Of a stretch of DNA of 64,000 bases, positions 1 through 64,000 are shown in pieces (within the stretch, counting starts at the first letter, position 1; each line of letters opens with the position of its first letter). Both the position numbers and the translations under genes were made by a program. Origin of the DNA: Yoonia sp. GPGPB17 (GTDB taxonomy: Bacteria; Pseudomonadota; Alphaproteobacteria; Rhodobacterales; Rhodobacteraceae). The stretch is taken from the NCBI RefSeq assembly GCF_037892195.1, contig NZ_JATACI010000002.1, forward strand, positions 3,720,001 to 3,784,000, read 5' to 3'. The notes under the pieces were generated by a model that was given only the letters and a program-made list of their open reading frames with translations, was not told where the DNA came from and made no database searches.

Positions 1-622
1 CCCAATGCGCCCAACTGTTGGGATAGAAATCAACCCAAGCAGCCCAGCCCGCAAAGAAGGTCCAGCCCAGGGCCATTGGCAACGTGACCGTGCGCCAGCG
101 TTCGGTTCGGACCGGGTGTACGAATTTCAGGGGCACAAACATGGTGATCGCAAGGCTGCCGACCAGTATCAAAGATACCCAAAAATTTGGCTGTAGCGCG
201 AAGATCACAAGCACCAGCATGTTCCAGCACCCCGGAAAGCCGGAAAAAGAGTTATCTTTTGTTTTCATGCGCGTATCGGCAAAATACATCGCGGACGTGA
301 AGGTGATAATGATAATCGCAAACCACCCCGTCCAACCTGGCAAAAGGCCCGATTTGAAAAGGGCGTAAGCAGGCACAAAGACATAGGTCAGATAGTCGAT
401 GATCAGGTCCAGCAAGACGCCGTCGAACGCTGGCGCATTCGTCTTTACATCGTATTTCCGAGCAAGCGGCCCATCAATCCCGTCCACGAAAAACGCGACA
501 ACCAGCCAAAGAAACATCAGGCTCCATTGTTCTTGCACGGCGGCCAGCATGGCCAGCATGGCAAAAACAGCACCTGTGGCGGTTAACAAATGAACAAGAA
601 GGGCTTTGGCGCGAAGTGTCAT
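1..622 (-). CDS. pcs: phosphatidylcholine synthase, 3' end cut by window edge
   Basis: A CDP-alcohol phosphatidyltransferase of the bacterial Pcs type, which condenses CDP-diacylglycerol with choline to give phosphatidylcholine in the inner membrane. My translation of the minus strand from an ATG at 622 gives about 207 codons open to the window edge. It is rich in hydrophobic segments and carries DGIDGPLAR followed by DGVLLDLIIDYLTYV, close to the family motif DGxxGxxAR...GxxLDxxxD. The complete family protein is about 230-240 residues, so only the extreme C-terminus is missing. The next gene on the same strand, xerC, ends 43 bases upstream. Pcs is common in Rhodobacteraceae. Another CDP-alcohol transferase remains possible, but the motif spacing fits Pcs best. 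Confidence 0.8.
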   Translation of the reverse strand, partial: MTLRAKALLVHLLTATGAVFAMLAMLAAVQEQWSLMFLWLVVAFFVDGIDGPLARKYDVKTNAPAFDGVLLDLIIDYLTYVFVPAYALFKSGLLPGWTGWFAIIIITFTSAMYFADTRMKTKDNSFSGFPGCWNMLVLVIFALQPNFWVSLILVGSLAITMFVPLKFVHPVRTERWRTVTLPMALGWTFFAGWAAWVDFYPNSWAHW

Positions 623-664
623 TGGACTGTCATGGTTGAAAAATGGGCAATGGGCAACCGATTG

Positions 665-1578
665 TCAGGCTTTTGGATGTGCCTTTTCGTAGACAGACAT
701 CAGCTGTGCCGCATCGACGGCCGTGTAAGCCTGAGTGGTTGAAAGCGACGCATGGCCCAAGAGTTCTTGGATTGCGCGCAAATCACCACCCGCGGCCAAA
801 AGATGCGTTGCAAAGGAATGGCGCATCGCGTGGGGCGTCGCGGTCGTCGGCAGGCCCAGTTGCATACGAGCCTGTTCCATCACTTTTTGAATGGCCCGTG
901 GCGACAGAACACCCCCCGGATTGCGCGAAAAACCGGCGCGTTCTGTTGGGTCGGATACGGGCAAAGACGGATGTAGGCATCGACAGCATCGCGGGCCGTG
1001 TCGATAACGGGCACGATCCGTTCCTTGTTCCCCTTGCCAATAATGCGCAGCACTTGGGGTAGTGGGACATCAGCACCGGTTAGTCCCAACGCTTCCGATA
1101 TGCGCAAGCCGCAACCATAAAGCAAGGTGACGACTGCGGCGTCTCGTGCCGCTACCCATGGTTCGCTTGCCTGCATCTCAACCGTTTCGATCATGGCAGA
1201 GGCTGCGCCGACTTCCAGCGGACGCGGCAGTTTGCGTTGAAACTTGGGTGCGCGGGTTGAAAGTACGGCGGTTGGTTCAAAGCCTTCGCGTTCGGCCAGC
1301 CACCGATAAAATGACTTTACGGCCGACAACGATCGCGCCAGCGATCGTGCACCAACACCACGCCCCCGTTCATGCGCCATCCATGCGCGCATATCGCGCA
1401 CGGTCACACGGGCAATGGGCACCAACCCCTGACTGCCACCGTTATGTTGGGTCATGAACGCTAAGAAACCCAGAACGTCGGTTTGATAGGCTTTCAGCGT
1501 ATTCTCAGCCGCACCGGCAAGCGCGCGTTGGCCTGCCAGCCAAGCGCCTAAGGCGTCTGACAGGGCAGGGGCAATCAT
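665..1578 (-). CDS. xerC: tyrosine recombinase XerC, interrupted by an apparent frameshift
   Basis: Site-specific tyrosine recombinase that acts with XerD at dif to resolve chromosome dimers. The N-terminal SAM-like domain ([16 protein letters not shown]) is followed by a catalytic domain with Arg in [11 protein letters not shown], Lys in [10 protein letters not shown], the HxxR box [12 protein letters not shown], and His and Tyr in [14 protein letters not shown]. The frame breaks at a C6 run (912-917 on the plus strand): adding one base joins RAIRG to [12 protein letters not shown], as expected, giving about 304 residues. The start at 1578 (MIAPALS) lies just after the DUF484 stop at 1580. 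A longer start at 1623 would overlap that gene. Probably a one-base sequencing loss. XerD cannot be fully excluded, but the DUF484 neighbour favours XerC. Confidence 0.88.
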
Positions 1579-1579
1579 T

Positions 1580-2274
1580 TTACGCCAACCAGCGGCGCAC
1601 GACCCGCTCAAACACGCCAACAAAGAATGTCAGCAGATCGGTGCCTTGTTGCGCTGTGAACTGATGGGGGTCTTCGCTGCCCATCACCAACATGGCGGGC
1701 AGGCGGTCCGGACCAAGGTCGACCTTCAGGCAAGCCTCGGATTTGATGTATTCGGCGCGGGCACCATAAAGACTGCCACCGACCTTCTGCATTTCGCGCA
1801 AGGTGATCTGACGGGCGACATGTTGCGACCAAGGGTGATGTAGCCCTCAACAAAGCCTTCCGGCATGATGGCCACGGCTTCGCCTGCGGCTTTGTGCGAG
1901 TCTTGTAAATTGCTTTCCAGCACCAGACGCACGGCATCGACGCGCAGGATATCAGCGACTTCGCCAGAGAGATCGGCCAGGAAACGCTCGAACGTGCTGG
2001 CATCCAACATCCGCAGGATCGCGCGGTGGATTTGGTTGGTGCCAGCCAGATTGTCATAGGCGGCGGCAATCACATTGCGGTGGGTATCTTCAAGGCGATC
2101 AAAACGCGCTTCTAACCGCTCCATCGCGACAGAGCGCAGATCGACGATATTGCCCGTCGTCTGATCTGCATCCGCACCCACAAGGGCGCGCATGACATCT
2201 GCATCTTCCAAAAGGACGTCCGGATTTGCGATGATCTTCTCACGAAGGTCATCGGCCATAACTGTTTGGTTCAT
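1580..2274 (-). CDS. DUF484 family protein, interrupted by an apparent frameshift
   Basis: A DUF484 (GAF-like) protein of unknown biochemical role, commonly found directly upstream of xerC, as here (stop at 1580, xerC start at 1578). The N-terminal part contains DDLREKIIANPDVLLEDADV and a helical stretch (ARFDRLEDTHRNVIAAAYDN). The C-terminal part (MQKVGGSLYGARAEYIKSEA, then AMLVMGSEDPHQF) lies in another frame. The frames meet at a G3 run at 1813-1815 (plus strand), where adding one base restores NMSPRQITLREMQKV, about 232 residues in all. I chose the start at 2274 (MNQTVMADD) for its purine-rich upstream sequence. Starts at 2304 or 2259 are possible. Confidence 0.8.
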
Positions 2275-2641
2275 TTGCCTGCTCAACTTTTCGTTTTTTT
2301 GCAAGGTAGCAGAGGGTTAGGGGGCGTGTCTCATGATTTTTTGGGAGGGGCTGTGAGGCGTGGCAGATTTGGCGCAGGGGCTGGTGAGGTAATGGGTGCG
2401 AGCACCCATCCTACGCTTGCTATGGCTTCCCTTGCCACAAGTTTGGTGGGCAACGCAATGCGATTGGCCTCATCATCGCGCGCGAACAGCCCAGCATTGC
2501 GTAGCGCGTTCGGCGCGGGATTGCTCATAATTTGAATGGGAAGGACGTGTTGATTTTGATACCCAGATGGGGCCGCAGTGCTGAATGCCATGGTTTATAT
2601 CGCTTCTGAAATACTGTGGAAATCGCCGAGAAAACTGTTGC
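2275..2641. other. gene-free stretch upstream of the DUF484 gene
   Basis: I see no convincing gene here. Open frames on both strands have unnatural composition, such as a proline-rich tail on the minus strand. The stretch holds the palindromic element at 2392-2415 and, towards 2600, drops in GC content where the AT-rich immunity-gene insert begins. The promoter of the DUF484-xerC operon should lie just above 2274. Confidence 0.5.
2392..2415. repeat. short palindromic intergenic element, copy 1
   Basis: Perfect inverted repeat ATGGGTGC-GA-GCACCCAT followed by CCTACG. Related palindromes with a similar CTACG or TTACC flank occur at 5484-5505 (inside priA) and 39186-39207. From memory, palindromes of the GGTGGGTG...CACCCACCCTACG type are abundant between genes in Rhodobacteraceae. 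That is recall, not a search. Confidence 0.55.
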
Positions 2642-3343
2642 TTATAAAGGCTGAGGTACATTCCTAGCCTGTTGATTTTCCCATTCTTCCGGATTCTCAC
2701 GGTACCATTCAGCCGCTTCTGGGGCATGGGTATCGAAATCCCAAACCTCATCACTCAAGGTCACCGGATAAAGATCTAGGCGCTTGATTTTTTCCTCAAT
2801 CAATCGCCTACCAACCGCTTGACTGACGATTAGGTAGCCACCGGCAATCACCGAAGTGATGAATATCTGCATGTCCTTGATAGCAGGACGACTTAACACC
2901 AGCTTTCGTTCTGAACAGGTTTGATAGGGTTGGTTACTAAAGCTTGTTCTTTTTACTTTGCTACAGGCCGACAATTGCGGCAAAATGCAAATGCAATACT
3001 GTCTGATGCTGACCAAGTAATAGTTCTTTCCAAGTGGCGATCCATCTTTCTTCTTCATCTCGATCGGAAAGAAATCATGCACACCCGGTTCGGTGTCTTC
3101 GATGATTGCGCGAAACCGGTCGCTCACGACAAAGGCACCGCTTACAGCCATGATGTCATTATATGTTTTACGCCTATCCATTTGGATCGCGGATTTGGGC
3201 GCATACTTTACATCAGAATATTTCGCGCTGCAGCCAAATCTGTAAAAGGGCATGAAGCCCTCATAATTCTCAAATTCAAACTCTGGACTGCTCAGGATGT
3301 CCATATTGACGTAATAGGCATCAGCATTTGGGTCTACAGGCAT
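2642..3343 (-). CDS. Imm11 (DUF1629)-like immunity protein, orphan
   Basis: A protein of about 233 residues from the ATG at 3343 (MPVDPNADAYYVNMD). The central part, FVVSDRFRAIIEDTEPGVHDFFPIE followed by KNYYLVSIRQYC, resembles the Imm11/DUF1629 domain of immunity proteins that neutralise polymorphic or contact-dependent toxins. This assignment rests on motif recall. The start lies one base after the stop of a short toxin-like tail (3345-3485), the usual toxin-then-immunity order. GC content is clearly below the flanking fsa and DUF484 genes, suggesting transfer. No complete toxin is present, so it would act as an orphan against toxins from neighbours, or be a relic. The open frame extends further upstream to 3409, but that would overlap the toxin tail. 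Confidence 0.55.
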   Translation of the reverse strand: MPVDPNADAYYVNMDILSSPEFEFENYEGFMPFYRFGCSAKYSDVKYAPKSAIQMDRRKTYNDIMAVSGAFVVSDRFRAIIEDTEPGVHDFFPIEMKKKDGSPLGKNYYLVSIRQYCICILPQLSACSKVKRTSFSNQPYQTCSERKLVLSRPAIKDMQIFITSVIAGGYLIVSQAVGRRLIEEKIKRLDLYPVTLSDEVWDFDTHAPEAAEWYRENPEEWENQQARNVPQPL

Positions 3344-3344
3344 A

Positions 3345-3485
3345 CTACCAATCCTCGTGCTCTTTAGGTGACACACGGGATGCCCCCATCTTCTCCAACG
3401 TCTCCGCATCCACCAGTTTCGTCACAATCGGATGCAGCCGCAGATCGCCGTCCTTGACCACTTGCTTGAAGTTCGCGATCACGTT
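3345..3485 (-). pseudogene. remnant of a toxin C-terminus upstream of the immunity gene
   Basis: An open frame of about 46 codons ends in a TAG one base before the immunity start. It reads VIANFKQVVKDGDLRLHPIV, then VTKLVDAETLEKMG and ends SPKEHEDW. An in-frame TAA closes it upstream at 3486-3488, and the fsa terminator begins only about 15 bases further on. It therefore looks like the last part of a larger protein whose 5' portion has been deleted or left elsewhere. Position relative to the Imm11-like gene suggests a polymorphic-toxin tip. I cannot name the toxin family. Confidence 0.45.
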
Positions 3486-3499
3486 TTAGGACATGCCAA

Positions 3500-3537
3500 A
3501 TAAAAAAGGGTGCCCCACATAACATGTGGAGCACCCA
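3500..3537 (-). terminator. rho-independent terminator of fsa
   Basis: On the minus strand, a stem GGGTGCTCCACAT / ATGTGGGGCACCC with a short GTT loop is followed by six T residues and a T-rich tail. It sits just below the fsa stop codon at 3543. Confidence 0.85.
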
Positions 3538-3542
3538 AAAGT

Positions 3543-4196
3543 TTAAACGATCTTGATGCCTGCCTTCTCAGCATCCGCCATAAACGCGGCCAGACCCTTG
3601 TCCGTCAGTACATGGTTCGCCATTGCCTTGATCACGCCGGGTGGAGCCGTGGCCACATCCGCACCGATCTTGGCGCATTCGCTCATGTGATTGGCCGACC
3701 GGATCGAGGCGGCGAGGATGTTGGTTTCGAACCCGTAGTTGTCATAGATCGTGCGGATATCTTCGATCAGCTCCAGGCCATCCATATTCAGATCATCCAA
3801 GCGCCCGATGAAGGGGCTGATGAAGGTTGCGCCTGCCTTGGCCGCCAGCAGCGCTTGGTTGGCCGAGAAGCATAGGGTCACGTTCACCATTATACCTTCA
3901 TCCGTCAGCGTCTTGCAGGTTTTGAGACCCGCCCATGTCAGTGGCACTTTCACGGCGATGTTGTCGGCGATCTTGGCCAGCTTGCGGCCTTCGGCCAGCA
4001 TGTCGTCAGCTTCGAGTGCGACGACTTCGGCAGATACGGGGCCGGAGACAATTGAGCAAATCTCTTTCGTCACTTCCAGAATATCACGCCCGGATTTGGC
4101 GATCAGCGACGGGTTCGTTGTAACCCCATCAACCATGCCAAGGTCGTTGAGTTCTTTGATCTGGTCAATTTCGGCTGTGTCTACGAAAAACTTCAT
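3543..4196 (-). CDS. fsa: fructose-6-phosphate aldolase / transaldolase-like protein
   Basis: A 217-residue TIM-barrel enzyme of the short transaldolase (FSA/TalC) family, exchanging or cleaving dihydroxyacetone units of fructose 6-phosphate in the cytosol. [20 protein letters not shown] and [13 protein letters not shown] are the family N-terminus. The Schiff-base lysine lies in [13 protein letters not shown], and [13 protein letters not shown] and [12 protein letters not shown] follow. Length matches the family. It is divergent from priA, whose start is 84 bases away, so the two share a promoter region. Members of this family are often annotated as transaldolase without proof of which reaction dominates. 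Confidence 0.9.
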
Positions 4197-4279
4197 CTCT
4201 TCACTCCGCGCATGGGTTGGTGTTTGTTGGCTCAGCGTTTACCTGATCCGCAACACGGCGGAAACCCTTTAAGGCGGAT

Positions 4280-6472
4280 ATGACAGACAGCTATTTCCAT
4301 GAAGGCGATTTGGTGGGGGTTTTGACGACCCAACCGCTTGATCGGCTGTTGGATTACAAAGCACCCGAAGGCGGTTGTCATCTGGGGGCCTTTGTCGAGG
4401 TGCCGCTTGGTCCGCGCAAGGTGTTGGGTGTTGTGTGGGGGCCGGGGAAGGGCGACTATGATATCGCCAAGATACGCTCGGTCATCCGCGTCCTCGATGT
4501 GGCCCCGATGCGCGAAGAGATGCGCAGCTTTCTGACACGTGCGGCCGAATACACGCTGACCCCGATGCCCTCGATGCTGCGCCTTGGCACACGCGCGCCC
4601 GGGTTGGGCGATGCGCAGTCCATGCGCAAGGTGTACCGGCTGGGTGACGTCACGCCGGACCGCATGACGGGCGCCCGCGAAAAAGTGCTGGGCGTGTTGC
4701 GGGACTATGGCGGCTTATCTTTCACTTTGGGCGAAGTTGCTGAGATGGCAGGCGTTGGGACCTCTGTCGTGAAAGGCCTCGTCAAATTGGGGGCGGTGTC
4801 CGAAGAAGAAGCGCCCCGTGACACGCCCTATCCGCGGCTTGATCCCGACTATGGTGGCAAGGAACTGAGTGCTGATCAGGCGGCAGGCGCTGAGGCCTTG
4901 CGCGCGGCGTTGCGCAGTGATGGCTACGGAACCACTTTGCTGAAAGGTGTGACCGGATCAGGCAAGACCGAGGTTTACTTGGAAGCAGTGGCCGAATGCC
5001 TGCGCATGGGGCGACAGGCTTTGGTCTTGTTGCCTGAAATCGCGCTCTCTGGCGAGTTCCTTAATCGGGTTGAGGCGCGCTTTGGCATGAAACCCGCCGA
5101 ATGGCATTCCGGCGTGACGATGACCGAGCGCCGCCGCTGCTGGCGGATGGTCGGGCAGGGGGATGCACAGCTTGTGGTGGGTGCGCGGTCGGCTCTGTTT
5201 CTTCCTTATCAAAACCTTGGTCTGATCGTTGTCGATGAAGAGCATGATACCTCCTACAAGCAAGAGGACGGCGTTTTATACAACGCGCGTGACATGGCCG
5301 TGCTGCGGGCCGCGATCAACGGCGCGCAAGTCGTGCTGGCTTCGGCCACGCCGAGCCTTGAAAGCTGGGCGAATTTGGAATCCGGCAAGTATCAGCGGCT
5401 TGAACTGACGTCTCGGTTTGGTGCGGCTGTGATGCCAAAGATGGCTGCGATTGATATGCGGGTCGCGGATTTGCCTGGCGGGCGGTGGGTGTCACCCACC
5501 CTACGGGGCGCGATTCAGAAGCGGTTGGAGAAAGGTGAGCAGTCGCTGATCTTCCTGAACCGTCGCGGCTATGCGCCGATCACCCTGTGTCGTGCCTGCG
5601 GGCATCAGATTGGCTGCGATCACTGTGATGCGCGCATGGTTGAACACCGTTTCCTCAAACGCCTGATGTGTCATCAATGCGGTGAGACCAAGCCGATGCC
5701 AACCCAATGTCCGTCTTGCGGGGCGGAAGACAGGCTGAGTGCGGTTGGCCCTGGTGTGGAACGGATGGGCGAGGAAGTGGCCGCGCTGTTCCCGGACGCG
5801 CGGATTGCGGTGCTGTCGTCTGATCTCTACGGCTCTGCCCGCGCAATGAAGGCGCATATTGAGGAGATCGCTGAGGGTGGCACCGACATCATCATTGGCA
5901 CGCAGTTGGTCGCGAAGGGGCATAACTTTCCTCTGCTGACGCTTGTGGGCGTGATAGATGCTGATCTTGGTTTGCAGGGGTCTGACCTGCGGGCTGCAGA
6001 GCGTACGTTCCAACTTATGCGGCAGGTTGCCGGGCGGGCCGGGCGCGCGGAAACCCCGGGTGAGGCGCTGTTACAGACGTATCAGCCGGAACATGCCGTC
6101 ATCCGGGCTATTCTGGCGGGGGACGAGGAAAGTTTCTGGAAGGCGGAGGCTGAAGAACGCAAAGCCGCAGGTGTTCCGCCCTATGGCCGTATGGCCGGGA
6201 TCATCCTCAGCAGCCCGAATGTGCAGGACGTCTTTGATCTGGGCGCAGAGATGGCGCGCAAGGATATGCCTTTGCGACAGATCGGAGCGCAGGTTTTTGG
6301 GCCCGCACCGGCCCCGATTGCGCGGGTCCGGGGGCGGCATCGGGTCAGATTGCTGGTGAAGGCAGAGAAGACCGCCCCACTGCAACAGGCTTTGGCCAAA
6401 TGGGCCGGGCAATTCCGTTTGCCCACGAACCTGCGCATGGCAATCGATATTGATCCGCAGAGTTTTTACTGA
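4280..6472 (+). CDS. priA: primosomal protein N' (PriA helicase)
   Basis: A 730-residue superfamily 2 DNA helicase that recognises stalled forks and reloads the replisome. Order: DNA-binding N-terminal region, Walker A GVTGSGKTEVYLE (about residue 220), DEEH box VVDEEHDTSYKQEDG, and four zinc-binding Cys pairs between CRACGHQIGCDHC and QCPSCGAEDR. Then come GTQLVAKGHNFP, the QVAGRAGR motif, and a C-terminal DNA-binding domain. Length is normal. A GGTGGGTG-T-CACCCACC palindrome followed by CTACG (5484-5505) lies inside the gene and encodes RWVSPTLRG, a segment where PriA normally has a similar GRW(I/L)SP sequence. Confidence 0.97.
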   Translation: MTDSYFHEGDLVGVLTTQPLDRLLDYKAPEGGCHLGAFVEVPLGPRKVLGVVWGPGKGDYDIAKIRSVIRVLDVAPMREEMRSFLTRAAEYTLTPMPSMLRLGTRAPGLGDAQSMRKVYRLGDVTPDRMTGAREKVLGVLRDYGGLSFTLGEVAEMAGVGTSVVKGLVKLGAVSEEEAPRDTPYPRLDPDYGGKELSADQAAGAEALRAALRSDGYGTTLLKGVTGSGKTEVYLEAVAECLRMGRQALVLLPEIALSGEFLNRVEARFGMKPAEWHSGVTMTERRRCWRMVGQGDAQLVVGARSALFLPYQNLGLIVVDEEHDTSYKQEDGVLYNARDMAVLRAAINGAQVVLASATPSLESWANLESGKYQRLELTSRFGAAVMPKMAAIDMRVADLPGGRWVSPTLRGAIQKRLEKGEQSLIFLNRRGYAPITLCRACGHQIGCDHCDARMVEHRFLKRLMCHQCGETKPMPTQCPSCGAEDRLSAVGPGVERMGEEVAALFPDARIAVLSSDLYGSARAMKAHIEEIAEGGTDIIIGTQLVAKGHNFPLLTLVGVIDADLGLQGSDLRAAERTFQLMRQVAGRAGRAETPGEALLQTYQPEHAVIRAILAGDEESFWKAEAEERKAAGVPPYGRMAGIILSSPNVQDVFDLGAEMARKDMPLRQIGAQVFGPAPAPIARVRGRHRVRLLVKAEKTAPLQQALAKWAGQFRLPTNLRMAIDIDPQSFY
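5484..5505. repeat. palindromic element inside priA, copy 2
   Basis: GGTGGGTG-T-CACCCACC followed by CTACG, the same layout as the intergenic copies at 2392-2415 and 39186-39207. It stays in frame within priA. It may be a genuine repeat copy or codon-driven coincidence, since PriA often has GRW(I/L)SPPL here. Confidence 0.45.
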
Positions 6473-6519
6473 CGCGGCGGAGCCTCTGACTGGCGTTTTA
6501 TGGGGAAGATTATAAAGAT

Positions 6520-7119
6520 TTAGTCGAGATTGGGGTCGCCGTAGGCACCCATTTCTTCGCGCCAATGGCGTCGGCAAAGGGACACGTAGCGTTCGTTGCC
6601 GCCGACGACAATCTGATCGCCCGTGGCAAGGACATTGCCATCTTCATCCTTGCGCACAACCATGGTGGCCTTCTTGCCGCAATGGCATATGGTTCGGACC
6701 TCGCGCATTTCATCGGCCAGCGCCAGAAGCGATGCAGAGGCCGGAAACAGCCGCCCGCGGAAATCGACACGCAACCCATAGGTCATGACCGGAACGCCCA
6801 GATCATCAACCACGCGAGCCAGCTGCCAGACATGCTGAGGCGTCATGAAATGCGCCTCATCCAGAAACACACAGGCACAGGGTCCTTCATTCAGGCGCGC
6901 GGAAATCATCTCGAAAAGGTTATCTTCGGCGCCAAATGTATCTGCGTCGGCACCAATGCCAATCCGGCTGCCGATACGTCCGACCCCAGCCCGGTCATCA
7001 AAGCGTGCGATCATCAGATAAGTCTGCATCCCGCGCTCAATGTAATTGTGCGACGCCTGCAAGAGCACGGTCGATTTGCCCGCGTTCATCGTGGAATAGT
7101 TGAAATAGAGTTTTGCCAT
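6520..7119 (-). CDS. tdk: thymidine kinase
   Basis: A type II thymidine kinase of 199 residues that phosphorylates thymidine in the salvage pathway. It has Walker A STMNAGKST near the N-terminus, the Mg-binding FLDEAHFMTP, the lasso region VMTYGLRVDFRGRLFP, and a structural zinc site formed by CHCG and the late CRRHW. Length and motif order match the family. It converges with priA and is transcribed away from the next gene. Confidence 0.95.
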   Translation of the reverse strand: MAKLYFNYSTMNAGKSTVLLQASHNYIERGMQTYLMIARFDDRAGVGRIGSRIGIGADADTFGAEDNLFEMISARLNEGPCACVFLDEAHFMTPQHVWQLARVVDDLGVPVMTYGLRVDFRGRLFPASASLLALADEMREVRTICHCGKKATMVVRKDEDGNVLATGDQIVVGGNERYVSLCRRHWREEMGAYGDPNLD

Positions 7120-7388
7120 AATGGGTGATTAGCGTTGGCATGACCAATTTGGCAAGCCCGTCGCGCGATACAAATCGGCATCGCCGCGACGTCAAAGGGA
7201 GCCCCTGAAACAAAGGGGTGGATCGCGATCCGAAACATATCGCACCACTCAGCACGACAACTCGTTAACGCAGTCTCAGGAACACGAGACTGGATTATTT
7301 TTGCCATACAGTGCATTTGCATAAAATGGGAAACACGACGCGAATTTCCCCTGCCGTAGGGGCAGCAGCACGAAGATGGAGCACACGT

Positions 7389-7838
7389 ATGGCGGGACCA
7401 GGTAGTTATCTTAAGAAACACACCGAGGCTTTGGTCAAGGACGTCGGCATTGAAGCGGCTTGTGCGTTGACGGGTAAATCGAAGGCGACGCTTGGGCGTT
7501 ACTACTCAGACAGCGATGAGCATACGGACCGTTTCATGCCGGTGGACGCCGTGGCGCTGTTAGAGGCAGCGGCTTCCTATCCGCATGTCACCTCTGCTTT
7601 GGCTGAGCTGAAAGGCGTAACCATGTCCCACGACACGGACCGCGCAAACAGTGACGGTGAAATCAATACCGATGTGATTAAGCTTAGCCAGCGCTTCGCC
7701 ATGCTGATGGCTGAGTACAATCAGTCGATCGCCGATGGGGTCATCACGATCAACGAAGCCAAGCGCATGCTGCGTGAGACGACCTCTCTGCAACAGGTGC
7801 TGATTGATATGAAACTGCACCTCGAAGAAACCGCCTAA
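7389..7838 (+). CDS. hypothetical protein with HTH-like N-terminus, coupled to arsH
   Basis: Not a family I can name. From the ATG at 7389 (preceded by GGAG) it gives 149 residues. The stretch [20 protein letters not shown] resembles a helix-turn-helix in which [10 protein letters not shown] would be the recognition helix. The C-terminal half is predicted helical ([33 protein letters not shown]). Its TAA stop overlaps the arsH ATG (TAATG), so the two are probably translationally coupled. It could be a small DNA-binding regulator. A longer start at 7311 exists but has no good ribosome site. Confidence 0.55.
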
Positions 7839-8551
7839 TGGAAATTGAGATGTCCGACATGCCCAATCTGGTGGCCGAAGCCTTGCAGCCACTCGACATC
7901 ACCGCATTGGCGGGGCCGGACGCCCCACAGCACCCACCCCGCATCTTGTTGCTTTACGGCTCTCTAAGAGAAACCAGCTACTCGCGCCTTTGTGCCGAGG
8001 AAGGTGCGCGGATCCTGCGCGCGCTGGGGTGTGAGACAAAGTTCTTCGACCCATCCGGCCTGCCGCTGCCCGACGATGCAGATGTAGACCACCCCAAAGT
8101 GGCCGAGCTGCGCGAATTGACGCTTTGGTCGGAAGGCATGGTCTGGTCGAGCCCGGAACGACATGGCGCGATGACCGGTATTATGAAGACGCAGATTGAC
8201 TGGCTGCCGCTGTCGCCGATTGGGGGCATCCGGCCGACGCAAGGGAAGACACTGGCTGTGATGCAGGTGAGCGGTGGGTCGCAATCCTTCAACACAGTCA
8301 ATCAGTTACGCATTCTGGGCCGCTGGATGCGGTTGATCACAATCCCCAACCAATCCTCGGTGCCGATGGCCTGGAAAGAGTTTGAAAACGGGCGGATGAA
8401 GCCCTCGTCTCTCTACAATCGGATCGTGGATGTCATGGAAGAATTGGCGCGCTTTACGATCATGACGCGGGCGCGCAGCGCGATGCTGACCAACCGTTAC
8501 TCGGAACGGGTCGAGACGTTGGAAGACGTGCACCAGCGGGTCAGCGGTTAG
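7838..8551 (+). CDS. arsH: ArsH-like NADPH-dependent FMN reductase
   Basis: A 237-residue flavodoxin-fold FMN reductase of the ArsH type. Family members oxidise trivalent organoarsenicals or reduce quinones and azo compounds. The phosphate-binding [14 protein letters not shown] near residue 40, the [20 protein letters not shown] segment and [12 protein letters not shown] are characteristic. Length is typical. No arsR, arsC or arsB is nearby, so an arsenic role is not supported by context and a general oxidative-stress role is equally possible. Its stop overlaps the end of a small lipoprotein gene on the other strand by 4 bases. Confidence 0.85.
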
Positions 8552-8622
8552 ATTATCGGCACGAAAGGGACGCCGCAGGCGGTAAGTGTCATAAGCAGTG
8601 CGATGGTCGCGATGATTTTCAT
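8548..8622 (-). CDS. 24-residue lipoprotein downstream of the KAS III gene
   Basis: A very small gene read from an ATG at 8622: [20 protein letters not shown] and four more residues. The positively charged start, hydrophobic core and lipobox LTAC predict a lipid-modified Cys leaving a mature peptide of about ten residues. It begins 6 bases after the stop of the KAS III gene on the same strand and is probably co-transcribed. Its end overlaps the arsH stop by 4 bases. It resembles entericidin-type lipopeptides in size only. Confidence 0.5.
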
Positions 8623-8628
8623 GATCCG

Positions 8629-9747
8629 CTAGGCCCGTTCGACGATGACAGAACCCACTGAATATCCGGCGCCGAAAGAGCAGATTAGACCTTTGTCACC
8701 CGGCGCCATATCATTGGAATGTTTGGAGAAAGCAATGATGGACCCAGCCGAGGATGTGTTTGCATAGTCCTGCAGAATATTGGGCTGTTCGCCCTCTTCC
8801 GGTGTGCGGCCAAGGACCTTTTTACCGATGTAGTCGTTCATGGTTTTGTTGGCCTGATGCAGCCACAGGCGGCGCAAGTCGGCAGCTTCGATGTTTTCTT
8901 CGGACATGTGATTGGCGATGTGTTTGCTAACCAGCGGGAGGACCTCTTTGAAGACCTTGCGCCCGTTTTGCATGAATTGCATGTCGCGGCGATCTTCCAT
9001 GGCATCGGTGGTGCGGCGTAAGTAGCCGTTATTGTTCCGAATATTATTGCTGAACTGGGTCGCGCAGCGGGTGGAGAGCACTTTGAAATGCGGCGCGCTC
9101 AGGTCTTCGTCGCGCTCGAGCAGGGTTGCCGTTGCCACATCGCCAAAGATGAAATGACAGTCGCGGTCGCGCCATTCCAGATGGGCAGAGCAAATCTCGG
9201 GGTTGATCACCAGCGCCCGGCGGATCGAGCCGGAACGGATCATATCCGCCGCCGTCTGGATGCCGAAGGTTGCACTGGAACAGGCGACGTTCATGTCGAA
9301 AGCAAAGCCAACCGCGCCCAGAAGTTGTTGAATTTCAACGGCAATGGCAGGATAGGCCCGCTCCATGTTAGAGGCGGCACAAATCACCAGATCGACGTCC
9401 GCCGCGTCAATACCCGCAGCCGCCAGCGCCTTTTGCGCGGCGTCCACCCCGATCTCGGCCATGAAACCGGGCTGGTCGTCAGCGCGCGGGGTAAACCGCG
9501 GGAACATGCGGGACGGGTCAAGAACGCCTTCCTTGTCAAGTACATAGCGCCGCTCAATACCCGACGCCGCCACAATGAAATCACTGGACGAATGGGTCTT
9601 GGCCTCAACCGTCCCGGCCGCAATTGCGGCGGCGTTTTCGGCGTTCCATAGATCGGCATAGGCGTTGAACGCGGCGACCAATTCGTCATTTGTGATGGTC
9701 TCGGTCGGGGTGAAAACCCCGGTTCCTGTGATGGCAACGTTGTGCAT
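8629..9747 (-). CDS. beta-ketoacyl-ACP synthase III family protein
   Basis: A 372-residue thiolase-fold condensing enzyme of the KAS III type. It has the active-site Cys in DMNVACSSATFGIQ, His in LWLHQANKTMNDYIG, Asn in DYANTSSAGSIIAF, and the glycine-rich end CSFGAGYSVGSVIVERA. It would condense an acyl-CoA with malonyl-ACP. It is longer than housekeeping FabH (about 320) and has an N-terminal insert (YADLWNAENAAAIAAGTVEA), matching a second KAS III subgroup seen in many proteobacteria. The specific substrate is unknown. It is divergent from the BrnA-like gene and shares the repeat-containing intergenic region. Confidence 0.88.
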   Translation of the reverse strand: MHNVAITGTGVFTPTETITNDELVAAFNAYADLWNAENAAAIAAGTVEAKTHSSSDFIVAASGIERRYVLDKEGVLDPSRMFPRFTPRADDQPGFMAEIGVDAAQKALAAAGIDAADVDLVICAASNMERAYPAIAVEIQQLLGAVGFAFDMNVACSSATFGIQTAADMIRSGSIRRALVINPEICSAHLEWRDRDCHFIFGDVATATLLERDEDLSAPHFKVLSTRCATQFSNNIRNNNGYLRRTTDAMEDRRDMQFMQNGRKVFKEVLPLVSKHIANHMSEENIEAADLRRLWLHQANKTMNDYIGKKVLGRTPEEGEQPNILQDYANTSSAGSIIAFSKHSNDMAPGDKGLICSFGAGYSVGSVIVERA

Positions 9748-9813
9748 GAAGGCCCCTCAAGCTGATCCAGCTACCCTAGGGCGAGAGGGGCAGGATTGTC
9801 CACCGGAACACGG

Positions 9814-9857
9814 CGTACACATGGCGTACACAACCCGTACACACCCGGCGCGTACGT
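9814..9857. promoter_or_regulatory. three CGTACAC iterons at 11-bp spacing plus a CGTACGT site
   Basis: CGTACAC occurs at 9814-9820, 9825-9831 and 9836-9842, exactly 11 bases apart, and a palindromic CGTACGT at 9851-9857. One helical turn between copies puts them on the same face of DNA, as expected for cooperative protein binding. A TATACT at 9875-9880 could be the -10 box of the BrnA-like gene, with its -35 position falling on the last repeat. Likely operator for the downstream ribbon-helix-helix protein or the divergent KAS III gene. Confidence 0.55.
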
Positions 9858-9912
9858 AACGTCATCCGCCTGTTTATACTTTGGGGGCAGTCCGATCGGC
9901 AAGGAGGCTTCC

Positions 9913-10350
9913 GTGACCGACACCAAAGATATGACCAAGACCCAGCTCATCCGCTGGAGCTATGCCACCGATGCGCTGCGGATGATTGAATACGACCTGC
10001 ACTCCGTCGCGATGAAACTGCGCTGCCTGCCCCGCGAATGGGACGAGATCTGGGAAGACCTTGACCGCCGCGACCTCAAGAAGATGCGGGTGACAATCCG
10101 GCTGGATGCGGATGTGGTGAAATTCTTCAAGGCGATGGGGGAAGGGTATCAACCCCGGATGAACCGGGTGTTGCGGACGTTCATGCACTACCGGCTGGCG
10201 GGGATTGTGGAGGGGCCGGACACGACAGATTACGTGCTGGCGCCGGAACGGTTGGAGACCGGATGGGAGCCGCGGCCGTCATTTGGCGGGGTGCAGCAGA
10301 TGGAGGCGGAGATTGAGGAGAGGCGGGCGCGGTTGGAGAAGGGGAGGTGA
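9913..10350 (+). CDS. BrnA-like ribbon-helix-helix protein, no BrnT partner
   Basis: A 145-residue protein starting at a GTG preceded by a perfect AAGGAGG (9901-9907). The part MRVTIRLDADVVKFFKAMGE followed by YQPRMNRVLRTFM matches the C-terminal ribbon-helix-helix of BrnA antitoxins. In BrnTA modules BrnA binds its own promoter and neutralises the BrnT RNase. No BrnT-like toxin is visible on either side, and the N-terminal half (RWSYATDALRMIEYDLHSVA) is not typical of BrnA. It is better seen as an orphan DNA-binding regulator. The phased repeats 56-99 bases upstream are a natural binding site. Confidence 0.7.
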   Translation: MTDTKDMTKTQLIRWSYATDALRMIEYDLHSVAMKLRCLPREWDEIWEDLDRRDLKKMRVTIRLDADVVKFFKAMGEGYQPRMNRVLRTFMHYRLAGIVEGPDTTDYVLAPERLETGWEPRPSFGGVQQMEAEIEERRARLEKGR

Positions 10351-10495
10351 GGGGCCGCAGAATTAGACTTCAACACGACAACCAAGTCTCTTGCGACTTC
10401 AAGAATGCCCAAGGAATTCGCAAAACGTTTGATTGCTTACTAAATCGCCAAAGCTTATTGTTCACTTTATGTTCCAGCTGTGGTATTGATACATC

Positions 10496-10747
10496 ATGAA
10501 GCAAGATTATTCGCGAAATGTAGCTCTGGCATGTCCTACCTGTGCAGGCGATCAATTTGAGTTTGATGAAGATATTGAGCCAGATGCTCGGAATTATCAG
10601 TGCGTTGATTGCGGAAGGGTTACTGCACATACTGTACTTGTCGCTGAGAATAGTGAGCGTGTCCAAATCGCATCCGACGAAATAAAGAATGAAGTGGTCA
10701 AAGATTTTAAGAAGCAGCTGAGTAAGGCATTTAGGGGTTTCAAATAG
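10496..10747 (+). CDS. small zinc-ribbon protein (ECs_2282-like)
   Basis: An 83-residue protein with two CxxC knuckles, ACPTCAGDQF and QCVDCGRVT, forming a TFIIB/TFIIS-type zinc ribbon, followed by a charged helical tail (DEIKNEVVKDFKKQLSKAF). It resembles proteins I remember as the ECs_2282 family of putative zinc-binding proteins, with unknown function. The sequence is distinctly AT-rich compared with carB next door. The next gene starts 5 bases after its stop, so the two form a pair, probably acquired together. Confidence 0.6.
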   Translation: MKQDYSRNVALACPTCAGDQFEFDEDIEPDARNYQCVDCGRVTAHTVLVAENSERVQIASDEIKNEVVKDFKKQLSKAFRGFK

Positions 10748-10752
10748 ACCAG

Positions 10753-11208
10753 ATGCTTACCGTCATTGTTTCTGCTGCGGCTTTGCTAGTATCCATTGCA
10801 GCATTTGTGCATTCAGTTCGCAGTTCTAAAGTTCAAACTGAACTAACCTTGCGCGAGATAGAACTTGTTCGGATACAAATTGCGAATGAACACGAGAAAA
10901 AGAAGAGCGTTGTTTCCGCTGATGTATCCGCTCGACTATACAGTTTAGGAAGTCATAAATGGCGGGTAAGAACTTACAACCGAGGGCCGGGTAACGCGCT
11001 AAATGTTTCTATCGCTTCCGATAATACGGGCTACATTATTGACAGCGAGAAGAATGACAAATTACCTCTAAGATCATTGGAAAGCGGTCACTCAGTTGAC
11101 CTACTCGCAGCGATTCATTTGCAGTCAAAACGTAAGGCCGAGATTACATTGGTTTGGATGGATACTTCCGGAAAGGAACATACGAAAGAAGTGGCTTTAA
11201 CTTTCTAA
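10753..11208 (+). CDS. membrane-anchored hypothetical protein paired with the zinc ribbon
   Basis: Unrecognised protein of 151 residues. It has one N-terminal transmembrane segment (LTVIVSAAALLVSIAAFVHS), then a polar helix likely to form a coiled coil (TELTLREIELVRIQIANEHE), and a predicted beta-rich soluble domain (WRVRTYNRGPGNALNVSIAS ... EITLVWMDTSGKEH). The domain resembles small immunoglobulin-like modules seen in proteins of unknown function. It lies 5 bases downstream of the zinc-ribbon gene and shares its low GC content. It ends 25 bases before the convergent carB stop. Confidence 0.5.
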   Translation: MLTVIVSAAALLVSIAAFVHSVRSSKVQTELTLREIELVRIQIANEHEKKKSVVSADVSARLYSLGSHKWRVRTYNRGPGNALNVSIASDNTGYIIDSEKNDKLPLRSLESGHSVDLLAAIHLQSKRKAEITLVWMDTSGKEHTKEVALTF

Positions 11209-11233
11209 GTCATTTTTTGGCAGCCAATCACGT

Positions 11234-14200
11234 CTACCCCTGTAAAGACCTCACCCCAACATCTCCCTCAACCCGTGCCTGCATGGCCAGCACGGCGGCG
11301 TGTGCGGCTGCGGCTGTCGTGAAGTAGGGGATTTTGTCGTAGAGGGCGACGGCGCGGATGTCGCGGCTGTCTTCGACGGCTTGCGCGCCTTCGGTGGTGT
11401 TGAAGACCAATGCGATGTGCCCGTCTTTCAACCGGTCGACGATGGTCAGCCCGCCTTCGTAGACTTTGTTCACCACTTCGCAATCAATTTGGTTTTCAGT
11501 CAGCCAGGCGGCGGTGCCGCGTGTGGCTACGATATCAAAGCCGAGCTTCAAAAGCATTTGGCCTGCTTCCAGCATCATGGGCGTCTTGTCGTCGTCCTTG
11601 ATTGAGATGAAGACCGTGCCCGCCTCTGGCAGTTCGGCGCCTGCACCCATTTGCGCCTTGAGGAACGCGCGGGGGAAGGACCGGTCCCACCCCATGACCT
11701 CGCCGGTCGAGCGCATTTCGGGGCCGAGGATCGTATCGACGCCGGGGAAGCGGGCGAAGGGCAGAACGGCCTCTTTCACGCTGAACCACGGGGTCGTTGG
11801 GTCGGCCAGCGTAAAGGCGTCACCCATCGGCAAAACCTCCATCGGGTCAGCGGCTGCTGGGTAGGGATCGCGCAGGGGGAAGTTTGACAGTGGCTCGCCC
11901 GCCATCAGCCGGGCGGCGATAGATGCGATAGCGGAGTCGGTGGCCTTCGCGACGAAAGGCACGGTGCGGGAGGCACGGGGGTTCACCTCGATCAGGTAGA
12001 CGACCTCGTCCTTCACCGCGAACTGGATGTTCATCAGGCCGACGACGTTGAGTGCCTTGGCCAGTTTCTCGGTCTGGCTGCGGATTTCCGCGATCATCGC
12101 GTCAGAGAGCGAATATGGCGGCAGCGAACAGGCGCTGTCGCCGGAGTGCACGCCTGCTTCTTCGATGTGCTGCATAATGCCGGCGACGTGGGTGGTTTTG
12201 CCGTCGGACAGGCAGTCGACGTCAACTTCGACCGCGCCCGAGAGGTAGCTGTCGAGCAGGACAGGGCTGTCGCCCGAGACGACGACGGCGTCCGAGATAT
12301 AGCGGCGCAGCTGGTCCATATCACGCACGATTTCCATCGCGCGCCCGCCCAAGACGAAGGAGGGGCGGATGACGAGGGGGAAGCCGATGCCTTCGGCGAT
12401 GTTCAGCGCCTCTTCATCGGTCGATGCGATGCCGTTGTGGGGCTGCTTGAGGTCGAGTTTCTGCACAAGCTGCTGGAAACGCTCGCGGTCTTCGGCAAGG
12501 TCGATACTGTCGGGCGTGGTGCCAAGGATCGGGATACCCGCGTCATTCAGCGCGTTGGCGAGTTTCAGCGGGGTCTGCCCGCCGAATTGCACGATGACGC
12601 CGTGCAGGGTGCCATTGTTCTGCTCAACCCGCAGGATTTCCATGACGTGCTCAAAGGTCAGCGGTTCGAAATAAAGGCGGTCGGAGGTGTCGTAGTCGGT
12701 GCTGACCGTCTCGGGGTTGCAGTTGATCATGATCGTCTCGTACCCTTGGTCGGTCAGGGCAAAACAGGCGTGACAGCAGCAGTAATCGAACTCGATCCCC
12801 TGCCCGATGCGGTTGGGTCCGCCGCCGAGGATAACAACCTTTTTGCGGTCTGAAGGCCGGGCCTCGCATTCCGCGTCGCCCATCACGGGGGTTTCGTAAG
12901 TGGAGTACATGTAGGGCGTTTGCGCTTCGAACTCGGCACCGCAGGTGTCGATCCGTTTGAAGACGGCGGTGACACCAAGGTTGTGGCGGGCGCGACGTAC
13001 TTGATCTTCGGTGCGGCCAGTGAGCTTGGCGAGGCGCGCGTCGGTGAAGCCGAGCATCTTGATGGCGCGCAACCCGTCTTCAGTGACAGGCAGGCCGTTT
13101 TTGATGATGTCGGTCTCGGCCTCAATGATCTCGCGGATACGGGCGAGGAACCAAGGGTCGAATTTGGTGACAGCGAAAATGTCGTCGTCGGACAGCCCGT
13201 GACGCATGGCTTGTGCGATGACCCGCAGGCGGTCGGGCGTTTGCTTGGCGAGCGCTTTGGTGATCGCGGCGGCCTCTGGTGCGCCCGGGATGTCGATGTC
13301 GTCGAAGCCGGTCAGGCCGGTTTCCATCGAGGCCAGCGCCTTTTGCATCGACTCGTGGAAGGTGCGACCAATCGCCATGGCTTCACCCACGGATTTCATG
13401 GCTGTGGTCAGGTAGGGTTCGGAGCCCGCGAATTTTTCAAACGCGAAGCGCGGGATTTTGGTGACGACGTAGTCGATTGTGGGCTCGAACGAGGCCGGTG
13501 TCACGCCTGTGATGTCGTTGTCGAGCTCGTCCAAAGTGTACCCTACCGCGAGTTTTGCGGCGATTTTGGCAATCGGGAAACCCGTCGCTTTTGAGGCCAG
13601 TGCAGAGGAACGGGACACGCGTGGGTTCATTTCGATAACAACCATGCGCCCGTCGACGGGGTTCACCGCCCATTGCACGTTGGAGCCGCCGGTCTCAACC
13701 CCGATTTCGCGCAGCACGTTGATGCTGTGCGTCCGCATGATCTGATATTCTTTGTCCGTAAGCGTCAGGGCGGGGGCGACGGTTATGGAATCGCCGGTGT
13801 GTACGCCCATCGGGTCCACGTTTTCGATGGCGCAGACGATGATGGCGTTGTCGGCCTTGTCGCGCACGACCTCCATCTCGAACTCTTTCCAACCCAGTAG
13901 GGACTCGTCCACGAGGATTTGGCCAACGGGGGAGGCATCCATGCCCGTCCGGCAGAAGTGTTCGTATTCTTCGCGGTTGTAGGCCACGCCACCGCCGGTG
14001 CCGCCAAGCGTGAAGGCTGGGCGGATGATCGCAGGCAGGCCAATGTCTTCGAGCGCTTCCAGCGCGAGGGCCACGCCTGCAGTCAGGTCTTGTTTGCCGT
14101 CTTTTTCGGGGGCTGTGACGATGGTTGCCTTGGGGTTTTCGATACCTAGCCGGTCCATCGCCTCGCGGAACAATTTGCGATCTTCGGCCATTTCAATGGC

Positions 14201-14563
14201 TTCGCGCTTGGCCCCAATCATTTCGACGTTGAATTTTTCCAACACACCCATGTCCGCAAGGGCCAGCGAGGTGTTCAGGCCCGTCTGTCCGCCCATGGTG
14301 GGCAGCAGGGCGTCGGGGCGTTCCTTTTCGATGATCTTGGCGACGACTTCTGGGGTGATCGGCTCAATATAGGTCGCGTCGGCCAGCCCCGGATCGGTCA
14401 TGATGGTCGCGGGGTTGGAGTTGACAAGGATGACCCGGTAACCCTCCTCACGCAGTGCCTTACACGCCTGCGCGCCGGAATAGTCGAACTCGCAAGCCTG
14501 ACCGATAATAATGGGGCCCGCGCCGATGATCATGATCGACTGGATGTCGGTACGCTTTGGCAT
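11234..14563 (-). CDS. carB: carbamoyl-phosphate synthase large subunit
   Basis: A 1109-residue enzyme making carbamoyl phosphate from bicarbonate, ATP and glutamine-derived ammonia for arginine and pyrimidine synthesis. It contains two homologous ATP-grasp halves: [20 protein letters not shown] in the first, and [20 protein letters not shown] with [20 protein letters not shown] in the second. The metal-binding [20 protein letters not shown] and [20 protein letters not shown] are both present. A C-terminal MGS-like allosteric domain follows ([18 protein letters not shown]). The frame is intact over 3.3 kb, unlike many other genes here. The small subunit carA is not in the window. Confidence 0.98.
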
Positions 14564-14667
14564 GGCAGTGCCCCCAGATTATGCAAATTGTCGTGGGTTA
14601 TAGGGATGGCGCGGCCATGTGCAAGGGGGGATATGCGTTGTGCGGGAATTCCCCAGATATGGCTGGT

Positions 14668-14681
14668 TTGATCTATGTCAA
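14668..14681. promoter_or_regulatory. FNR-type box upstream of bchE
   Basis: TTGAT-CTAT-GTCAA matches the FNR/FnrL consensus TTGAY-N4-RTCAA on both half sites. Its last six bases overlap the first TGT-N12-ACA palindrome. In Rhodobacter, FnrL activates bchE when oxygen falls, so this is the expected site for that control. Confidence 0.75.
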
Positions 14682-14693
14682 CAAAAATGGACA
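14676..14693. promoter_or_regulatory. PpsR/CrtJ-type operator 1 upstream of bchE
   Basis: TGT-N12-ACA, the consensus bound by the aerobic photosynthesis repressor PpsR (CrtJ). It is the first of two copies, with centres 25 bases apart, and overlaps the FNR-type box. Confidence 0.75.
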
Positions 14694-14700
14694 CCTGATA

Positions 14701-14718
14701 TGTAAAGTAAATTAGACA
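14701..14718. promoter_or_regulatory. PpsR/CrtJ-type operator 2 upstream of bchE
   Basis: Second TGT-N12-ACA copy, ending 16 bases before the bchE ATG. Paired sites of this kind allow cooperative repressor binding in phototrophic Rhodobacteraceae. The ribosome-binding AGGAGAG follows at 14722-14728. Confidence 0.75.
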
Positions 14719-14734
14719 CATAGGAGAGTCAGCC

Positions 14735-16396
14735 ATGCGCATTCTTTTTGTTCATCCCAATTACCGCTCCGGCGGGGCCGAGATTGCAGGCAGTTGGCCC
14801 CCGGCTTGGGTTGCCTATTTGACAGGGTCGCTGCGCCGGGTTGGGTTTGAAGACATCCATTTCATTGATGCGATGACGAATGATCTGTCGGATGAGGTTT
14901 TGGCAGAGAAGATTGCTGATTTGCAGCCAGATGTTGTTGGGACGACGGCGATTACGCCGTCGATCTACAAGGCGGAAGAGGTTTTGCGGATCGCGCAGGA
15001 ACAAGCCCCGCAAGCGCTGCGTATGCTGGGGGGTCCATGCGACCTTTATGTACAAGCAGGTTTTGTCAGAGGCCCCTTGGGTCGACGTCATCGTGCGCGG
15101 TGAAGGCGAAGAGATATTGACCGAGTTGATGTGCGCGGTCCGCGATGGTGGTTGGCCTGGAAACAAGCGCCAGATCAAGGGCCTCGCGTTCATTGATGAA
15201 GGTGAGATCGTGGCGAACCCGGCGGCGAGTACGGTCAAGGATCTGGACGGGATTGACCCTGATTGGACCATTCTGGAGTGGGAGAAGTACATCTACATTC
15301 CGCTCAATACGCGCGTTGCGATTCCGAATATGGCGCGGGGTTGCCCCTTTACCTGTTCTTTCTGCAGCCAATGGAAGTTCTGGCGCGACTACCGGGTGCG
15401 CGACCCCAAGAAGGTGGTCGATGAAATCGAGCGGCTGGTAAAAGAGCAAGGCGTGGGGTTCTTCATCCTGGCGGACGAGGAGCCGACGATTAACCGCAAG
15501 AAGTTCATTCAATTCTGTGAGGAGCTAATAGCGCGCGGTTTACCGGACCGTGTGAAGTGGGGGATCAATACGCGGGTGACGGACATCTACCGCGACCGCG
15601 AATTGCTGAAGTTCTATCGCGAGGCTGGATTGGTGCATGTGAGCCTTGGGACCGAGGCTGCCGCGCAGATGAAGCTGGATCAGTTTAACAAAGAGACGAA
15701 GGTTGAAGAAAACAAGACGGCCATTCGTCTGCTGCGCGAGGCGGATATTCTGGTGGAGGCGCAGTTTATCGTGGGCCTGGACAATGAGACGCCCGAGACC
15801 CTGAACGAGACTTACAAGATGGCGTGGGACTGGCAGCCCGATCTGGCGAATTGGGCGATGTATACGCCTTGGCCGTTCACGCCACTGTTTCAGGAACTCA
15901 AGGACAAGGTCGAGGTGTTCGACTTTAGCCGTTACAACTTTGTGACGCCCATCATGAAGCCCAAGGCGATGGAGCGGGGCGAACTGCTGGATGGTGTGAT
16001 GAACAACTATCGGCGTTTCTATATGAAAAAGCTTTGTTCCACTACCCGTGGCGCGGGACCGGATTTCGACGAAGGTATCTTTTGGGCTGTTTGAAGGCCT
16101 TTATGAAAGCGGGGTTTGCCCGCACGTTCTATGACTTGGGCAAGGTGGGCTACACTGGGCCGCAGTCGAAGAACAACCTCGATTTCCAGTTTGACGAAAC
16201 GCGCACCATCGCTGAAGCGCAGATGGATGATTGGGAGGCAAGCGCTGATCGGGCGGCCAAAGCGGCCGAACGGCGGGAGGCGATCCGCGCGCAGGGCAAG
16301 GCGCGTGCGGTAGAGCGGAATGCGGATTTCAAGATGCCCAATGGGGCCGAGATCAAGGCCTGTGGGGGCGGTTCTGAGCAAATGGAGGATGCTTAG
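14735..16396 (+). CDS. bchE: Mg-protoporphyrin IX monomethyl ester cyclase BchE, two apparent frameshifts
   Basis: The oxygen-independent cyclase forming ring E of bacteriochlorophyll, a radical-SAM enzyme with a cobalamin-binding N-terminal domain. It opens [20 protein letters not shown]. The [4Fe-4S] motif is [16 protein letters not shown], and the C-terminal part includes [20 protein letters not shown]. Two single-base losses break the frame: in a G6 run at 15028-15033 (repair gives [13 protein letters not shown]) and near 16026-16036 (joining FYMKK to [10 protein letters not shown]). Repaired length is about 554 residues, normal for BchE. It is preceded by FNR-type and PpsR-type sites and overlaps bchJ by 8 bases. 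Both breaks look like sequencing losses. Confidence 0.9.
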
Positions 16397-16988
16397 GGAT
16401 GCAAACCACACCACAGGCCTGATCGGGCCCAATGCGGTTTTGCAGTTGCTGCCGGTGTTGGAACGGGCCGGTGGCGTCCGTTTCCGCGATCAGGTGATGG
16501 CGGCAGCCGGTGTGTTTGAGGCACCCGGTGACGATGGCATGATGCCCGAGGCGCCAGCGGCGCGAATGCATCAGGCGTTGCGAGCAATTGAGCCGGAAAT
16601 GGCGCCATCGCTGGCTTGGGCGGCGGGGGAACGGACGGCGCAGTACATCTTGGCCTACCGTATTCCGCAAATGGCGCAAGTCGTGCTGAAGTCATTGCCC
16701 GCGGCCTTGGCCGGGCCATTGTTGTCAAGAGCAATTGCGAAACATGCATGGACCTTTGCCGGTTCTGGCACCTTTCGTATCGCAGGGCCGCTAACGTTTG
16801 AAATCGCGGATAATCCCATTGTGCGTGGTGAGGTCAGTGATGTGCCGCTTTGTCATTGGCATTGCGCGGTGTTCGAGACCTTGTTTCGCACTTTGGTTGA
16901 TCCACACCTGCGTTGCACCGAGGAAACCTGTTGCGCGATGGGTGCGCCAGCCTGCCGGTTTGTGCTGCGACGGACCAAGAGGAGCTGA
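16389..16988 (+). CDS. bchJ: bacteriochlorophyll 4-vinyl reductase-like protein BchJ
   Basis: A protein of about 199 residues of the V4R-domain BchJ family, placed in bacteriochlorophyll synthesis and first proposed as a 4-vinyl reductase. Later work in other organisms assigns that reaction to BciA/BciB, so BchJ may instead assist substrate handling. [20 protein letters not shown] is the typical start. The V4R domain ends with the Cys cluster [19 protein letters not shown], which could bind a metal. Start at 16389 overlaps the bchE end by 8 bases, so translation is coupled and the gene falls under the same promoter. No other photosynthesis gene is in the window. Confidence 0.85.
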
Positions 16989-17097
16989 GGTTTTTATATC
17001 TCTGGCGGGTGTTTTCCAGCCAAGATGAAGGGAGCGGTTGACTTCGCACCTGCAAAGATGTGTATCGGGCCGACCAATCGCCTTGAGGAATTGCCCG

Positions 17098-18950
17098 ATG
17101 CACGCTTACCGCAGCCACACCTGTGCCGATCTGACCGCCGCCAACGTGGGCGAAACCGTCCGCCTGTCGGGCTGGGTGAACCGGGTGCGCGATCACGGTG
17201 GTATCCTGTTTATCGACCTGCGCGATCACTACGGCATCACGCAGGTACTGTGTGATCCGGACTCGGCGGCCTTTGCGGATGTAGAGAAAGTGCGCTCGGA
17301 ATGGTGCATCCGTATTGATGGTGAGGTGAAGGCGCGTGATCCCGAGTTGGTGAACCCCAAGCTGCCGACTGGTGAGGTTGAGGTATTTATCCGCGCGATT
17401 GAGGTGCTGGGTGCGGCCAAGGAACTCCCCTGATGGTCTTTGGCGATCAGGAATACCCTGAAGAAACGCGCCTGAAGTACCGCTATCTCGACCTGCGTCG
17501 CGAAGCGATGCAGGAAAACATGAAGCTGCGCTCAGATGTTGTCGCCTCCATGCGCCGCCGGATGTGGGACACTGGGTTCCGCGAATATCAGACGCCGATC
17601 ATCACGGCCTCCTCCCCGGAAGGCGCGCGCGATTTTCTGGTGCCGTCGCGCTTGCACCCAGGCAAATTCTATGCCCTGCCGCAGGCTCCGCAGCAATTCA
17701 AGCAGCTGATCATGGTGTCGGGCTATGACAAGTATTTCCAGATCGCGCCCTGTTTCCGCGACGAAGACCCACGCGCGGATCGGTCGCCAACGGATTTCTA
17801 CCAGTTGGATATGGAGATGTCCTTTGTTGAGCAGCAGGACGTGTTCGACACGATCCAACCCGTCATCACCGGGATTTTTGAAGAGTTTGGCGGTGGACGC
17901 AAAGTTGACCAGACGTGGGAACAGATTTCTTATCGAGATGCCGCTCTCTGGTATGGCAGCGACAAGCCCGACCTGCGCAACCCGATCAAGATGCAGGTTG
18001 TGTCTGAGCATTTTGCGGGCTCTGGTTTTGCGATCTTTGCAAAGCTGTTGGAGCAGGAGGGCACCGAGGTGCGCGCCATACCGGCACCAACCGGTGGCAG
18101 CCGCAAGTTCTGTGACCGCATGAACGTCTTTGCCCAGAAGGAAGGCTTGCCCGGGATGGGCTATATCTTCTGGCGTGAAAAGACGGCTGATGCCGTGGCG
18201 CAAGAGCTGGGGATTTCGGTGAAAGAGGCGCAAGCCAAGCTGAAGTCCGGTGAAGTTGAAGGGGGTATGGAAGCCGCGGGCCCTCTAGCCAAGAACATTG
18301 GGCCGGAGCGCACCGAGGCAATTCGCCAGCAGTTGGGCCTTGGCCTGGGTGACGCCGCGTTCTTCCTTGGCGGCAAACCGAAAGCGTTTGAAAGTGTCGC
18401 TGGCAAGGCGCGCAATGTGATTGGCGACGAACTGGGGCTGACTGATCAGAACCGCTTTGCCTTTGCCTGGATTGTGGATTTCCCGATCTACGAAAAGGAT
18501 GACGAGACCGGCAAGATTGATTTCGAACACAACCCGTTCTCCATGCCGCAGGGTGGGATGGACGCGCTGGAAGGTGATCCGCTCAAGGTTTTAGGTTACC
18601 AATATGATCTGGCCTGTAACGGGTATGAATTGGTCTCTGGCGCGATCCGGAACCATCGTCCTGAAATTATGTTCAAGGCGTTTGAACTGGCTGGCTACGG
18701 CAAGGACGAGGTCGAAAAGCGCTTTGGCGGGATGGTCAACGCGTTCCAATACGGCGCGCCGCCCCATGGCGGGTGTGCGGCAGGCATCGACAGGATCGTG
18801 ATGTTGCTGGCAGATGCCTCTAACATCCGCGAGGTTATCATGTTCCCGATGAACCAGCGCGCCGAAGATCTGATGATGGACGCACCCAGCGAGCCGCAAA
18901 ACGAACAGCTACGTGAGTTGCGCCTGCGCGTCTTGCCGCCTGAAAGCTAA
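17098..18950 (+). CDS. aspS: aspartyl-tRNA synthetase, interrupted by an apparent frameshift
   Basis: Class IIb aminoacyl-tRNA synthetase charging tRNA-Asp. The N-terminal OB fold ([20 protein letters not shown]) binds the anticodon. Motif 2 lies around [20 protein letters not shown], a GAD insertion domain follows, and motif 3 is [20 protein letters not shown]. The frame breaks at a C4 run (17427-17430); one added C reads [20 protein letters not shown], giving about 618 residues. The gene is essential, so the break is almost certainly a sequencing loss. The start at 17098 ([12 protein letters not shown]) follows a GAGGA. The end overlaps the convergent response-regulator gene by 4 bases. Confidence 0.95.
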
Positions 18951-19660
18951 AGCGGCCCGCCTGCAGCGATCTGCGTTTGCACCAGTTGCGTCAGGGCGAC
19001 AACACCAGCATCGGGGTTGTTGCCTGAACGTCTTAGCTTGCTCAGGTTTTCTACCGCGGCATCAAGATCGTGATCATGTGCACTGCGTGCGACGCCGCTG
19101 AGAAATTGTGTGACATAGTCCAACGCACCGTCATCATCAGTGTCATCCAGGACTTGCGCTATATGATTGAGGTCATCGCGATAGGCGATTGGATCGGGGC
19201 AAATTGTTTCATCGTTTACGCCGCGCGGCGCAGGGGGCTGCCTATCCTTTGGCAGATGCTCAAGAATTGCGGATTGAAAGTTCAACAGGCTTTGCACTGG
19301 TTTGGCGATAAAACCATCCGCACCCGCGGCCAGCACATCGGCACTATGATCTTCTCCGCTCATCCCAAGAACGACGTCAAGACGCGTCGCAGCCTCTGAC
19401 ACTGACCGGATCAGCGACAGGCCAGAGCCGTCAGGTAGCCCCACATCGACCAACAGAACGGTGGGCCGGTAAATCGCAAGGTGCCGCCGTGCGTTTTCCA
19501 AACTGTCGGCTCGTCTGATCCGGGCGCCGGATCGCAGGCACATCAGGCGTACCGCTTCACTGGCAAAGCGGCTGTCTTCGACAACCAGCACAGTAACCCC
19601 CAAAAGCGGGCGGCGTGCAGTTGGTGCACGGGTGAACATCAGGTCATCAAGTGTTTCCAT
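18947..19660 (-). CDS. response regulator with receiver domain and helical C-terminus
   Basis: A 237-residue protein with one CheY-like receiver domain. [20 protein letters not shown] holds the acidic pocket, the phosphoacceptor Asp is in [15 protein letters not shown], and the conserved Lys is in [13 protein letters not shown]. The C-terminal 110 residues are helical ([20 protein letters not shown] ... [13 protein letters not shown]) and have no DNA-binding motif I recognise. They may bind a partner protein. No histidine kinase is adjacent. The start at 19660 (METLDDLMF) is preferred over a longer frame to 19702. Confidence 0.75.
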
Positions 19661-19787
19661 CGTGATTCTTCCCTTTATGGCAGCGAACCCTATTGAAAGC
19701 ACCGCAAGGTGAAGAGGAGGTTAACAGCATCATCCGTTGCACCTGCACTGTGCTGACGGCATAAGGTTCAAAACAGGAGAAATGCTT

Positions 19788-20192
19788 ATGATTGGCCGCC
19801 TCAACCACGTCGCAATCGCCGTTCCCGATCTGGAGGCGGCCAGCAACCAGTACCGCACCATGCTGGGTGCTGATGTCGGGGCGCCGCAGGATGAACCTGA
19901 TCACGGCGTCACGGTTGTGTTCATCAATCTGCCCAATACCAAGATTGAGCTGTTGTACCCGCTGGGTGAGGGATCCCCGATCCAGGGCTTTCTTGATAAG
20001 AACCCGTCAGGGGGCATTCATCATGTCTGCTATGAGGTTGATGATATCCTCGCCGCCCGTGATCATCTGTTGGCCGAAGGCGCGCGCGTATTGGGTGGTG
20101 GTGAGCCAAAGATCGGGGCGCATGGCAAACCGGTGCTGTTTTTGCATCCCAAAGATTTCAATGGCTGTCTGGTGGAATTGGAGCAGGTCTAA
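19788..20192 (+). CDS. mce: methylmalonyl-CoA epimerase
   Basis: A 134-residue VOC-fold enzyme interconverting (S)- and (R)-methylmalonyl-CoA in propionyl-CoA breakdown. It opens MIGRLNHVAIAVPDLEAASN. HHVCYEVDD and CLVELEQV at the end supply metal ligands. Length is typical. A ribosome site AGGAG at 19775-19779 is 8 bases from the ATG at 19788, making this the likely start rather than the ATG at 19782. It works in the same pathway as MeaB (52157-53152) elsewhere in the window. The DUF1467 gene follows, as in many alphaproteobacteria. Confidence 0.92.
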   Translation: MIGRLNHVAIAVPDLEAASNQYRTMLGADVGAPQDEPDHGVTVVFINLPNTKIELLYPLGEGSPIQGFLDKNPSGGIHHVCYEVDDILAARDHLLAEGARVLGGGEPKIGAHGKPVLFLHPKDFNGCLVELEQV

Positions 20193-20256
20193 CCCCTTGC
20201 CGTGACGTACAATCGGCGTATCTGATGATCAGCCACTTTACATAAGGAACATCGCT

Positions 20257-20544
20257 TTGGGTCCTGTTTCTGGTCTCGTCCTTCTTGCCGTCATCTGGAC
20301 GGTCGTATTTTTTATCGTGCTACCTTTGCGCTTGGAAACGCAGGGTGAAGCAGGTGAGATCGTACCGGGTACACATGCGTCATCGCCTGCGAACTTCAGC
20401 TTCAAACGCAAAGCCAAAATCACCACCTATTTCGCGGTGCCAATCTGGGCAGTGATCGCTGTTGTCCTGCTGACTGGCGCCGTCTCGGTCCGTGACATCG
20501 ATTGGTTTGAGCGGATGTCCACACCCGAGGTCAGCCGCGACTGA
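20257..20544 (+). CDS. DUF1467 family small membrane protein
   Basis: A 95-residue protein with two transmembrane segments (GLVLLAVIWTVVFFIVLPL and VPIWAVIAVVLLTGAV) joined by a polar loop holding RLETQGEAGEIVPGT, the hallmark of DUF1467. Function is unknown. Translation starts at a TTG (20257) preceded by AAGGAA. No ATG fits. The mce-DUF1467 order is commonly conserved in alphaproteobacteria, but a functional link has not been shown to my knowledge. The 3' end overlaps the convergent CysZ-like gene by 14 bases. Confidence 0.8.
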   Translation: MGPVSGLVLLAVIWTVVFFIVLPLRLETQGEAGEIVPGTHASSPANFSFKRKAKITTYFAVPIWAVIAVVLLTGAVSVRDIDWFERMSTPEVSRD

Positions 20545-21220
20545 TCGCGTGATAAAGGTGGGTGAAGGTCGCTGCACCCAGGATCGGTATGATCAGGTTG
20601 ACCAATGGAAACGTCAGCGGGACGGCCATCAGGCAGCCTGCAAGCCAGACCTTCGAGCTATGCTGTTTGCGCAGGTCTTTTGCTGCAGCCCGTCCAATCC
20701 GGCGCATGGCGGCCAGTTGAAAGTATTCCCGTCCCAATAAATACCCGTTCAGCGCATAGAATATGAAGATCGCCGCGAAGGGGAAGATAGCGTAGAGAAT
20801 GAAGGCAAAGATGTTTGCGGCGATCAGAACCCCAAGGAAATTGACCGTATCACGCAACCCATCCCAGAACGTCAGGCGGGGCACGTCTGGCAGGCTGGGG
20901 AAATGCTTGTCCTCAACAGCCTGGGCAACTTCGTCCAGAAACAGCGATGTGATTGCAGACGCCACAGGCACCATCAGAAAGATCGACATCACAATCACGA
21001 GGCCGAGCGACCCCCAACCCAACAGATCGCCCACCCATGTGACCTCGCCCACACCGGGCAGGGTGATGGGTTCTTGCGTCAACCATTCGATTAACCAGAG
21101 CAGTGCGGCATAGATGCCCACCAAGAGTGCGATTGTCAGGCCAATTCCACGCCACAAGACACTCCGAAACCTGTGGTCCGGCAGTTGTGCGACCGCTTTG
21201 GCAAAGGACGCAATGATCAT
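20531..21220 (-). CDS. EI24/CysZ-like membrane protein
   Basis: A 229-residue integral membrane protein with about four hydrophobic segments (GLTIALLVGIYAALLWLIEW, LGLVIVMSIFLMVPVASAI, and two later). It contains the internal motif LNGYLLGREYFQLAAMRR, characteristic of the EI24 domain that includes the sulfate importer CysZ. A sulfate role is family inference only, as no cys genes are nearby. Its ATG overlaps the stop of the upstream nitroreductase gene (ATGA), so the two are co-translated. Confidence 0.8.
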   Translation of the reverse strand: MIIASFAKAVAQLPDHRFRSVLWRGIGLTIALLVGIYAALLWLIEWLTQEPITLPGVGEVTWVGDLLGWGSLGLVIVMSIFLMVPVASAITSLFLDEVAQAVEDKHFPSLPDVPRLTFWDGLRDTVNFLGVLIAANIFAFILYAIFPFAAIFIFYALNGYLLGREYFQLAAMRRIGRAAAKDLRKQHSSKVWLAGCLMAVPLTFPLVNLIIPILGAATFTHLYHAISRG

Positions 21221-21795
21221 GCGTCAACCCAAGTTGTGATGGTGTCCAAGTCGGGGCGCGGGCGCTCGGGTGGTGCGCTTGTCTCGGTCCCGAGATGGAT
21301 GAAACCTGCAACGGTTTCGTGCGCTGCCAAGCCAAGGCCCTCGGTGATGAAAGCGCGGTCATGGCTGGCCCAGCCGGACAGCCAGTTTGCACCCCAGCCC
21401 GCGGCAAGTGCTGCATTGACGAGGGCCAGACAGACCGCACCCGCCGAATAGATCTGTTCGATCTGTGGTATCTTTTCAGACGGTTTGGGGCTGCAAATCA
21501 CCGCAACGGCTAGATCAGCCTTGCCGAACTGGTCTTGCGCTTTGGTGATCTTGTCCGGGTCGATACCCAGCGCTGTACCATGTCTTGGCACCAAATCTGC
21601 CAGACGCTGCAATGCGGGTTTGCTCAGGACGATAAAGCGCCATGGCTCCAACTTGCCGTGATCGGGCGTGCGGGCTGCGGCGGTGAGCAGTTTTTTGAGC
21701 ATTTCGCGATCCGGCACAGGTGTTGTCAGCGTCTTGGCTGGGCGCGAGCGGCGGGTCATCAGAAAGTCGAGTGCAGCAGAGTTGGGTTTGGGCAT
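21217..21795 (-). CDS. nitroreductase family protein
   Basis: A 192-residue FMN-dependent oxidoreductase of the nitroreductase fold. The N-terminal FLMTRRSRPAKTLTTPVPDR and AARTPDHGKLEPWRFIV bind FMN, and AALAAGWGANWLSGWASHD and EGLGLAAHETVAGFIHLGTE are the typical C-terminal segments. The physiological substrate is unknown. It most resembles the YdjA-type short nitroreductases. It overlaps the CysZ-like gene by 4 bases. The start at 21795 (MPKPNSAALDF) is preferred to a frame extending to 21849. Confidence 0.85.
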   Translation of the reverse strand: MPKPNSAALDFLMTRRSRPAKTLTTPVPDREMLKKLLTAAARTPDHGKLEPWRFIVLSKPALQRLADLVPRHGTALGIDPDKITKAQDQFGKADLAVAVICSPKPSEKIPQIEQIYSAGAVCLALVNAALAAGWGANWLSGWASHDRAFITEGLGLAAHETVAGFIHLGTETSAPPERPRPDLDTITTWVDA

Positions 21796-21855
21796 TGGCG
21801 ATCCTGTTATGGTTTCTTCGCAGATATGATCAGGTTGGGCCAAAGACAACCGAGC

Positions 21856-22953
21856 CTAAAGTGCAGCGGTCATCTCGGCCAGCCAGCTATCCACAAAGGC
21901 ATCAAAACGGGCGTCGGGTTGGCGTAAGGGGAACACCTCGGCAAAGGGATCGGGTGCTGTGATCGTACTTCCCGCCATTTCCTGCAGCACATTGTGACCG
22001 CAGAATGGGACATAGGTTTTCGAATAGCCGCCTTCATGCACCATCACGAGCTTGCCCGCGCAAACCTGCTGCGCGACGGCCATCACTTGCCGGGTCATCA
22101 TGGTGAACGTCTCGGCCGTGGCCAGCATGCGGCCCAAGGGGTCATTGGCCGCGGCATCAAAGCCACAGGCGACAATCAGTACATCTGGTGCGAAGTCCCG
22201 GATGGCGGGCAGCGCCAGCCGTTCCATTGCGGCCAGATATCCTGTGTGGCCGGTTCCCGGCGGCAGAGGGATGTTGAGGTTGAAACCAAAACCGCCACCA
22301 TCGCCACGGTCGGCAAAATCACCAGTATCCATGGGATAGTTCCGCTCTTGATGCAAAGAGATGGTCAGCACATCCGCGCGGTCATAGAATACGGCCTCGG
22401 TCCCGTTGCCGTGATGCACGTCCCAATCCAGCACGGCAAAGCGCTGGGCAAGGCCCGCCGCTTTGGCTGCCTCAATTGCGATGCCGATATTGTTGAAAAG
22501 GCAAAACCCGTTGGGATAATCCGGCAAGCAGTGATGTCCGGGTGGGCGCGACAGCGAATACGCATTGGTGACCTCACCGTTCAACACTGCGGCAAGGGCG
22601 GTCTTGGCCAAGCCCGCCGAAAGAGCAGCCAACTCATATCCGCCGGGGCCAAAGGGAGTGCGGCGACCCAACTCGCCGCCGCCAGCATCTGACAGGGCTT
22701 TGAACGCATCAAGATAGTGTGCAGGATGGACGCGCAGCAAATCCTCGCGTGTGGCGGGGTCTGCACCACGCATCGCAAGCGCGCGCGCCAGCCCGGTCAC
22801 TTCGATAAGGTTCTTGAGGCGACGCTTTGTCTCGGGGCTCTCCGGTAAACCGCCGTCCAATGGCTGGACGAGCCCGCCGACTGGCAGCATGCCCGCATAA
22901 TTGCCGCCGCCGTGCCAAAAACACCGCTCATCCCAGAAAAACCCCGTCGTCAT
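21856..22953 (-). CDS. histone deacetylase-like amidohydrolase (class II)
   Basis: A 365-residue arginase-fold, zinc-dependent deacetylase of the HDAC/acetoin-utilisation/acetylpolyamine amidohydrolase superfamily. Key parts are LSRPPGHHCLPDYPNGFCLF (double His), VLDWDVHHGNGTEAVF (zinc ligands), GFDAAANDPLG and MVHEGGYSKTYVPF. In bacteria these enzymes act on acetylated polyamines or other small amides, and the actual substrate here is unknown. I chose the ATG at 22953 (MTTGFFWDERCF) because GGTGGAG precedes it. An ATG at 22974 is also in frame. It lies 65 bases below the small gene at 23019-23252 on the same strand. Confidence 0.88.
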   Translation of the reverse strand: MTTGFFWDERCFWHGGGNYAGMLPVGGLVQPLDGGLPESPETKRRLKNLIEVTGLARALAMRGADPATREDLLRVHPAHYLDAFKALSDAGGGELGRRTPFGPGGYELAALSAGLAKTALAAVLNGEVTNAYSLSRPPGHHCLPDYPNGFCLFNNIGIAIEAAKAAGLAQRFAVLDWDVHHGNGTEAVFYDRADVLTISLHQERNYPMDTGDFADRGDGGGFGFNLNIPLPPGTGHTGYLAAMERLALPAIRDFAPDVLIVACGFDAAANDPLGRMLATAETFTMMTRQVMAVAQQVCAGKLVMVHEGGYSKTYVPFCGHNVLQEMAGSTITAPDPFAEVFPLRQPDARFDAFVDSWLAEMTAAL

Positions 22954-23018
22954 GCGCTCCACCCATCTTCTCATGTTCTGAAATACCCCCGCCGGAGGCT
23001 CCTTCCCCACCAACCTGC

Positions 23019-23252
23019 TCAGGTTTTGCGCAATTGATATATGCCTTCGGGCAAATCCAGAGCGGCCTCCAGATCGCGCAACTGTGTCAGGGATAGCGTA
23101 ATGCGCACCACTTCGTCGCTGCGTGGATCGACCTGGGCAATGGTGACACAATCATCAAAGGCGTTAATGATCACATCTTCTTTTAGCGGGGCTTTGCCTT
23201 CGTCGACCAAGGTCACAACGGTAGCATCATAGTCGTGTTCGATTGTAAACAT
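23019..23252 (-). CDS. small conserved hypothetical protein
   Basis: A 77-residue acidic protein (MFTIEHDYDATVVTLVDEGK, ending ALDLPEGIYQLRKT) with no signal peptide or membrane segment. It is predicted as a small beta-rich fold. I believe similar short proteins occur across Roseobacter genomes, but I cannot assign a function. It is probably transcribed ahead of the deacetylase gene. It diverges from the M48 lipoprotein gene, with about 100 bases between starts. Confidence 0.6.
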   Translation of the reverse strand: MFTIEHDYDATVVTLVDEGKAPLKEDVIINAFDDCVTIAQVDPRSDEVVRITLSLTQLRDLEAALDLPEGIYQLRKT

Positions 23253-23354
23253 GGGCTGACCCTAGCCATGGTTTGCCAATCACGCAATCAAGGCTGGAAG
23301 CGGTGGGTGAAAATGATAGGTTTGCCCCTGATATCTTTCGAAGTGGGGGTAGCT

Positions 23355-24065
23355 ATGCGTCTTTTGGCGATTGTTTTCATGCTTGGTCTGGGAGCCTGTA
23401 CACCTGTCGCTATTGAGCAATCAGGATCGGCACCGAGCGCCACCATGCAGTCACCGCAGGATATACCGCCGCGGTTGTCACAGCGTGAGGCCGTTAACAA
23501 CTTTGAATTTGTTGTGCGCCGGGTCGAACCCGTTGCTGAACAGATATGCAGCACGCGGTCACAGCAGGAAAACTGTGACTTCCGGATTGTGGTCGACAGC
23601 CGCCCAGATCAGGGTGTGAACGCCTATCAGACGCTGGATCGCAATGGCAGACCTGTGATTGGATTCACAGTTGGGTTGATTTCCGAGGCACGCAACCGTG
23701 ACGAGCTGGCATTCGTGATGGCTCACGAAGCCGCCCATCACATTCGCGGACATATTGCTCAGCAGCAGCAAAATGCGGCCCTGGGTGGGCTATTGATTGG
23801 CAGTCTGGCTCAGGCTTTGGGGGCCGCAGATATCGAAGGCGCGCAACGGATTGGCGCCTCTGTCGGGGCGAGGACCTACTCAAAGGATTTTGAACTTGAG
23901 GCAGATGCGTTGGGCACGCAGATCGCGGCGGCTGCGGGGTTTGATCCATTGCGGGGGGCAGAGTTCTTTTTTCGGATTCCTGATCCGGGCGATCGCTTCT
24001 TGGGGACACATCCGCCGAATGCGGATCGACTGCGCACAGTCCAAAGGGTTGCAGCAGGGCTCTAG
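23355..24065 (+). CDS. M48-family metalloprotease lipoprotein
   Basis: A 236-residue lipoprotein: signal MRLLAIVFMLGLGACTPVAI with lipobox LGAC. The zinc site HEXXH appears in FVMAHEAAHHIRGHI, and the third ligand Glu in KDFELEADALGTQIAAAAGF. It probably sits in the periplasm facing the inner or outer membrane and trims misfolded envelope proteins, like LoiP/BepA relatives, but it lacks the TPR part of BepA. The ATG at 23355 follows GGGGGTAGCT and is the only start giving a proper signal peptide. It overlaps the convergent membrane-protein gene by 4 bases. Confidence 0.85.
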   Translation: MRLLAIVFMLGLGACTPVAIEQSGSAPSATMQSPQDIPPRLSQREAVNNFEFVVRRVEPVAEQICSTRSQQENCDFRIVVDSRPDQGVNAYQTLDRNGRPVIGFTVGLISEARNRDELAFVMAHEAAHHIRGHIAQQQQNAALGGLLIGSLAQALGAADIEGAQRIGASVGARTYSKDFELEADALGTQIAAAAGFDPLRGAEFFFRIPDPGDRFLGTHPPNADRLRTVQRVAAGL

Positions 24066-24355
24066 TATTGCAGCTGTGACCTTGCCATGTGCCGTGTGCG
24101 CAAGCGGATGAAAATCGCCACGCCGGAGATGCAAATAAAGAAAACCTGAATCATCGCTGCGGCGAGGTTGAATGCATTGGTCAGACCGATCAGCACCATC
24201 GTGGCCGCCGATCCATTGATTGCAAAATAAGCAATGCTTTCGGACTTTACCCGCTGAAACGTCAGCATCGTATAGTTCAGCACGTAAAGCCCGAAACCGG
24301 CGATACCAATAGCATCGAAAAACGTTGGGCCATAGAAATTGAGAATACTGATCAC
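24062..24355 (-). CDS. CBU_0592-like small membrane protein
   Basis: A 97-residue protein with three transmembrane segments (FFDAIGIAGFGLYVLNYTML, IAYFAINGSAATMVLIGLT, AAMIQVFFICISGVAIFIRL). It resembles the family I know as CBU_0592 membrane proteins, of unknown function. Length fits. It is monocistronic as far as can be seen, convergent with the M48 gene. Confidence 0.6.
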   Translation of the reverse strand: MISILNFYGPTFFDAIGIAGFGLYVLNYTMLTFQRVKSESIAYFAINGSAATMVLIGLTNAFNLAAAMIQVFFICISGVAIFIRLRTRHMARSQLQY

Positions 24356-24492
24356 GCTAAAAACTCACTAAAAATCTGCAAACGCAGGCAGAAATTGCCT
24401 CACAGGGTGCGAAATGACACCATATGCTGACCCTAGGGAACGCTGTCCAACCTGTCAGGTCAGGCATTCCATACCAGCAAAGGAGGGCATCG

Positions 24493-24846
24493 ATGATCAC
24501 GGGAACCTGCCATTGCGGTGCGGTCAGCTATGTATTCGACGACACGCCAAAGCGGGCAACTTCCTGCAATTGTTCGGTATGCCGACGGCTGGGGGCCTTG
24601 TGGATTTATGCCAAGCTGCCGCTGATCACGGTCAATGGGCCAACCTTTGGCCACGCGCGGGGCGAAAAATCACTAGCGTTTCATAGTTGCAGGATCTGCG
24701 GATGTACGACCCATTGGGAGAACCTTAACCCGACCGAACCAGACGCCTATATGGCCGTCAATCTGCGGCTCGCCGATCCTGATGTCGCTGCGGCAATCCC
24801 TGTGCGCCACTTTGATGGCGCAGAGACTTGGACGTTTCTGGACTAG
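24493..24846 (+). CDS. GFA-family glutathione-dependent formaldehyde-activating-like protein
   Basis: A 117-residue zinc protein of the GFA/CENP-V fold. TGTCHCGAVSYVFDD, SCNCSVCRRLG and SCRICGCTTHW supply the Cys ligands. Family members adduct formaldehyde with glutathione or have unknown roles, and no formaldehyde genes are adjacent. A strong AGGAGG lies just above the ATG at 24493. The stop overlaps the hemolysin III gene end by 4 bases. Confidence 0.85.
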   Translation: MITGTCHCGAVSYVFDDTPKRATSCNCSVCRRLGALWIYAKLPLITVNGPTFGHARGEKSLAFHSCRICGCTTHWENLNPTEPDAYMAVNLRLADPDVAAAIPVRHFDGAETWTFLD

Positions 24847-25481
24847 ACCATCGTCGTAGTCGCTATCGCGATGGCAGCAAAGAAGCAGGCTGACGCGGCG
24901 ACAACAAATCCATGCCAGATCGCGGTAGAGAATTTCAGAGTCTCACTGGCATAGAAGGGGACGCCAGCGGTGTAGAGCAGCCCGCCGATCGCAATCAGCA
25001 CCATTGATGAGACCGGCACGATCGGCCAAAGTGACCAGATCAATGCCAAGCTGAGCCAGCCCATGATCAGATAGAGCGCGGGGCCAAACCGTCCTGGCGT
25101 GCGCCAGAAAAACAGTTTGAGCACCATACCAACCACCGCCAGGCCCCAGACAACGGCCAGAACGGTATAGGCAAACCAACTGCCGATCATCACGACAAGT
25201 GGCGTATAAGTCCCGGCGATTTTCAGATAGATTGCAGCGTGATCAAAGCGGCGCAAGATGGGTCTGATCCCTTCCCACGGCGTCATATGATAAAAAGCCG
25301 AGGCCACAAAGGTTGCGATCAGGGTTGCACCATAGACAGCAATCGCGGCGATTTGCGCTGCCGTAGCATGACCAGATGCCCAGACAATCAAAACAACGGC
25401 CCCGGTGATTGCACCCAGTACTCCCACAGCGTGCATGGTCCCATCGGCAATGCGTTCTGAGCGGGCATAGATCGGATACAT
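24843..25481 (-). CDS. hemolysin III family membrane protein (TrhA-like)
   Basis: A 212-residue seven-transmembrane protein of the PAQR/hemolysin III family. It has SERIADGTMHAVGVLGAI at the start, SAFYHMTPW with the metal-binding His, RRFDHAAIYLKIAGTYTPL, and a late ATAIWHGFV-like His segment (FSTAIWHGFVVAASACFF). In E. coli the relative TrhA adjusts membrane-lipid fluidity. The hemolysin label is historical. Start at 25481 (MYPIYARSERI) agrees with the family. Confidence 0.88.
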   Translation of the reverse strand: MYPIYARSERIADGTMHAVGVLGAITGAVVLIVWASGHATAAQIAAIAVYGATLIATFVASAFYHMTPWEGIRPILRRFDHAAIYLKIAGTYTPLVVMIGSWFAYTVLAVVWGLAVVGMVLKLFFWRTPGRFGPALYLIMGWLSLALIWSLWPIVPVSSMVLIAIGGLLYTAGVPFYASETLKFSTAIWHGFVVAASACFFAAIAIATTTMV

Positions 25482-25619
25482 GGCGCGGTCCTTGTGTTGT
25501 TTGTCCAAACGGTAGCGGGATCACAAAGACCGTCAAACGTTTCGTTAGGTCAAAGCGGGTCCTTGGCAGCCGCGGCCTGATCGCCCACACTCATCTTAAA
25601 GCGTGAAAGGTTAACAACT

Positions 25620-25979
25620 ATGTGGCAACAAATTCTGCGGGTACGGCAACGGGCAATCTGGTCTTGGCATGGGTTTGTCCATGTCTGCAAAACCGAAGGG
25701 TCCTTAATGCAATGGCTGGTTGCAAATGCAGTTTTTGGGACACTTGCCCTTGTTTTGCCCTTGAGTTCTGGCGAGCGTGGGATGCTTTTGATGGGCGGTA
25801 TCATCGTACTGGCCACCGAATGCATGAACACGGCGATTGAGCGGGTGGTTGACGATATCGGGACTGAACAGCGGGAGGCGGCAAAACATGCGAAAGACTG
25901 CGGATCAGCGGCCGTAGCGGTGACGGCGGTTGGTGTGGGGGTTGCTTGGGTCTGCGTGTTGGTTGGTCTCGCAGTCTGA
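25620..25979 (+). CDS. dgkA: diacylglycerol kinase
   Basis: A 119-residue prokaryotic diacylglycerol kinase recycling diacylglycerol to phosphatidate in the inner membrane. Three hydrophobic helices are present. ATECMNTAIERVVDDIGTEQ is the family signature with the catalytic Glu, and KHAKDCGSAAV supplies the C-terminal Asp region. Length is typical. It is alone between the hemolysin III promoter region and the convergent ACP operon. Confidence 0.92.
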   Translation: MWQQILRVRQRAIWSWHGFVHVCKTEGSLMQWLVANAVFGTLALVLPLSSGERGMLLMGGIIVLATECMNTAIERVVDDIGTEQREAAKHAKDCGSAAVAVTAVGVGVAWVCVLVGLAV

Positions 25980-25992
25980 GTCAGATTTAGAT

Positions 25993-26229
25993 CTACGGTG
26001 TTTCAGGCGTGTGAACGTCTATGATACGTGCAACCGATGTGACATCGACCAATGTCGTGATCTCAATAGGATCGAGGGGGCGGCCTAAACGCTCTTCCAC
26101 TGCCAGAACCATGCGAAAATGCGCCAGACTGTCCCATGCAGCGGTGTTCATCAGACTGGTGTCTGGTGTCACATCGTCCGGGGATAAGTTGAGCGCTTCC
26201 GCCACTAACGCGAACGTTTCACTCTGCAT
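25993..26229 (-). CDS. acyl carrier protein of the ligase/GNAT operon
   Basis: A 78-residue stand-alone carrier protein. The phosphopantetheine attachment Ser is in the DSL motif of AAWDSLAHFRMVLAVEE. It is the last gene of a three-gene operon (ligase 26821-28206, GNAT 26219-26830, ACP) with every pair overlapping by about 10 bases. It differs from housekeeping AcpP and presumably carries the acyl group activated by the neighbouring ligase. Start at 26229 (MQSETFALVAEAL) leaves an 11-base overlap with the GNAT gene. Confidence 0.85.
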   Translation of the reverse strand: MQSETFALVAEALNLSPDDVTPDTSLMNTAAWDSLAHFRMVLAVEERLGRPLDPIEITTLVDVTSVARIIDVHTPETP

Positions 26230-26830
26230 TTGCTTCTGCCTCAATCTGGCGTTTTTTCAACCAATCCTCGGACAACATCTCGTAGTGGATGCTATCATGA
26301 TGTTCCCCTGTGCCTGGTGATAGCCACACCTTGCGATCATAGCCGATCATGCGAAAGCCCATCTTGTTATAGTTATAGATTGAGCTAACATTCCTACTTA
26401 ACACGCGGCCATAAAAACGCACAACGCGATCCGATCTGGAAAAATGATCAAGGATCGCTGTACGCACTTCCTCGAAGACATCTTTGCCCCACCAACTGCG
26501 TGCATGGATGACAATCGTCAGGCTTGCTGTGCCCGAGTCATCAATTTTCAGCTTATGAACACCAATTGTGCCTTTGATCTCTTTGGCGACAATTGCATGA
26601 GTAAAACGCGAATGCCCATCAGCGCGCCCCATCAATTTCGCCCACTTGTACGGCGAATAATCAGTGCGTGGCATCATGAGATTCTGCAATATCTCGGGAT
26701 CATTCCGCCAAGGTGCCGTCACCTTGATCGCCTCCGCTCGATTGCAATTCACCAGATTGAAGCGCTCTGTGATGACCGGTTGAGACAAATAGGGATCAGG
26801 TGGCTTGCGCCGCAATTTGCTCAGAACCAT
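26219..26830 (-). CDS. GNAT-family acyltransferase of the ligase/ACP operon
   Basis: A 203-residue RimJ/RimL-like N-acyltransferase. HAIVAKEIKGTIGVHKLKID and TIVIHARSWWGKDVFEEVRT form the acyl donor site region, and SRNVSSIYNYNKMGFRMIGY is the typical C-terminal strand-helix. Sandwiched between an adenylate-forming ligase and a carrier protein, it may take its acyl group from the ACP rather than from free acetyl-CoA. The substrate is unknown. Confidence 0.8.
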   Translation of the reverse strand: MVLSKLRRKPPDPYLSQPVITERFNLVNCNRAEAIKVTAPWRNDPEILQNLMMPRTDYSPYKWAKLMGRADGHSRFTHAIVAKEIKGTIGVHKLKIDDSGTASLTIVIHARSWWGKDVFEEVRTAILDHFSRSDRVVRFYGRVLSRNVSSIYNYNKMGFRMIGYDRKVWLSPGTGEHHDSIHYEMLSEDWLKKRQIEAEANAE

Positions 26831-28206
26831 TTCTCTACCATCTGTTTTTGGGCCTCAATCCGTGCAATCTTACCCCGATCATTCTTGGGTATTTCAGTCA
26901 CAAACTCAATCTTGGAAGGTACCGCATCCGTGCGCGCGTTTTCACGGCACCATGCGATCAGTTCCATTGTGTCGAGAGTGTTTGACGTGGGGCGCACGAG
27001 TGCCGCCACTCTCTGACCCGAGATTGGATCTGGAATGCCGAAGCTGCAGGCCTCTGCGACGTGAGCGTGTCCCTCAAGCAGCATGTCCACTTCCTCTGCC
27101 AGAACTTTAATGCCAGCGACGTTGATTTCATTCTTGGTTCGTCCGACCAGGGTCAGTGACTGGTCTTTGGCAAGGTGTCCGAGGTCACCGGTCAACATAT
27201 AGTCGCCCAGCATAACTTCGCGTGTCTTTTCAGGATTGCGCCAGAACCCCAGCATCTGCCCTGGGCTTTTGACCGCTACCTGCCCTTCGCCGTGGCTATG
27301 TAAGCCGTTGTCACGCAACACCCGAAATTCGCCACCCCAGGGTTGGCCCACGTAGCCGTCGGAACGGCCAACGTCTGAGAATGCTCCGCCGGAAATCCAA
27401 TTGGCGGTTTCTGTCATGCCATAGGAGTTGAAAACAGCCTTAGTGCCACACCAGTTCGCTATGCTTTCCCATAGAGCGAGGGAAAGGGGGGCCGACCCGA
27501 CATGAACCCGCTGCATCGCGCCCTGAGGAGGCGGAGACGTCGCAAGGATCATCTTCCAAAACGACGGCACCGAACTGAAGAACGTGATCTCATGCTGGTC
27601 GAGCGTCGCTCCAAAGTTGGACATCTGAGGGATTTCGATTTTAGGCAAAAGCCAAAGGTGCTGTCCGGCGTAAAGTGCGGTCAAAGCATTCCCGATAAGA
27701 CCGTGCCCGAAGAAAAGAGGCAAAGTGCAGAGTGTGTTTTTCATCACGGTCGGCCCGATTGCAGTCAGGTTGGCTGCAAGCCGTTGGCGAAGACCATCAA
27801 TGCTATGCGTGACACCTTTGGGCGTGCCGGTCGTGCCAGATGTCATCAAGATGAGCGCAGCACCGTCTATGTCATAAAGGTGCTCTGCTTGCGGCGGCAA
27901 TTCTTTCATCGAGTTATCGTCCAACCAGAGCGCAGCCCCAGTCGTGGCAATGACGTTTTGCCGCTCACCTGCTTTGATGGCAGGGTTTACCATGACCGCA
28001 CAGGCGCCGCATTTCCAGACCGCAAAGAGACTCACAAGGCAATCGATGGGGTCCGACGTCGCAATTACCGCGCGAGAAGATTTGCCCGCTAGACAATCTC
28101 GAATTGCGGCTGCGCGCGCTTCAATAGCATCTAGAAATGCGTCTTTGTCACGATGCCGCCCAGATCTGACGCAAGTTATCTGCATTGTTTTGGGTAGGTT
28201 AAACAT
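26821..28206 (-). CDS. AMP-dependent acyl ligase (ANL superfamily)
   Basis: A 461-residue adenylate-forming enzyme. P-loop ILMTSGTTGTPKGVTHSIDG, YGMTETANWISGG, TGDLGHLAKDQSLTLVGRT with NEINVAGIKVLAEEVD, and the C-terminal catalytic Lys in IPKNDRGKIARIEAQ are all present. It would activate a carboxylic acid as acyl-AMP and pass it to CoA or, more likely given the operon, to the ACP at 25993-26229. It is shorter than long-chain acyl-CoA synthetases. The three genes form a compact activation-carrier-transfer set. GC is slightly below the surroundings. Confidence 0.85.
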   Translation of the reverse strand: MFNLPKTMQITCVRSGRHRDKDAFLDAIEARAAAIRDCLAGKSSRAVIATSDPIDCLVSLFAVWKCGACAVMVNPAIKAGERQNVIATTGAALWLDDNSMKELPPQAEHLYDIDGAALILMTSGTTGTPKGVTHSIDGLRQRLAANLTAIGPTVMKNTLCTLPLFFGHGLIGNALTALYAGQHLWLLPKIEIPQMSNFGATLDQHEITFFSSVPSFWKMILATSPPPQGAMQRVHVGSAPLSLALWESIANWCGTKAVFNSYGMTETANWISGGAFSDVGRSDGYVGQPWGGEFRVLRDNGLHSHGEGQVAVKSPGQMLGFWRNPEKTREVMLGDYMLTGDLGHLAKDQSLTLVGRTKNEINVAGIKVLAEEVDMLLEGHAHVAEACSFGIPDPISGQRVAALVRPTSNTLDTMELIAWCRENARTDAVPSKIEFVTEIPKNDRGKIARIEAQKQMVEKWF

Positions 28207-28399
28207 GATTTATTTCAACGTATTAGGCATCCTTGGGGGCATCAGTTTGTCTGCGATTTGAGCGCTTAGCAAGCGCCGTTGCTTTAGCGCTTAGGCGTAG
28301 CGTGGCCAAAGCAGTTCAAAGTTAACTTTTTGTTGTGTGAAGTTAAGCCTAGGCTTAGTTTTGGCGCAACTTTTGATTGGTTGGAAGATGGAGTTATCG

Positions 28400-28681
28400 A
28401 TGATCAAACGAATTAAAACTGGTGTCTCAGCTATTGCTGCGCTTGCTTTGACAGGCACAGCCGTATCTGCTGGCGGTCTGGCTGATGAAATTGTTGAAGC
28501 ACCCGTCGCGGTCGAAGACCCTGTTGCAGCAGCACCTGCTAGCAGCGTTCCTGGGTGGGTCATTCCTGTGGCGATTTTGGCACTTGTGATCGGTGTTGTG
28601 GCCAGCAGCGACGATGACGATGACGATGATGGTGGCGACGAAAAGATGGGCGGTGGGCTTGGTCCAAAGAAAAATCAGTAG
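28400..28681 (+). CDS. secreted or membrane-anchored protein with a poly-Asp run
   Basis: A 93-residue protein: signal peptide MIKRIKTGVSAIAALALTG ending near VSA, then an Ala/Pro/Glu-rich linker. It continues with a transmembrane helix (GWVIPVAILALVIGVVASS) followed directly by seven Asp and a Gly-rich tail. The architecture resembles small Roseobacter envelope proteins of unknown role. GGAG six bases before the ATG supports this start. It is divergent from the ligase operon, with which it shares a 190-base intergenic region. Confidence 0.55.
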   Translation: MIKRIKTGVSAIAALALTGTAVSAGGLADEIVEAPVAVEDPVAAAPASSVPGWVIPVAILALVIGVVASSDDDDDDDGGDEKMGGGLGPKKNQ

Positions 28682-29088
28682 CTGCTAACCAGTGTTGTGT
28701 TGTTGAGCTCAGGCCTCATAGCCACATAGATGACGGCGGGGGCGGGGGCTAAAAGGTTCACGCCCCTGCCGCGGTACTGGTTGATGTTCACATAGGTTGC
28801 ATCAATCGTTGTGATCTTTTCCTCACCGTACGCGGTGGCCCGACCTACTCGCATCTGGGCAACGACGCTGTTTCACTTTGCCAATTCCTGCGGTTTTTAG
28901 AGCGGTTTTGTGTGGCCCATGGGCGCAGCCGCGTCGTGCCAGCATAAGCTATTGCGATTGACGAAGATAATCCCGCCCAGCTCGCGCCGGGTATAGACGC
29001 GAGGCTTGCTGTGAGGCGTCGGGGAGCAGGCTCAACACGCGCGATCTGCCCATCTGGACCTTGTGTTGGACAGGTCGCCGCATAGGTT
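28682..29088. other. gene-poor stretch with decayed coding traces
   Basis: No intact gene. On the minus strand two pieces look protein-like in different frames. One reads KPRVYTRRELGGIIFVNRNS. The other reads EEKITTIDATYVNINQYRG and ends at a stop near 28680. They are separated by stops. This may be one or two degraded genes or a gene broken by sequence errors. Confidence 0.3.
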
Positions 29089-29445
29089 TCACCCTCCCGA
29101 CACTCCATCCAAGTAAACCCGCACCGCATCCTGCACCCGCCGGAACCGGTCTCCACCCAGCTTCGTCCCACCGAACCACCGGGTCACCACAATGATGTGG
29201 CCTTCCAGCCCTTCGCGTTCCAGCATCCGCAGGATCACCATGCCTGCGCCGCTTTCGCCGTCGTCGTTCTTCAACGGCCCATCCGGCAGCAGAACCGCCC
29301 ATGTGTTATGCGTCGCTTTGGCGAACTTCTTGCGGCGGCACAGCGATTTGACAAAAGCCTTGGCCTCATCCGCTGACCCCACAGGCCCTCCTGCGACCGC
29401 ATATTTTGAACCGCGGTCGCTCAGGACATTTTCGATAACCTTCAG
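29089..29445 (-). CDS. YigZ/IMPACT-family N-terminal domain protein
   Basis: A protein of about 118 residues matching the N-terminal UPF0029 domain of YigZ/IMPACT: RKKFAKATHNTWAVLLPDG, DDGESGAGMVILRMLERE and TRWFGGTKLGGDRFRRVQDA are family blocks. The C-terminal domain of full YigZ is absent, as in the short alphaproteobacterial form. The homologous N-terminus (IENVLSDRGSKYAVAGGP) continues past the in-frame GTG at 29382 up to a CTG at 29445. No ATG exists in frame, so the start is uncertain: a CTG, or an ATG lost to a sequence error. Confidence 0.72.
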   Translation of the reverse strand: MKVIENVLSDRGSKYAVAGGPVGSADEAKAFVKSLCRRKKFAKATHNTWAVLLPDGPLKNDDGESGAGMVILRMLEREGLEGHIIVVTRWFGGTKLGGDRFRRVQDAVRVYLDGVSGG

Positions 29446-29460
29446 GGAACCGCCCTCGGA

Positions 29461-29695
29461 TCAGGATGTGACCTCGCGGGCAGCGCCATAGTTGCAGCCG
29501 CTGTGGCCGCTAAGGCCTTTCATGGGTGATGTGGCGTCGGCCACTGCGGCGCAGGCGCTTGCCGTATCATCCCACGCCATCCCCACAGGGCAGCTTTGGG
29601 ATTGGGCGACCGGTTCGGTCGGGGCTAAGCAGTGTCGTGTCTTGGGCGTATGCGGCCATTGGCAATAGGGCCAGGGCAAGTACTGTGAGACGCAT
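29461..29695 (-). CDS. small secreted hypothetical protein, interrupted by a GCTTAGC scar
   Basis: The first frame gives a signal peptide (MRLTVLALALLPMAAYAQDT). The second frame carries a Cys-containing mature part (CPVGMAWDDTASACAAVADA, then GLSGHSGCNYGAAREVTS). The frames meet at 29624-29630, where the coding strand reads GCTTAGC. Reading GCCGGC instead gives QDTTLPAPTEPVAQSQSC, a smooth junction. About 77 residues, probably periplasmic. AGGAGG precedes the start. The function is unknown. Confidence 0.5.
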
Positions 29696-29773
29696 CATGT
29701 CCTCCTACGGTTAGCTAATTAAATAACGGTAGCCCAATCGCACGATTTTTCAACCTGTGCATCTTTGCATTGC

Positions 29774-29787
29774 TTGACCCACATCAA
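29774..29787. promoter_or_regulatory. FNR-type box upstream of ppk2
   Basis: TTGAC-CCAC-ATCAA fits TTGAY-N4-RTCAA. It lies 57 bases before the ppk2 ATG and could equally serve the divergent secreted-protein gene, whose start is 79 bases away. Confidence 0.55.
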
Positions 29788-29843
29788 GGTAATCAAACCG
29801 CATTTTTGCTATGGCCGCGCGATGCAAAAAGAAGGAGAGGGAC

Positions 29844-30712
29844 ATGAAAGATACCGCTGTTGAGACCAAACCAAAGCCACGCAAACGCAGCCGACCTGCG
29901 CGCCTGCCTAAGATCGCCCGACGCCCCTATGAGGCTGAAAAAGCCGAGTTGCAGGCCGAGCTTTTGAAGGTGCAGCTTTGGGCGCAAGAGACAGGTCAGC
30001 GCTTTGTCCTGCTCTTTGAAGGCCGTGATGCGGCTTAAGCAAGGGCGGTACAATCAAGCGCTTCACAGAGCACCTTAACCCCCGTGCGGCCCGCGTCGTT
30101 GCCCTGAACAAACCAACGGATGAAGAACGCGGCCAATGGTATTTCCAACGCTATGTCAACCATCTGCCGACATCGGGCGAAATGGTTCTCTATGACCGCA
30201 GCTGGTACAACCGCGCCGGTGTTGAGCGCGTCATGGGGTTTTGTGAGCCTGAGGAATACCTCGAATTCATGCGCCAGACACCAGAGGTCGAGCGGATGCT
30301 GACGCGGTCGGGTATCCGCCTTTATAAATACTGGTTCTCGGTGACGCAGGATGAGCAGAAACGCCGCTTTGAATCCCGCGCCACTGACCCTCTGAAACAG
30401 TGGAAGCTGTCACCGATTGACAAGGCCAGCCTTGATAAATGGGAAGACTACACCGAAGCCAAAGAGGCGATGTTCTTTTACACCGATACGGCTGACGCCC
30501 CCTGGACCGTGGTGAAATCCAATGACAAGAAACGCGCGCGGCTTAACTGCATGCGTCATTTCCTGTCGACGCTGGATTATCCCGGCAAGGACTACGCCAT
30601 CGCCCAACCGCCGCAGCCCGAGATTGTAGGCAGCGCAAAGAAGGTCATCCATCGGGCCGATCACATTCTGGGCACAGCACTGCATCCTGAAACGCGACGG
30701 GTGAAGGTATAA
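29844..30712 (+). CDS. ppk2: polyphosphate kinase 2, interrupted by a GCTTAAGC scar
   Basis: A PPK2-family enzyme moving phosphate between polyphosphate and nucleoside diphosphates. The Walker A region should read FEGRDAAGKGGTIKRFTEHL, but between GRDAA and KGGTI the sequence has GCTTAAGC (30033-30040) where the Gly codon is required, introducing a stop and shifting the frame. Downstream, VLYDRSWYNRAGVERVMGF (Walker B and lid Arg residues), RLYKYWFSVTQDEQKRRFES and KWKLSP-type (QWKLSPIDKASLDKWEDYTE) motifs are intact. Repaired length is about 289 residues, normal for class I PPK2. AAGGAG precedes the start at 29844. An FNR-type box sits upstream. Confidence 0.88.
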
Positions 30713-30761
30713 AGGCGCTGCCCCGCTTGCGGCCTGATACCACTTAGCTTTAAACCGGGGC

Positions 30762-32003
30762 ATGGCCATACGGCAGTCTTTCACACGACAGCAGGTTTTC
30801 GTCCTTTTCATCTGTGTAGCGATCTTTGCGCTTGGACAGTTTCATCGTGCATCCGGCGGGGTGTTTACGCCGATCCTGATGGACCGTTTCGCGCTTTCGA
30901 CGGCGACGGTTGGCGGCTTGGTTTCGGCCATGTTCTTTGCGACGATTGCGGCGCAACTGCCCTTTGGCCTGGCTTTGGACCGTATCGGGCCGCGTGTCGT
31001 GCTGGGCACATGTGTCCTGATCATTGCCCTTGGCACTGGTGTATTCGCGATTGCGCCCAGCTTTGATCTGGCCCTGCTGTCACGGATCATGATCGGCATC
31101 GGGTTGGCTGCAATGGGGGCCGCCACCCATGTGATCATTGCGCGAAACTTCACAGCCAAGGATTTTGGATATATCGGCGGCCTTGTCGTCACCTTGGGCG
31201 GCGTTGGTGGGCTTTTGGGTACATATCCATTGGCTGTCGCGTTAGAGTATCTGCCTTGGGCGACGGTCTTTGGCGGTGTGGCCTGTATCACGCTGGCGCT
31301 GGCGTGGCCTGTTTTTCACCTTGTACGGCCCGGCCCTGCCGCCGCCGATGATCATCAAGACCCGACCGGGGGCGTGCATGGTGGCTATCTCACACTGCTG
31401 CGCCAACCTGAATTTCTAAAAATTCTGACCCTCGGCGCGGTCACCTATGCGCCAATCACAACGATCACGGGTCTTTGGGGCGGGCCCTTTCTGCAAGACG
31501 TGGCCAATCTCTCTGCCGGACAATCGGGGGCTGTGCTGCTGCTCCTTTTCGCGGCAACCATCGCGGCGGGATACGTCTTTGGATCGCTGGACCGGTATGT
31601 CGCCTCGCGAAGGGCGCTGATCTGCGCCGCATTCGCCGCCTCATGCGGCAGCCTCTTCGCCTTGGCGGCGTTCGCCAAGCCACCGGTCGCACTGTCGATC
31701 TTATTGCTGGTGATCATGGTGTTCAGCCAGCAATTCTACATCCCCCTCAGCGCCCACATGCGCAAGAGTGTCGAAGACAATCTGCTGGGGCGGGCATCGA
31801 CGCTACTGTCGCTCATATCCGTCGCAGCGATCCCGGCAATGCAACTGGCCTTTGGTGCCATTCTGGATGTGACGGCCAAATGGGGCTTTGCGACGCCAGA
31901 TCAATACCGGACGGCCTTCGGCGCGATGGGCGCTGTGATCCTTGGCGCCGGGTTGCTTTATCTGACGTCACGCAACATCAATGATGATGCGCAAGATGGT
32001 TAG
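30762..32003 (+). CDS. MFS transporter
   Basis: A 413-residue major facilitator protein with about twelve transmembrane helices. FHRASGGVFTPILMDRFAL leads into the second helix, and GLALDRIGPRVVLGTC is the loop 2-3 motif (G-x-x-x-D-R-x-G-R-R type). YVASRRALICAAFAASCGS carries the equivalent loop in the second half. The substrate cannot be predicted. It follows ppk2 by 50 bases but a functional link is not evident. Confidence 0.85.
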   Translation: MAIRQSFTRQQVFVLFICVAIFALGQFHRASGGVFTPILMDRFALSTATVGGLVSAMFFATIAAQLPFGLALDRIGPRVVLGTCVLIIALGTGVFAIAPSFDLALLSRIMIGIGLAAMGAATHVIIARNFTAKDFGYIGGLVVTLGGVGGLLGTYPLAVALEYLPWATVFGGVACITLALAWPVFHLVRPGPAAADDHQDPTGGVHGGYLTLLRQPEFLKILTLGAVTYAPITTITGLWGGPFLQDVANLSAGQSGAVLLLLFAATIAAGYVFGSLDRYVASRRALICAAFAASCGSLFALAAFAKPPVALSILLLVIMVFSQQFYIPLSAHMRKSVEDNLLGRASTLLSLISVAAIPAMQLAFGAILDVTAKWGFATPDQYRTAFGAMGAVILGAGLLYLTSRNINDDAQDG

Positions 32004-32007
32004 CAGA

Positions 32008-32262
32008 TCAGGCTTGGCGCAGCTCAGCGAAAGTCTCACGGTTCACGCAGTAGGCTGGCGCCTGATCAACATGTGCCGTTTCAGCCAGCAAGCGATCGCA
32101 TTTTTCCACCTGTTCGCATCCCCGACAGCCGGTAATCATATCGGCATATTCGGCGATGTTGATTTTATCCTCATCCAATGCGGTCGACAGATCGACATCA
32201 CACGCCTTGGCCATCTTAATGACCCGCCAAAAGTGATCGCGTATATCCCCTAGGGTTTGCAT
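32008..32262 (-). CDS. DUF6455 family protein
   Basis: An 84-residue protein with GDIRDHFWRVIKMAKACDVD, a conserved pair of Cys in ITGCRGCEQVEKCDRLL, and a late Cys in APAYCVNRETFAEL. This is the pattern of the DUF6455 proteins widespread in Rhodobacteraceae. Function is unknown; the Cys cluster might bind a metal or haem. GGAGG eight bases before the ATG at 32262 decides this start over upstream Met codons. A weak FNR-type box lies 57-70 bases above. Confidence 0.7.
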   Translation of the reverse strand: MQTLGDIRDHFWRVIKMAKACDVDLSTALDEDKINIAEYADMITGCRGCEQVEKCDRLLAETAHVDQAPAYCVNRETFAELRQA

Positions 32263-32318
32263 TTCCAAGCCTCCGGTTGCGGATGGCGTTGTCATAACAG
32301 CCCGGAAAAACAAAAACC

Positions 32319-32332
32319 TTGCGCTAGATCAA
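32319..32332. promoter_or_regulatory. imperfect FNR-type box upstream of the DUF6455 gene
   Basis: TTGCG-CTAG-ATCAA; on the minus strand it reads TTGAT-CTAG-CGCAA, one mismatch from TTGAY-N4-RTCAA. It is oriented 57-70 bases upstream of the DUF6455 start at 32262. Confidence 0.35.
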
Positions 32333-32460
32333 GTCATCGCCCGCACCCGAAATCACGGCACTTTGCGGTGTTGGGTCGCCATATCACAGGTTGACGGTAC
32401 CCCGCGTCTTCTTCTTAAAACACCAAAGCCCCGCCAAACATGCCGCAAAGGATCACCTCT

Positions 32461-33309
32461 ATGTCTGATAGTCTCGCTCTTTTGGGTGTCAAAGGCGGCC
32501 CGGCCATTCGTCCGGGTTCCAACATGCCGACGGCCATGCTGTTGAAACTTGCCGGGAAAACCATTCTTGTCGATGCCGGGCTGGGCGTCACACGTGGCAT
32601 TTGCGACCAAGGCGTCGCACTAACCGAAATCGACCTGATCGTGATCACACACCTGCACTCTGATCACTACCTCGAACTCGGGCCCTTCTTTCACACGGCG
32701 TGGACAGCCGGGCTTAATCGCACAATCACTGTGATCGGTCCAAAGGGTCTGGATACCTATTGGACAGGCTTCCAAGACAGCATGCGTTTCGACATTGACC
32801 TGCGCATACGCGACGAAGGGCGCTGCGATTTCGATGGCCTTGCCGACATCCAGATCATTCAGGACACGATGACCTTTGGCGACATCACGCTGCGCACAAT
32901 GCGCAACCTCCATCCACCGATCATCGACACATTTGCACTGCGCTTTGAGGCAGGCGGCAAAGCCGTCGTCCTCTCCGGCGACACCGCCTACATGGATGAC
33001 ATGGCCCCATTCGCCAAAGGTGCCGACCTGTTGGTCCATGAAGCCATGCTGCGCGACGGGGTCGAGGCGCTCTGCGCCCTTATGACAAACGGTGATGAGC
33101 GCTTGCGCATCCACATCTTGCGCAGTCATACCGATGCCGTCGATGTTGGCCGCATCGCGAAGGATGCAAATGTAAGACAACTGGCGCTCAACCACATGGT
33201 GCCCGACGGTGACCCTGACTTCACCGATCACCATTGGGAAACCGAGGTGCGCAGGCATTGGACCGGTCCCTTTCATTTTGGTAAGGATGGTATGAAGATC
33301 GCGTTCTAA
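32461..33309 (+). CDS. MBL-fold metallo-hydrolase
   Basis: A 282-residue metallo-beta-lactamase fold hydrolase of the RNase Z/AtsA-like branch. The metal motif HxHxDH appears as VITHLHSDHYLELGPFFHTA, then VVLSGDTAYMDDMAPFAKGA (Asp ligand) and LALNHMVPDGDPDF (C-terminal His). No signal peptide. The substrate is unknown. It starts at 32461 after AAGGAT and is followed 35 bases later by a VOC protein, with which it may be co-transcribed. Confidence 0.85.
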   Translation: MSDSLALLGVKGGPAIRPGSNMPTAMLLKLAGKTILVDAGLGVTRGICDQGVALTEIDLIVITHLHSDHYLELGPFFHTAWTAGLNRTITVIGPKGLDTYWTGFQDSMRFDIDLRIRDEGRCDFDGLADIQIIQDTMTFGDITLRTMRNLHPPIIDTFALRFEAGGKAVVLSGDTAYMDDMAPFAKGADLLVHEAMLRDGVEALCALMTNGDERLRIHILRSHTDAVDVGRIAKDANVRQLALNHMVPDGDPDFTDHHWETEVRRHWTGPFHFGKDGMKIAF

Positions 33310-33344
33310 CAGCGACATACAGTTCAGCTTCAGCGGAGGCAGCA

Positions 33345-33716
33345 ATAGTTAACGTTCTGGGTATCGGCGGCATCTTTTTTCGGGCGAAGGACCCCGAGGC
33401 ACTTAGCCTTTGGTACGAAACGACATTCGGCATCGCCAAGGTCACCGACAGCTACGACGACCCGGTCTGGACGCAAGAAGGCGGGACAACCGTCTTCGCG
33501 CCGTTCAAAAAGGACACCACCTATTTCGGACGCCCCAAGCAACAATGGATGATTAACTTCCGGGTCGATGATCTGGACGCCGCGGTTGCTGCGCTGGACG
33601 TGGCGGGCATCGCCGTCAAGGTCGCGCCCGAACGCTACCCCAACGGGCGATTTGCGCGGCTGGAGGACCCAGAAGGCAATCCCATAGAACTCTGGCAAGA
33701 GATGCCGCCACCATAG
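33345..33716 (+). CDS. VOC (glyoxalase-like) family protein with non-standard start
   Basis: An open frame of about 122 residues clearly encodes a vicinal-oxygen-chelate protein: VLGIGGIFFRAKDPEALSLW, GGTTVFAPFKKDTTYFG, WMINFRVDDLDAAVAALDVA and RLEDPEGNPIELWQE are the usual order. No ATG, GTG or TTG lies at the beginning. GGAGG is followed at the right spacing by ATA (33345-33347), which suggests either an ATA start or an ATG misread. The function is unknown, in the glyoxalase or dioxygenase superfamily. It follows the MBL gene. Confidence 0.72.
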   Translation: MVNVLGIGGIFFRAKDPEALSLWYETTFGIAKVTDSYDDPVWTQEGGTTVFAPFKKDTTYFGRPKQQWMINFRVDDLDAAVAALDVAGIAVKVAPERYPNGRFARLEDPEGNPIELWQEMPPP

Positions 33717-33805
33717 GGCCGACGTACCAATCCGGCACGCATTGCCCCTGCCCGATACCCCGGCTATCAAGGGCCAAACTCAATTCCAGCGCGGAGCGTC
33801 CCCCA

Positions 33806-35460
33806 ATGGCTGCCAATCAATTCGTCTACTTCATGGACGGCGTGTCCAAAACCTATCCCGGCGGGAAAAAGGTGTTTGAAAACATCCGGCTGAACTTTCT
33901 GCCCGGCGTGAAAATCGGTGTGGTTGGCGTGAACGGCACTGGTAAATCGACGCTGATGCGGATTATGGCCGGGCAAGACAAGGACTTCGCGGGCGAAGCA
34001 TGGGCGGCCGAAGGGGCGCGCGTCGGCTATCTGCCGCAAGAACCGGAACTCGACCCAAACCTGACCGTGCGTGAAAATGTCATGCTCGGCGTGGCCGACA
34101 AAAAGGCGATTTTGGACCGCTACAACGAAGTGGCGATGAACTATTCCGAAGAAACCGCAGATGAAATGGCGGCCCTGCAAGACCAGATCGACAGCCAGAA
34201 CCTCTGGGACCTGGACGCACAGATCGACATCTCGATGGAGGCGCTCCGATGTCCACCAGACGATGCCGATGTCACGACCTTATCCGGAGGTGAAAAACGC
34301 CGTGTGGCCCTATGCCAGCTGCTGCTGGATGCCCCTGACATGCTGCTCTTGGACGAACCGACCAACCACCTTGACGCCGAAACCATTGCTTGGCTGCAAC
34401 AGCACCTGATTGATTACAAAGGCACAATCCTGATCGTTACCCACGACCGCTACTTCCTGGATGCGATCACCGGTTGGATTTTGGAACTGGATCGTGGGTC
34501 TGGTATCCCGCACGAGGGCAACTATTCCAGCTGGCTGGAGGCCAAGGCAAAGCGTCTGGAACGCGAAGCCAAAGACGACAAATCCAAGCAGCGCACATTG
34601 GCACGCGAACTCGAATGGATGCGGCAAGGGGCCAAGGCACGGCAAGCCAAATCCAAGGCACGGATCGCGGCCTACAACGAAATGGCCAACCAGTCCGAGC
34701 GTGAAAAAATGGGCCGCGCTCAGATCATTATTCCAAACGGCCCCCGTTTGGGCTCCAAGGTCATCGAAGTGGACGGTCTGAAGAAGGCCATGGGCGATAA
34801 GCTCCTGATCGAGGACCTGTCCTTCGATTTGCCCCCGGCGGCATCGTTGGCGTGATCGGGCCAAACGGCGCGGGTAAATCAACGCTGTTTTCCATGCTGA
34901 CAGGGCAAGCCGAACCTGACGAAGGATCCGTCACTTACGGCGACACTGTGAAACTTTCCTACGTCGACCAATCTCGTGACGCGCTGAACCCCGACACCAC
35001 CGTCTGGGAAGAGATCAGTGGTGGCGCGGAAATCATCGAGTTGGGTGACGCCTCCATGAACTCGCGCGCCTACTGTTCTGCCTTCAACTTCAAGGGTGGC
35101 GATCAGCAAAAGAAAGTAGGGCTGCTGTCGGGTGGTGAACGCAACCGCGTGCATATGGCGAAATTGCTGAAGTCCGGCGGCAATGTCCTGCTGCTGGACG
35201 AACCGACCAACGATTTGGACGTCGAAACGCTACGCGCGCTCGAAGACGCATTGGTCAGCTTTGCGGGTTGTGCCGTCGTGATCAGCCACGACCGTTTTTT
35301 CCTCGATCGTATCTGCACGCACATACTCGCCTTTGAAGGGGATGCCCATGTGGAATGGTTCCAGGGCGCGTTTACGGATTACGAAGAGGACAAGAAGGCA
35401 AGGCTGGGGGCTGATGCATTGGAGCCAAAACGGATGAAGCACAAGAAGTTCGTGCGGTAA
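33806..35460 (+). CDS. ettA: energy-dependent translational throttle protein EttA, interrupted by an apparent frameshift
   Basis: An ABC-F ATPase of about 551 residues that binds the ribosomal E site and gates elongation by ATP level. Two ABC domains: Walker [14 protein letters not shown] with signature [13 protein letters not shown], and [13 protein letters not shown] with [13 protein letters not shown]. The linker ([20 protein letters not shown]) and the [12 protein letters not shown] arm are the EttA type. The frame breaks at a C5 run (34832-34836); one added C gives [18 protein letters not shown]. The break lies between the linker and the second Walker A and is probably a sequencing loss. 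Confidence 0.92.
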
Positions 35461-35669
35461 GTGCGGAGCGCGGGCGTCTAGCAATACTAAACCTTTTGTG
35501 CGCAATAGCGATAAAGCACAACGGTGGGGCGCTAAGCCGACCTCGAGGACGCTGCGGTATGGGTCCTGTTGGGCAGGGCCTGCGCCACACATCCAACGCT
35601 GCTTATGTGGGGGACGTTGCAAAAGCGGCCTCCGGGGGAGGTCGACCGCTGCCTAGCGTTGGCCGAGCG

Positions 35670-36683
35670 TTAACGCTTCCAGAGTTTACCGAAGTTTCCC
35701 TGATAAGTGTTTTGGCGTTTTGTGATCTCGACCGTTGGATAACTCATACCCACATTTGGTAGACCTGAGGAGTAGCGGCGCTGCTCATCAACTAGTTCTG
35801 CAAATGTTCGCTTGATCGGGCACATCTTACTGTATGTGCCCTCGGATCCACCCCAAAGCTCGAGAAACCTTGCCGCAACACCGTGCCTTTCTCGAAAGAC
35901 ATCGTACGCGCTTTCAAACGCAGCTTTTGATTGCGCCATCTGTCCCTCAGTAGTTTCGTGAAACTCTTTTCGCATCTTGAAAAGTGCCGACACGAAACCC
36001 CTAACAACAGCTTTCATGTCGACTAGATCGCTATCGAGCGCTGCGACTTCTGTACGTGTTTTTTTGCGGATATTCGAGTCGACCCAGACCTCTTTGGGGA
36101 CCGGAAGTTCTTGGACTGATATACTGACTACTTCGGAGTTCTCGATATCTTCCCAATCGGCGACAAGGAACTTGCTAGTAATGCCAGCGTTACTGAACGG
36201 AAGGACCTTGTGGGTCATTATGTTTCTTAGAGCATCAAAAAGCCGGAATTCAAAACTGGCATCGAAAGCCACGCTTATCTGTCTTTTGAACTCAGTATCT
36301 AGAGCCGAATTACCCGCAGTTATTCCGTCCAGTCTTTGTGGCGCTTGATCACAAAGCGCACGGTAGGCAGTCAGCAATGACAGGACCGTTTGCCGAATTC
36401 GGTCTTTCTTCTTTCCGATAGATAACTCGATGGGCTCTGATGAAGCGTTCTCACCGTGAACGTGGTGCTCTAGTGCTACGGTAAAGAGGTTGCTTTCAAA
36501 GTCCGCATAACAGGCTGAAACCAGAGCGAACAATTCTTCTATCTCGTTCATTGAGACCAAGAATTTGTATGATTCCATTAACTCATGGGCTGATAACTCA
36601 TCAATTTTGGTGGAAAGACCGTCTCCTAGCACATCGCAAAGCTCGTAGCTGCTATTGCTCAATTTGGCTTCCCCACAAATCAT
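35670..36683 (-). CDS. hypothetical protein with HEPN-like RNxxxH motif
   Basis: Not assigned to a family. About 337 residues, mostly helical, no signal or membrane segment. [19 protein letters not shown] near residue 155 contains RNIMTH, the R-N-x3-H pattern of HEPN ribonucleases found in many defence and toxin systems. This is a short-motif match only. GC is well below the neighbouring rimO. The start region overlaps the rimO 3' end by about 30 bases (ATG at 36683; an alternative at 36701), suggesting insertion exactly at the end of rimO. No partner antitoxin is adjacent on the same strand. Confidence 0.45.
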
Positions 36684-38049
36684 ACTCTCCAGCCTCGTCA
36701 ACGACGACCGTCACAACATCCCCCACGGCCAAATCCTCAACGCCTTCATCAATAAACAGGTTCCCGTCGATCTCGGGCGCGTCCGCCCACGTGCGGCAGG
36801 TGGCGATCCCGTCTTCATCAATATCGTCCACGATCACTTCCAGCGTTCGGCCCACCTTGGCCGCCAGCTTTGCCTCGGAAATCGCCTGCGCTTTCGCCAT
36901 GAACCGGTCCCAGCGGTCTTGTTTCACCTTGGACGGCACGTGATCGGGCAGGGCGTTGCTGCGTGCCCCGGCCACGTTCTCGTATTGAAAGCAGCCGACC
37001 CGGTCCAATTGGGCTTTGTCCAGCCAGTCCAGCAGGTGCTGGAACTCGGCTTCGGTCTCGCCCGGGTAGCCGACGATGAAGGTCGAGCGCAGGGTGATAT
37101 CGGGGCACTGGGCGCGCCATGCGGCGATTTCGTCCAGCGTTTTTGCCCCGGCGGCGGGGCGCGCCATGCGGCGCAGGACGTCGGGGTGGCTGTGTTGGAA
37201 TGGGATGTCGAGGTAGGGCAGCACGCCGTTCGCCGGGTCCGCCATGATGGGGATCAGGTCGCGCACATGGGGGTAGGGGTAGACGTAATGCAGGCGCACC
37301 CACGCGCCCAACTGCCCCAGTTCGCGCGTCAGATCGGTGATGTGGCTGCGCACCTCACCATCTTTCCACGGGTTCAGATCGTATTTGCGGTCAAGGCCGT
37401 AGGCGGATGTGTCCTGGCTGATGACCAAGAGTTCCTTCACGCCCGCGTCCACGAGCTTCTCGGCTTCGCGCAGCACCGCAGGGGCCGGGCGCGATGCCAG
37501 CCGCCCGCGCATATCTGGGATGATACAGAACTTGCATTTGTGGTTACAGCCCTCGGAGATTTTCAGATAGCTATAGTGGCGGGGTGTCAGGCTGACACCG
37601 CTGGCGGGCAGCAGGTCGATGAACGGGTCCGGGGCCGGGGGCACGTTGGCGTGTACGGCATCCAGCACTTGCTCGTATTGGTGCGGACCCGTCACGGCGA
37701 GGATTTGCGGGTGGTGTTCACGGATGTAATCAGGCTCGGCCCCCAGACATCCCGTGACAATCACCTTGCCGTTTTCCTGCAACGCTTCGCCGATAGCATC
37801 AAGGCTTTCGGCTTTCGCTGAATCGAGGAAGCCACAGGTGTTGACGATCACCGCCTCGGCGCCCGCGTAATCGGGGCTAATAGCGTAACCTTCGGCGCGC
37901 AGGCGGGTCAGGATGCGTTCGCTGTCGACCAGCGCTTTGGGGCAACCAAGGCTGACCATGCCAATGGTGGGCTGGCCATCGCGGGCGGTGTCCGTGATTT
38001 TCGCCGCAGGGGCGAGGTCGGGGCGCAGGGATGGTGGGTTCTGGGTCAT
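36652..38049 (-). CDS. rimO: ribosomal protein S12 methylthiotransferase
   Basis: A 465-residue radical-SAM enzyme adding a methylthio group to an Asp of ribosomal protein S12. The N-terminal UPF0004 domain ([40 protein letters not shown]) binds one cluster. [20 protein letters not shown] binds the radical cluster. A TRAM domain closes the protein ([20 protein letters not shown]). Start at 38049 ([12 protein letters not shown]) is preferred to 38109. Its 3' end overlaps an AT-rich gene of unknown function. Confidence 0.95.
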
Positions 38050-38212
38050 AGGCGGCGTATAGCGTGGTGTGGGTGTGGAGGGAATGGGTTGTGCGTGGTC
38101 AATTCCCATCTATGTTATGAGACATCATTGGCCGAAGATAAAACATGCCGACACAAGTCATACGGATGTCTGCATCGTCTCGCAGGGTTATTTTGCAACA
38201 AGGGCTATTTGG

Positions 38213-39100
38213 GTGAACGATTATTCTGTTGATCAGCTGGCTTCGGACGGAGCGCGATACGCTCTTGGCTTGCTGCTTCAACGGGTCACAGAAGGGGATG
38301 AGCCCTTTGTGACATACAAGGAAATTGTTGACCTTCTTCAATCACCTTTGAAGATACCGATCATCTTTCCCATTCACATTGGCGCTGTCGCGGGACAGCT
38401 GATGTCTGATGTACACGCCATCGACCCGCAGGCACCGCTGATCAATGCGCTTGTAACCCGCGCTGATGGGTTGCCGGACAAAGGTTTTGGTAGTTTCTAT
38501 AACCCCGCCCGGACAAAGGTGACGGATCGAACATGGGAACAATTGGCACGCAAAGAGCGGCTCAGTGTCTTGGCGGAGATCAGAGCGTCGGTGCGTCGCT
38601 ACCCTGATTGGGACGATGTTTTCCGAAAAGCATATGGAGTGCCACTGTCTGAACTGAAACCCTTAAAGTCCTTTGCCGAGCTAGACGGCAAAACGCCCGA
38701 AACCGGTGGGGGACGGGGCGGTGGCGAGAGTGACGAACACAAGGCCCTCAAGATTTGGGCCTCAGCAAACCCGGCGGTTCTGGGCATCGCTGCATCAATG
38801 CTGGCCCAACCCGAAGCGAAGTTGCTGTCGGGTGATCGTGTGGATGTGCTGTTTTCCGATGGAAAGGATTTCGTGGCTATTGAGGTGAAATCGTGCCGTT
38901 CTGGTCCCGATGACTGGCAGAGGGGAATCTATCAATGTTTGAAATACATGGCAATCCTCAGGGCGCAGGAGTATCCGGTGCCAGCAAAGGTGAGCGCTGT
39001 GTTATTGACCGAAGCTGAGGTAACGCCCAAGTTAAAGGCGCGCGCAAAGGCTCTGGGGGTCACTTTGAAAGTCCATCAGTTACATAAGGACGGCACATAA
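38213..39100 (+). CDS. PD-(D/E)xK nuclease-like hypothetical protein
   Basis: About 295 residues from a GTG at 38213, preceded by AAGGG; ATGs at 38069 and 38117 are in frame but look like promoter sequence. The N-terminal domain (LQRVTEGDEPFVTYKEIVDL, later INALVTRADGLPDKGFGSFY) is followed by a Gly-rich linker. The C-terminal domain GDRVDVLFSDGKDFVAIEVK has the D...ExK core of PD-(D/E)xK nucleases, with QRGIYQCLKYMAIL as the usual following helix. It may be a restriction-type or repair nuclease. It is divergent from rimO, and no methyltransferase is nearby. Confidence 0.6.
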   Translation: MNDYSVDQLASDGARYALGLLLQRVTEGDEPFVTYKEIVDLLQSPLKIPIIFPIHIGAVAGQLMSDVHAIDPQAPLINALVTRADGLPDKGFGSFYNPARTKVTDRTWEQLARKERLSVLAEIRASVRRYPDWDDVFRKAYGVPLSELKPLKSFAELDGKTPETGGGRGGGESDEHKALKIWASANPAVLGIAASMLAQPEAKLLSGDRVDVLFSDGKDFVAIEVKSCRSGPDDWQRGIYQCLKYMAILRAQEYPVPAKVSAVLLTEAEVTPKLKARAKALGVTLKVHQLHKDGT

Positions 39101-39147
39101 AAAGTCGCCATCGTTGCCTGAGGGAAACTGAACGCGTGACAAATAGA

Positions 39148-39174
39148 AAAAGGCCGCAACGGCGTGCGGCCTTT
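39148..39174. terminator. bidirectional hairpin terminator
   Basis: AAAAGGCCGC ... GCGGCCTTT with an eight-base loop, flanked by A-rich and T-rich ends so it can stop transcription from both the PD-(D/E)xK gene (plus) and gcrA (minus), which converge here. Confidence 0.8.
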
Positions 39175-39185
39175 GTACAGCGTGG

Positions 39186-39207
39186 GGTGGATCAAGATCC
39201 ACCTTAC
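39186..39207. repeat. palindromic intergenic element, copy 3
   Basis: GGTGGATC-AA-GATCCACC followed by TTACC, between the shared terminator and the gcrA stop. Same design as the copies at 2392-2415 and 5484-5505. Confidence 0.5.
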
Positions 39208-39222
39208 CCGCAGGACTGTCTG

Positions 39223-39813
39223 TTACCGCCGCCGGTCACGGCGCGAGGACATTGGCTGGAAAGCCACCCCGACATGGGCCTCGCAATAGGGTTTGCCTTG
39301 CTGCACAGCCAGACCGCAAAACCAGAAATCATCTGTCGCGGGATCACCCACAGGCCATTTGCAGGTCTTCTCAGTCAATTCCATCAGGCTGATCCGCTTC
39401 GCGGTTTTTTCCACCTCACTGACCTTGGCCAGAGCCTCCGGGCTGATCTCATTGGCCGAGGGCTGCGGTGGCAAAGGCTGGCCTGCCGGAATGATCGCGC
39501 GGCGGGCGGCTGAAATCGGAATGCCGTTCTCGTCTAGTTCTGGCTCTTCCTTCGGTGGGGTCGAGGCAGGAGCTGCTTTGGGCTTTGGCGCTGGCTTTAC
39601 GACGGGCTTGGCCGGAGCCGCTGCTTTTTCCTTGGGTGCCGGTTTGGCTGCAGATCCGCCAGAGCCTGCACGGTTCGACAGTCCCAAACGGTGTACCTTA
39701 CCAATGACCGCATTGCGGGTCACACCGCCCAATTCCTTGGCGATCTGGCTTGCGGATTGGCCTTCGCCCCACATCTTTTTGAGCGTCTCAACGCGCTCGT
39801 CTGTCCAGGACAT
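39223..39813 (-). CDS. gcrA: cell-cycle regulator GcrA
   Basis: A 196-residue alphaproteobacterial transcription factor acting with sigma-70 at CcrM-methylated GANTC promoters. The N-terminal HTH starts MSWTDERVETLKKMWGEGQS and includes VTRNAVIGKVHRLGLSNRAG. A long Pro/Ala/Lys linker follows, then the C-terminal polymerase-binding region (LTEKTCKWPVGDP, FCGLAVQQGKPYCEAH) with conserved Cys. Start at 39813 matches the family exactly. It uses the bidirectional terminator at 39148-39174. Confidence 0.95.
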   Translation of the reverse strand: MSWTDERVETLKKMWGEGQSASQIAKELGGVTRNAVIGKVHRLGLSNRAGSGGSAAKPAPKEKAAAPAKPVVKPAPKPKAAPASTPPKEEPELDENGIPISAARRAIIPAGQPLPPQPSANEISPEALAKVSEVEKTAKRISLMELTEKTCKWPVGDPATDDFWFCGLAVQQGKPYCEAHVGVAFQPMSSRRDRRR

Positions 39814-39968
39814 ATGAATTCCTTTGGTTTGTCGGACCGGATCCATGCTTGTGAAAGATCGGGTCACCTTGTTCAAGTCTCCATCATACTAATCACTGCC
39901 ACCGGTGATGTGAAGGCAGACAAGCGGGTTTTACGCATCTTCCGGTGATCTGTCGCAACGCGAACACG

Positions 39969-40580
39969 TCAATTTAGGCTGCAGCAGCCGATGCGCGGCC
40001 CATGATCGTCGATGTAGTGCAGCCCGTAGGTGCGGTCGCTCATACCATCAAAGCATATCCCAGACAGGATATGGGCTATGACGGTGATACCGTTGTCTTG
40101 CCAAGAAAAGCGGTACATGCCCTCAGATAGGTTCACCGAGAGCGGGCCTTGAGAGGCTGCGAGGATATCATGGCGTACCTCCTTCTCTGGCGTGCGTAGT
40201 GTTATTTCGGGGCCGTCTTCGAAAGTGATGGCCCAAAAGGGCTCGGTTCCGAAGCACTGTAACCCCTTGGGCAGGCCAAGTGCGTTGCTGGCCAAGGTTT
40301 CAGGACGCAGAAAACGCATCGCAACCCAGCCCGTTCGTTCAACAACATTCACCTGGGCCCATCGGCCTTCAAGGCTGAGCGCTGTTACTTCGATCTTTTG
40401 GGCATCATGGCCGAATGTCCCCAGAATATCTGCACTGCCATCTGGCTGCGCCCTGATATTGAGTGTGTCGTCTGCCGCAACCCCGGTGACTGCGTAAAGG
40501 GCAGGCAAGGGTGGGTCGGGCGCATCAGCCCATGCAAAGCTGGCCAGCACGCACAAAGCGAACGTTACACATAGGCGCAT
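39969..40580 (-). CDS. secreted SH3-domain protein
   Basis: A 203-residue exported protein. The signal peptide MRLCVTFALCVLASFAWA leads into a bacterial SH3 domain (DTLNIRAQPDGSADILGTFG ... GRWAQVNVVERTGWVAMRFL). A C-terminal domain follows with QCFGTEPFWAITFEDGPEIT and a disulfide-capable CCSLN end, resembling COG3650-type proteins. It probably binds peptidoglycan or acts in the periplasm; no specific function known. Start at 40580 gives the best signal peptide. Confidence 0.75.
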   Translation of the reverse strand: MRLCVTFALCVLASFAWADAPDPPLPALYAVTGVAADDTLNIRAQPDGSADILGTFGHDAQKIEVTALSLEGRWAQVNVVERTGWVAMRFLRPETLASNALGLPKGLQCFGTEPFWAITFEDGPEITLRTPEKEVRHDILAASQGPLSVNLSEGMYRFSWQDNGITVIAHILSGICFDGMSDRTYGLHYIDDHGPRIGCCSLN

Positions 40581-40694
40581 AGTCCTCTCCAAAACATGTT
40601 TTGTCCCAGCCTACCAATCCAGCATCGCCCCATCCAGAGGGCTGGCCATTTTGGTACAATCCGCTATGTCCGATGCACTGATTGGAAGGCTGCA

Positions 40695-41499
40695 ATGACC
40701 GAGACAAATGAAATGGGTGTGCGCCGCTTTGGCCGGGTCAACTGGTTAGGGACCTGGACCCTTGTACGGCGTGAGGTTGCGCGGTTCATGAACGTCTGGT
40801 CGCAAACTGTGTTGGCCCCATTGATCAACGCTGGGTTGTTGTTGCTGATCTTTACAATTGCCATTGGATCGCAACGCGGCGAGGTGATGGGCGTGCCATT
40901 CATGGTGTTTCTGGCCCCGGGCATTCTGACCATGACGGTGATCCAGAATGCCTTTGCGAATACGTCATCCAGTCTTGCTTCTGCTAAGGTGCAGGGCAAC
41001 ATCGTGGATACCCTGATGCCGCCCTTGTCAGCTAAGCGAACTTGTGACGGGTTATATAGGGGGTGCTGTAGCGCGCGGTGGTTTGGTTGCAGTCGTGATT
41101 GCAGTTGGCAGCGCGTTGTTTCTGGGCATTGGCATGCAAGCACCGATTTGGGTGATCACCTTTGTTGTTCTGGGCTCTGTGTTGATGGGCGGATTGGGGG
41201 TGATTGCAGGCATCTACGCCAATAAATTCGATCAGCTTTCTGCGATTTCGAATTTTCTGGTCACGCCCTTGGCGTTTCTGTCTGGCACATTCTATTCAAT
41301 TGAGGCGCTCCCGCCGTTCATGCAGGCGCTGAGCCATGCTAACCCGTTCTTTTACATCATTGACGGCGTGCGCTATGGGATGATCGGTGTAAGCGACAGT
41401 AGCCCGTGGATCGGTCTTTTGGTTGTCAGTGTCGCTTGCGTCGTTGTAGTTGGAATTTGTTTGCGCTGGATGCATACGGGGTATCGGATGAAATCCTAA
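40695..41499 (+). CDS. ABC-2 type transporter permease, interrupted by a GCTAAGC scar
   Basis: A permease of about 268 residues of the ABC-2 family (NodJ/KpsM-like) with six predicted transmembrane helices: RREVARFMNVWSQTVLAPLI at the start, FMVFLAPGILTMTVIQNAF in the middle, and FLSGTFYSIEALPPFMQALS near the end. The frame breaks at 41031-41037, where GCTAAGC stands; replacing it by GCCGGC joins LMPPLSA to GELVTGYIGGAVARGGLVA as expected. No ATP-binding subunit is adjacent. The gene upstream is a divergent SH3 protein. Confidence 0.8.
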
Positions 41500-41909
41500 G
41501 TGGCATCCCGTACGGGAATGCCCCGCTCTGCCAGAACGGCAATCAACGTGTCCGCGTCCGGCAGATCATTGGAGAGAATGACTTCTTCGCTGCCATTGCG
41601 ATAAATGATTGTGACTTCGTTCTCGAGCGCGGTATCCCTGATTTGTAAATGAGCAATATCATCCAGCGGAACGGGACGCGGATTGCGCCATGCCGCCAAC
41701 ACCAGGTGAGTGCTATCAATACGAATGCCAGCGACGGGCCGGGGCAACAGCATCCAGGCGATGGTTACAGCCGCCGCCGCCCATGCCAGCCATTCAAATT
41801 GGGTCGCACCATAGTGCACCACACCGACAAGCAGCATAATCGCACCTATCAGGGCCAGCCATACAGGGCCTTTGTTAGGCGCGCGGCGGTACTCGTAAAC
41901 GTCACTCAT
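41496..41909 (-). CDS. small membrane protein with PH-like C-terminal domain
   Basis: A 137-residue protein with two membrane helices (GPVWLALIGAIMLLVGVVHY and FEWLAWAAAAVTIAWMLLP). A soluble domain follows (GIRIDSTHLVLAAWRNPRPV, DDIAHLQIRDTALENEVTII) resembling the bacterial PH-like domains of small membrane proteins. Function unknown. It overlaps the convergent permease stop by 4 bases. Confidence 0.55.
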   Translation of the reverse strand: MSDVYEYRRAPNKGPVWLALIGAIMLLVGVVHYGATQFEWLAWAAAAVTIAWMLLPRPVAGIRIDSTHLVLAAWRNPRPVPLDDIAHLQIRDTALENEVTIIYRNGSEEVILSNDLPDADTLIAVLAERGIPVRDAT

Positions 41910-41955
41910 GCGTTCTATCTAGAGTAGAAACGTGGCTGCAATTTGACCATATAAG

Positions 41956-42855
41956 TCATGAAATTACTTGCTTTGCGCCGGGTCTTGTGCGGCTTTCGCG
42001 CCAAGCAAGAAGTGATGCACCACTTAGAATAGTGATCGCGCCAAGAATGCTGACCCAATCAGGCCAGACGTCAAAGATGAGCAGGTCATAAACTGTTGCG
42101 AAGATCAGGGTAACGTAGCTGAACGGGGTCACAAAGCTGGCGTCGGCCCGCGCCATGGCATTGACAAAGCAGGCCTGCGCCGAAGCCATGAGCATACCCA
42201 GAGTTGCCAGAGCACCCCATTGCGCCGCAGTTGGCATCGCCCACACGGGCAAGACTGCAAGTGTGGCAATGCATAAGCCCAGAGCGTTGTTAATCAGCAG
42301 GATCTGGAACGATGGTTCTCGGTTGGCCAGTTTCTTGATGAAGATCAATTCCATTCCCATGATTACTGCCGCGCCCAATGCCAGCAGGCCCGCCAGTTGG
42401 AAGCTTTCGGGCCCCGGTCGTAGTAGGATCAGTGCGCCAAGCAAGGCCATGAATGCGGCAAACCAGCGCCAACGCCCGACGCGTTCACCCAGAAGTGGGA
42501 TCGCCAGCAACATGCCAAAGACGGGATTGAGAAAACTGATCGCCGTGGCATCCGATAGCGGGATGAAGGCCACTGCGGCGAACATCAACGTCACACCGCC
42601 CCACCCAAAGAACGTGCGTCCGATATGCAAACCAAAGTGCGGTTGGGCGATCTTTGGCCGCATGAGCACAGCGACCGAGGCGATTGCAATGAACGCAAAC
42701 AAAAACCGCCCATGACTGATCTGCAGCGGGTGCAGCGGAGGACCAAGCGTGTCCGTACCCAGCGACTTTGCCATCACCATTGTCCCCGCAATAAATGCGG
42801 TCGCGGTCAGCATGAATGCTACGGCAACGGGTGGATTTGCGGCACGTAAGGTCAT
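41956..42855 (-). CDS. EamA-family (DMT) transporter
   Basis: A 299-residue ten-helix drug/metabolite transporter with two EamA repeats: ISHGRFLFAFIAIASVAVLM and FFGWGGVTLMFAAVAFIPLS in the first; LALGAAVIMGMELIFIKKLA and ASFVTPFSYVTLIFATVYDL in the second. Substrate unknown. Start at 42855 (MTLRAANPPVAVAF) is preferred; a longer frame to 42939 would run through the promoter. Confidence 0.88.
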   Translation of the reverse strand: MTLRAANPPVAVAFMLTATAFIAGTMVMAKSLGTDTLGPPLHPLQISHGRFLFAFIAIASVAVLMRPKIAQPHFGLHIGRTFFGWGGVTLMFAAVAFIPLSDATAISFLNPVFGMLLAIPLLGERVGRWRWFAAFMALLGALILLRPGPESFQLAGLLALGAAVIMGMELIFIKKLANREPSFQILLINNALGLCIATLAVLPVWAMPTAAQWGALATLGMLMASAQACFVNAMARADASFVTPFSYVTLIFATVYDLLIFDVWPDWVSILGAITILSGASLLAWRESRTRPGAKQVIS

Positions 42856-42995
42856 GGGCCATCTCTGGACTGGACGTACCTTTAGTACAAGGGTCCTAGC
42901 CTGAGAAAAGGCGCTTTGGCTCACTGCTTGTTTACACAACAGTGTCTAGTCTGTAACCACGGTGACGCAGAGTCAGTGCTTCGACAGGTTTCAGG

Positions 42996-44081
42996 ATGCC
43001 ACCCATCAATATCATTCTCAATGGCACATTTGATGCAGGGAGCGCTAACTGGTCCGGTACTGACCTTGAGACCAGTTTTCCTGAAAGCGCTTATCTGGGC
43101 AATGGTTCTTCCAATCGTGTGGCCGAAACCGATGGCAATCGAAATGCCACAACGGTCATGGAACAGACTTTCACAATCGACAATGCGCTCACAACCAGCC
43201 TGACCCTAGATGTCGCCTTGCGCAATGCATCGCTGGGGAATGCAGGCGTCGAAGGTTTCATTGTCGAAGTTCTGGATAGCAGCGGAACGGCTATCGCATC
43301 ATTGACCATTTTGCCGACTGCCAATTCGTTTCAACCCTTTTCGCTGCCTGTAAGTTTCCCTGCGGCGGGCGACTATACCTTGCGGTTTACGGAAGTCGGG
43401 CCGGACGACAGCCTTGGTGCGATCGTTGACAACATCGAGATTCTCGTTTGTTTTGCCCAGGACACACGGATCGAAACGCCAGATGGTCCCGTCCTTGTTC
43501 AAGATCTCCGTGTTGGTGACATGGTTCAGACGCTTCGGGGGCCAAAACGTTTGAGGTGGATTGGTCGCCGCCGCCTTGTGCAATCTGATCTGGCCAAAAA
43601 CGATAGATTCCGGCCGGTTCGTATAACGGCCGGTGCGCTCGGGCGGGATTTGCCATCGGCTGACCTGCTCGTCTCTCGTCAGCATCGGATGATGATAGAC
43701 TCTCCGGTCGCAAAACGCATGTTTGGTGCTGCAAACGTTCTGGTATCTGCCATCCGCCTGACGGAACTGCCCGGCATCTTTATTGATGAAGATGTAGACG
43801 AACTGACTTACTTCCACCTGCTCTTTGACGACCACCAGGTCGTTTTCGCCAATGATGCCCCCAGTGAAAGCTTGCACACCGGGCAGGAAGCATTGCGCGC
43901 CTTGTCGGGTGATGCGTTGGAAGAACTTGTCGCACTGTTTCCTGATCTGTTTGACGAGGCGGCCACAACGGCGTTTCTTATCCCCAGTCGGAAGCGACAA
44001 CGCCGGTTTGTTAATCGACTACGCAAAAATAGCCACAAGCCGCTTCATGGTGATCGCGCGGGTCTTTCCATAAGCCAATAA
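42996..44081 (+). CDS. Hint-domain protein with beta-sandwich N-terminus (copy 1)
   Basis: A 361-residue protein. The N-terminal part (NIILNGTFDAGSANWSGTDL, SLTLDVALRNASLGNAGVEG) looks like a carbohydrate-binding beta-sandwich. A Hint domain begins at CFAQDTRIETPDGPVLVQDL and contains the core SADLLVSRQHRMM and GIFIDEDVDELTYFHLLFDD. Hint domains catalyse protein self-cleavage from the leading Cys. In Roseobacter these proteins are typically secreted without a classical signal, perhaps by type I export. The shared Hint tail relates it to 55482-56531. Confidence 0.8.
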   Translation: MPPINIILNGTFDAGSANWSGTDLETSFPESAYLGNGSSNRVAETDGNRNATTVMEQTFTIDNALTTSLTLDVALRNASLGNAGVEGFIVEVLDSSGTAIASLTILPTANSFQPFSLPVSFPAAGDYTLRFTEVGPDDSLGAIVDNIEILVCFAQDTRIETPDGPVLVQDLRVGDMVQTLRGPKRLRWIGRRRLVQSDLAKNDRFRPVRITAGALGRDLPSADLLVSRQHRMMIDSPVAKRMFGAANVLVSAIRLTELPGIFIDEDVDELTYFHLLFDDHQVVFANDAPSESLHTGQEALRALSGDALEELVALFPDLFDEAATTAFLIPSRKRQRRFVNRLRKNSHKPLHGDRAGLSISQ

Positions 44082-44241
44082 CTGCGCTAGAGGTCTCGCA
44101 TGATGACACGCGCAACATTCGAAAACCGACGCCGACGCCAATAAGCGCCGTCCTTTTGCCACGCCCATCGTAAACCCCTACATTATTGACACCTCTCTTT
44201 TGGTCCTGCACCAATCGAGCTTACGTTTAAGGAAGATCGCT

Positions 44242-45423
44242 ATGATTGCATCTATTCTGCCGACCTATTCACGGGCCCCTCTGACCTTCGTATCGGGCGA
44301 AGGGTCATGGTTGACGGAAACCGATGGGCGACGCTTTCTCGACCTGGGTGCCGGGATCGCGGTGAATGCGCTGGGCCATGCCCATCCGGCATTGGTTGAA
44401 GCATTGTCGGGGCAGGCAAATGCGCTTTGGCATGTATCCAATCTCTATAACATCCCTGCACAACAACGGTTGGCGGATGCTTTGGTCGAAAAGACCTTTG
44501 CCGATACGGTTTTCTTTACCAACTCCGGCACAGAAGCCTGCGAACTGGCTGTGAAAATGGCGCGCAAATACTGGTATGACAAGGATCAGCCTGAACGGGT
44601 TGAGATTATCACTTTCTCAGGCTCGTTCCACGGTCGCTCTAGCGCAGGTATTGCTGCGGCGGGGTCCGAGAAGATGACCAAGGGGTTTGGCCCGCTTTTG
44701 CCCGGGTTCACGCATCTCGACTTTGGTGAGCATGACGCTTTGCGGGCAGCAGTATCTGACAAAACAGCGGCCATCATGGTCGAACCCGTGCAAGGCGAGG
44801 GTGGCATTCGCCCATTGCCCGATGCCTGCCTGAAGGGTTTGCGCGACCTGTGCGATGAACACGGCATACTGATGATCCTTGACGAGGTGCAATGCGGCAT
44901 GGGGCGGACAGGCAAGCTCTTTGCCCACGAATGGGCCGGTGTAACGCCCGATATCATGATGGTTGCCAAAGGCATTGGCGGTGGTTTCCCTCTGGGTGCA
45001 GTTCTTGCGACCGAGAACGCGGCGTCCGGCATGACCGCTGGCACGCATGGGTCGACCTATGGTGGCAATCCACTGGCCTGCGCCGTGGGGGCCAAGGTGA
45101 TGGACATTGTCGGTGACGATACGTTCCTTGCCGAGGTGAACCGCAAGGCAGGCTTGATGCGGCAAAAGCTGGAAGGTTTGGTCGCAGCCTATCCTGAAGT
45201 GTTTGAGGCTGTGCGCGGCTCGGGCCTGATGCTGGGCCTGAAATGCAAGGCTGCAAACACCGATGTCGTGAGCGCGGGCTTTGCCCAAGGTCTTTTGACC
45301 GTCCCGGCCGCCGACAACGTCGTGCGATTGCTTCCGGCATTGAACATCCCTGATGAGGACATCGGGCTTGCGGCTGACAAACTTGATGCTGCGGCGTCCC
45401 ATGTAAAGGAGGCCAATGCGTAA
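44242..45423 (+). CDS. argD: acetylornithine aminotransferase
   Basis: A 393-residue class III PLP aminotransferase converting N-acetylglutamate semialdehyde to acetylornithine in arginine synthesis. Key regions: TNSGTEACELAVKMARKYWY, FHGRSSAGIAAAGSEK, ILDEVQCGMGRTGKLFAHEW, and the PLP Lys in VAKGIGGGFPLGAVLA. It is the first gene of argD-GNAT-argF; the GNAT start lies inside the last codons (ATG at 45416). Start at 44242 follows GGAAG. Confidence 0.95.
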   Translation: MIASILPTYSRAPLTFVSGEGSWLTETDGRRFLDLGAGIAVNALGHAHPALVEALSGQANALWHVSNLYNIPAQQRLADALVEKTFADTVFFTNSGTEACELAVKMARKYWYDKDQPERVEIITFSGSFHGRSSAGIAAAGSEKMTKGFGPLLPGFTHLDFGEHDALRAAVSDKTAAIMVEPVQGEGGIRPLPDACLKGLRDLCDEHGILMILDEVQCGMGRTGKLFAHEWAGVTPDIMMVAKGIGGGFPLGAVLATENAASGMTAGTHGSTYGGNPLACAVGAKVMDIVGDDTFLAEVNRKAGLMRQKLEGLVAAYPEVFEAVRGSGLMLGLKCKAANTDVVSAGFAQGLLTVPAADNVVRLLPALNIPDEDIGLAADKLDAAASHVKEANA

Positions 45424-45898
45424 CTACACGTTCCGCCCCCTGAACGAGGATGACTTGCCTTTGATGCGCCGCTGGTTGGACACGGCGCATGTCAAAGTGT
45501 GGTGGCCGGACGCAGACAAGCAGATCGCGCTGATAGAAAAAGACATGAATAACCCCAACATCAACATGCAGGTGGTCAGCCTGATCAACCACCCTTTTGC
45601 CTATATCCACGACCATGATGCGCGCGCCTTTGGCATGCCGCAATACGCGGATTTACCACATGGGGCGCGGGTGATGGCGACCTTCGTGGGCGAGAATGAC
45701 TTTATGGGGCAGGGGCACTCTGTTGGGTATATCCAAGCCCACACACGCAACTTGCGGGTCAAAAACCCCATGGTTGCGGTCGGTCCCGGCACCACCGATA
45801 CCCGAACGATCAGCATCTACCGGCAAGCCGGTTTCATGAACCGCCGCTTGGCAAGCACCAGCGAAGGGCGCCTTGTTCAAGTAATGACACACTTCTGA
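45416..45898 (+). CDS. GNAT acetyltransferase within the arginine operon
   Basis: A 160-residue GNAT protein of the AAC(6')-like branch: YTFRPLNEDDLPLMRRWLDT, VKVWWPDADKQIALIEKDMN and DTRTISIYRQAGFMNRRLAS. It overlaps argD by 8 bases and precedes argF by 40 bases, so it belongs to the arginine operon. Such enzymes are annotated as aminoglycoside acetyltransferases, but the context argues for a metabolic role, possibly acting on an arginine-pathway amine. No acetyl acceptor can be inferred from the sequence. Confidence 0.8.
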   Translation: MRNYTFRPLNEDDLPLMRRWLDTAHVKVWWPDADKQIALIEKDMNNPNINMQVVSLINHPFAYIHDHDARAFGMPQYADLPHGARVMATFVGENDFMGQGHSVGYIQAHTRNLRVKNPMVAVGPGTTDTRTISIYRQAGFMNRRLASTSEGRLVQVMTHF

Positions 45899-45938
45899 AT
45901 TGACTGGCCCTCAACGGCCCAACAAAAAGCGAAACGCA

Positions 45939-46844
45939 TGACCCATTTTCTTGATATTCATACGACGCCCACAGACGCTCTGCGAGACATCGTCGACAAT
46001 GCGCGGGCAATGAAAACCGCACGCGCCGGACAGCCCAAAGGCGCGCCGGATGCAGACCAGCCCTTGGTTTAGCCATATGGTCGCGCTGATTTTTGAGAAA
46101 CCCTCGACCCGGACGCGTGTGTCGTTTGACGTGGGCGTCCGGCAGATGGGGGGCCAGACGATGGTGTTGTCAGGGGCGGACATGCAGCTGGGCCATGGTG
46201 AGACGATTGCAGATACAGCGCGCGTCTTGTCGCGCTATGTCGATCTGATCATGATCCGGACCTTTGAAGAGCAGACGCTGCTGGATATGGCCGAATATGC
46301 GACCGTCCCGGTTATCAACGGTCTGACGAACCGCACACACCCTTGTCAGATCATGGCCGATATCATGACGTTCGAAGAACATAACGGCCCGATCAAAGGC
46401 AAAAAGGTTGTCTGGTCAGGGGACGGCAACAATGTCTTTGCCAGCTTTGCCCATGCGGCTAAGCAGTTTGAGTTTGATCTGGTCTTTACAGGCCCGCCGC
46501 CGCTTGATCCTGAGCCCGCGCTTGATGGGCTCTACACCACTGTGCGCGATCCGAATGAGGCCGTGCAGGGAGCTGATCTGGTGGTCACCGATACCTGGGT
46601 CAGCATGCACGATCCGCAGTCCGCACGGGAACGGCGGCACAACCAGTTGCGCGGCTATCAGGTGAACGATGCGCTTATGGCGCAGGCGAAAGACGATGCG
46701 CTTTTCATGCATTGCCTGCCTGCGCACCGCGATGATGAGGCAACAAGCAGCGTGATGGACGGGCCGCACTCTGTCATCTTCGACGAGGCGGAAAACCGAC
46801 TACATGCGCAAAAGGCGATCATGCGACACTGCCTGGGTGTGTGA
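45939..46844 (+). CDS. argF: ornithine carbamoyltransferase, interrupted by a TTTAGC scar
   Basis: A cytosolic enzyme of about 301 residues making citrulline from ornithine and carbamoyl phosphate. The N-terminus [20 protein letters not shown] is in one frame. The remainder, from [20 protein letters not shown] (carbamoyl-phosphate site STRTR), through NRTHPCQ and [15 protein letters not shown], is in another. They meet at 46066-46074 (GGTTTAGCC), which would read smoothly as a Leu-Ala-Gly-His junction if it were GGCCGGCC. ArgF is highly conserved, so the break is probably artificial. It is last in argD-GNAT-argF; carB elsewhere in the window supplies its substrate. Confidence 0.92.
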
Positions 46845-46910
46845 GGGCGAAGGTTGTTTACCTGACACCGGGTTAGGCGGCCGGTGCGGTGGTTCTAAAT
46901 CATTTGCAAT

Positions 46911-47663
46911 TCAGGATGCACCCATCATGCGGAAGGCCATTTCGGTGGTGTCATCGAGTGGAAAATACAGTTCTACCTTCAGATCATCGAGTAGTAGATC
47001 CTCGGGCGTACCAAATTGTGTGATCGTCGCAAACATCGCTAAACGCAAGTCCTTCTGCTTCAGGATGGTTGGGATCACGGGGCCAGGCGTTATTTTCTTA
47101 GGCTGTGGAACGTTTGACAAGTGGTTGATCACGCCCTCGAATTCCGGAACACCGCCCAAGGCTGCGCTTTCCGTCCTTAGACGGATCGCTGCATGGTGAG
47201 CAACCTCGGCCCAGTTTTCGATCACCTGCGGCAACGTCTCCATCGTCATTAGATCAAGCAGGCTACCGCCAACTCCGATCCCGAAAGCGCCGAAAAGGGT
47301 TCGGGCCGTGGCGTTGGCCTCTTGAATCGTCCAAAGCCGATCAATTGCCAGTGCTGGATAGGGCATGTGCCGTTGCAACTGCCATGAAATCGCACGGCGT
47401 ACAGGTGCCATCTCACTATCGTCCCAGTCACGGCCCTTATAGCGGACGGCAAAGCCTGCGTGGGTCAACATCTGGTTGCGCGCGTCAAGCGGCATTTGCA
47501 ATGCTTCACCAAGGCGCGCGACCATCTGTCGGCTGGGATTTGCGCGCCCCGTTTCGAGAAATGACAGATGGCGGGCGGAGATGTCAGCCTCTAACGCCAA
47601 CTCAATTTGACTGAAACGACGCGCTGTGCGCCAAGTTTTGAGGGATCGTGCAAACTGGGTCAT
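46911..47663 (-). CDS. XRE-family regulator with MmyB-like ligand domain
   Basis: A 250-residue regulator. The N-terminal HTH (FSQIELALEADISARHLSFL with ETGRANPSRQMVARLGEALQ) is of the XRE type. The rest is the MmyB-like PAS-related ligand-binding domain (AIDRLWTIQEANATARTLFG, then LDLMTMETLPQVIENWAEVA). Divergent from two small membrane-protein genes; a palindrome at 47698-47712 between them is a likely operator. Relatives typically control the divergently transcribed gene. The ligand is unknown. Confidence 0.85.
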   Translation of the reverse strand: MTQFARSLKTWRTARRFSQIELALEADISARHLSFLETGRANPSRQMVARLGEALQMPLDARNQMLTHAGFAVRYKGRDWDDSEMAPVRRAISWQLQRHMPYPALAIDRLWTIQEANATARTLFGAFGIGVGGSLLDLMTMETLPQVIENWAEVAHHAAIRLRTESAALGGVPEFEGVINHLSNVPQPKKITPGPVIPTILKQKDLRLAMFATITQFGTPEDLLLDDLKVELYFPLDDTTEMAFRMMGAS

Positions 47664-47697
47664 GCCTGACCCTAGCGCATTCGTTCTCTATGCGCAC

Positions 47698-47712
47698 TTA
47701 CCTCCGAAGTAA
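47698..47712. promoter_or_regulatory. candidate XRE operator palindrome
   Basis: TTACCTCCGAAGTAA, symmetric at six of seven positions around a central C, located 35 bases above the XRE start and 59 bases above the first divergent membrane gene. No other palindrome in this intergenic region is as good. Confidence 0.5.
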
Positions 47713-47770
47713 TTGAAATGATCCCGGCTAGGCTCGTATGGATGCATTTAGTTTTATTGGGATCAGTTTG

Positions 47771-48199
47771 ATGGAACGACATACGACTCATAAATTCTGG
47801 CTGAAGGTTTCAGCTATTGTCATTGGTTTTTTCGGGCCGGTCCTTACGTTGGGAACCATCCCCGCGACAAACGAACTCGCCCGATTTGGTCTCGACATAC
47901 TGACCTGGCCGATCGACGGTTTTCCGAACTACCAGTCACAAGAGATCAGGTTTCTGTCGGCCCTGACCGGCGGTTTCCTCGTTGGATGGGCTGTCACAAT
48001 CTGGATGCTTTCGACATTGGTTTACGACCACGCCCCGGAAACGGTGCGAAAATCTGTCGTGTACGGTGCCTGTGCGTGGTTTGTTTTCGACAGTTTTGGC
48101 TCGATCACCTCGGGGCACTGGCCGAACGCGCTTTGGAATATCCTCGTTCTGCTCGCAGTAGTTGGCCCCATGTGGCGCCCGGCGCGGCCTTCAGTTTAA
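47771..48199 (+). CDS. four-helix membrane protein divergent from the XRE regulator
   Basis: A 142-residue membrane protein with four predicted helices (FWLKVSAIVIGFFGPVLTLG, LSALTGGFLVGWAVTIWMLS, VYGACAWFVFDSFGSITSGH, ALWNILVLLAVVGPMW). No family recognised. Start at 47771 (MERHTTHKFWLK) is preferred; 47738 is also in frame. The next gene begins 17 bases after its stop, so the pair forms an operon probably controlled by the XRE protein. Confidence 0.6.
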   Translation: MERHTTHKFWLKVSAIVIGFFGPVLTLGTIPATNELARFGLDILTWPIDGFPNYQSQEIRFLSALTGGFLVGWAVTIWMLSTLVYDHAPETVRKSVVYGACAWFVFDSFGSITSGHWPNALWNILVLLAVVGPMWRPARPSV

Positions 48200-48216
48200 A
48201 CGAAAGGGATCAACAT

Positions 48217-48554
48217 ATGGCTCAGTTTCGCATGCTTCTTACTGTTATCGCCGTTGTGATTGTCGCGTTTACAATCGCAGCCGTTGCAAACGAAGGGCTC
48301 AATCTTTTGCCCCATTTCTTCATTCCAATTTTCGCGCTGACTTGGCAGGGGCAGTTCAACGTGGACTTCACCAGTTACTTGATCCTCTCAGGTGTCTGGA
48401 TGGCCTGGCGTGGGGGCTTCACGGTTGGCAGTATTACGCTTGGCGTATTGGCCCCCCCTTAGGCATCCTGTTTCTTGCGCCATATCTGATCTACCTGATT
48501 GCTAGATCAAAAGGGGATCCGAGAACGTTGCTGTTAGGCGTTCATGCACGATGA
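48217..48554 (+). CDS. small membrane protein, interrupted by an apparent frameshift
   Basis: About 112 residues once repaired. The first frame carries MAQFRMLLTVIAVVIVAFTI, TWQGQFNVDFTSYLILSGVW and WRGGFTVGSITLGVLAPP. The second frame continues LGILFLAPYLIYLIARSKGD and RTLLLGVHAR. They meet at a C7 run (48452-48458) where one base appears lost. Three to four helices; function unknown. AAAGGGA precedes the ATG. It is second in the operon divergent from the XRE regulator. Confidence 0.6.
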
Positions 48555-48639
48555 TGGCGTTGCGTCGACCAAGCTGTAAGGCATACCAGTACGGCCGATG
48601 CCAAAAGCAGTTTTGTTGCGCAGCGGCGACATATGACGC

Positions 48640-49099
48640 CTATTGCAAGACCTTTAACAGCGCCCGCAAACCCACATCATCAACCTTTTTGGCTGCCGTC
48701 TTGAGCGGCATCCATTTGCGCCTGCGCAATGCGGCCTCGGGATAGGTTTTAGTCGTCTCTTTCACATCAATGCGGTAGACACTGACATGGCAGGTCGCAA
48801 CGCGGCCATCATCGAAGCGTTTCTCCGTCACATAGCCTCCAACCGGTGCTTTGCTGACTTTGCCCTTGTAGACGCTAAGCCTCTTCCCAAGCCTCGATTT
48901 TGGCGGTTTCGGCATCGGTATGCCCGTCCATCGGCCAGCCCTTGGGAATGATCCAGCGCCCGCGCGAGGATTTCACCAAAAGCACCTCTGGCCCCGATTT
49001 ATCATCGCGCAAGCAGAGCGCGCCGACCTGCGCAATTGCAGTCGGATCAACCAAACGAACCTGACGGCCCGTCCAAAAGGAACGATCTAAGTTGCTCAT
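48640..49099 (-). CDS. NUDIX hydrolase, interrupted by a GCTTAGC scar
   Basis: A pyrophosphohydrolase of about 152 residues. VGALCLRDDKSGPEVLLVKS opens the fold, and the Nudix box begins GWPMDGHTDAETAKIEAWEE and must continue A-G-V. At that place the coding strand has GCTTAGC (48874-48880 on the plus strand reads GCTAAGC), producing a stop. GCCGGC would restore EEAGVYKGKVSKAPVGGYVT and the remaining frame to the end (LKTAAKKVDDVGLRALLKVL). The missing Gly is an invariant Nudix-box residue, strong support for the repair. Relatives act on diphosphoinositol polyphosphates or nucleotides; the substrate is unknown. Confidence 0.85.
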
Positions 49100-49167
49100 A
49101 TACCCGCCAATAGGCTATTTTTATTGAATTTCTTCTAACACATGCCGAATCAAAGCGCAAATCTACC

Positions 49168-51579
49168 TCATGTGCCGCGCGGTTTGGCGCGTAACGTGGG
49201 GTCAGCTTGGGTTGGGTCTTCGGGCCAGGGGTGGCGCGGATAGCGACCGCGCATATCGCGTCTGACGTCGGCATAGGACGTCGCCCAGAACCCCACGATG
49301 TCTTGGGTCACCTGTACGGGCTTTTGCCCGGGTGAAAGCAGCGTGACACGCAGCGGCGTGCGGCCGACAACGGGGTGTTTGGTCACGCCAAACATTTCTT
49401 GCAGGCGCAGGGTGATCGCCGGGGCCGCGCCATCGTAGTCAATTGGTATCTTGCGACCGAGCGGGGTTTCAAAATGTGCTGGTGCGATCCGATCAAGCCG
49501 TTGGGTTTGATCCCAGTCCAGCATCGCGCGCAAAGCGGGCAGGACATCGAACCTTTTCCAATCCGCAGCACTGCGCACGCCCTGCAAATGCGGCAAAAGC
49601 CAGTCTTCAAGCGTTTCAAGCAATGTGGCATCATCCATTGCTGGCAAGTTGTCGACCAACGCAATGCGCGCGCGCAACCGCTGCGCAGCCGGTGCGGGGC
49701 GCAGCCCCATCTGCCTTATGCCCTCCAGCATGGCAGTTGCGATGGCCGTTTCTGGCGCATCAGACCATTGCCTGTCATCCAGCGCCAAAGCACCAAAGCG
49801 CTCTTGCTGGCGGGTCAGCACGCGGCCTTCGCGCTTGGACCAAATGCAGACATTATGCCAGTCCATCTGGTCTGCGAAGATATCGCGTAGCTCGCGCTCG
49901 GTGATTGTGACGGCTTGTCTGATACGTGCCTCACGCGTGTCGCCATCCAGATCCGTGGCTACGATCAGACGCGCCCCGGCCAAAGGGTCAGCCGCATCCA
50001 TCACTGCGCCTTTGCCACCTGACAGGACATAGCGGGGATCATCCCCTTTGCGACGCAAGCCGACACGGTCGGGGTAGGCCAGAGCCGCCTGCTGACCCAA
50101 GCTCAGTGGGGCAGTATCAGGCAAATCTTTCATCAGGCGCGGTATCTCGGATTTGATCTGCGCCAGAGTCGCATGGTTTTTCTCACCTGGCCCATCATAG
50201 CGGCCGGAGAGGGCCGCAACGCGCAAGGACAGGTCAACAGGCGCGCCGCGCAGCGGATCACGCGCTGCCAAAAGTGCGGCCAGCGGGGCGGCGGTCCGAC
50301 CAGCCGTTTGCAGCATATGGGCAAGACGCGGATGCAATGGCATCGTTGCGAGTGCTCTCCCATGCAATGTGATCCGCCCGCTGTTATCCAGCGCGCCCAG
50401 TTCGCTCAACAGTTTGCGCGCTTCAGCCAGTGCGCCCTCCGGTGGAGGTGTCAGGAAGGCGAGATCATCATTGTCGCTGCCCCAATTTGCCAACTCCAGA
50501 GCAAGGCCCGTCAGATCGGCTACTTCAATCTCTGCAGGTGCAAAAGCAGGTAGCGCCCCGTGCTCTCCTTTGGTCCAAAGACAAAAGGCGTGCCCCGGCG
50601 CGACGCGACCGGCCCGGCCTGCCCGCTGGGTGGCTTCGGCTTTGCTCACACGCTCGGTCACAAGTCGGGACATGCCGGAACTGGGGTCAAACCGGGCACG
50701 TCGGGCCCTGCCTGCGTCAACCACGACGCGAATGTCCTCGATGGTCAGTGATGTTTCTGCAATGGATGTGGATAAAACAACTTTGCGACCCGATTGTACT
50801 GGAGCAATGGCTTTGCGTTGCTCTGCGAAGGGCAGTGCGCCATAGAGTGTGCGGATGGTGCAATCTTTCGGCAGTTGGCCATCGAGCTGCGCCGCTGTCC
50901 GGCGGATTTCACCCTCACCAGGCAGAAAGACCAGTACACCGCCTGTGGTTTGGTCCACTGCGGTGCCGATGAGTTCAGCAGTTGCCTGTTCCAATCGCTG
51001 CCTTTTGGGGACTGCTTGGTCCAGAAACTGGGTGGTCACTGGAAAGGAGCGCCCTTCGGAGGTGAAAACCGGCGCTTGATCAAGCATGTCTGCCACCGAT
51101 TTTGCATCCAATGTAGCGGACATCACCAGAATGATAAGATCGGGGCGCAGCACCGCGCGGCTTTCCCAAGCCAACGCGAGGCCGAGGTCGGCGTTAAGTG
51201 ATCGTTCGTGGAATTCATCAAAGATGATGGCGCCCACCCCCGATAAATCAGGATCAGACTGGATCATGCGGGTCAGGATGCCTTCGGTCACGACCTCGAT
51301 CCTGGCACCGGGCTTGCTGTCGCCCCGCATGCGGTAACCGACGGTCTGCCCGGGCGTCTCATCCAGCCCTTCTGCCAGACGTTCAGCCGCCGCACGGGCA
51401 GCAATGCGACGGGGTTCGAGCATGATGATTTTACCGCGCGTGAGGTCTGCCTCAAGCATCGCGAGCGGCACCCGCGTTGTCTTACCTGCACCGGGCGGGG
51501 CTTGCAGTACGGCACGGCCTGCGTCGGCGAGCGCGGCGGTCAGTGCGGGCAGGATTGCATCAATAGGAAGGGCGGCCAT
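49168..51579 (-). CDS. hrpB: ATP-dependent helicase HrpB
   Basis: An 803-residue DEAH/RHA-type helicase. Walker A QAPPGAGKTTRVPLAMLEAD, DEAH-equivalent IIFDEFHERSLNADLGLALA, SAT motif LVMSATLDAKSVADML, motif V STSIAETSLTIEDIRVVVDA, and motif VI AEATQRAGRAGRVAPGHAF are present, with the HrpB C-terminal domain (ARIALVDNLPAMDDATLLET). Length is normal and the frame intact. Its cellular role is poorly understood in most bacteria. It is upstream of no obvious partner and faces rpmB's terminator. Confidence 0.95.
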   Translation of the reverse strand: MAALPIDAILPALTAALADAGRAVLQAPPGAGKTTRVPLAMLEADLTRGKIIMLEPRRIAARAAAERLAEGLDETPGQTVGYRMRGDSKPGARIEVVTEGILTRMIQSDPDLSGVGAIIFDEFHERSLNADLGLALAWESRAVLRPDLIILVMSATLDAKSVADMLDQAPVFTSEGRSFPVTTQFLDQAVPKRQRLEQATAELIGTAVDQTTGGVLVFLPGEGEIRRTAAQLDGQLPKDCTIRTLYGALPFAEQRKAIAPVQSGRKVVLSTSIAETSLTIEDIRVVVDAGRARRARFDPSSGMSRLVTERVSKAEATQRAGRAGRVAPGHAFCLWTKGEHGALPAFAPAEIEVADLTGLALELANWGSDNDDLAFLTPPPEGALAEARKLLSELGALDNSGRITLHGRALATMPLHPRLAHMLQTAGRTAAPLAALLAARDPLRGAPVDLSLRVAALSGRYDGPGEKNHATLAQIKSEIPRLMKDLPDTAPLSLGQQAALAYPDRVGLRRKGDDPRYVLSGGKGAVMDAADPLAGARLIVATDLDGDTREARIRQAVTITERELRDIFADQMDWHNVCIWSKREGRVLTRQQERFGALALDDRQWSDAPETAIATAMLEGIRQMGLRPAPAAQRLRARIALVDNLPAMDDATLLETLEDWLLPHLQGVRSAADWKRFDVLPALRAMLDWDQTQRLDRIAPAHFETPLGRKIPIDYDGAAPAITLRLQEMFGVTKHPVVGRTPLRVTLLSPGQKPVQVTQDIVGFWATSYADVRRDMRGRYPRHPWPEDPTQADPTLRAKPRGT

Positions 51580-51635
51580 AGAAACCTGTGTCTGTCACGA
51601 GGCATGGGTGGGTCAAGACCTGCTGCCCACAAAAG

Positions 51636-51664
51636 AAAAACCCGGCTGCCATGCAGCCGGGTTT
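51636..51664 (-). terminator. rho-independent terminator of rpmB
   Basis: On the minus strand AAACCCGGCTGC-ATG-GCAGCCGGGTTT followed by further T residues, 25 bases beyond the rpmB stop. Confidence 0.88.
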
Positions 51665-51688
51665 CAAACTCTTCATGATCAGGACAGC

Positions 51689-51973
51689 TTAAGCAGCAGT
51701 GGCCTTGGCGATCTCTTTTTTGATCTTAAGCGCGCTTTCGGAAAGCTCAGCGTCTTTTGCCTTCGCCATGAATGCATCCAGACCACCACGGTGATCGACG
51801 GTGCGCAGGGCTGCGTTCGAGATTTTCAGCTTGAAAGACCGGCCCAGCACGTCAGACTGCAATGTCACATCCTGCAGGTTCGGCAGAAAGCGGCGGCGGG
51901 TACGGTTTTTGGCATGGCTGACATTGTTGCCAGACATCGGGCCTTTTCCAGTCAGTTCGCAACGGCGCGACAT
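51689..51973 (-). CDS. rpmB: 50S ribosomal protein L28
   Basis: A 94-residue large-subunit protein. [20 protein letters not shown] is the conserved N-terminus, with [14 protein letters not shown] and the C-terminal [14 protein letters not shown]. Length is in the usual range for alphaproteobacteria. It is followed by a strong terminator and appears to be transcribed alone. Confidence 0.97.
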
Positions 51974-52156
51974 GAGCGTTTTCCTTGTCTTTGGGACAGC
52001 ACCTGCCCGGTTGGCAGGGTATCCAGTGATACGGGGTTAAACCCCGCATCTGCAGGGTCATGTATAAGATCAGCGCCAGATAGGCGGATTCCTTGATCCC
52101 GTCAACCCGGTTTGCCGATGCCTGACGCAGGATTTTTGTCTCTCCTGAGGGGAATG

Positions 52157-53152
52157 CTAGCGCAGACGATCGCGCATCGGGTTTAGCACCTCAGCAGCGG
52201 CAGCGGTTGGGGTCTTGCGCCCGGCTTTGACATCCGCTTGCGCCGCTTCCATGCGTTTCGCCGTCTGCGGGTCGTCCAACAACAACGCCAGCAAACCATT
52301 GCGAACATCCTGATCAAGCCAGTAACGCCCTTGCGCCTCTCGTGTCATGTCCCAGATACCGGTCTCACGCCGCCACGCAACCAGCGTTTCCATCTCGTCC
52401 CATGCCGTCTTTAAACCCTCTGCTTCAAGTGCCGAAATCGTGAGCGCTTTGGGAAACCCATCCGGATCTTGCGCGCGCTTGCGCAACAATCGTAGCGCGC
52501 CGGCATAATCCGCACAGGTTCGCGTGGCTTGTGATTTCAGGTCACCATCAGCCTTGTTTACAAGGATCAGATCAGCCATTTCCATGATGCCGCGTTTCAC
52601 GCCTTGCAGCTCATCCCCACCAGCCGGAGCTAAAAGCAACACAAAGAGGTCAGCCATTTGGGCAACGACCGTCTCGGATTGGCCAACGCCGACGGTTTCA
52701 ATCAGCACCACGTCAAAGCCAGCGGCCTCGCAGAGTGCTACAGCCTCACGCGAACGGCGGGCGACACCACCCAATTGGGTCTGGCTGGGGGAGGGGCGGA
52801 TAAAGGCATTGGGATCGCGTGCCAGTTGATCCATCCGGGTCTTGTCACCCAGAATGGACCCGCCCGACCGGGCCGACGACGGATCAACCGCCAAGACAGC
52901 CACGCGTTTGCCCATGCCGGTCAGCATCAGACCGAAGCTTTCAATGAAAGTCGATTTGCCGACGCCGGGCGTTCCAGACAAGCCGATGCGCAAGGATTGC
53001 CTTTCTGTCCCAAGGGTATCCAGCAGCCGCAGCGCATCTTCACGGTGATCAGCACGCCCGCTTTCCACCAGCGTTATGGCCTGTGCCAATGCGCGGCGGT
53101 CGCCGGCCTTTACCCCCGCAGCCAAAGCCATGATATCTGTGGTCTTGCTCAT
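52157..53152 (-). CDS. meaB: methylmalonyl-CoA mutase-associated GTPase MeaB
   Basis: A 331-residue G3E-type GTPase that protects and reloads adenosylcobalamin in methylmalonyl-CoA mutase. Walker A IGLSGTPGVGKSTFIESFGL, VAVLAVDPSSARSGGSILGD, switch region IETVGVGQSETVVAQMADLF, and ILVNKADGD are all present. Functionally linked to mce (19788-20192): both serve propionyl-CoA conversion to succinyl-CoA. The mutase genes are not in the window. Start at 53152 (MSKTTDIMAL) is used; a Met at 53158 is also possible. Confidence 0.94.
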   Translation of the reverse strand: MSKTTDIMALAAGVKAGDRRALAQAITLVESGRADHREDALRLLDTLGTERQSLRIGLSGTPGVGKSTFIESFGLMLTGMGKRVAVLAVDPSSARSGGSILGDKTRMDQLARDPNAFIRPSPSQTQLGGVARRSREAVALCEAAGFDVVLIETVGVGQSETVVAQMADLFVLLLAPAGGDELQGVKRGIMEMADLILVNKADGDLKSQATRTCADYAGALRLLRKRAQDPDGFPKALTISALEAEGLKTAWDEMETLVAWRRETGIWDMTREAQGRYWLDQDVRNGLLALLLDDPQTAKRMEAAQADVKAGRKTPTAAAAEVLNPMRDRLR

Positions 53153-53191
53153 GCACACCTTCTTATCGGGCCGGGGCCAAAGGTCCAGCCC

Positions 53192-53863
53192 TCAGCTTAG
53201 TTCTGCGACCCAGGACGGGACAACCTCAGTTGCCGGGCCAAAGAGGTGGTCATCAAAGGCATTTGCCCGCGCTGACGCTTCCAGATTGATTTCGAGCGTT
53301 TGACCGCGTGCCAGTTCAACAAGGCCTGCGGCAGGATAGACCTCGGCCGACGTGCCGATTGCCACGAATAGATCGGCACGTTCAACAGCCTCGGCAATCG
53401 CGTCCATGTGATAGGGGATTTCGCCAAACCAGACGATATCCGGCCGGGTCGTTGCGGCCCCACAAGACGGGCAAGCATCAGACGGGTCCATCACTAAGGG
53501 CGCATCCCATCGCGCCCCGCAGGACGCACAAAGGGCACGCATCAGCTCACCGTGCATATGGACCACGTTGAGCGATCCGGCGCGGCTATGTAAATCATCA
53601 ACGTTTTGGGTGATCAGCGTGATATCATGGGCAGTTTCCGCCAATTGCGCCAAAGCCACGTGGGCCGCGTTTGGTGAGGCCTCTGCGCAATTGGCGCGGC
53701 GCGCGTTGTAGAAGTCATGCACAAGGGCCGGGTTGAGGGCAAACCCCTCGGGCGTTGCGACTTCGTTCAGATCATAACGTGTCCACAATCCATTCTTATC
53801 CCGGAAGGTGCCCAAACCGCTTTCCGCCGATACACCGGCACCTGTTAAAATCGCTATCTTCAT
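53192..53863 (-). CDS. cobB: NAD-dependent protein deacylase (sirtuin)
   Basis: A 223-residue class III sirtuin removing acyl groups from lysines with NAD. MKIAILTGAGVSAESGLGTF and FRDKNGLWTRY form the NAD site, TQNVDDLHSRAG holds the catalytic loop, and the His is in VVHMHGELMRALC. The zinc ribbon is CASCGARWDAP with CPSCGAATTRPD. Tyr/Arg selectivity residues typical of desuccinylases (Y and R in the ARRANCAEAS region) are plausible but unproven. Start at 53863; the longer frame to 53995 is not protein-like. Confidence 0.93.
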   Translation of the reverse strand: MKIAILTGAGVSAESGLGTFRDKNGLWTRYDLNEVATPEGFALNPALVHDFYNARRANCAEASPNAAHVALAQLAETAHDITLITQNVDDLHSRAGSLNVVHMHGELMRALCASCGARWDAPLVMDPSDACPSCGAATTRPDIVWFGEIPYHMDAIAEAVERADLFVAIGTSAEVYPAAGLVELARGQTLEINLEASARANAFDDHLFGPATEVVPSWVAELS

Positions 53864-53974
53864 GCGCCCAGTCTGGCCTTCAAGTGGGCGTCGCGGCAAG
53901 CCATTTGCGCCAAGTTGGCGTGATCGCGTGATCTTAGCTATGATCCACAAAAAGAAAGAAAGGGAGGGACGACC

Positions 53975-54406
53975 ATGGCGAAAACGCCAATACACCTATG
54001 GATCGTGGGAATTGTGTCGCTGTTCTGGAACGTTGGCGGGGCAATGGACTATGTAATGACACGGACAAATGCCGCTGAATATCTGGCGGCTCAACCGCCT
54101 GAACGACTGACGATGTTGAAAGACGCGCCAATGTGGTTTGGTGTCGCCTGGGCGGTGGGAGTCTGGTTTTCCGTAATTGGATCGTTGCTGCTGTTGCTAC
54201 GCTCTCGGTTCGCTGGTGCGGCTTTCGCGCTATCATTGATCGGGCTGATCGGGTCGTCGATTTATACCTACGTCATTGCGGACGGCGGCAGCATGGTTGC
54301 CGCAGCGGGAACGGCGGCGATTGTCTTTACCATCGCTATTCCTGTGATCCTTGTTTTGCTTTGGATCTACGCGCGGGCCATGACCCGGCGCGGCGTTTTA
54401 CGCTAA
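53975..54406 (+). CDS. four-helix membrane protein of unknown function
   Basis: A 143-residue protein with four membrane helices: WIVGIVSLFWNVGGAMDYVM, GVAWAVGVWFSVIGSLLLLL, FALSLIGLIGSSIYTYVIA and AIVFTIAIPVILVLLWIYAR. Relatives are sometimes labelled sugar transporter without evidence. AGGGAGG precedes the ATG. Its stop overlaps the phosphatase start (TAATG), so the two are translationally coupled. Confidence 0.65.
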   Translation: MAKTPIHLWIVGIVSLFWNVGGAMDYVMTRTNAAEYLAAQPPERLTMLKDAPMWFGVAWAVGVWFSVIGSLLLLLRSRFAGAAFALSLIGLIGSSIYTYVIADGGSMVAAAGTAAIVFTIAIPVILVLLWIYARAMTRRGVLR

Positions 54407-54834
54407 TGCGGATCGTTTTTGTATGTCTGGGAAACATCTGCCGCTCGCCTGCGGCTGAAGGGGTGATGCATAAGCTTGCACCTGATTTGACGATTGACAG
54501 CGCTGGCACCGGTGGGTGGCGTGTTGGTGATGCGCCTTATGGTCTGATGCAAGACGCGGCAAAGGCCCGGGGCATTGACCTGAGCGCGTTAAGGGCGCGG
54601 CAGTTCACAATTTCGGACTTTGAAGACTTTGACCTGATCGTCGCGATGGATCGGCAAAACAAGGCGGATATCGAGCGGCTTCGTCCAGCAGGCAATGCGA
54701 CGCCTGCGCAACTGATGGCCGCGACAGATGTGCCCGATCCCTACTATACGCGGGATTTCGATGGAGCGTTGGACATGATCGAAGCGGCTGCTAGGCGTCT
54801 ACTGGCCGACATATCTCAGATGCGAGATCAGTGA
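54406..54834 (+). CDS. low-molecular-weight protein-tyrosine phosphatase
   Basis: A 142-residue LMW-PTP. P-loop FVCLGNICRSPAAEGVM (C-x5-R-S) at the N-terminus and the general-acid DPYY motif in ATDVPDPYYTRDFDGALDMI. IDSAGTGGWRVGDAP is the conserved loop. It would dephosphorylate protein tyrosines in the cytosol. It is coupled to the membrane protein upstream. A second, different LMW phosphatase is at the right end of the window. The 3' end overlaps the convergent lipoprotein gene by 44 bases. Confidence 0.92.
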   Translation: MRIVFVCLGNICRSPAAEGVMHKLAPDLTIDSAGTGGWRVGDAPYGLMQDAAKARGIDLSALRARQFTISDFEDFDLIVAMDRQNKADIERLRPAGNATPAQLMAATDVPDPYYTRDFDGALDMIEAAARRLLADISQMRDQ

Positions 54835-55120
54835 AGGCGCGATAGCGATCCCAAAACCGCTCATCGGCGCTGCGGTCGGATTGGCGGGTGTCCTGTGCCA
54901 GCTGCGGGTCTTCAAAGAAGGTGACAGCGCGCGCCTGATCCCGGCCTGAAAGAGATTGATTTGCGACCTGTTGAACGCAGGAACATAACGCAGGCGATGC
55001 CGCCCGGCGGTCTGCCTCTAGACAGGCGCGTGAGATATCACCCGTCGCGCCACCGCCGCCGCTGCCGCCACCACAGGCCGCCACCGATGCCAAAGCACCC
55101 GCCAATAAGAAATACCGCAT
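54791..55120 (-). CDS. lipoprotein with conserved Cys pairs
   Basis: A 109-residue lipoprotein: MRYFLLAGALASVAACGGGS with lipobox VAAC and a Gly-rich linker. The mature part has RACLEADRRAASPALCSCVQ and FTDLASEICRPVDA, so at least two disulfides are possible. Function unknown; small lipoproteins of this type with a CxC are common in Rhodobacteraceae. The coding end overlaps the phosphatase gene on the other strand by 44 bases. Start at 55120 is the only one with a proper signal. Confidence 0.65.
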   Translation of the reverse strand: MRYFLLAGALASVAACGGGSGGGGATGDISRACLEADRRAASPALCSCVQQVANQSLSGRDQARAVTFFEDPQLAQDTRQSDRSADERFWDRYRAFTDLASEICRPVDA

Positions 55121-55481
55121 TCGCCTATCCTCTGCCCGGCCCCCGGTTTGTTCCGGTTGATCCATTAAGGTTGCGCCCCACAAAGGTGAGTATGCCGGGG
55201 TGAGGGCAACGATGCAATTGGGGAATATCGTCTAGCCGATCTACAAAGGGCTGCGGTTGGGGTGGCCGCCTTCCCAACCCGAATGAAGTGAAACTTGCCT
55301 GAAGATCAGGCATTCATGTATAGCTTGTAAGTTGATCTAAAATACGCCTTTCGCGAGTATGTTGCGTTGGGAACAGAATAGAACGTGTCGGATGAATAAA
55401 GATTGTAGTGAGTTTTGAACCTGTCAGCGAAAGTCTTGGTGTTCAGAACCTGACAGCAAACCGAGGTGAAGGAAGAACCAC
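55121..55481. other. gene-free, AT-rich promoter region of the second Hint gene
   Basis: No gene seen. It contains a perfect hairpin TGCCTGA-AGA-TCAGGCA (55296-55312) and a direct repeat GAACCTGtCAGC / GAACCTGaCAGC (55417-55428 and 55446-55457). GC falls markedly after 55290. The Hint gene starts at 55482 after AGGTGAAGGAAG. Confidence 0.5.
55417..55457. repeat. direct repeat upstream of the Hint gene
   Basis: GAACCTGTCAGC at 55417-55428 and GAACCTGACAGC at 55446-55457, eleven of twelve bases identical, starts 29 bases apart and the second only 25 bases before the ATG. Could be a regulator site or a remnant of local duplication. Confidence 0.35.
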
Positions 55482-56531
55482 ATGCCAGTCATCGCGACAT
55501 TCAAAGCGATACAGTTTGGTGCGTTCAGCAATCCTCCGGCCGGTGGCAACGATCCATTCGTTTTAGCGAATGACAATGCTGATGATTTCTTGAACGTCTC
55601 TATTGATGACGATGATACGGTAATTGATGGCGACACGATCACCAATGAGGTGCCTGACGACGGCAACCAGATTGCAACTGTTACGGATTCTGACGGAAAT
55701 CTCGTCTCTACCGACGCCTGCTATATCGAGTGGACTGCGACATATACCGGGGCGAACGGCCAGGTTATTGAGGTTTGGCGATTTGAACTCGACAATGGCT
55801 TAAGGCTTTTTGCCGTCTCGGAGATACCCGAGGCTGGTGTTGTGTTCACGACCAATAACAAAGATCAGGGTGCAGATAACCTTGACCCCGCTGACGTTCC
55901 CGACACACCATGCCTGACCCGGGGCACGCTGATCAAAACGGCTGATGGGTTGCGGGCGATTGAAACTTTGCAGAAAGGCGATTCCATTGCGCTGTTTGAC
56001 GAAGGATACGCCACGCTGCGCTGGATTGGTGCGCGCACCTTTGGCCCGTCAGAGCTGAAGTCAAAACCAAAACTATTGCCGATCCGGATTGTGCAAGGGG
56101 CGCTGGGCGAAGGGTTGCCCCAACGGGATATGCTTGTCTCACGGCAGCACAGGATGCTTGTGCGGTCAATGATTGCGATGCGGATGTTCGGGTCGCCCGA
56201 GGTTCTGATCGCGGCAAATAAGCTAACCCATCTGCCGGGTATCTTTGTCGATCACGGTATCGGATCAGTCACTTATTATCACCTGCTCTTTGATGATCAC
56301 GAAATCATTCTTGCAGAAGGCGCGCCAACCGAAAGCCTGTTTACCGGACCTGAGGCATTGTCAGCGCTTGGTCCGGATGCACGGGAAGAAATATCCGAGA
56401 TTTTCCCGGCTTTGCGCGCATTAGATTATGCGCCGGTACCCGCGCGACTGATCCCCGCCACCAAGAAACAAAAAGAGCTGGCGCTCCGGCATCACAAGAA
56501 CCAAAAGCAACTGTTCAACCTGACCAGTTAG
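55482..56531 (+). CDS. Hint-domain protein (copy 2)
   Basis: A 349-residue protein with an acidic N-terminal domain (NDNADDFLNVSIDDDDTVID) and a Hint domain starting at PCLTRGTLIKTADGLRAIET. It has the core QRDMLVSRQHRMLVRSMIAM and GIFVDHGIGSVTYYHLLFDD, matching the tail of the protein at 42996-44081. Acidic Asp-rich repeats suggest calcium binding, as in type I secreted proteins. The leading Cys could initiate self-cleavage. Function beyond that is unknown. Confidence 0.8.
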   Translation: MPVIATFKAIQFGAFSNPPAGGNDPFVLANDNADDFLNVSIDDDDTVIDGDTITNEVPDDGNQIATVTDSDGNLVSTDACYIEWTATYTGANGQVIEVWRFELDNGLRLFAVSEIPEAGVVFTTNNKDQGADNLDPADVPDTPCLTRGTLIKTADGLRAIETLQKGDSIALFDEGYATLRWIGARTFGPSELKSKPKLLPIRIVQGALGEGLPQRDMLVSRQHRMLVRSMIAMRMFGSPEVLIAANKLTHLPGIFVDHGIGSVTYYHLLFDDHEIILAEGAPTESLFTGPEALSALGPDAREEISEIFPALRALDYAPVPARLIPATKKQKELALRHHKNQKQLFNLTS

Positions 56532-56678
56532 ATCCATGTCGTTCGCGTGGGTTAGGGCTCCGACCTGATGCAGATCCTGTTGCTATCCCGGTTGACCGGG
56601 ATAGTCACGTGGCGCTGGTGGATTGGCCACCACACCATCTCGCTTGACCAACCCTGAAAACCCCACCATATCCCTGCC

Positions 56679-58477
56679 ATGACTGATCTTTCGCATATCC
56701 GTAACTTCTCGATCGTGGCGCATATTGACCACGGCAAATCGACGCTTGCTGACCGCTTGATCCAATCCACCAACACGGTGGCCGATCGGGATATGAAGGC
56801 GCAGCTTCTCGATAGTATGGATATCGAGCGCGAACGCGGGATCACGATCAAGGCCAACACGGTGCGCATCGACTACAAAGCCGACAATGGCGAGGATTAT
56901 GTCCTTAACCTGATCGACACCCCCGGCCACGTCGACTTTGCCTATGAGGTATCGCGGTCCATGCGGGCCGTTGAAGGCTCCCTGCTGGTTGTGGACAGCA
57001 CCCAGGGGGTGGAGGCGCAGACGCTGGCCAATGTCTACCAAGCCATTGATGCCGATCATGAAATCGTACCCGTCCTGAATAAGATCGATCTGCCCGCAGC
57101 GGAATGCGACCGGGTGGCCGAACAGATCGAAGACGTGATCGGCATCGACGCATCCGGCGCGATTCAGGTCAGCGCCAAAACCGGCATTGGGATTAAGGAC
57201 ACGCTGGAAGCTATCGTCAACCTGCTGCCCCCGCCTGAGGGTGACCGCGATGCGCCGCTCAAGGCGATGCTGGTGGATTCATGGTACGACAGCTACCTCG
57301 GCGTCATCGTTCTGGTCCGCGTCATCGACGGGGTGATGAAAAAGAACGACCGGGTTAAGTTCATGTCGAACGGCACGATCCACGGGATCGACAAGATCGG
57401 CGTGTTCCGCCCGCAGATGCAGGACGTGGCCGAACTGGGGCCGGGTGAGATCGGGTTCATTACGGCCTCCATCAAGCAGGTGCGCGATACCCGAGTGGGG
57501 GATACGATCACCTCGGAACGCAAAGGCTCCGAGGTGGCGCTGGACGGTTTTAAGCCCGCACAGCCGGTGGTGTTCTGCGGGCTGTTCCCCGTGGACAGCT
57601 CCGAATTCGAAGACCTGCGCGATGCCATCGACAAGCTGGCGCTCAACGATGCGTCCTTCAGCAATGAGATGGAAACGTCAGCGGCCCTCGGCTTCGGCTT
57701 CCGCTGCGGCTTCCTCGGGCTTCTTCACCTCGAAGTCATCCGCGACCGGATTGAGCGGGAATACAACATTGAGCTGATCACGACGGCGCCGTCGGTCATC
57801 TACCACGTCTACATGCGCGATGGAGAGATGATCGAGTTGCACAACCCCGCCGACATGCCTGACATGACCCATGTGGACCATCTGGAGGAACCGCGGATCA
57901 AGGCCACAATCCTTGTGCCCGATGACTACCTCGGCGATGTGCTGAAACTCTGTCAGGATCGGCGGGGGTACAGCAGGACCTGACCTATGCAGGCTCCCGC
58001 GCGATGGTGGTCTATGACCTGCCGCTGAACGAGGTGGTATTTGACTTCTATGACCGGCTGAAATCCGTGACCAAGGGCTATGCGTCTTTTGATTACCAGA
58101 TGACGGGGTATCAACAGGACAATCTGGTGAAAATGTCGGTGCTGGTGAACGACGAACCCGTCGATGCGCTGTCCATGATGGTGCACCGTGACCGGGCCGA
58201 GATGCGCGGACGGGCGATGGTCGAAAAGCTCAAAGATCTGATCCCCCGCCACATGTTCAAAATCCCGATCCAGGCGGCCATCGGCGGCAAAGTCATCGCG
58301 CGCGAGACGCTCTCCGCACTGCGCAAAGACGTGACGGCCAAATGCTATGGCGGCGACGCGACGCGGAAACGCAAGCTCTTGGACAAGCAGAAGGCCGGTA
58401 AGAAAAAGATGCGGCAGTTCGGGAAAGTGGATATCCCTCAGGAAGCGTTTATTTCGGCGTTGAAGATGGATGGGTAG
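56679..58477 (+). CDS. lepA: elongation factor 4 (LepA), interrupted by an apparent frameshift
   Basis: A translational GTPase of about 599 residues that back-translocates or aids ribosome assembly. G1 [21 protein letters not shown]3 [14 protein letters not shown] and G4 [15 protein letters not shown] are present. The LepA-specific C-terminal domain ([40 protein letters not shown]) closes the protein. The frame breaks at a G5 run (57964-57968); one added G gives [20 protein letters not shown]. The gene is conserved in nearly all bacteria, so a sequencing loss is likely. Confidence 0.96.
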
Positions 58478-58662
58478 GTTGGACGAACTAGTTTCAACAT
58501 AGCAACGTTGTTTTGTGTCAAGTGAGCAGTCTAGTCACCATCTTTTGCGATACTCCAAGTTTATGGTCCGGAAGTCGCGGGTTATCTTTGATGCTTTGTC
58601 GGCTTGACGGAAATGGACTGCACTTCGGGTTCATCCTGCAATGAACTACTCCTGAAACAGAC

Positions 58663-59295
58663 CTACTTTATGGCATCTTTGATCTGGCGAATTGCCTCTT
58701 CTTCGAAAAGAGTATCAATTGACCCTTCAGGATTAGGGGTGAAAAAGAGTTCTTCATAGCTAGTCGTCACTGGAACCATACTAGGGCCAATCAGATTTTG
58801 TTCGGTACCTTCCTGAAAACCAAGTAGGTTTGGGTCAACAAATCCCCGTATCCGATATGTGCCGTCTTCGTTTCGTGAAATTGACTCCAGCTGGCCAAAT
58901 GAGCTGCCATCTTCGTTGAAGAAGATCGACTTGCGCGCAGATTCGGTTATCGCTGCGAGAGTGAATGTGCCGTTGTTTCGAGAGTCACATGTATCTTCGA
59001 CTGCGCGCACTTCGGAAAGCTCCATGCTGACTCGTGTACCATCACAAAACTCGAAATTCTGGCCAGTCATTACCGCTTCGGGTCCTGTTAGAAAGTATCC
59101 AAGCCGCGGGCGGATATTACTTAGGAGCCTGTAGTGGGTCGCGATCCTCTGATCCGCCTCAGTTTGCGAACTTTGAGCCACGGCAGCGACAGTCTGGCCC
59201 AGACAAACTGCTGCCGTGAGCAGTCCGCGTGTGACTAAGGATCTAAGTACGTCACCGTAATTTGCCCGGTTTGCAAAGGAATGCGGATTATCCAT
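58663..59295 (-). CDS. secreted hypothetical protein of an AT-rich insert
   Basis: A 210-residue protein with an N-terminal export signal (RSLVTRGLLTAAVCLGQTVA, cleavage near VAQ). The mature part has FCDGTRVSMELSEVRAVEDT and SIFFNEDGSSFGQLESISRN. No family recognised. GC content is below that of lepA. It is followed on the same strand, 55 bases upstream, by a membrane-protein gene; both lie in an apparent insert between lepA and 60209. Confidence 0.5.
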   Translation of the reverse strand: MDNPHSFANRANYGDVLRSLVTRGLLTAAVCLGQTVAAVAQSSQTEADQRIATHYRLLSNIRPRLGYFLTGPEAVMTGQNFEFCDGTRVSMELSEVRAVEDTCDSRNNGTFTLAAITESARKSIFFNEDGSSFGQLESISRNEDGTYRIRGFVDPNLLGFQEGTEQNLIGPSMVPVTTSYEELFFTPNPEGSIDTLFEEEAIRQIKDAIK

Positions 59296-59350
59296 TTTTC
59301 CTTTTTTCCCGTTATTGTGCCGACGACTATTACGCTATCTGCGGTTGTAA

Positions 59351-59803
59351 CTAGATGCAATAACGGTGGAACCCCCCGGTGCCAAACAAACGTTCCAATT
59401 CTGTTTGTTGCTGTTGCGATAAAGCTATGTGGTTCAGATGTGCCGTTTGCGACTCAGCCAATCTCATTCCTGCCGACCTGCTGGTAGCCAAAGAGTACAG
59501 TATGCAAAAGGAAACGAGAGGGACTATCACAAACTTGAGCCATTCGTCTGAGTCGCCCACGCCGGACCGAACCGCCTTTGTTAGCAGTGCCAAAAACGCC
59601 GCCAAGGCATACAGCAATTGGTCGTCCCTAAAGCCGGACACAATAGCGATAACTGAGTGAGAGAGGATTTCATTGACACTAGAAGGAACTTCCCAAAGTC
59701 CAACGTCAAAATATAGATAGTATCCGTAAAGGAAGGAATATCCCACGAGATAGAGCGACGCAGAAAGCAAGGTTATGGCGATCGCAAGTCTAACGTCGGT
59801 CAT
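59351..59803 (-). CDS. hypothetical membrane protein of the same insert
   Basis: A 150-residue protein with three predicted helices (LAIAITLLSASLYLVGYSFL, LLYALAAFLALLTKAV, LKFVIVPLVSFCILYSLATS) and a polar C-terminus with QQQQTELERLFG. No family recognised. Start at 59803 (MTDVRLAIAI) is preferred to 59821. Low GC, like its downstream neighbour. Confidence 0.5.
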   Translation of the reverse strand: MTDVRLAIAITLLSASLYLVGYSFLYGYYLYFDVGLWEVPSSVNEILSHSVIAIVSGFRDDQLLYALAAFLALLTKAVRSGVGDSDEWLKFVIVPLVSFCILYSLATSRSAGMRLAESQTAHLNHIALSQQQQTELERLFGTGGFHRYCI

Positions 59804-60208
59804 TCCGTTCCTCCCAAGCAAAAACTAAGAAAAGTGTCATAGTTTAAGGTTAACGACACGATAACGCCTCGAACTCCAAAGTATAGATGTCGCGTCTTTC
59901 GCTAGAGGAACTCAAGAATGACCCCGTACCTCCCGCCATCCATCCTCATCCACCGCCTTCAACCGCTTGAGCGCCGCTTCCGCCTCGGCCCGGAGCGCCG
60001 CTTTCGCGTCGCGCTTCACCACCTCCACCTCGGCCACCAGCGTGTCGACTTCGGGCAACGACGTGCCAGTCGCCGCCGAGCCGAGGTTGATTGCGCGTTG
60101 ACGACCGGCGGGCACCCGACATCAAACAAAGCCATGAACCCGACGAGACTATAATACTCAACTACGACGACAGCCGCAGAGAGAGCGCATTCTCATCGAC
60201 ACTAAATC
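59804..60208. other. gene-free stretch with a possible decayed frame
   Basis: Between 59912 and 60115 the minus strand has an open frame with alpha-helical, Ala/Glu/Arg-rich sequence (EVDTLVAEVEVVKRDAKAAL), GC-rich and likely the tail of a lost gene; it has no clear start. The rest shows no coding signal. Confidence 0.3.
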
Positions 60209-60577
60209 TCAGACGAACCCCCGCACCCAAAGCACGAATAGCAGTAAAACGGCCGTTACCAGCAAGGCAAGTGCAATCGACGCCACCAGATTGAGCGCCG
60301 CATCGCGCCGTTGTGTCGCGATATCAACACTGCCCAGATGGGCCATGACGTTGCGGTGCGCCCTTTGCGCCTTTGCCATATCAATCATTTTGGCCAGCTT
60401 TGGATTTGCGGCCAAGGCAACGCCCTGCGCCAGATAGCTCGCATCCTGGCGTACCCGGCGCGGTAGCAGCCGCCCCGCCTTGCGGATCTGCGCGTCAAGG
60501 GACTTGCCACGCACGCGTAGCTGACCCTCCATCGCCGCACGCACTTCGTCCACCATCTGTTGCAACGTCTTTGCCAT
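60209..60577 (-). CDS. tail-anchored hypothetical membrane protein
   Basis: A 122-residue protein: a basic, helical cytosolic part (MAKTLQQMVDEVRAAMEGQL, ARKAGRLLPRR-like IRKAGRLLPRRVRQDASYLA) and one C-terminal membrane helix (LNLVASIALALLVTAVLLLF). Function unknown. It diverges from the hydrolase gene, starts 79 bases apart, so a shared promoter is likely. Confidence 0.6.
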   Translation of the reverse strand: MAKTLQQMVDEVRAAMEGQLRVRGKSLDAQIRKAGRLLPRRVRQDASYLAQGVALAANPKLAKMIDMAKAQRAHRNVMAHLGSVDIATQRRDAALNLVASIALALLVTAVLLLFVLWVRGFV

Positions 60578-60656
60578 GGCGCACCGGGTAAAGGCTCGGG
60601 GCGATTTGCTCAATCCCTCTGGTCCCCGGCGGCGCGGAAGGGTAGCAAGTAGATGC

Positions 60657-61394
60657 ATGTTGAACACGGTGACATATGACGGGCCTGCTGGCCCACCGCT
60701 GCTGATCGCGCATGGGCTCTTTGGGTCGGCGCGCAACTGGGGGTGATTGCGAAGCGGTTGTCGGCCGCGCGGACCGTGATCGCAGTGGATATGCGGAACC
60801 ATGGCAGCAGCGATTGGTCCGATAGCCACAGCTACGCCGATCTGGCGGGTGATCTGGCCGACGTGATCACCGAACCTGCGGATGTGCTGGGGCATTCGAT
60901 GGGGGGCAAGGCGGCGATGGTGCTGGCGTTGCAGAACCCCGCTTTGGTCAACCGCCTGATCGTCGCCGATATCGCGCCGGTCAGCTATGGGCACAGCCAG
61001 ATGGGACCGATTGAGGCGATGCGCCGCGTTGATCTGGCAACCATCGAAAACCGAAGCAATGCGAAAACACAGCTCGGCACTTTGGAACCGGGTGTCGCCG
61101 ACTTCCTGCTGCAAAGCCTTGATATGAAAGAGGGGCGCTGGCGGCTGAACCTTGATATCCTCAGGGCCGAAATGGATAAGATCATCGGATTCCCCGACAT
61201 CACGGGGCGGTTTGACGGACCGACGTTGTTCCTGTCAGGCGGCGCATCCGACTATGTGCAACGCGAAGCGCGGCCCCAAATCAAAACCCTTTTCCCCAAC
61301 GCCAAATTCGCCAAAATCCCCGGCGCTTAGCCACTGGCTGCACGCCGAAAAACCGCGCGAGTTTGAGGCTGCAGTCAGCGCTTTCCTTGGCTGA
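60657..61394 (+). CDS. alpha/beta hydrolase (YbfF-like esterase), two apparent frame breaks
   Basis: A hydrolase of about 245 residues. The oxyanion region is LLIAHGLFGSARNWG, VDMRNHGSSDWSDSHSYADL follows, and the nucleophile elbow is DVLGHSMGGKAAMVLALQNP. The catalytic His is in HWLHAEKPREFEAAVSAFLG. First break: a G5 run at 60739-60743, where one added G gives NWGVIAKRLSAART. Second: GCTTAGC at 61325-61331 just before the catalytic His; GCCGGC gives the expected G-A-G-H-W. Both are probably sequence errors. Relatives cleave short acyl esters or acyl-CoA. Confidence 0.85.
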
Positions 61395-61466
61395 CAGACA
61401 CAGCCTTGCCCGCCCCGGCGCGGCCCGCTAATCTGCGGTGAAATCGTCTAACGAAAGAGACCCATC

Positions 61467-61580
61467 ATGACCCGTATCGCCCTGATCATCGCCATCCTCG
61501 GCTTGGCCGCATGTGAAACCGTACAAGGGGTGGGCCGCGATATCACCAACGCCGGGGCCGCGATCGACCGCTCACTTTAG
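61467..61580 (+). CDS. entericidin-like lipoprotein
   Basis: A 37-residue lipoprotein, MTRIALIIAILGLAACETVQ and then GVGRDITNAGAAIDRSL. The lipobox is LAAC, and the tail VQGVGRDITNAGAAI is the conserved entericidin A/B pattern. Entericidins are small membrane lipopeptides linked to stress-induced lysis in enterobacteria; the role in alphaproteobacteria is not established. AAAGAGA lies before the ATG. Monocistronic. Confidence 0.85.
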   Translation: MTRIALIIAILGLAACETVQGVGRDITNAGAAIDRSL

Positions 61581-61590
61581 GGCGCGCCTA

Positions 61591-61779
61591 TCAGCCTTTG
61601 TTGGTCGTGATGGCCTGCGCCACATAGTAGCTGACAGGCATGGCCAGCACGGCCCCAACACCCGCCGCAATCACGATGGGCACCAATGTGTCATACCCGG
61701 CGGTCAGGGCCGCGATAACCAGAATACCGGCCATTGTTGTGCCGATGAATGAATAAAGCATGGATGCAAGACGCAGCAT
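61591..61779 (-). CDS. small two-helix membrane protein
   Basis: A 62-residue protein with two hydrophobic helices (MLYSFIGTTMAGILVIAALT and LVPIVIAAGVGAVLAMPVSY). Similar proteins in Rhodobacteraceae are misnamed CTP synthetase in databases; nothing here supports that. Function unknown. An FNR-type box lies 60-73 bases above its start, suggesting oxygen control. It converges with the entericidin gene. Confidence 0.6.
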   Translation of the reverse strand: MLRLASMLYSFIGTTMAGILVIAALTAGYDTLVPIVIAAGVGAVLAMPVSYYVAQAITTNKG

Positions 61780-62265
61780 TGGGATCACTCCAGTGAATGT
61801 GATGTGCAAAGCTTAACAATCGGGGGTATGCCGCGTCATTGACTCAGGTCAAACGCGCGTGGATCTAAACACAAGAATATGATTTTATTTGTAAAATATT
61901 GAGTAGCGGTGCGCTCACACGGAGCGCATTCGAACTGCATCATGCCTAATTCTGATGATGCCGCAACTGATCAAATTGACTACCCCGCAGCTCAATGCCG
62001 CAGATCGAGTGCCGCCTGACTTTCCACCTACCTCATCTTTGGTGCACCCCGCCTGACGCGGAAGGCGCTGCGCCAGTCGTTCCAACCCGTCCGGCGTCAT
62101 CTTGCAAAGCGCAGTAATAAGCGCCGATTTTCAATCCTCCTCGTCGGTTGGGCGCCATGTCACGCGTTCGGTTGATACCAACCCATCTAGTACTGTTGAA
62201 TGAAGAAATGGCCGCTCGCCGCGTTGAGTTGGCCATTCTGAAAACAGCCAACCACATCGCCTAAG
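61780..62265. other. gene-free stretch with an FNR-type box and degenerate sequence
   Basis: Apart from the FNR-type box I see no functional unit. On the minus strand between about 61915 and 62260 two overlapping frames contain protein-like words (GAYYCALQDDAGRVGTTGAA; LERLAQRLPRQAGCTKDEVG) but no start or family, so a decayed gene is possible. Confidence 0.35.
61839..61852. promoter_or_regulatory. FNR-type box upstream of the small membrane protein
   Basis: TTGAC-TCAG-GTCAA, a perfect TTGAY-N4-RTCAA palindrome, 60-73 bases before the start at 61779 on the minus strand. Confidence 0.6.
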
Positions 62266-62670
62266 TCACGCGGTGTCGCGTGGACGGAGAAGGAACAGGC
62301 CCCCCAAGCCTCCGATCGTGCCGATCACATGGTTCATCTCTGCGACGACGTCCGGCGCGTGTAGACCCCAGACCGGCCAAGCCGCCCACCAACCAAGATA
62401 GTAGAATACGGCCATGAAGGTCACGATGCCCCAGGCCTCGCCAGTGAGTTTCGCAGCCCTGACAGCGACCCAAACCAGCAGCAGGTTGACCCCTAGCGCC
62501 AGCATCGCGCCGCGAAACGCATGGTAATTTGAATGGGTCGGCGCATCGGGCAGATTCACAGACTGAAACTCTGGGTTCCAGGTAAAGTTGATTGTGTACC
62601 AAAAGCTGATGAAGCCCCCGATCAGGCCAAGCAAAAGCAAAAGCCGACCGACCAAAATTCTTGAGTTCAT
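62266..62670 (-). CDS. four-helix membrane protein downstream of the Crp/Fnr gene
   Basis: A 134-residue membrane protein (MNSRILVGRLLLLLGLIGGF, LALGVNLLLVWVAVRAAKL, WGIVTFMAVFYYLGWWAAW, GTIGGLGGLFLLRPRDTA). No family recognised. It lies 151 bases downstream of, and on the same strand as, a Crp/Fnr-type regulator, and may be its target. Start at 62670 is preferred to 62694. Confidence 0.6.
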   Translation of the reverse strand: MNSRILVGRLLLLLGLIGGFISFWYTINFTWNPEFQSVNLPDAPTHSNYHAFRGAMLALGVNLLLVWVAVRAAKLTGEAWGIVTFMAVFYYLGWWAAWPVWGLHAPDVVAEMNHVIGTIGGLGGLFLLRPRDTA

Positions 62671-62821
62671 TTCACGTTTCCTTTGTGGCGGCACGTAACC
62701 GCAGTGTCATTCAAGTGCAATTCACGCTCTTGCAAAGTGAAAACTATGCCCATCGAAGGAGGGAACAGCACCTTCTCCGGCCTGCCGTATCGTGGGCGGG
62801 GGCTTCACGCCTTATCTTTTG

Positions 62822-63361
62822 TTAAGAGAGGTGTGCTTTCTTGCGAATTCTGCTGAGCGAGACCGGTGTTATCCCAAGATAAGACGCTATGTAGTGCAGT
62901 GGAACGAAATCCAGAATGTCTGGTTCTTCTGCGATCAAGGCCCGGTACCGCTCTTCCGGCGTTCTCGCAATACGGTCCACGAAAAGGTCTTGATAGTTCA
63001 CCAAGCAGTGGACCATGACTGATTCCATGTAATCCTTCAGGCCAGGAGTTCGCGCTGCCTCCCGCTCGAACTCGGCTTTGCCCAGCAAACGCACCACACA
63101 AGGTGTAATGGTCTCAAGTTCGTATTTACTTGGTTCTTCGGTGTGCATGTTCTGCAAAGAGGCGCAGAGTTCGCCGGGCAGGAAGAACTTTACTGAGACA
63201 TCCGCACCATCCTTGTTGTGCCAGAGCCGAATACAACCAGACTCAATGAAGTAGGCGTCTTAGCTCACATCGCCGAAGTGTAGAAGCGTGCAGTGTTTCG
63301 GAAACGTCTTGGAAACGCCGAGCCGTGAGAACAATCCTTGTAGCTCATCCGAAACCTTCAT
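62822..63361 (-). CDS. Crp/Fnr-family regulator, interrupted by an in-frame stop
   Basis: About 179 residues. Effector-binding domain (CTLLHFGDVS, then DAYFIESGCIRLWHNKDGAD, KFFLPGELCASL) and a C-terminal HTH (LHYIASYLGITPVSLSRIRK). Codon 34 is TAA in the same frame as the rest; the context AGC-TAA-GAC would read S-R-D with CGG, which fits the family (VSRDAYFIESG). The GCTAAG context resembles the scars in other genes. No N-terminal Cys cluster, so it is not a true Fnr oxygen sensor. Either a pseudogene or an artefact. Confidence 0.75.
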
Positions 63362-63568
63362 GTGTGCTTTCCTACCCTTCAATCGCCCGCAGACAGCCTT
63401 TTGCATTGGTAATAGTGGCAAGTCGCAACGCGCAAGCTGTCCGCACGCCCATCTACGCAATTGCCAATCGCATCACAAAGCTACCGAAGCAGACATTGAT
63501 TCTGAAAAATGCTAAAGCGGTTTTGCCTCAAAGCAGCCTATTGATGGTGCCGTCATGTCTTGTCAGCT

Positions 63569-64000
63569 TCATTCCATCTCGGCGCTTACCCCCGGACCCC
63601 AGCGCGCGATCAACCGCTCTTTGATCTGGTCGCGTGCCTGCCGGTAAAGATCCAGTCGTGCTTCGCGGTTGTCGCCAAGGCCGGTGGGGTCAAGGATGGG
63701 CCAGTACTCGACATCCAGATGGTAAAACTGCGTCAGGTCCAGCGCGCGCCGCTGACTGGTAGGCGACAGCGCCAGCACCAGATCAAAGGATGACAGGTCA
63801 TCGCCCCAATCCTCCATCTCATCGAAGGAACGTGATCGGTGGCGCGACAGTTCCACGCCAATCTCGGCGCAGACGGCGATGGAGAAGCCATCAATCTCAA
63901 GGTCGTTTTTCACGCCGACCGACTGAATATAGCACTCGGTCCCATAGAGCTTTTTCATGATCCCTTCGGCCATCGGCGAACGGACTGAGTTGTGGTCACA
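63569..64000 (-). CDS. low-molecular-weight phosphatase family protein, 5' end beyond the window
   Basis: 144 codons of an LMW-PTP/arsenate-reductase-fold protein, open to the window edge. The P-loop begins exactly at the edge: CDHNSVRSPMAEGIMKKLYG (C-x5-R-S). Then SVGVKNDLEIDGFSIAVCAE, the acidic loop YWPILDPTGLGDNREARLD, and a C-terminal helix follow. The first strand is missing. The DPTGLG in place of the DPYY of classical LMW-PTPs separates it from 54406-54834. It may be a phosphatase or an ArsC-like reductase. Confidence 0.85.
   Translation of the reverse strand, partial: CDHNSVRSPMAEGIMKKLYGTECYIQSVGVKNDLEIDGFSIAVCAEIGVELSRHRSRSFDEMEDWGDDLSSFDLVLALSPTSQRRALDLTQFYHLDVEYWPILDPTGLGDNREARLDLYRQARDQIKERLIARWGPGVSAEME

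Follow-up and report, generated by a model that had tools for sequence, protein, structure and literature searches.

The assembly of Yoonia sp. GPGPB17 contains short, frame-breaking insertions at positions where its relatives carry GCCGGC or a near match. The best explanation, to which we assign a probability of about 0.9, is that these scars are systematic consensus errors in a long-read-only assembly, most likely Oxford Nanopore, at GCCGGC sites methylated by the strain's own NaeI-type restriction-modification (R-M) system. A C5-cytosine methyltransferase encoded beside a NaeI-type endonuclease would mark GCCGGC on both strands, the methyl mark would shift the pore signal, and basecaller and polisher would then settle on GCTTAAGC, GCTAAGC, GCTTAGC or close variants, the miscalled string adding one or two bases and so breaking the reading frame. 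A second, independent layer is the genuine loss of GCCGGC in the lineage of the strain, mostly by synonymous substitution. The R-M genes are really present; the gene breaks are probably not real. A first-pass annotation had proposed that the consensus goes systematically wrong at a modified GCCGGC, and this is supported here by private insertions at GCCGGC-like positions, an R-M pair and homopolymer-associated deletions.

Scar strings in the window

The window comprises 64,000 nt of contig NZ_JATACI010000002.1 (3,720,001-3,784,000), and all scar strings are quoted as plus-strand letters. The first-pass annotation listed seven strings, six of them as frameshift scars, and all seven are present. 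GCTAAGC at 29624..29630, in a gene there called a secreted protein, is one base longer than the DNA of relatives G011, G009 and G002. In ppk2, GCTTAAGC at 30033..30040 (plus strand) is two bases longer than four relatives. Single-base insertions are likewise seen with GCTAAGC at 41031..41037 in an ABC transporter permease gene (plus strand), with GGTTTAGCC at 46066..46074 in argF (plus strand), with GCTAAGC at 48874..48880 in a minus-strand gene called NUDIX (GCTTAGC on the gene strand) and, compared with G011 and G002, with GCTTAGC at 61325..61331 in a gene called a hydrolase. The letters differ between sites, and the scar takes the form of a few closely related strings rather than a single one.

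The shift is therefore +1 at five of the six sites and +2 at 30033, and the extra bases appear against every spanning relative (19/19 comparisons). G011 and G002 each show the insertion in GPGPB17 at 6/6 sites, G009 at 5/5 spanned sites (61325 had no hit) and Tateyamaria 4-55 at 2/2 (four sites had no hit). None of the relatives spanning the sites carries the insertions. The proposed identities of ppk2, the ABC permease and argF hold good, their G011 orthologues matching TIGR03707 (PPK2), NF011648 and TIGR00658 (ornithine carbamoyltransferase), respectively; the G011 orthologue of the gene at 48874 has no NCBIfam match at 1e-20.

The seventh string, CTTAGC at 63259..63264, is an in-frame stop in a minus-strand Crp/Fnr-like gene and is scar-like on a reading of the frame. 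The fragment downstream of it has no match in 12 other genomes of the genus and no DNA alignment to the relatives, and the best PDB match of the gene is 3dn7, a cyclic-nucleotide-binding regulator (1e-5). This shows only that the stop falls inside a cyclic-nucleotide-binding-type fold, with no support for a scar from relatives.

GCTTAGC alone does not exceed chance in the window, occurring eight times compared with 5.1 +/- 2.4 in shuffles, 18 of 100 of which reach eight. Four of these eight are listed scars, those at 7682 and 46458 are the same length as in relatives, the one at 35531 is +1 in the sole spanning relative and the one at 28264 has no alignment. Beyond the scars, the window holds eight further frameshifts, all deletions, two of them supported by one relative each. 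Examples of this second class are the plus-strand -1 frameshifts at 17425, where the context is CCCC (seen against three relatives), and at 57969 and 60744, where it is GGGGG (against two relatives each).

Frameshifts in the assembly and their association with GCCGGC

Frameshifts were then surveyed with no sites chosen beforehand. Against G011, 57 were found in 335 orthologous genes over 719 kb compared, with 55 of the 335 genes hit by a frameshift lacking a counterpart in relatives; against G009 and G002 there were 38 in 166 genes and 33 in 164. Six relative-versus-relative controls gave 1/177, 4/179, 3/220, 3/216, 1/136 and 1/140. These are cleaner than the reverse control, in which GPGPB17 open reading frames (ORFs) compared with G011 yielded 15 frameshifts spread over 12 of 362 genes; several of these shifts appear to be mirror images of the strain's own breaks since the queries were its broken ORFs. 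The same kind of comparison with Tateyamaria 4-55 gave one frameshift in 52 genes. Among the genomes compared, the frameshifts are private to the GPGPB17 assembly.

Scar strings account for 20 of the 57 frameshifts, and for 20 of the 29 insertions, in the G011 comparison. The scar class was set after the strings had been seen and an insertion was required, which makes the +1 or +2 shift of every scar a matter of definition; similar letters also occur at a few deletions, for example that at C2:3249747. Almost all inserted bases are T/A and follow a single narrow pattern. Judged by their G011 orthologues, PBP2/mrdA, ccoN, sulfate adenylyltransferase and argF are among the genes that carry scars.

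Two types of search connect the insertions with GCCGGC. In a scan of 1999 G011 hexamers, GCCGGC came top for insertion in GPGPB17 (8/76, nominal p 1.7e-6), and CCCCCC came top for deletion (9/70). At 13 of the 20 scars the G011 DNA lies within one mismatch of GCCGGC, compared with 25 of 247 random positions (p 5e-8). The contrast with deletion sites is weaker (13/20 vs 8/29 in G011, p 0.018; 8/12 vs 8/23 in G009; 5/11 vs 5/23 in G002). Exact GCCGGC is present in at least one relative at 5/20 scar events, 1/10 other insertions and 0/34 deletions. In a hexamer-fit test on the 20 scars, AGCCGG (15) and GCCAGC (14) exceed GCCGGC (13), both orientations being counted for each of the first two; this test by itself does not single out GCCGGC, whereas the hexamer scan puts it first.

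Genome-wide, GCTTAAGC has 166 occurrences in GPGPB17 compared with 11-52 in 24 members of the genus (raw counts), a 3- to 15-fold difference. It is a better scar marker than GCTTAGC alone, which was uninformative both in these genomes (343 vs 93-500, both strands) and in the G011 comparison (54 in 719 kb vs 51 in 800 kb). A comparison of 6- to 8-mers between GPGPB17 and G011 brought out mainly other differences. Within GPGPB17 the only mildly high word is CTTAAGC (81 vs 57.5 expected).

Could all this reflect general low consensus quality, a mixture of homopolymer and random errors in which the modified motif plays no special role? The 37 of 57 frameshifts (and 9 of 29 insertions) without a scar string point that way, as do the deletions, 24 of 37 of which lie near a run of four or more compared with 18% of random stretches. 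These deletions are compatible with native-DNA nanopore reads. Poor quality alone nevertheless leaves unaccounted for the first rank of GCCGGC among the 1999 hexamers, the single pattern shared by the scars, the excess of GCTTAAGC and the finding of a predicted R-M system (see below), and we consider it extremely improbable.

A NaeI-type R-M pair and the scarcity of its predicted site

A candidate for the methyltransferase predicted in the first-pass annotation is encoded by a C5-cytosine methyltransferase gene (PF00145, 1.5e-69) adjoining a NaeI-family endonuclease gene (PF09126, 1.1e-39, 136.8 bits against a curated cut-off of 25). The endonuclease frame is uninterrupted over 294 codons, and its product matches NaeI itself (PDB 1ev7) at 2.2e-19, the phmmer match covering residues 15-262 of 293. 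At the D-x-K of the NaeI active site, residues which we take to be catalytic, the alignment places VDIK in GPGPB17 opposite VDCK in 1ev7. The family was absent from the 40 other genomes searched (1/41), and a methyltransferase 54-94% identical adjoins the NaeI gene at 6/7 other loci, so that the pair travels together. Homology thus suggests a NaeI-type R-M pair with putative GCCGGC specificity. It lies 0.9 Mb from the window on the same contig (C2), and it was the motif read from the window sequence that led to it. A second type II R-M system is found on contig C4 and was counted against the best explanation.

An endonuclease with an intact frame allows the insertions to be read as real mutations, the enzyme occasionally cutting the strain's own GCCGGC and error-prone end joining leaving short insertions. 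The events do centre on its predicted site. However, the inserted letters form a narrow T/A pattern rather than varied indels, such cutting would have disrupted 20 of 335 genes, including the PBP2, ccoN and argF orthologues, and a second cause would be needed for the deletions near homopolymers that this assembly also contains. Furthermore, Tateyamaria 4-55, whose enzyme is 93% identical, gave one frameshift in 39 genes and none in 40 compared with G011. Self-cutting is therefore highly improbable.

The first-pass annotation also remarked on the rarity of intact GCCGGC, and the counts bear this out: three in the window compared with 43.1 +/- 7.0 in shuffles, and 166 genome-wide against 1225 control words (the reversed word). 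The three in the window, at 12179..12184 (GCCGGC also in G002), 52499..52504 (also in Tateyamaria 4-55) and 53102..53107, are equal in length to the relatives. At 76 aligned G011 GCCGGC sites, GPGPB17 has 65 plain substitutions, nine insertions, two deletions and no identical sites, and 52 of 63 substitutions inside genes are synonymous. An earlier set (104 kb aligned; 24 sites with none conserved, 23 substituted and one deletion) had seemed to argue against miscalling, but this was undone by the larger set, which showed insertions.

Miscalling as the main cause of the rarity, as the annotation implied, is contradicted by plain, mostly synonymous, substitution at 65 of 76 sites. That scarcity is wholly a miscalling effect, a side question compatible with the best explanation, gains something from Tateyamaria 4-55, which bears NaeI yet is only mildly scarce (1171 vs 1891 control words), but synonymous substitution is what real evolution would give and we regard the idea as very unlikely. 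Scarcity is mainly real loss by substitution in the lineage, with miscalls at about half of the GCCGGC sites that remain (17 intact in aligned DNA vs 20 scars). That the other half read intact speaks against the best explanation. That none of the 17 is common to G011 seemed odd, but the point was dropped as 2 of 15 alignable sites are common with four relatives.

Deamination of methylated cytosine is a known mutation route, and the C5-cytosine methyltransferase could supply the substrate, as in the annotation's own alternative of real mutation at methylated CpG. It yields C to T substitutions, not insertions, and the single-transition products GCTGGC/GCCAGC make up only 4 of the 65 substitutions, compared with 16 for GCGGGC/GCCCGC. 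This alternative is scarcely credible as the origin of the scars.

Implications and comparison with known systems

With consensus error at methylated GCCGGC as the preferred reading, a modification motif and the R-M system underlying it seem to be recoverable from a finished assembly alone. There is perhaps an even chance that, more generally, miscall scars preserve, in public finished assemblies, a legible record of the sequenced strain's DNA modifications, such that comparison with relatives, using no reads, can name the motif and hence the specificity of an unassigned methyltransferase. Site rarity and site miscalling are separate signals, to be counted apart. With around one in six orthologous genes frameshifted (55/335), gene content, pseudogenes or essentiality cannot safely be inferred from this genome before its reads have been checked.

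The R-M pair resembles the NaeI system (PF09126; PDB 1ev7, 1iaw) in its homologous endonuclease and adjoining C5-cytosine methyltransferase, but the predicted endonuclease diverges in sequence from NaeI. Nanopore errors at GCCGGC were not reported among the literature matches listed, which is weak evidence of absence. The available portion of Chiou et al. 2023 (PMC10687267) describes motif-centred nanopore errors, at GCAGC and GCTGG, in Listeria strains with lineage-specific modification. As here, consensus errors were strain-specific, fell on a short motif tied to that modification and were detected with the help of related genomes; in contrast, the present motif is GCCGGC, the errors are +1/+2 insertions of T/A pattern, and they are deduced from a finished assembly without reads. 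The part of PMC11610573 available attributes ambiguous base calls in nanopore assemblies to methylation; most are purine or pyrimidine ambiguities around RA/TY, for which the literature offers no motif. There too, modified bases in native DNA are held to mislead the basecaller and to disturb gene-by-gene typing, but the outcome is ambiguities rather than insertions at a known restriction site. That the published errors are, in the portions available, mainly base substitutions or ambiguities was counted against the best explanation. The class of error is already published, and Yoonia sp. GPGPB17 is a new motif case of it.

Frameshifts confined to one assembly

The first-pass annotation had listed seven short T/A strings, here called scars, in genes of the window (bases 3720001-3784000 of contig C2 in the five-contig, 4.21 Mb genome of Yoonia sp. 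GPGPB17) and had read them as consensus errors at modified GCCGGC. The strain probably belongs to the Roseobacteraceae, as its DNA is matched by Tateyamaria and Phaeobacter genomes. All the listed strings are present and, on alignment, six of them represent a net gain of one or two bases compared with every spanning relative: 6/6 in G011, 5/5 in G009, 6/6 in G002 and 2/2 in Tateyamaria 4-55. The seventh site is an in-frame stop in a Crp/Fnr-like gene with no match in 12 other genomes of the genus. Bare GCTTAGC is not above chance in the window (8 versus 5.1 expected). An additional GCTAAGC at 35531-35537, beyond the end of an ABC-F-like ATPase reading frame and one base longer than in G002, the sole relative with a spanning alignment, is perhaps another scar. 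Eight further frameshifts in the window, absent from the original list, are all deletions (918, 1818, 15035, 16032, 17425, 34838, 57969 and 60744); several sit at homopolymers, and those at 16032 and 34838 are each supported by a single relative.

Frameshift load was assessed with an unselected gene set, the open reading frames of G011 (800 kb), aligned to 719 kb of GPGPB17 DNA. Frameshifts turn up in 55 of 335 orthologous genes (319 kb) and total 57, of which 29 are insertions and 28 deletions. Against two other relatives the totals are 38 (166 genes) and 33 (164 genes). Six control comparisons between relatives yield 1/177, 4/179, 3/220, 3/216, 1/136 and 1/140 frameshifts per gene set. Tateyamaria 4-55, apparently assembled from short reads to judge by a contig title (NODE_3), shows one frameshift in 39 genes and none in 40 against G011; compared with its genes, GPGPB17 has 10 in 48, six of them scar-like. 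The reverse comparison, GPGPB17 genes against G011, gives 15 frameshifts in 362 genes, several of which we take for mirror images of the GPGPB17 breaks. Given this excess and the near absence of frameshifts between relatives (one to four per comparison), the breaks belong to the GPGPB17 assembly and are not shared with the related genomes compared.

Insertions at GCCGGC-like sites and deletions near homopolymers

Scar strings, including GCTAAGC, GCTTAGC, GCTTAAGC, GTTTAGC and GCTTAGGC, make up 20 of the 57 frameshifts against G011 and 20 of the 29 insertions, in a class defined post hoc with an insertion required; a few deletions contain similar letters. The union of the three comparisons holds 67 events, 37 of them deletions, and 24 of these 37 lie near a run of at least four identical bases, a feature of 18% of random 20-base stretches. 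A consensus built from long reads alone is expected to yield both error types, motif insertions and homopolymer deletions.

In a motif-free scan, each G011 hexamer with at least 20 occurrences was scored for net insertion in GPGPB17 DNA. GCCGGC led the 1999 hexamers (8/76, nominal p 1.7e-6), CCGGC led the 512 pentamers (30/1120), and for deletion the leading hexamer was CCCCCC (9/70). A slightly wider count finds insertions at 9/76 GCCGGC sites versus 54/4758 for all other palindromic hexamers. G011 DNA lies within one mismatch of GCCGGC at 13/20 scars, compared with 25/247 random positions (p 5e-8) and 8/29 deletion sites (p 0.018); scars and deletions compare as 8/12 versus 8/23 in G009 and 5/11 versus 5/23 in G002. 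At the 20 scars in G011, GCCGGC (13) fits no better than AGCCGG (15) or GCCAGC (14), so that the hexamer-fit test alone cannot pick the motif. Exact GCCGGC is seen in at least one relative at 5/20 scar events, 1/10 other insertions and 0/34 deletions, and genome-wide GCTTAAGC occurs 166 times in GPGPB17 versus 11-52 times in each of 24 genus members.

Two +1 insertions, at C2:3581165 and C2:3678221, occur in the same context, TGGATCTCGC, and GGATCC is under-represented in GPGPB17 (106 versus 396.5 expected, both strands counted); together these perhaps reflect a second modified motif.

Restriction-modification genes and scarcity of GCCGGC

The genome encodes two C5-cytosine methyltransferases (PF00145 profile). 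One, at about C2:2814395-2815351, adjoins a gene for a NaeI-type endonuclease at about C2:2813438-2814322 (Pfam NaeI, 1.1e-39; PDB 1ev7, 2.2e-19), and is by homology a candidate for the predicted NgoMIV/NaeI-type methyltransferase. Among 41 genomes searched (GPGPB17, 24 of the genus and 16 of the class), the NaeI family is found in GPGPB17 only. A scan of genome contigs found seven further NaeI loci, in six of which a methyltransferase 54-94% identical adjoins the NaeI gene. NaeI recognizes GCCGGC. In a review (PMC4081073), GCCGGC is the NgoMIV site and the NaeI site is printed as GCC|CCG, which we take for a misprint; a RIMS-seq entry for an Aeromonas strain (PMC8565308) gives GCCGGC (3), which we read as m5C at position 3. 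Methylation of GCCGGC is thus predicted in GPGPB17.

A SIR2-domain gene (PF13289; PADLOC SIR2, 2.5e-114) adjoins the NaeI-type pair divergently, at 2666-3709 (+) of the surrounding stretch L025, and forms a small defence cluster with it. A second type II pair occupies about 15.6-17.8 kb of the 37 kb contig C4 (stretch L026): a C5 methyltransferase (PF00145; PADLOC MTase_II, 1.8e-169) comes first, and next to it comes a type II endonuclease (PADLOC PDLC03404, 1e-132) with no match in the PDB at E up to 1. This pair could add its own error motif.

Intact GCCGGC is indeed scarce, as first remarked, but miscalling does not explain most of the scarcity: of 76 aligned G011 sites none is identical in GPGPB17, 65 show plain substitutions, nine insertions and two deletions, whereas 1245/4758 other palindromes are kept. 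Inside genes 52/63 of the substitutions are synonymous, versus 76% elsewhere, so the loss is real and reflects, most simply, avoidance of a restriction site. With 17 intact sites in aligned DNA versus 20 scarred in genes, about half of the remaining sites are miscalled. The GCCGGC/control ratio is 0.14 in GPGPB17, and higher in six other genomes with NaeI-type genes (Tateyamaria 0.62, two Rhodobacteraceae MAGs 0.70 and 0.73, Phaeobacter 0.56, Sphingomonas 1.01 and a Devosia MAG 1.33); a NaeI-type system alone therefore does not produce such a loss, and we would put the remainder down partly to miscalling and partly to the history of the lineage.

Two other searched genomes, G010 (242 versus 652 control) and G034 (7 versus 83), are likewise poor in GCCGGC; neither has a NaeI-family match, and other GCCGGC systems may be present. 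Many 6- to 8-mers containing GAG/CTC are less common in G011 than in GPGPB17, perhaps because G011 has a sequence avoidance of its own.

Proposed origin of the scars

Among the genomes compared, the insertions are private to GPGPB17 and fall at GCCGGC-like places, and the restriction-modification genes are present. In the proposed mechanism, the strain would methylate GCCGGC, the methylated site would shift the sequencing signal, and the basecaller or polisher would then settle for a T/A-rich string with one or two extra bases. The chief alternative, that the scars are real and arose by self-restriction followed by end joining, is very improbable: it requires 20 of 335 genes to have been broken by one narrow T/A pattern, orthologues of PBP2/mrdA, ccoN, sulfate adenylyltransferase and argF among them, and the assembly that carries the scars has homopolymer errors too.

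Regarding consensus error at methylated GCCGGC, nanopore errors centred on a motif and tied to lineage-specific modification are described in two published studies (PMC10687267; PMC11610573), and none of the literature matches listed describes them at GCCGGC. The GCCGGC case is most likely a new instance of this published kind of error, an artefact backed by real restriction-modification genes.
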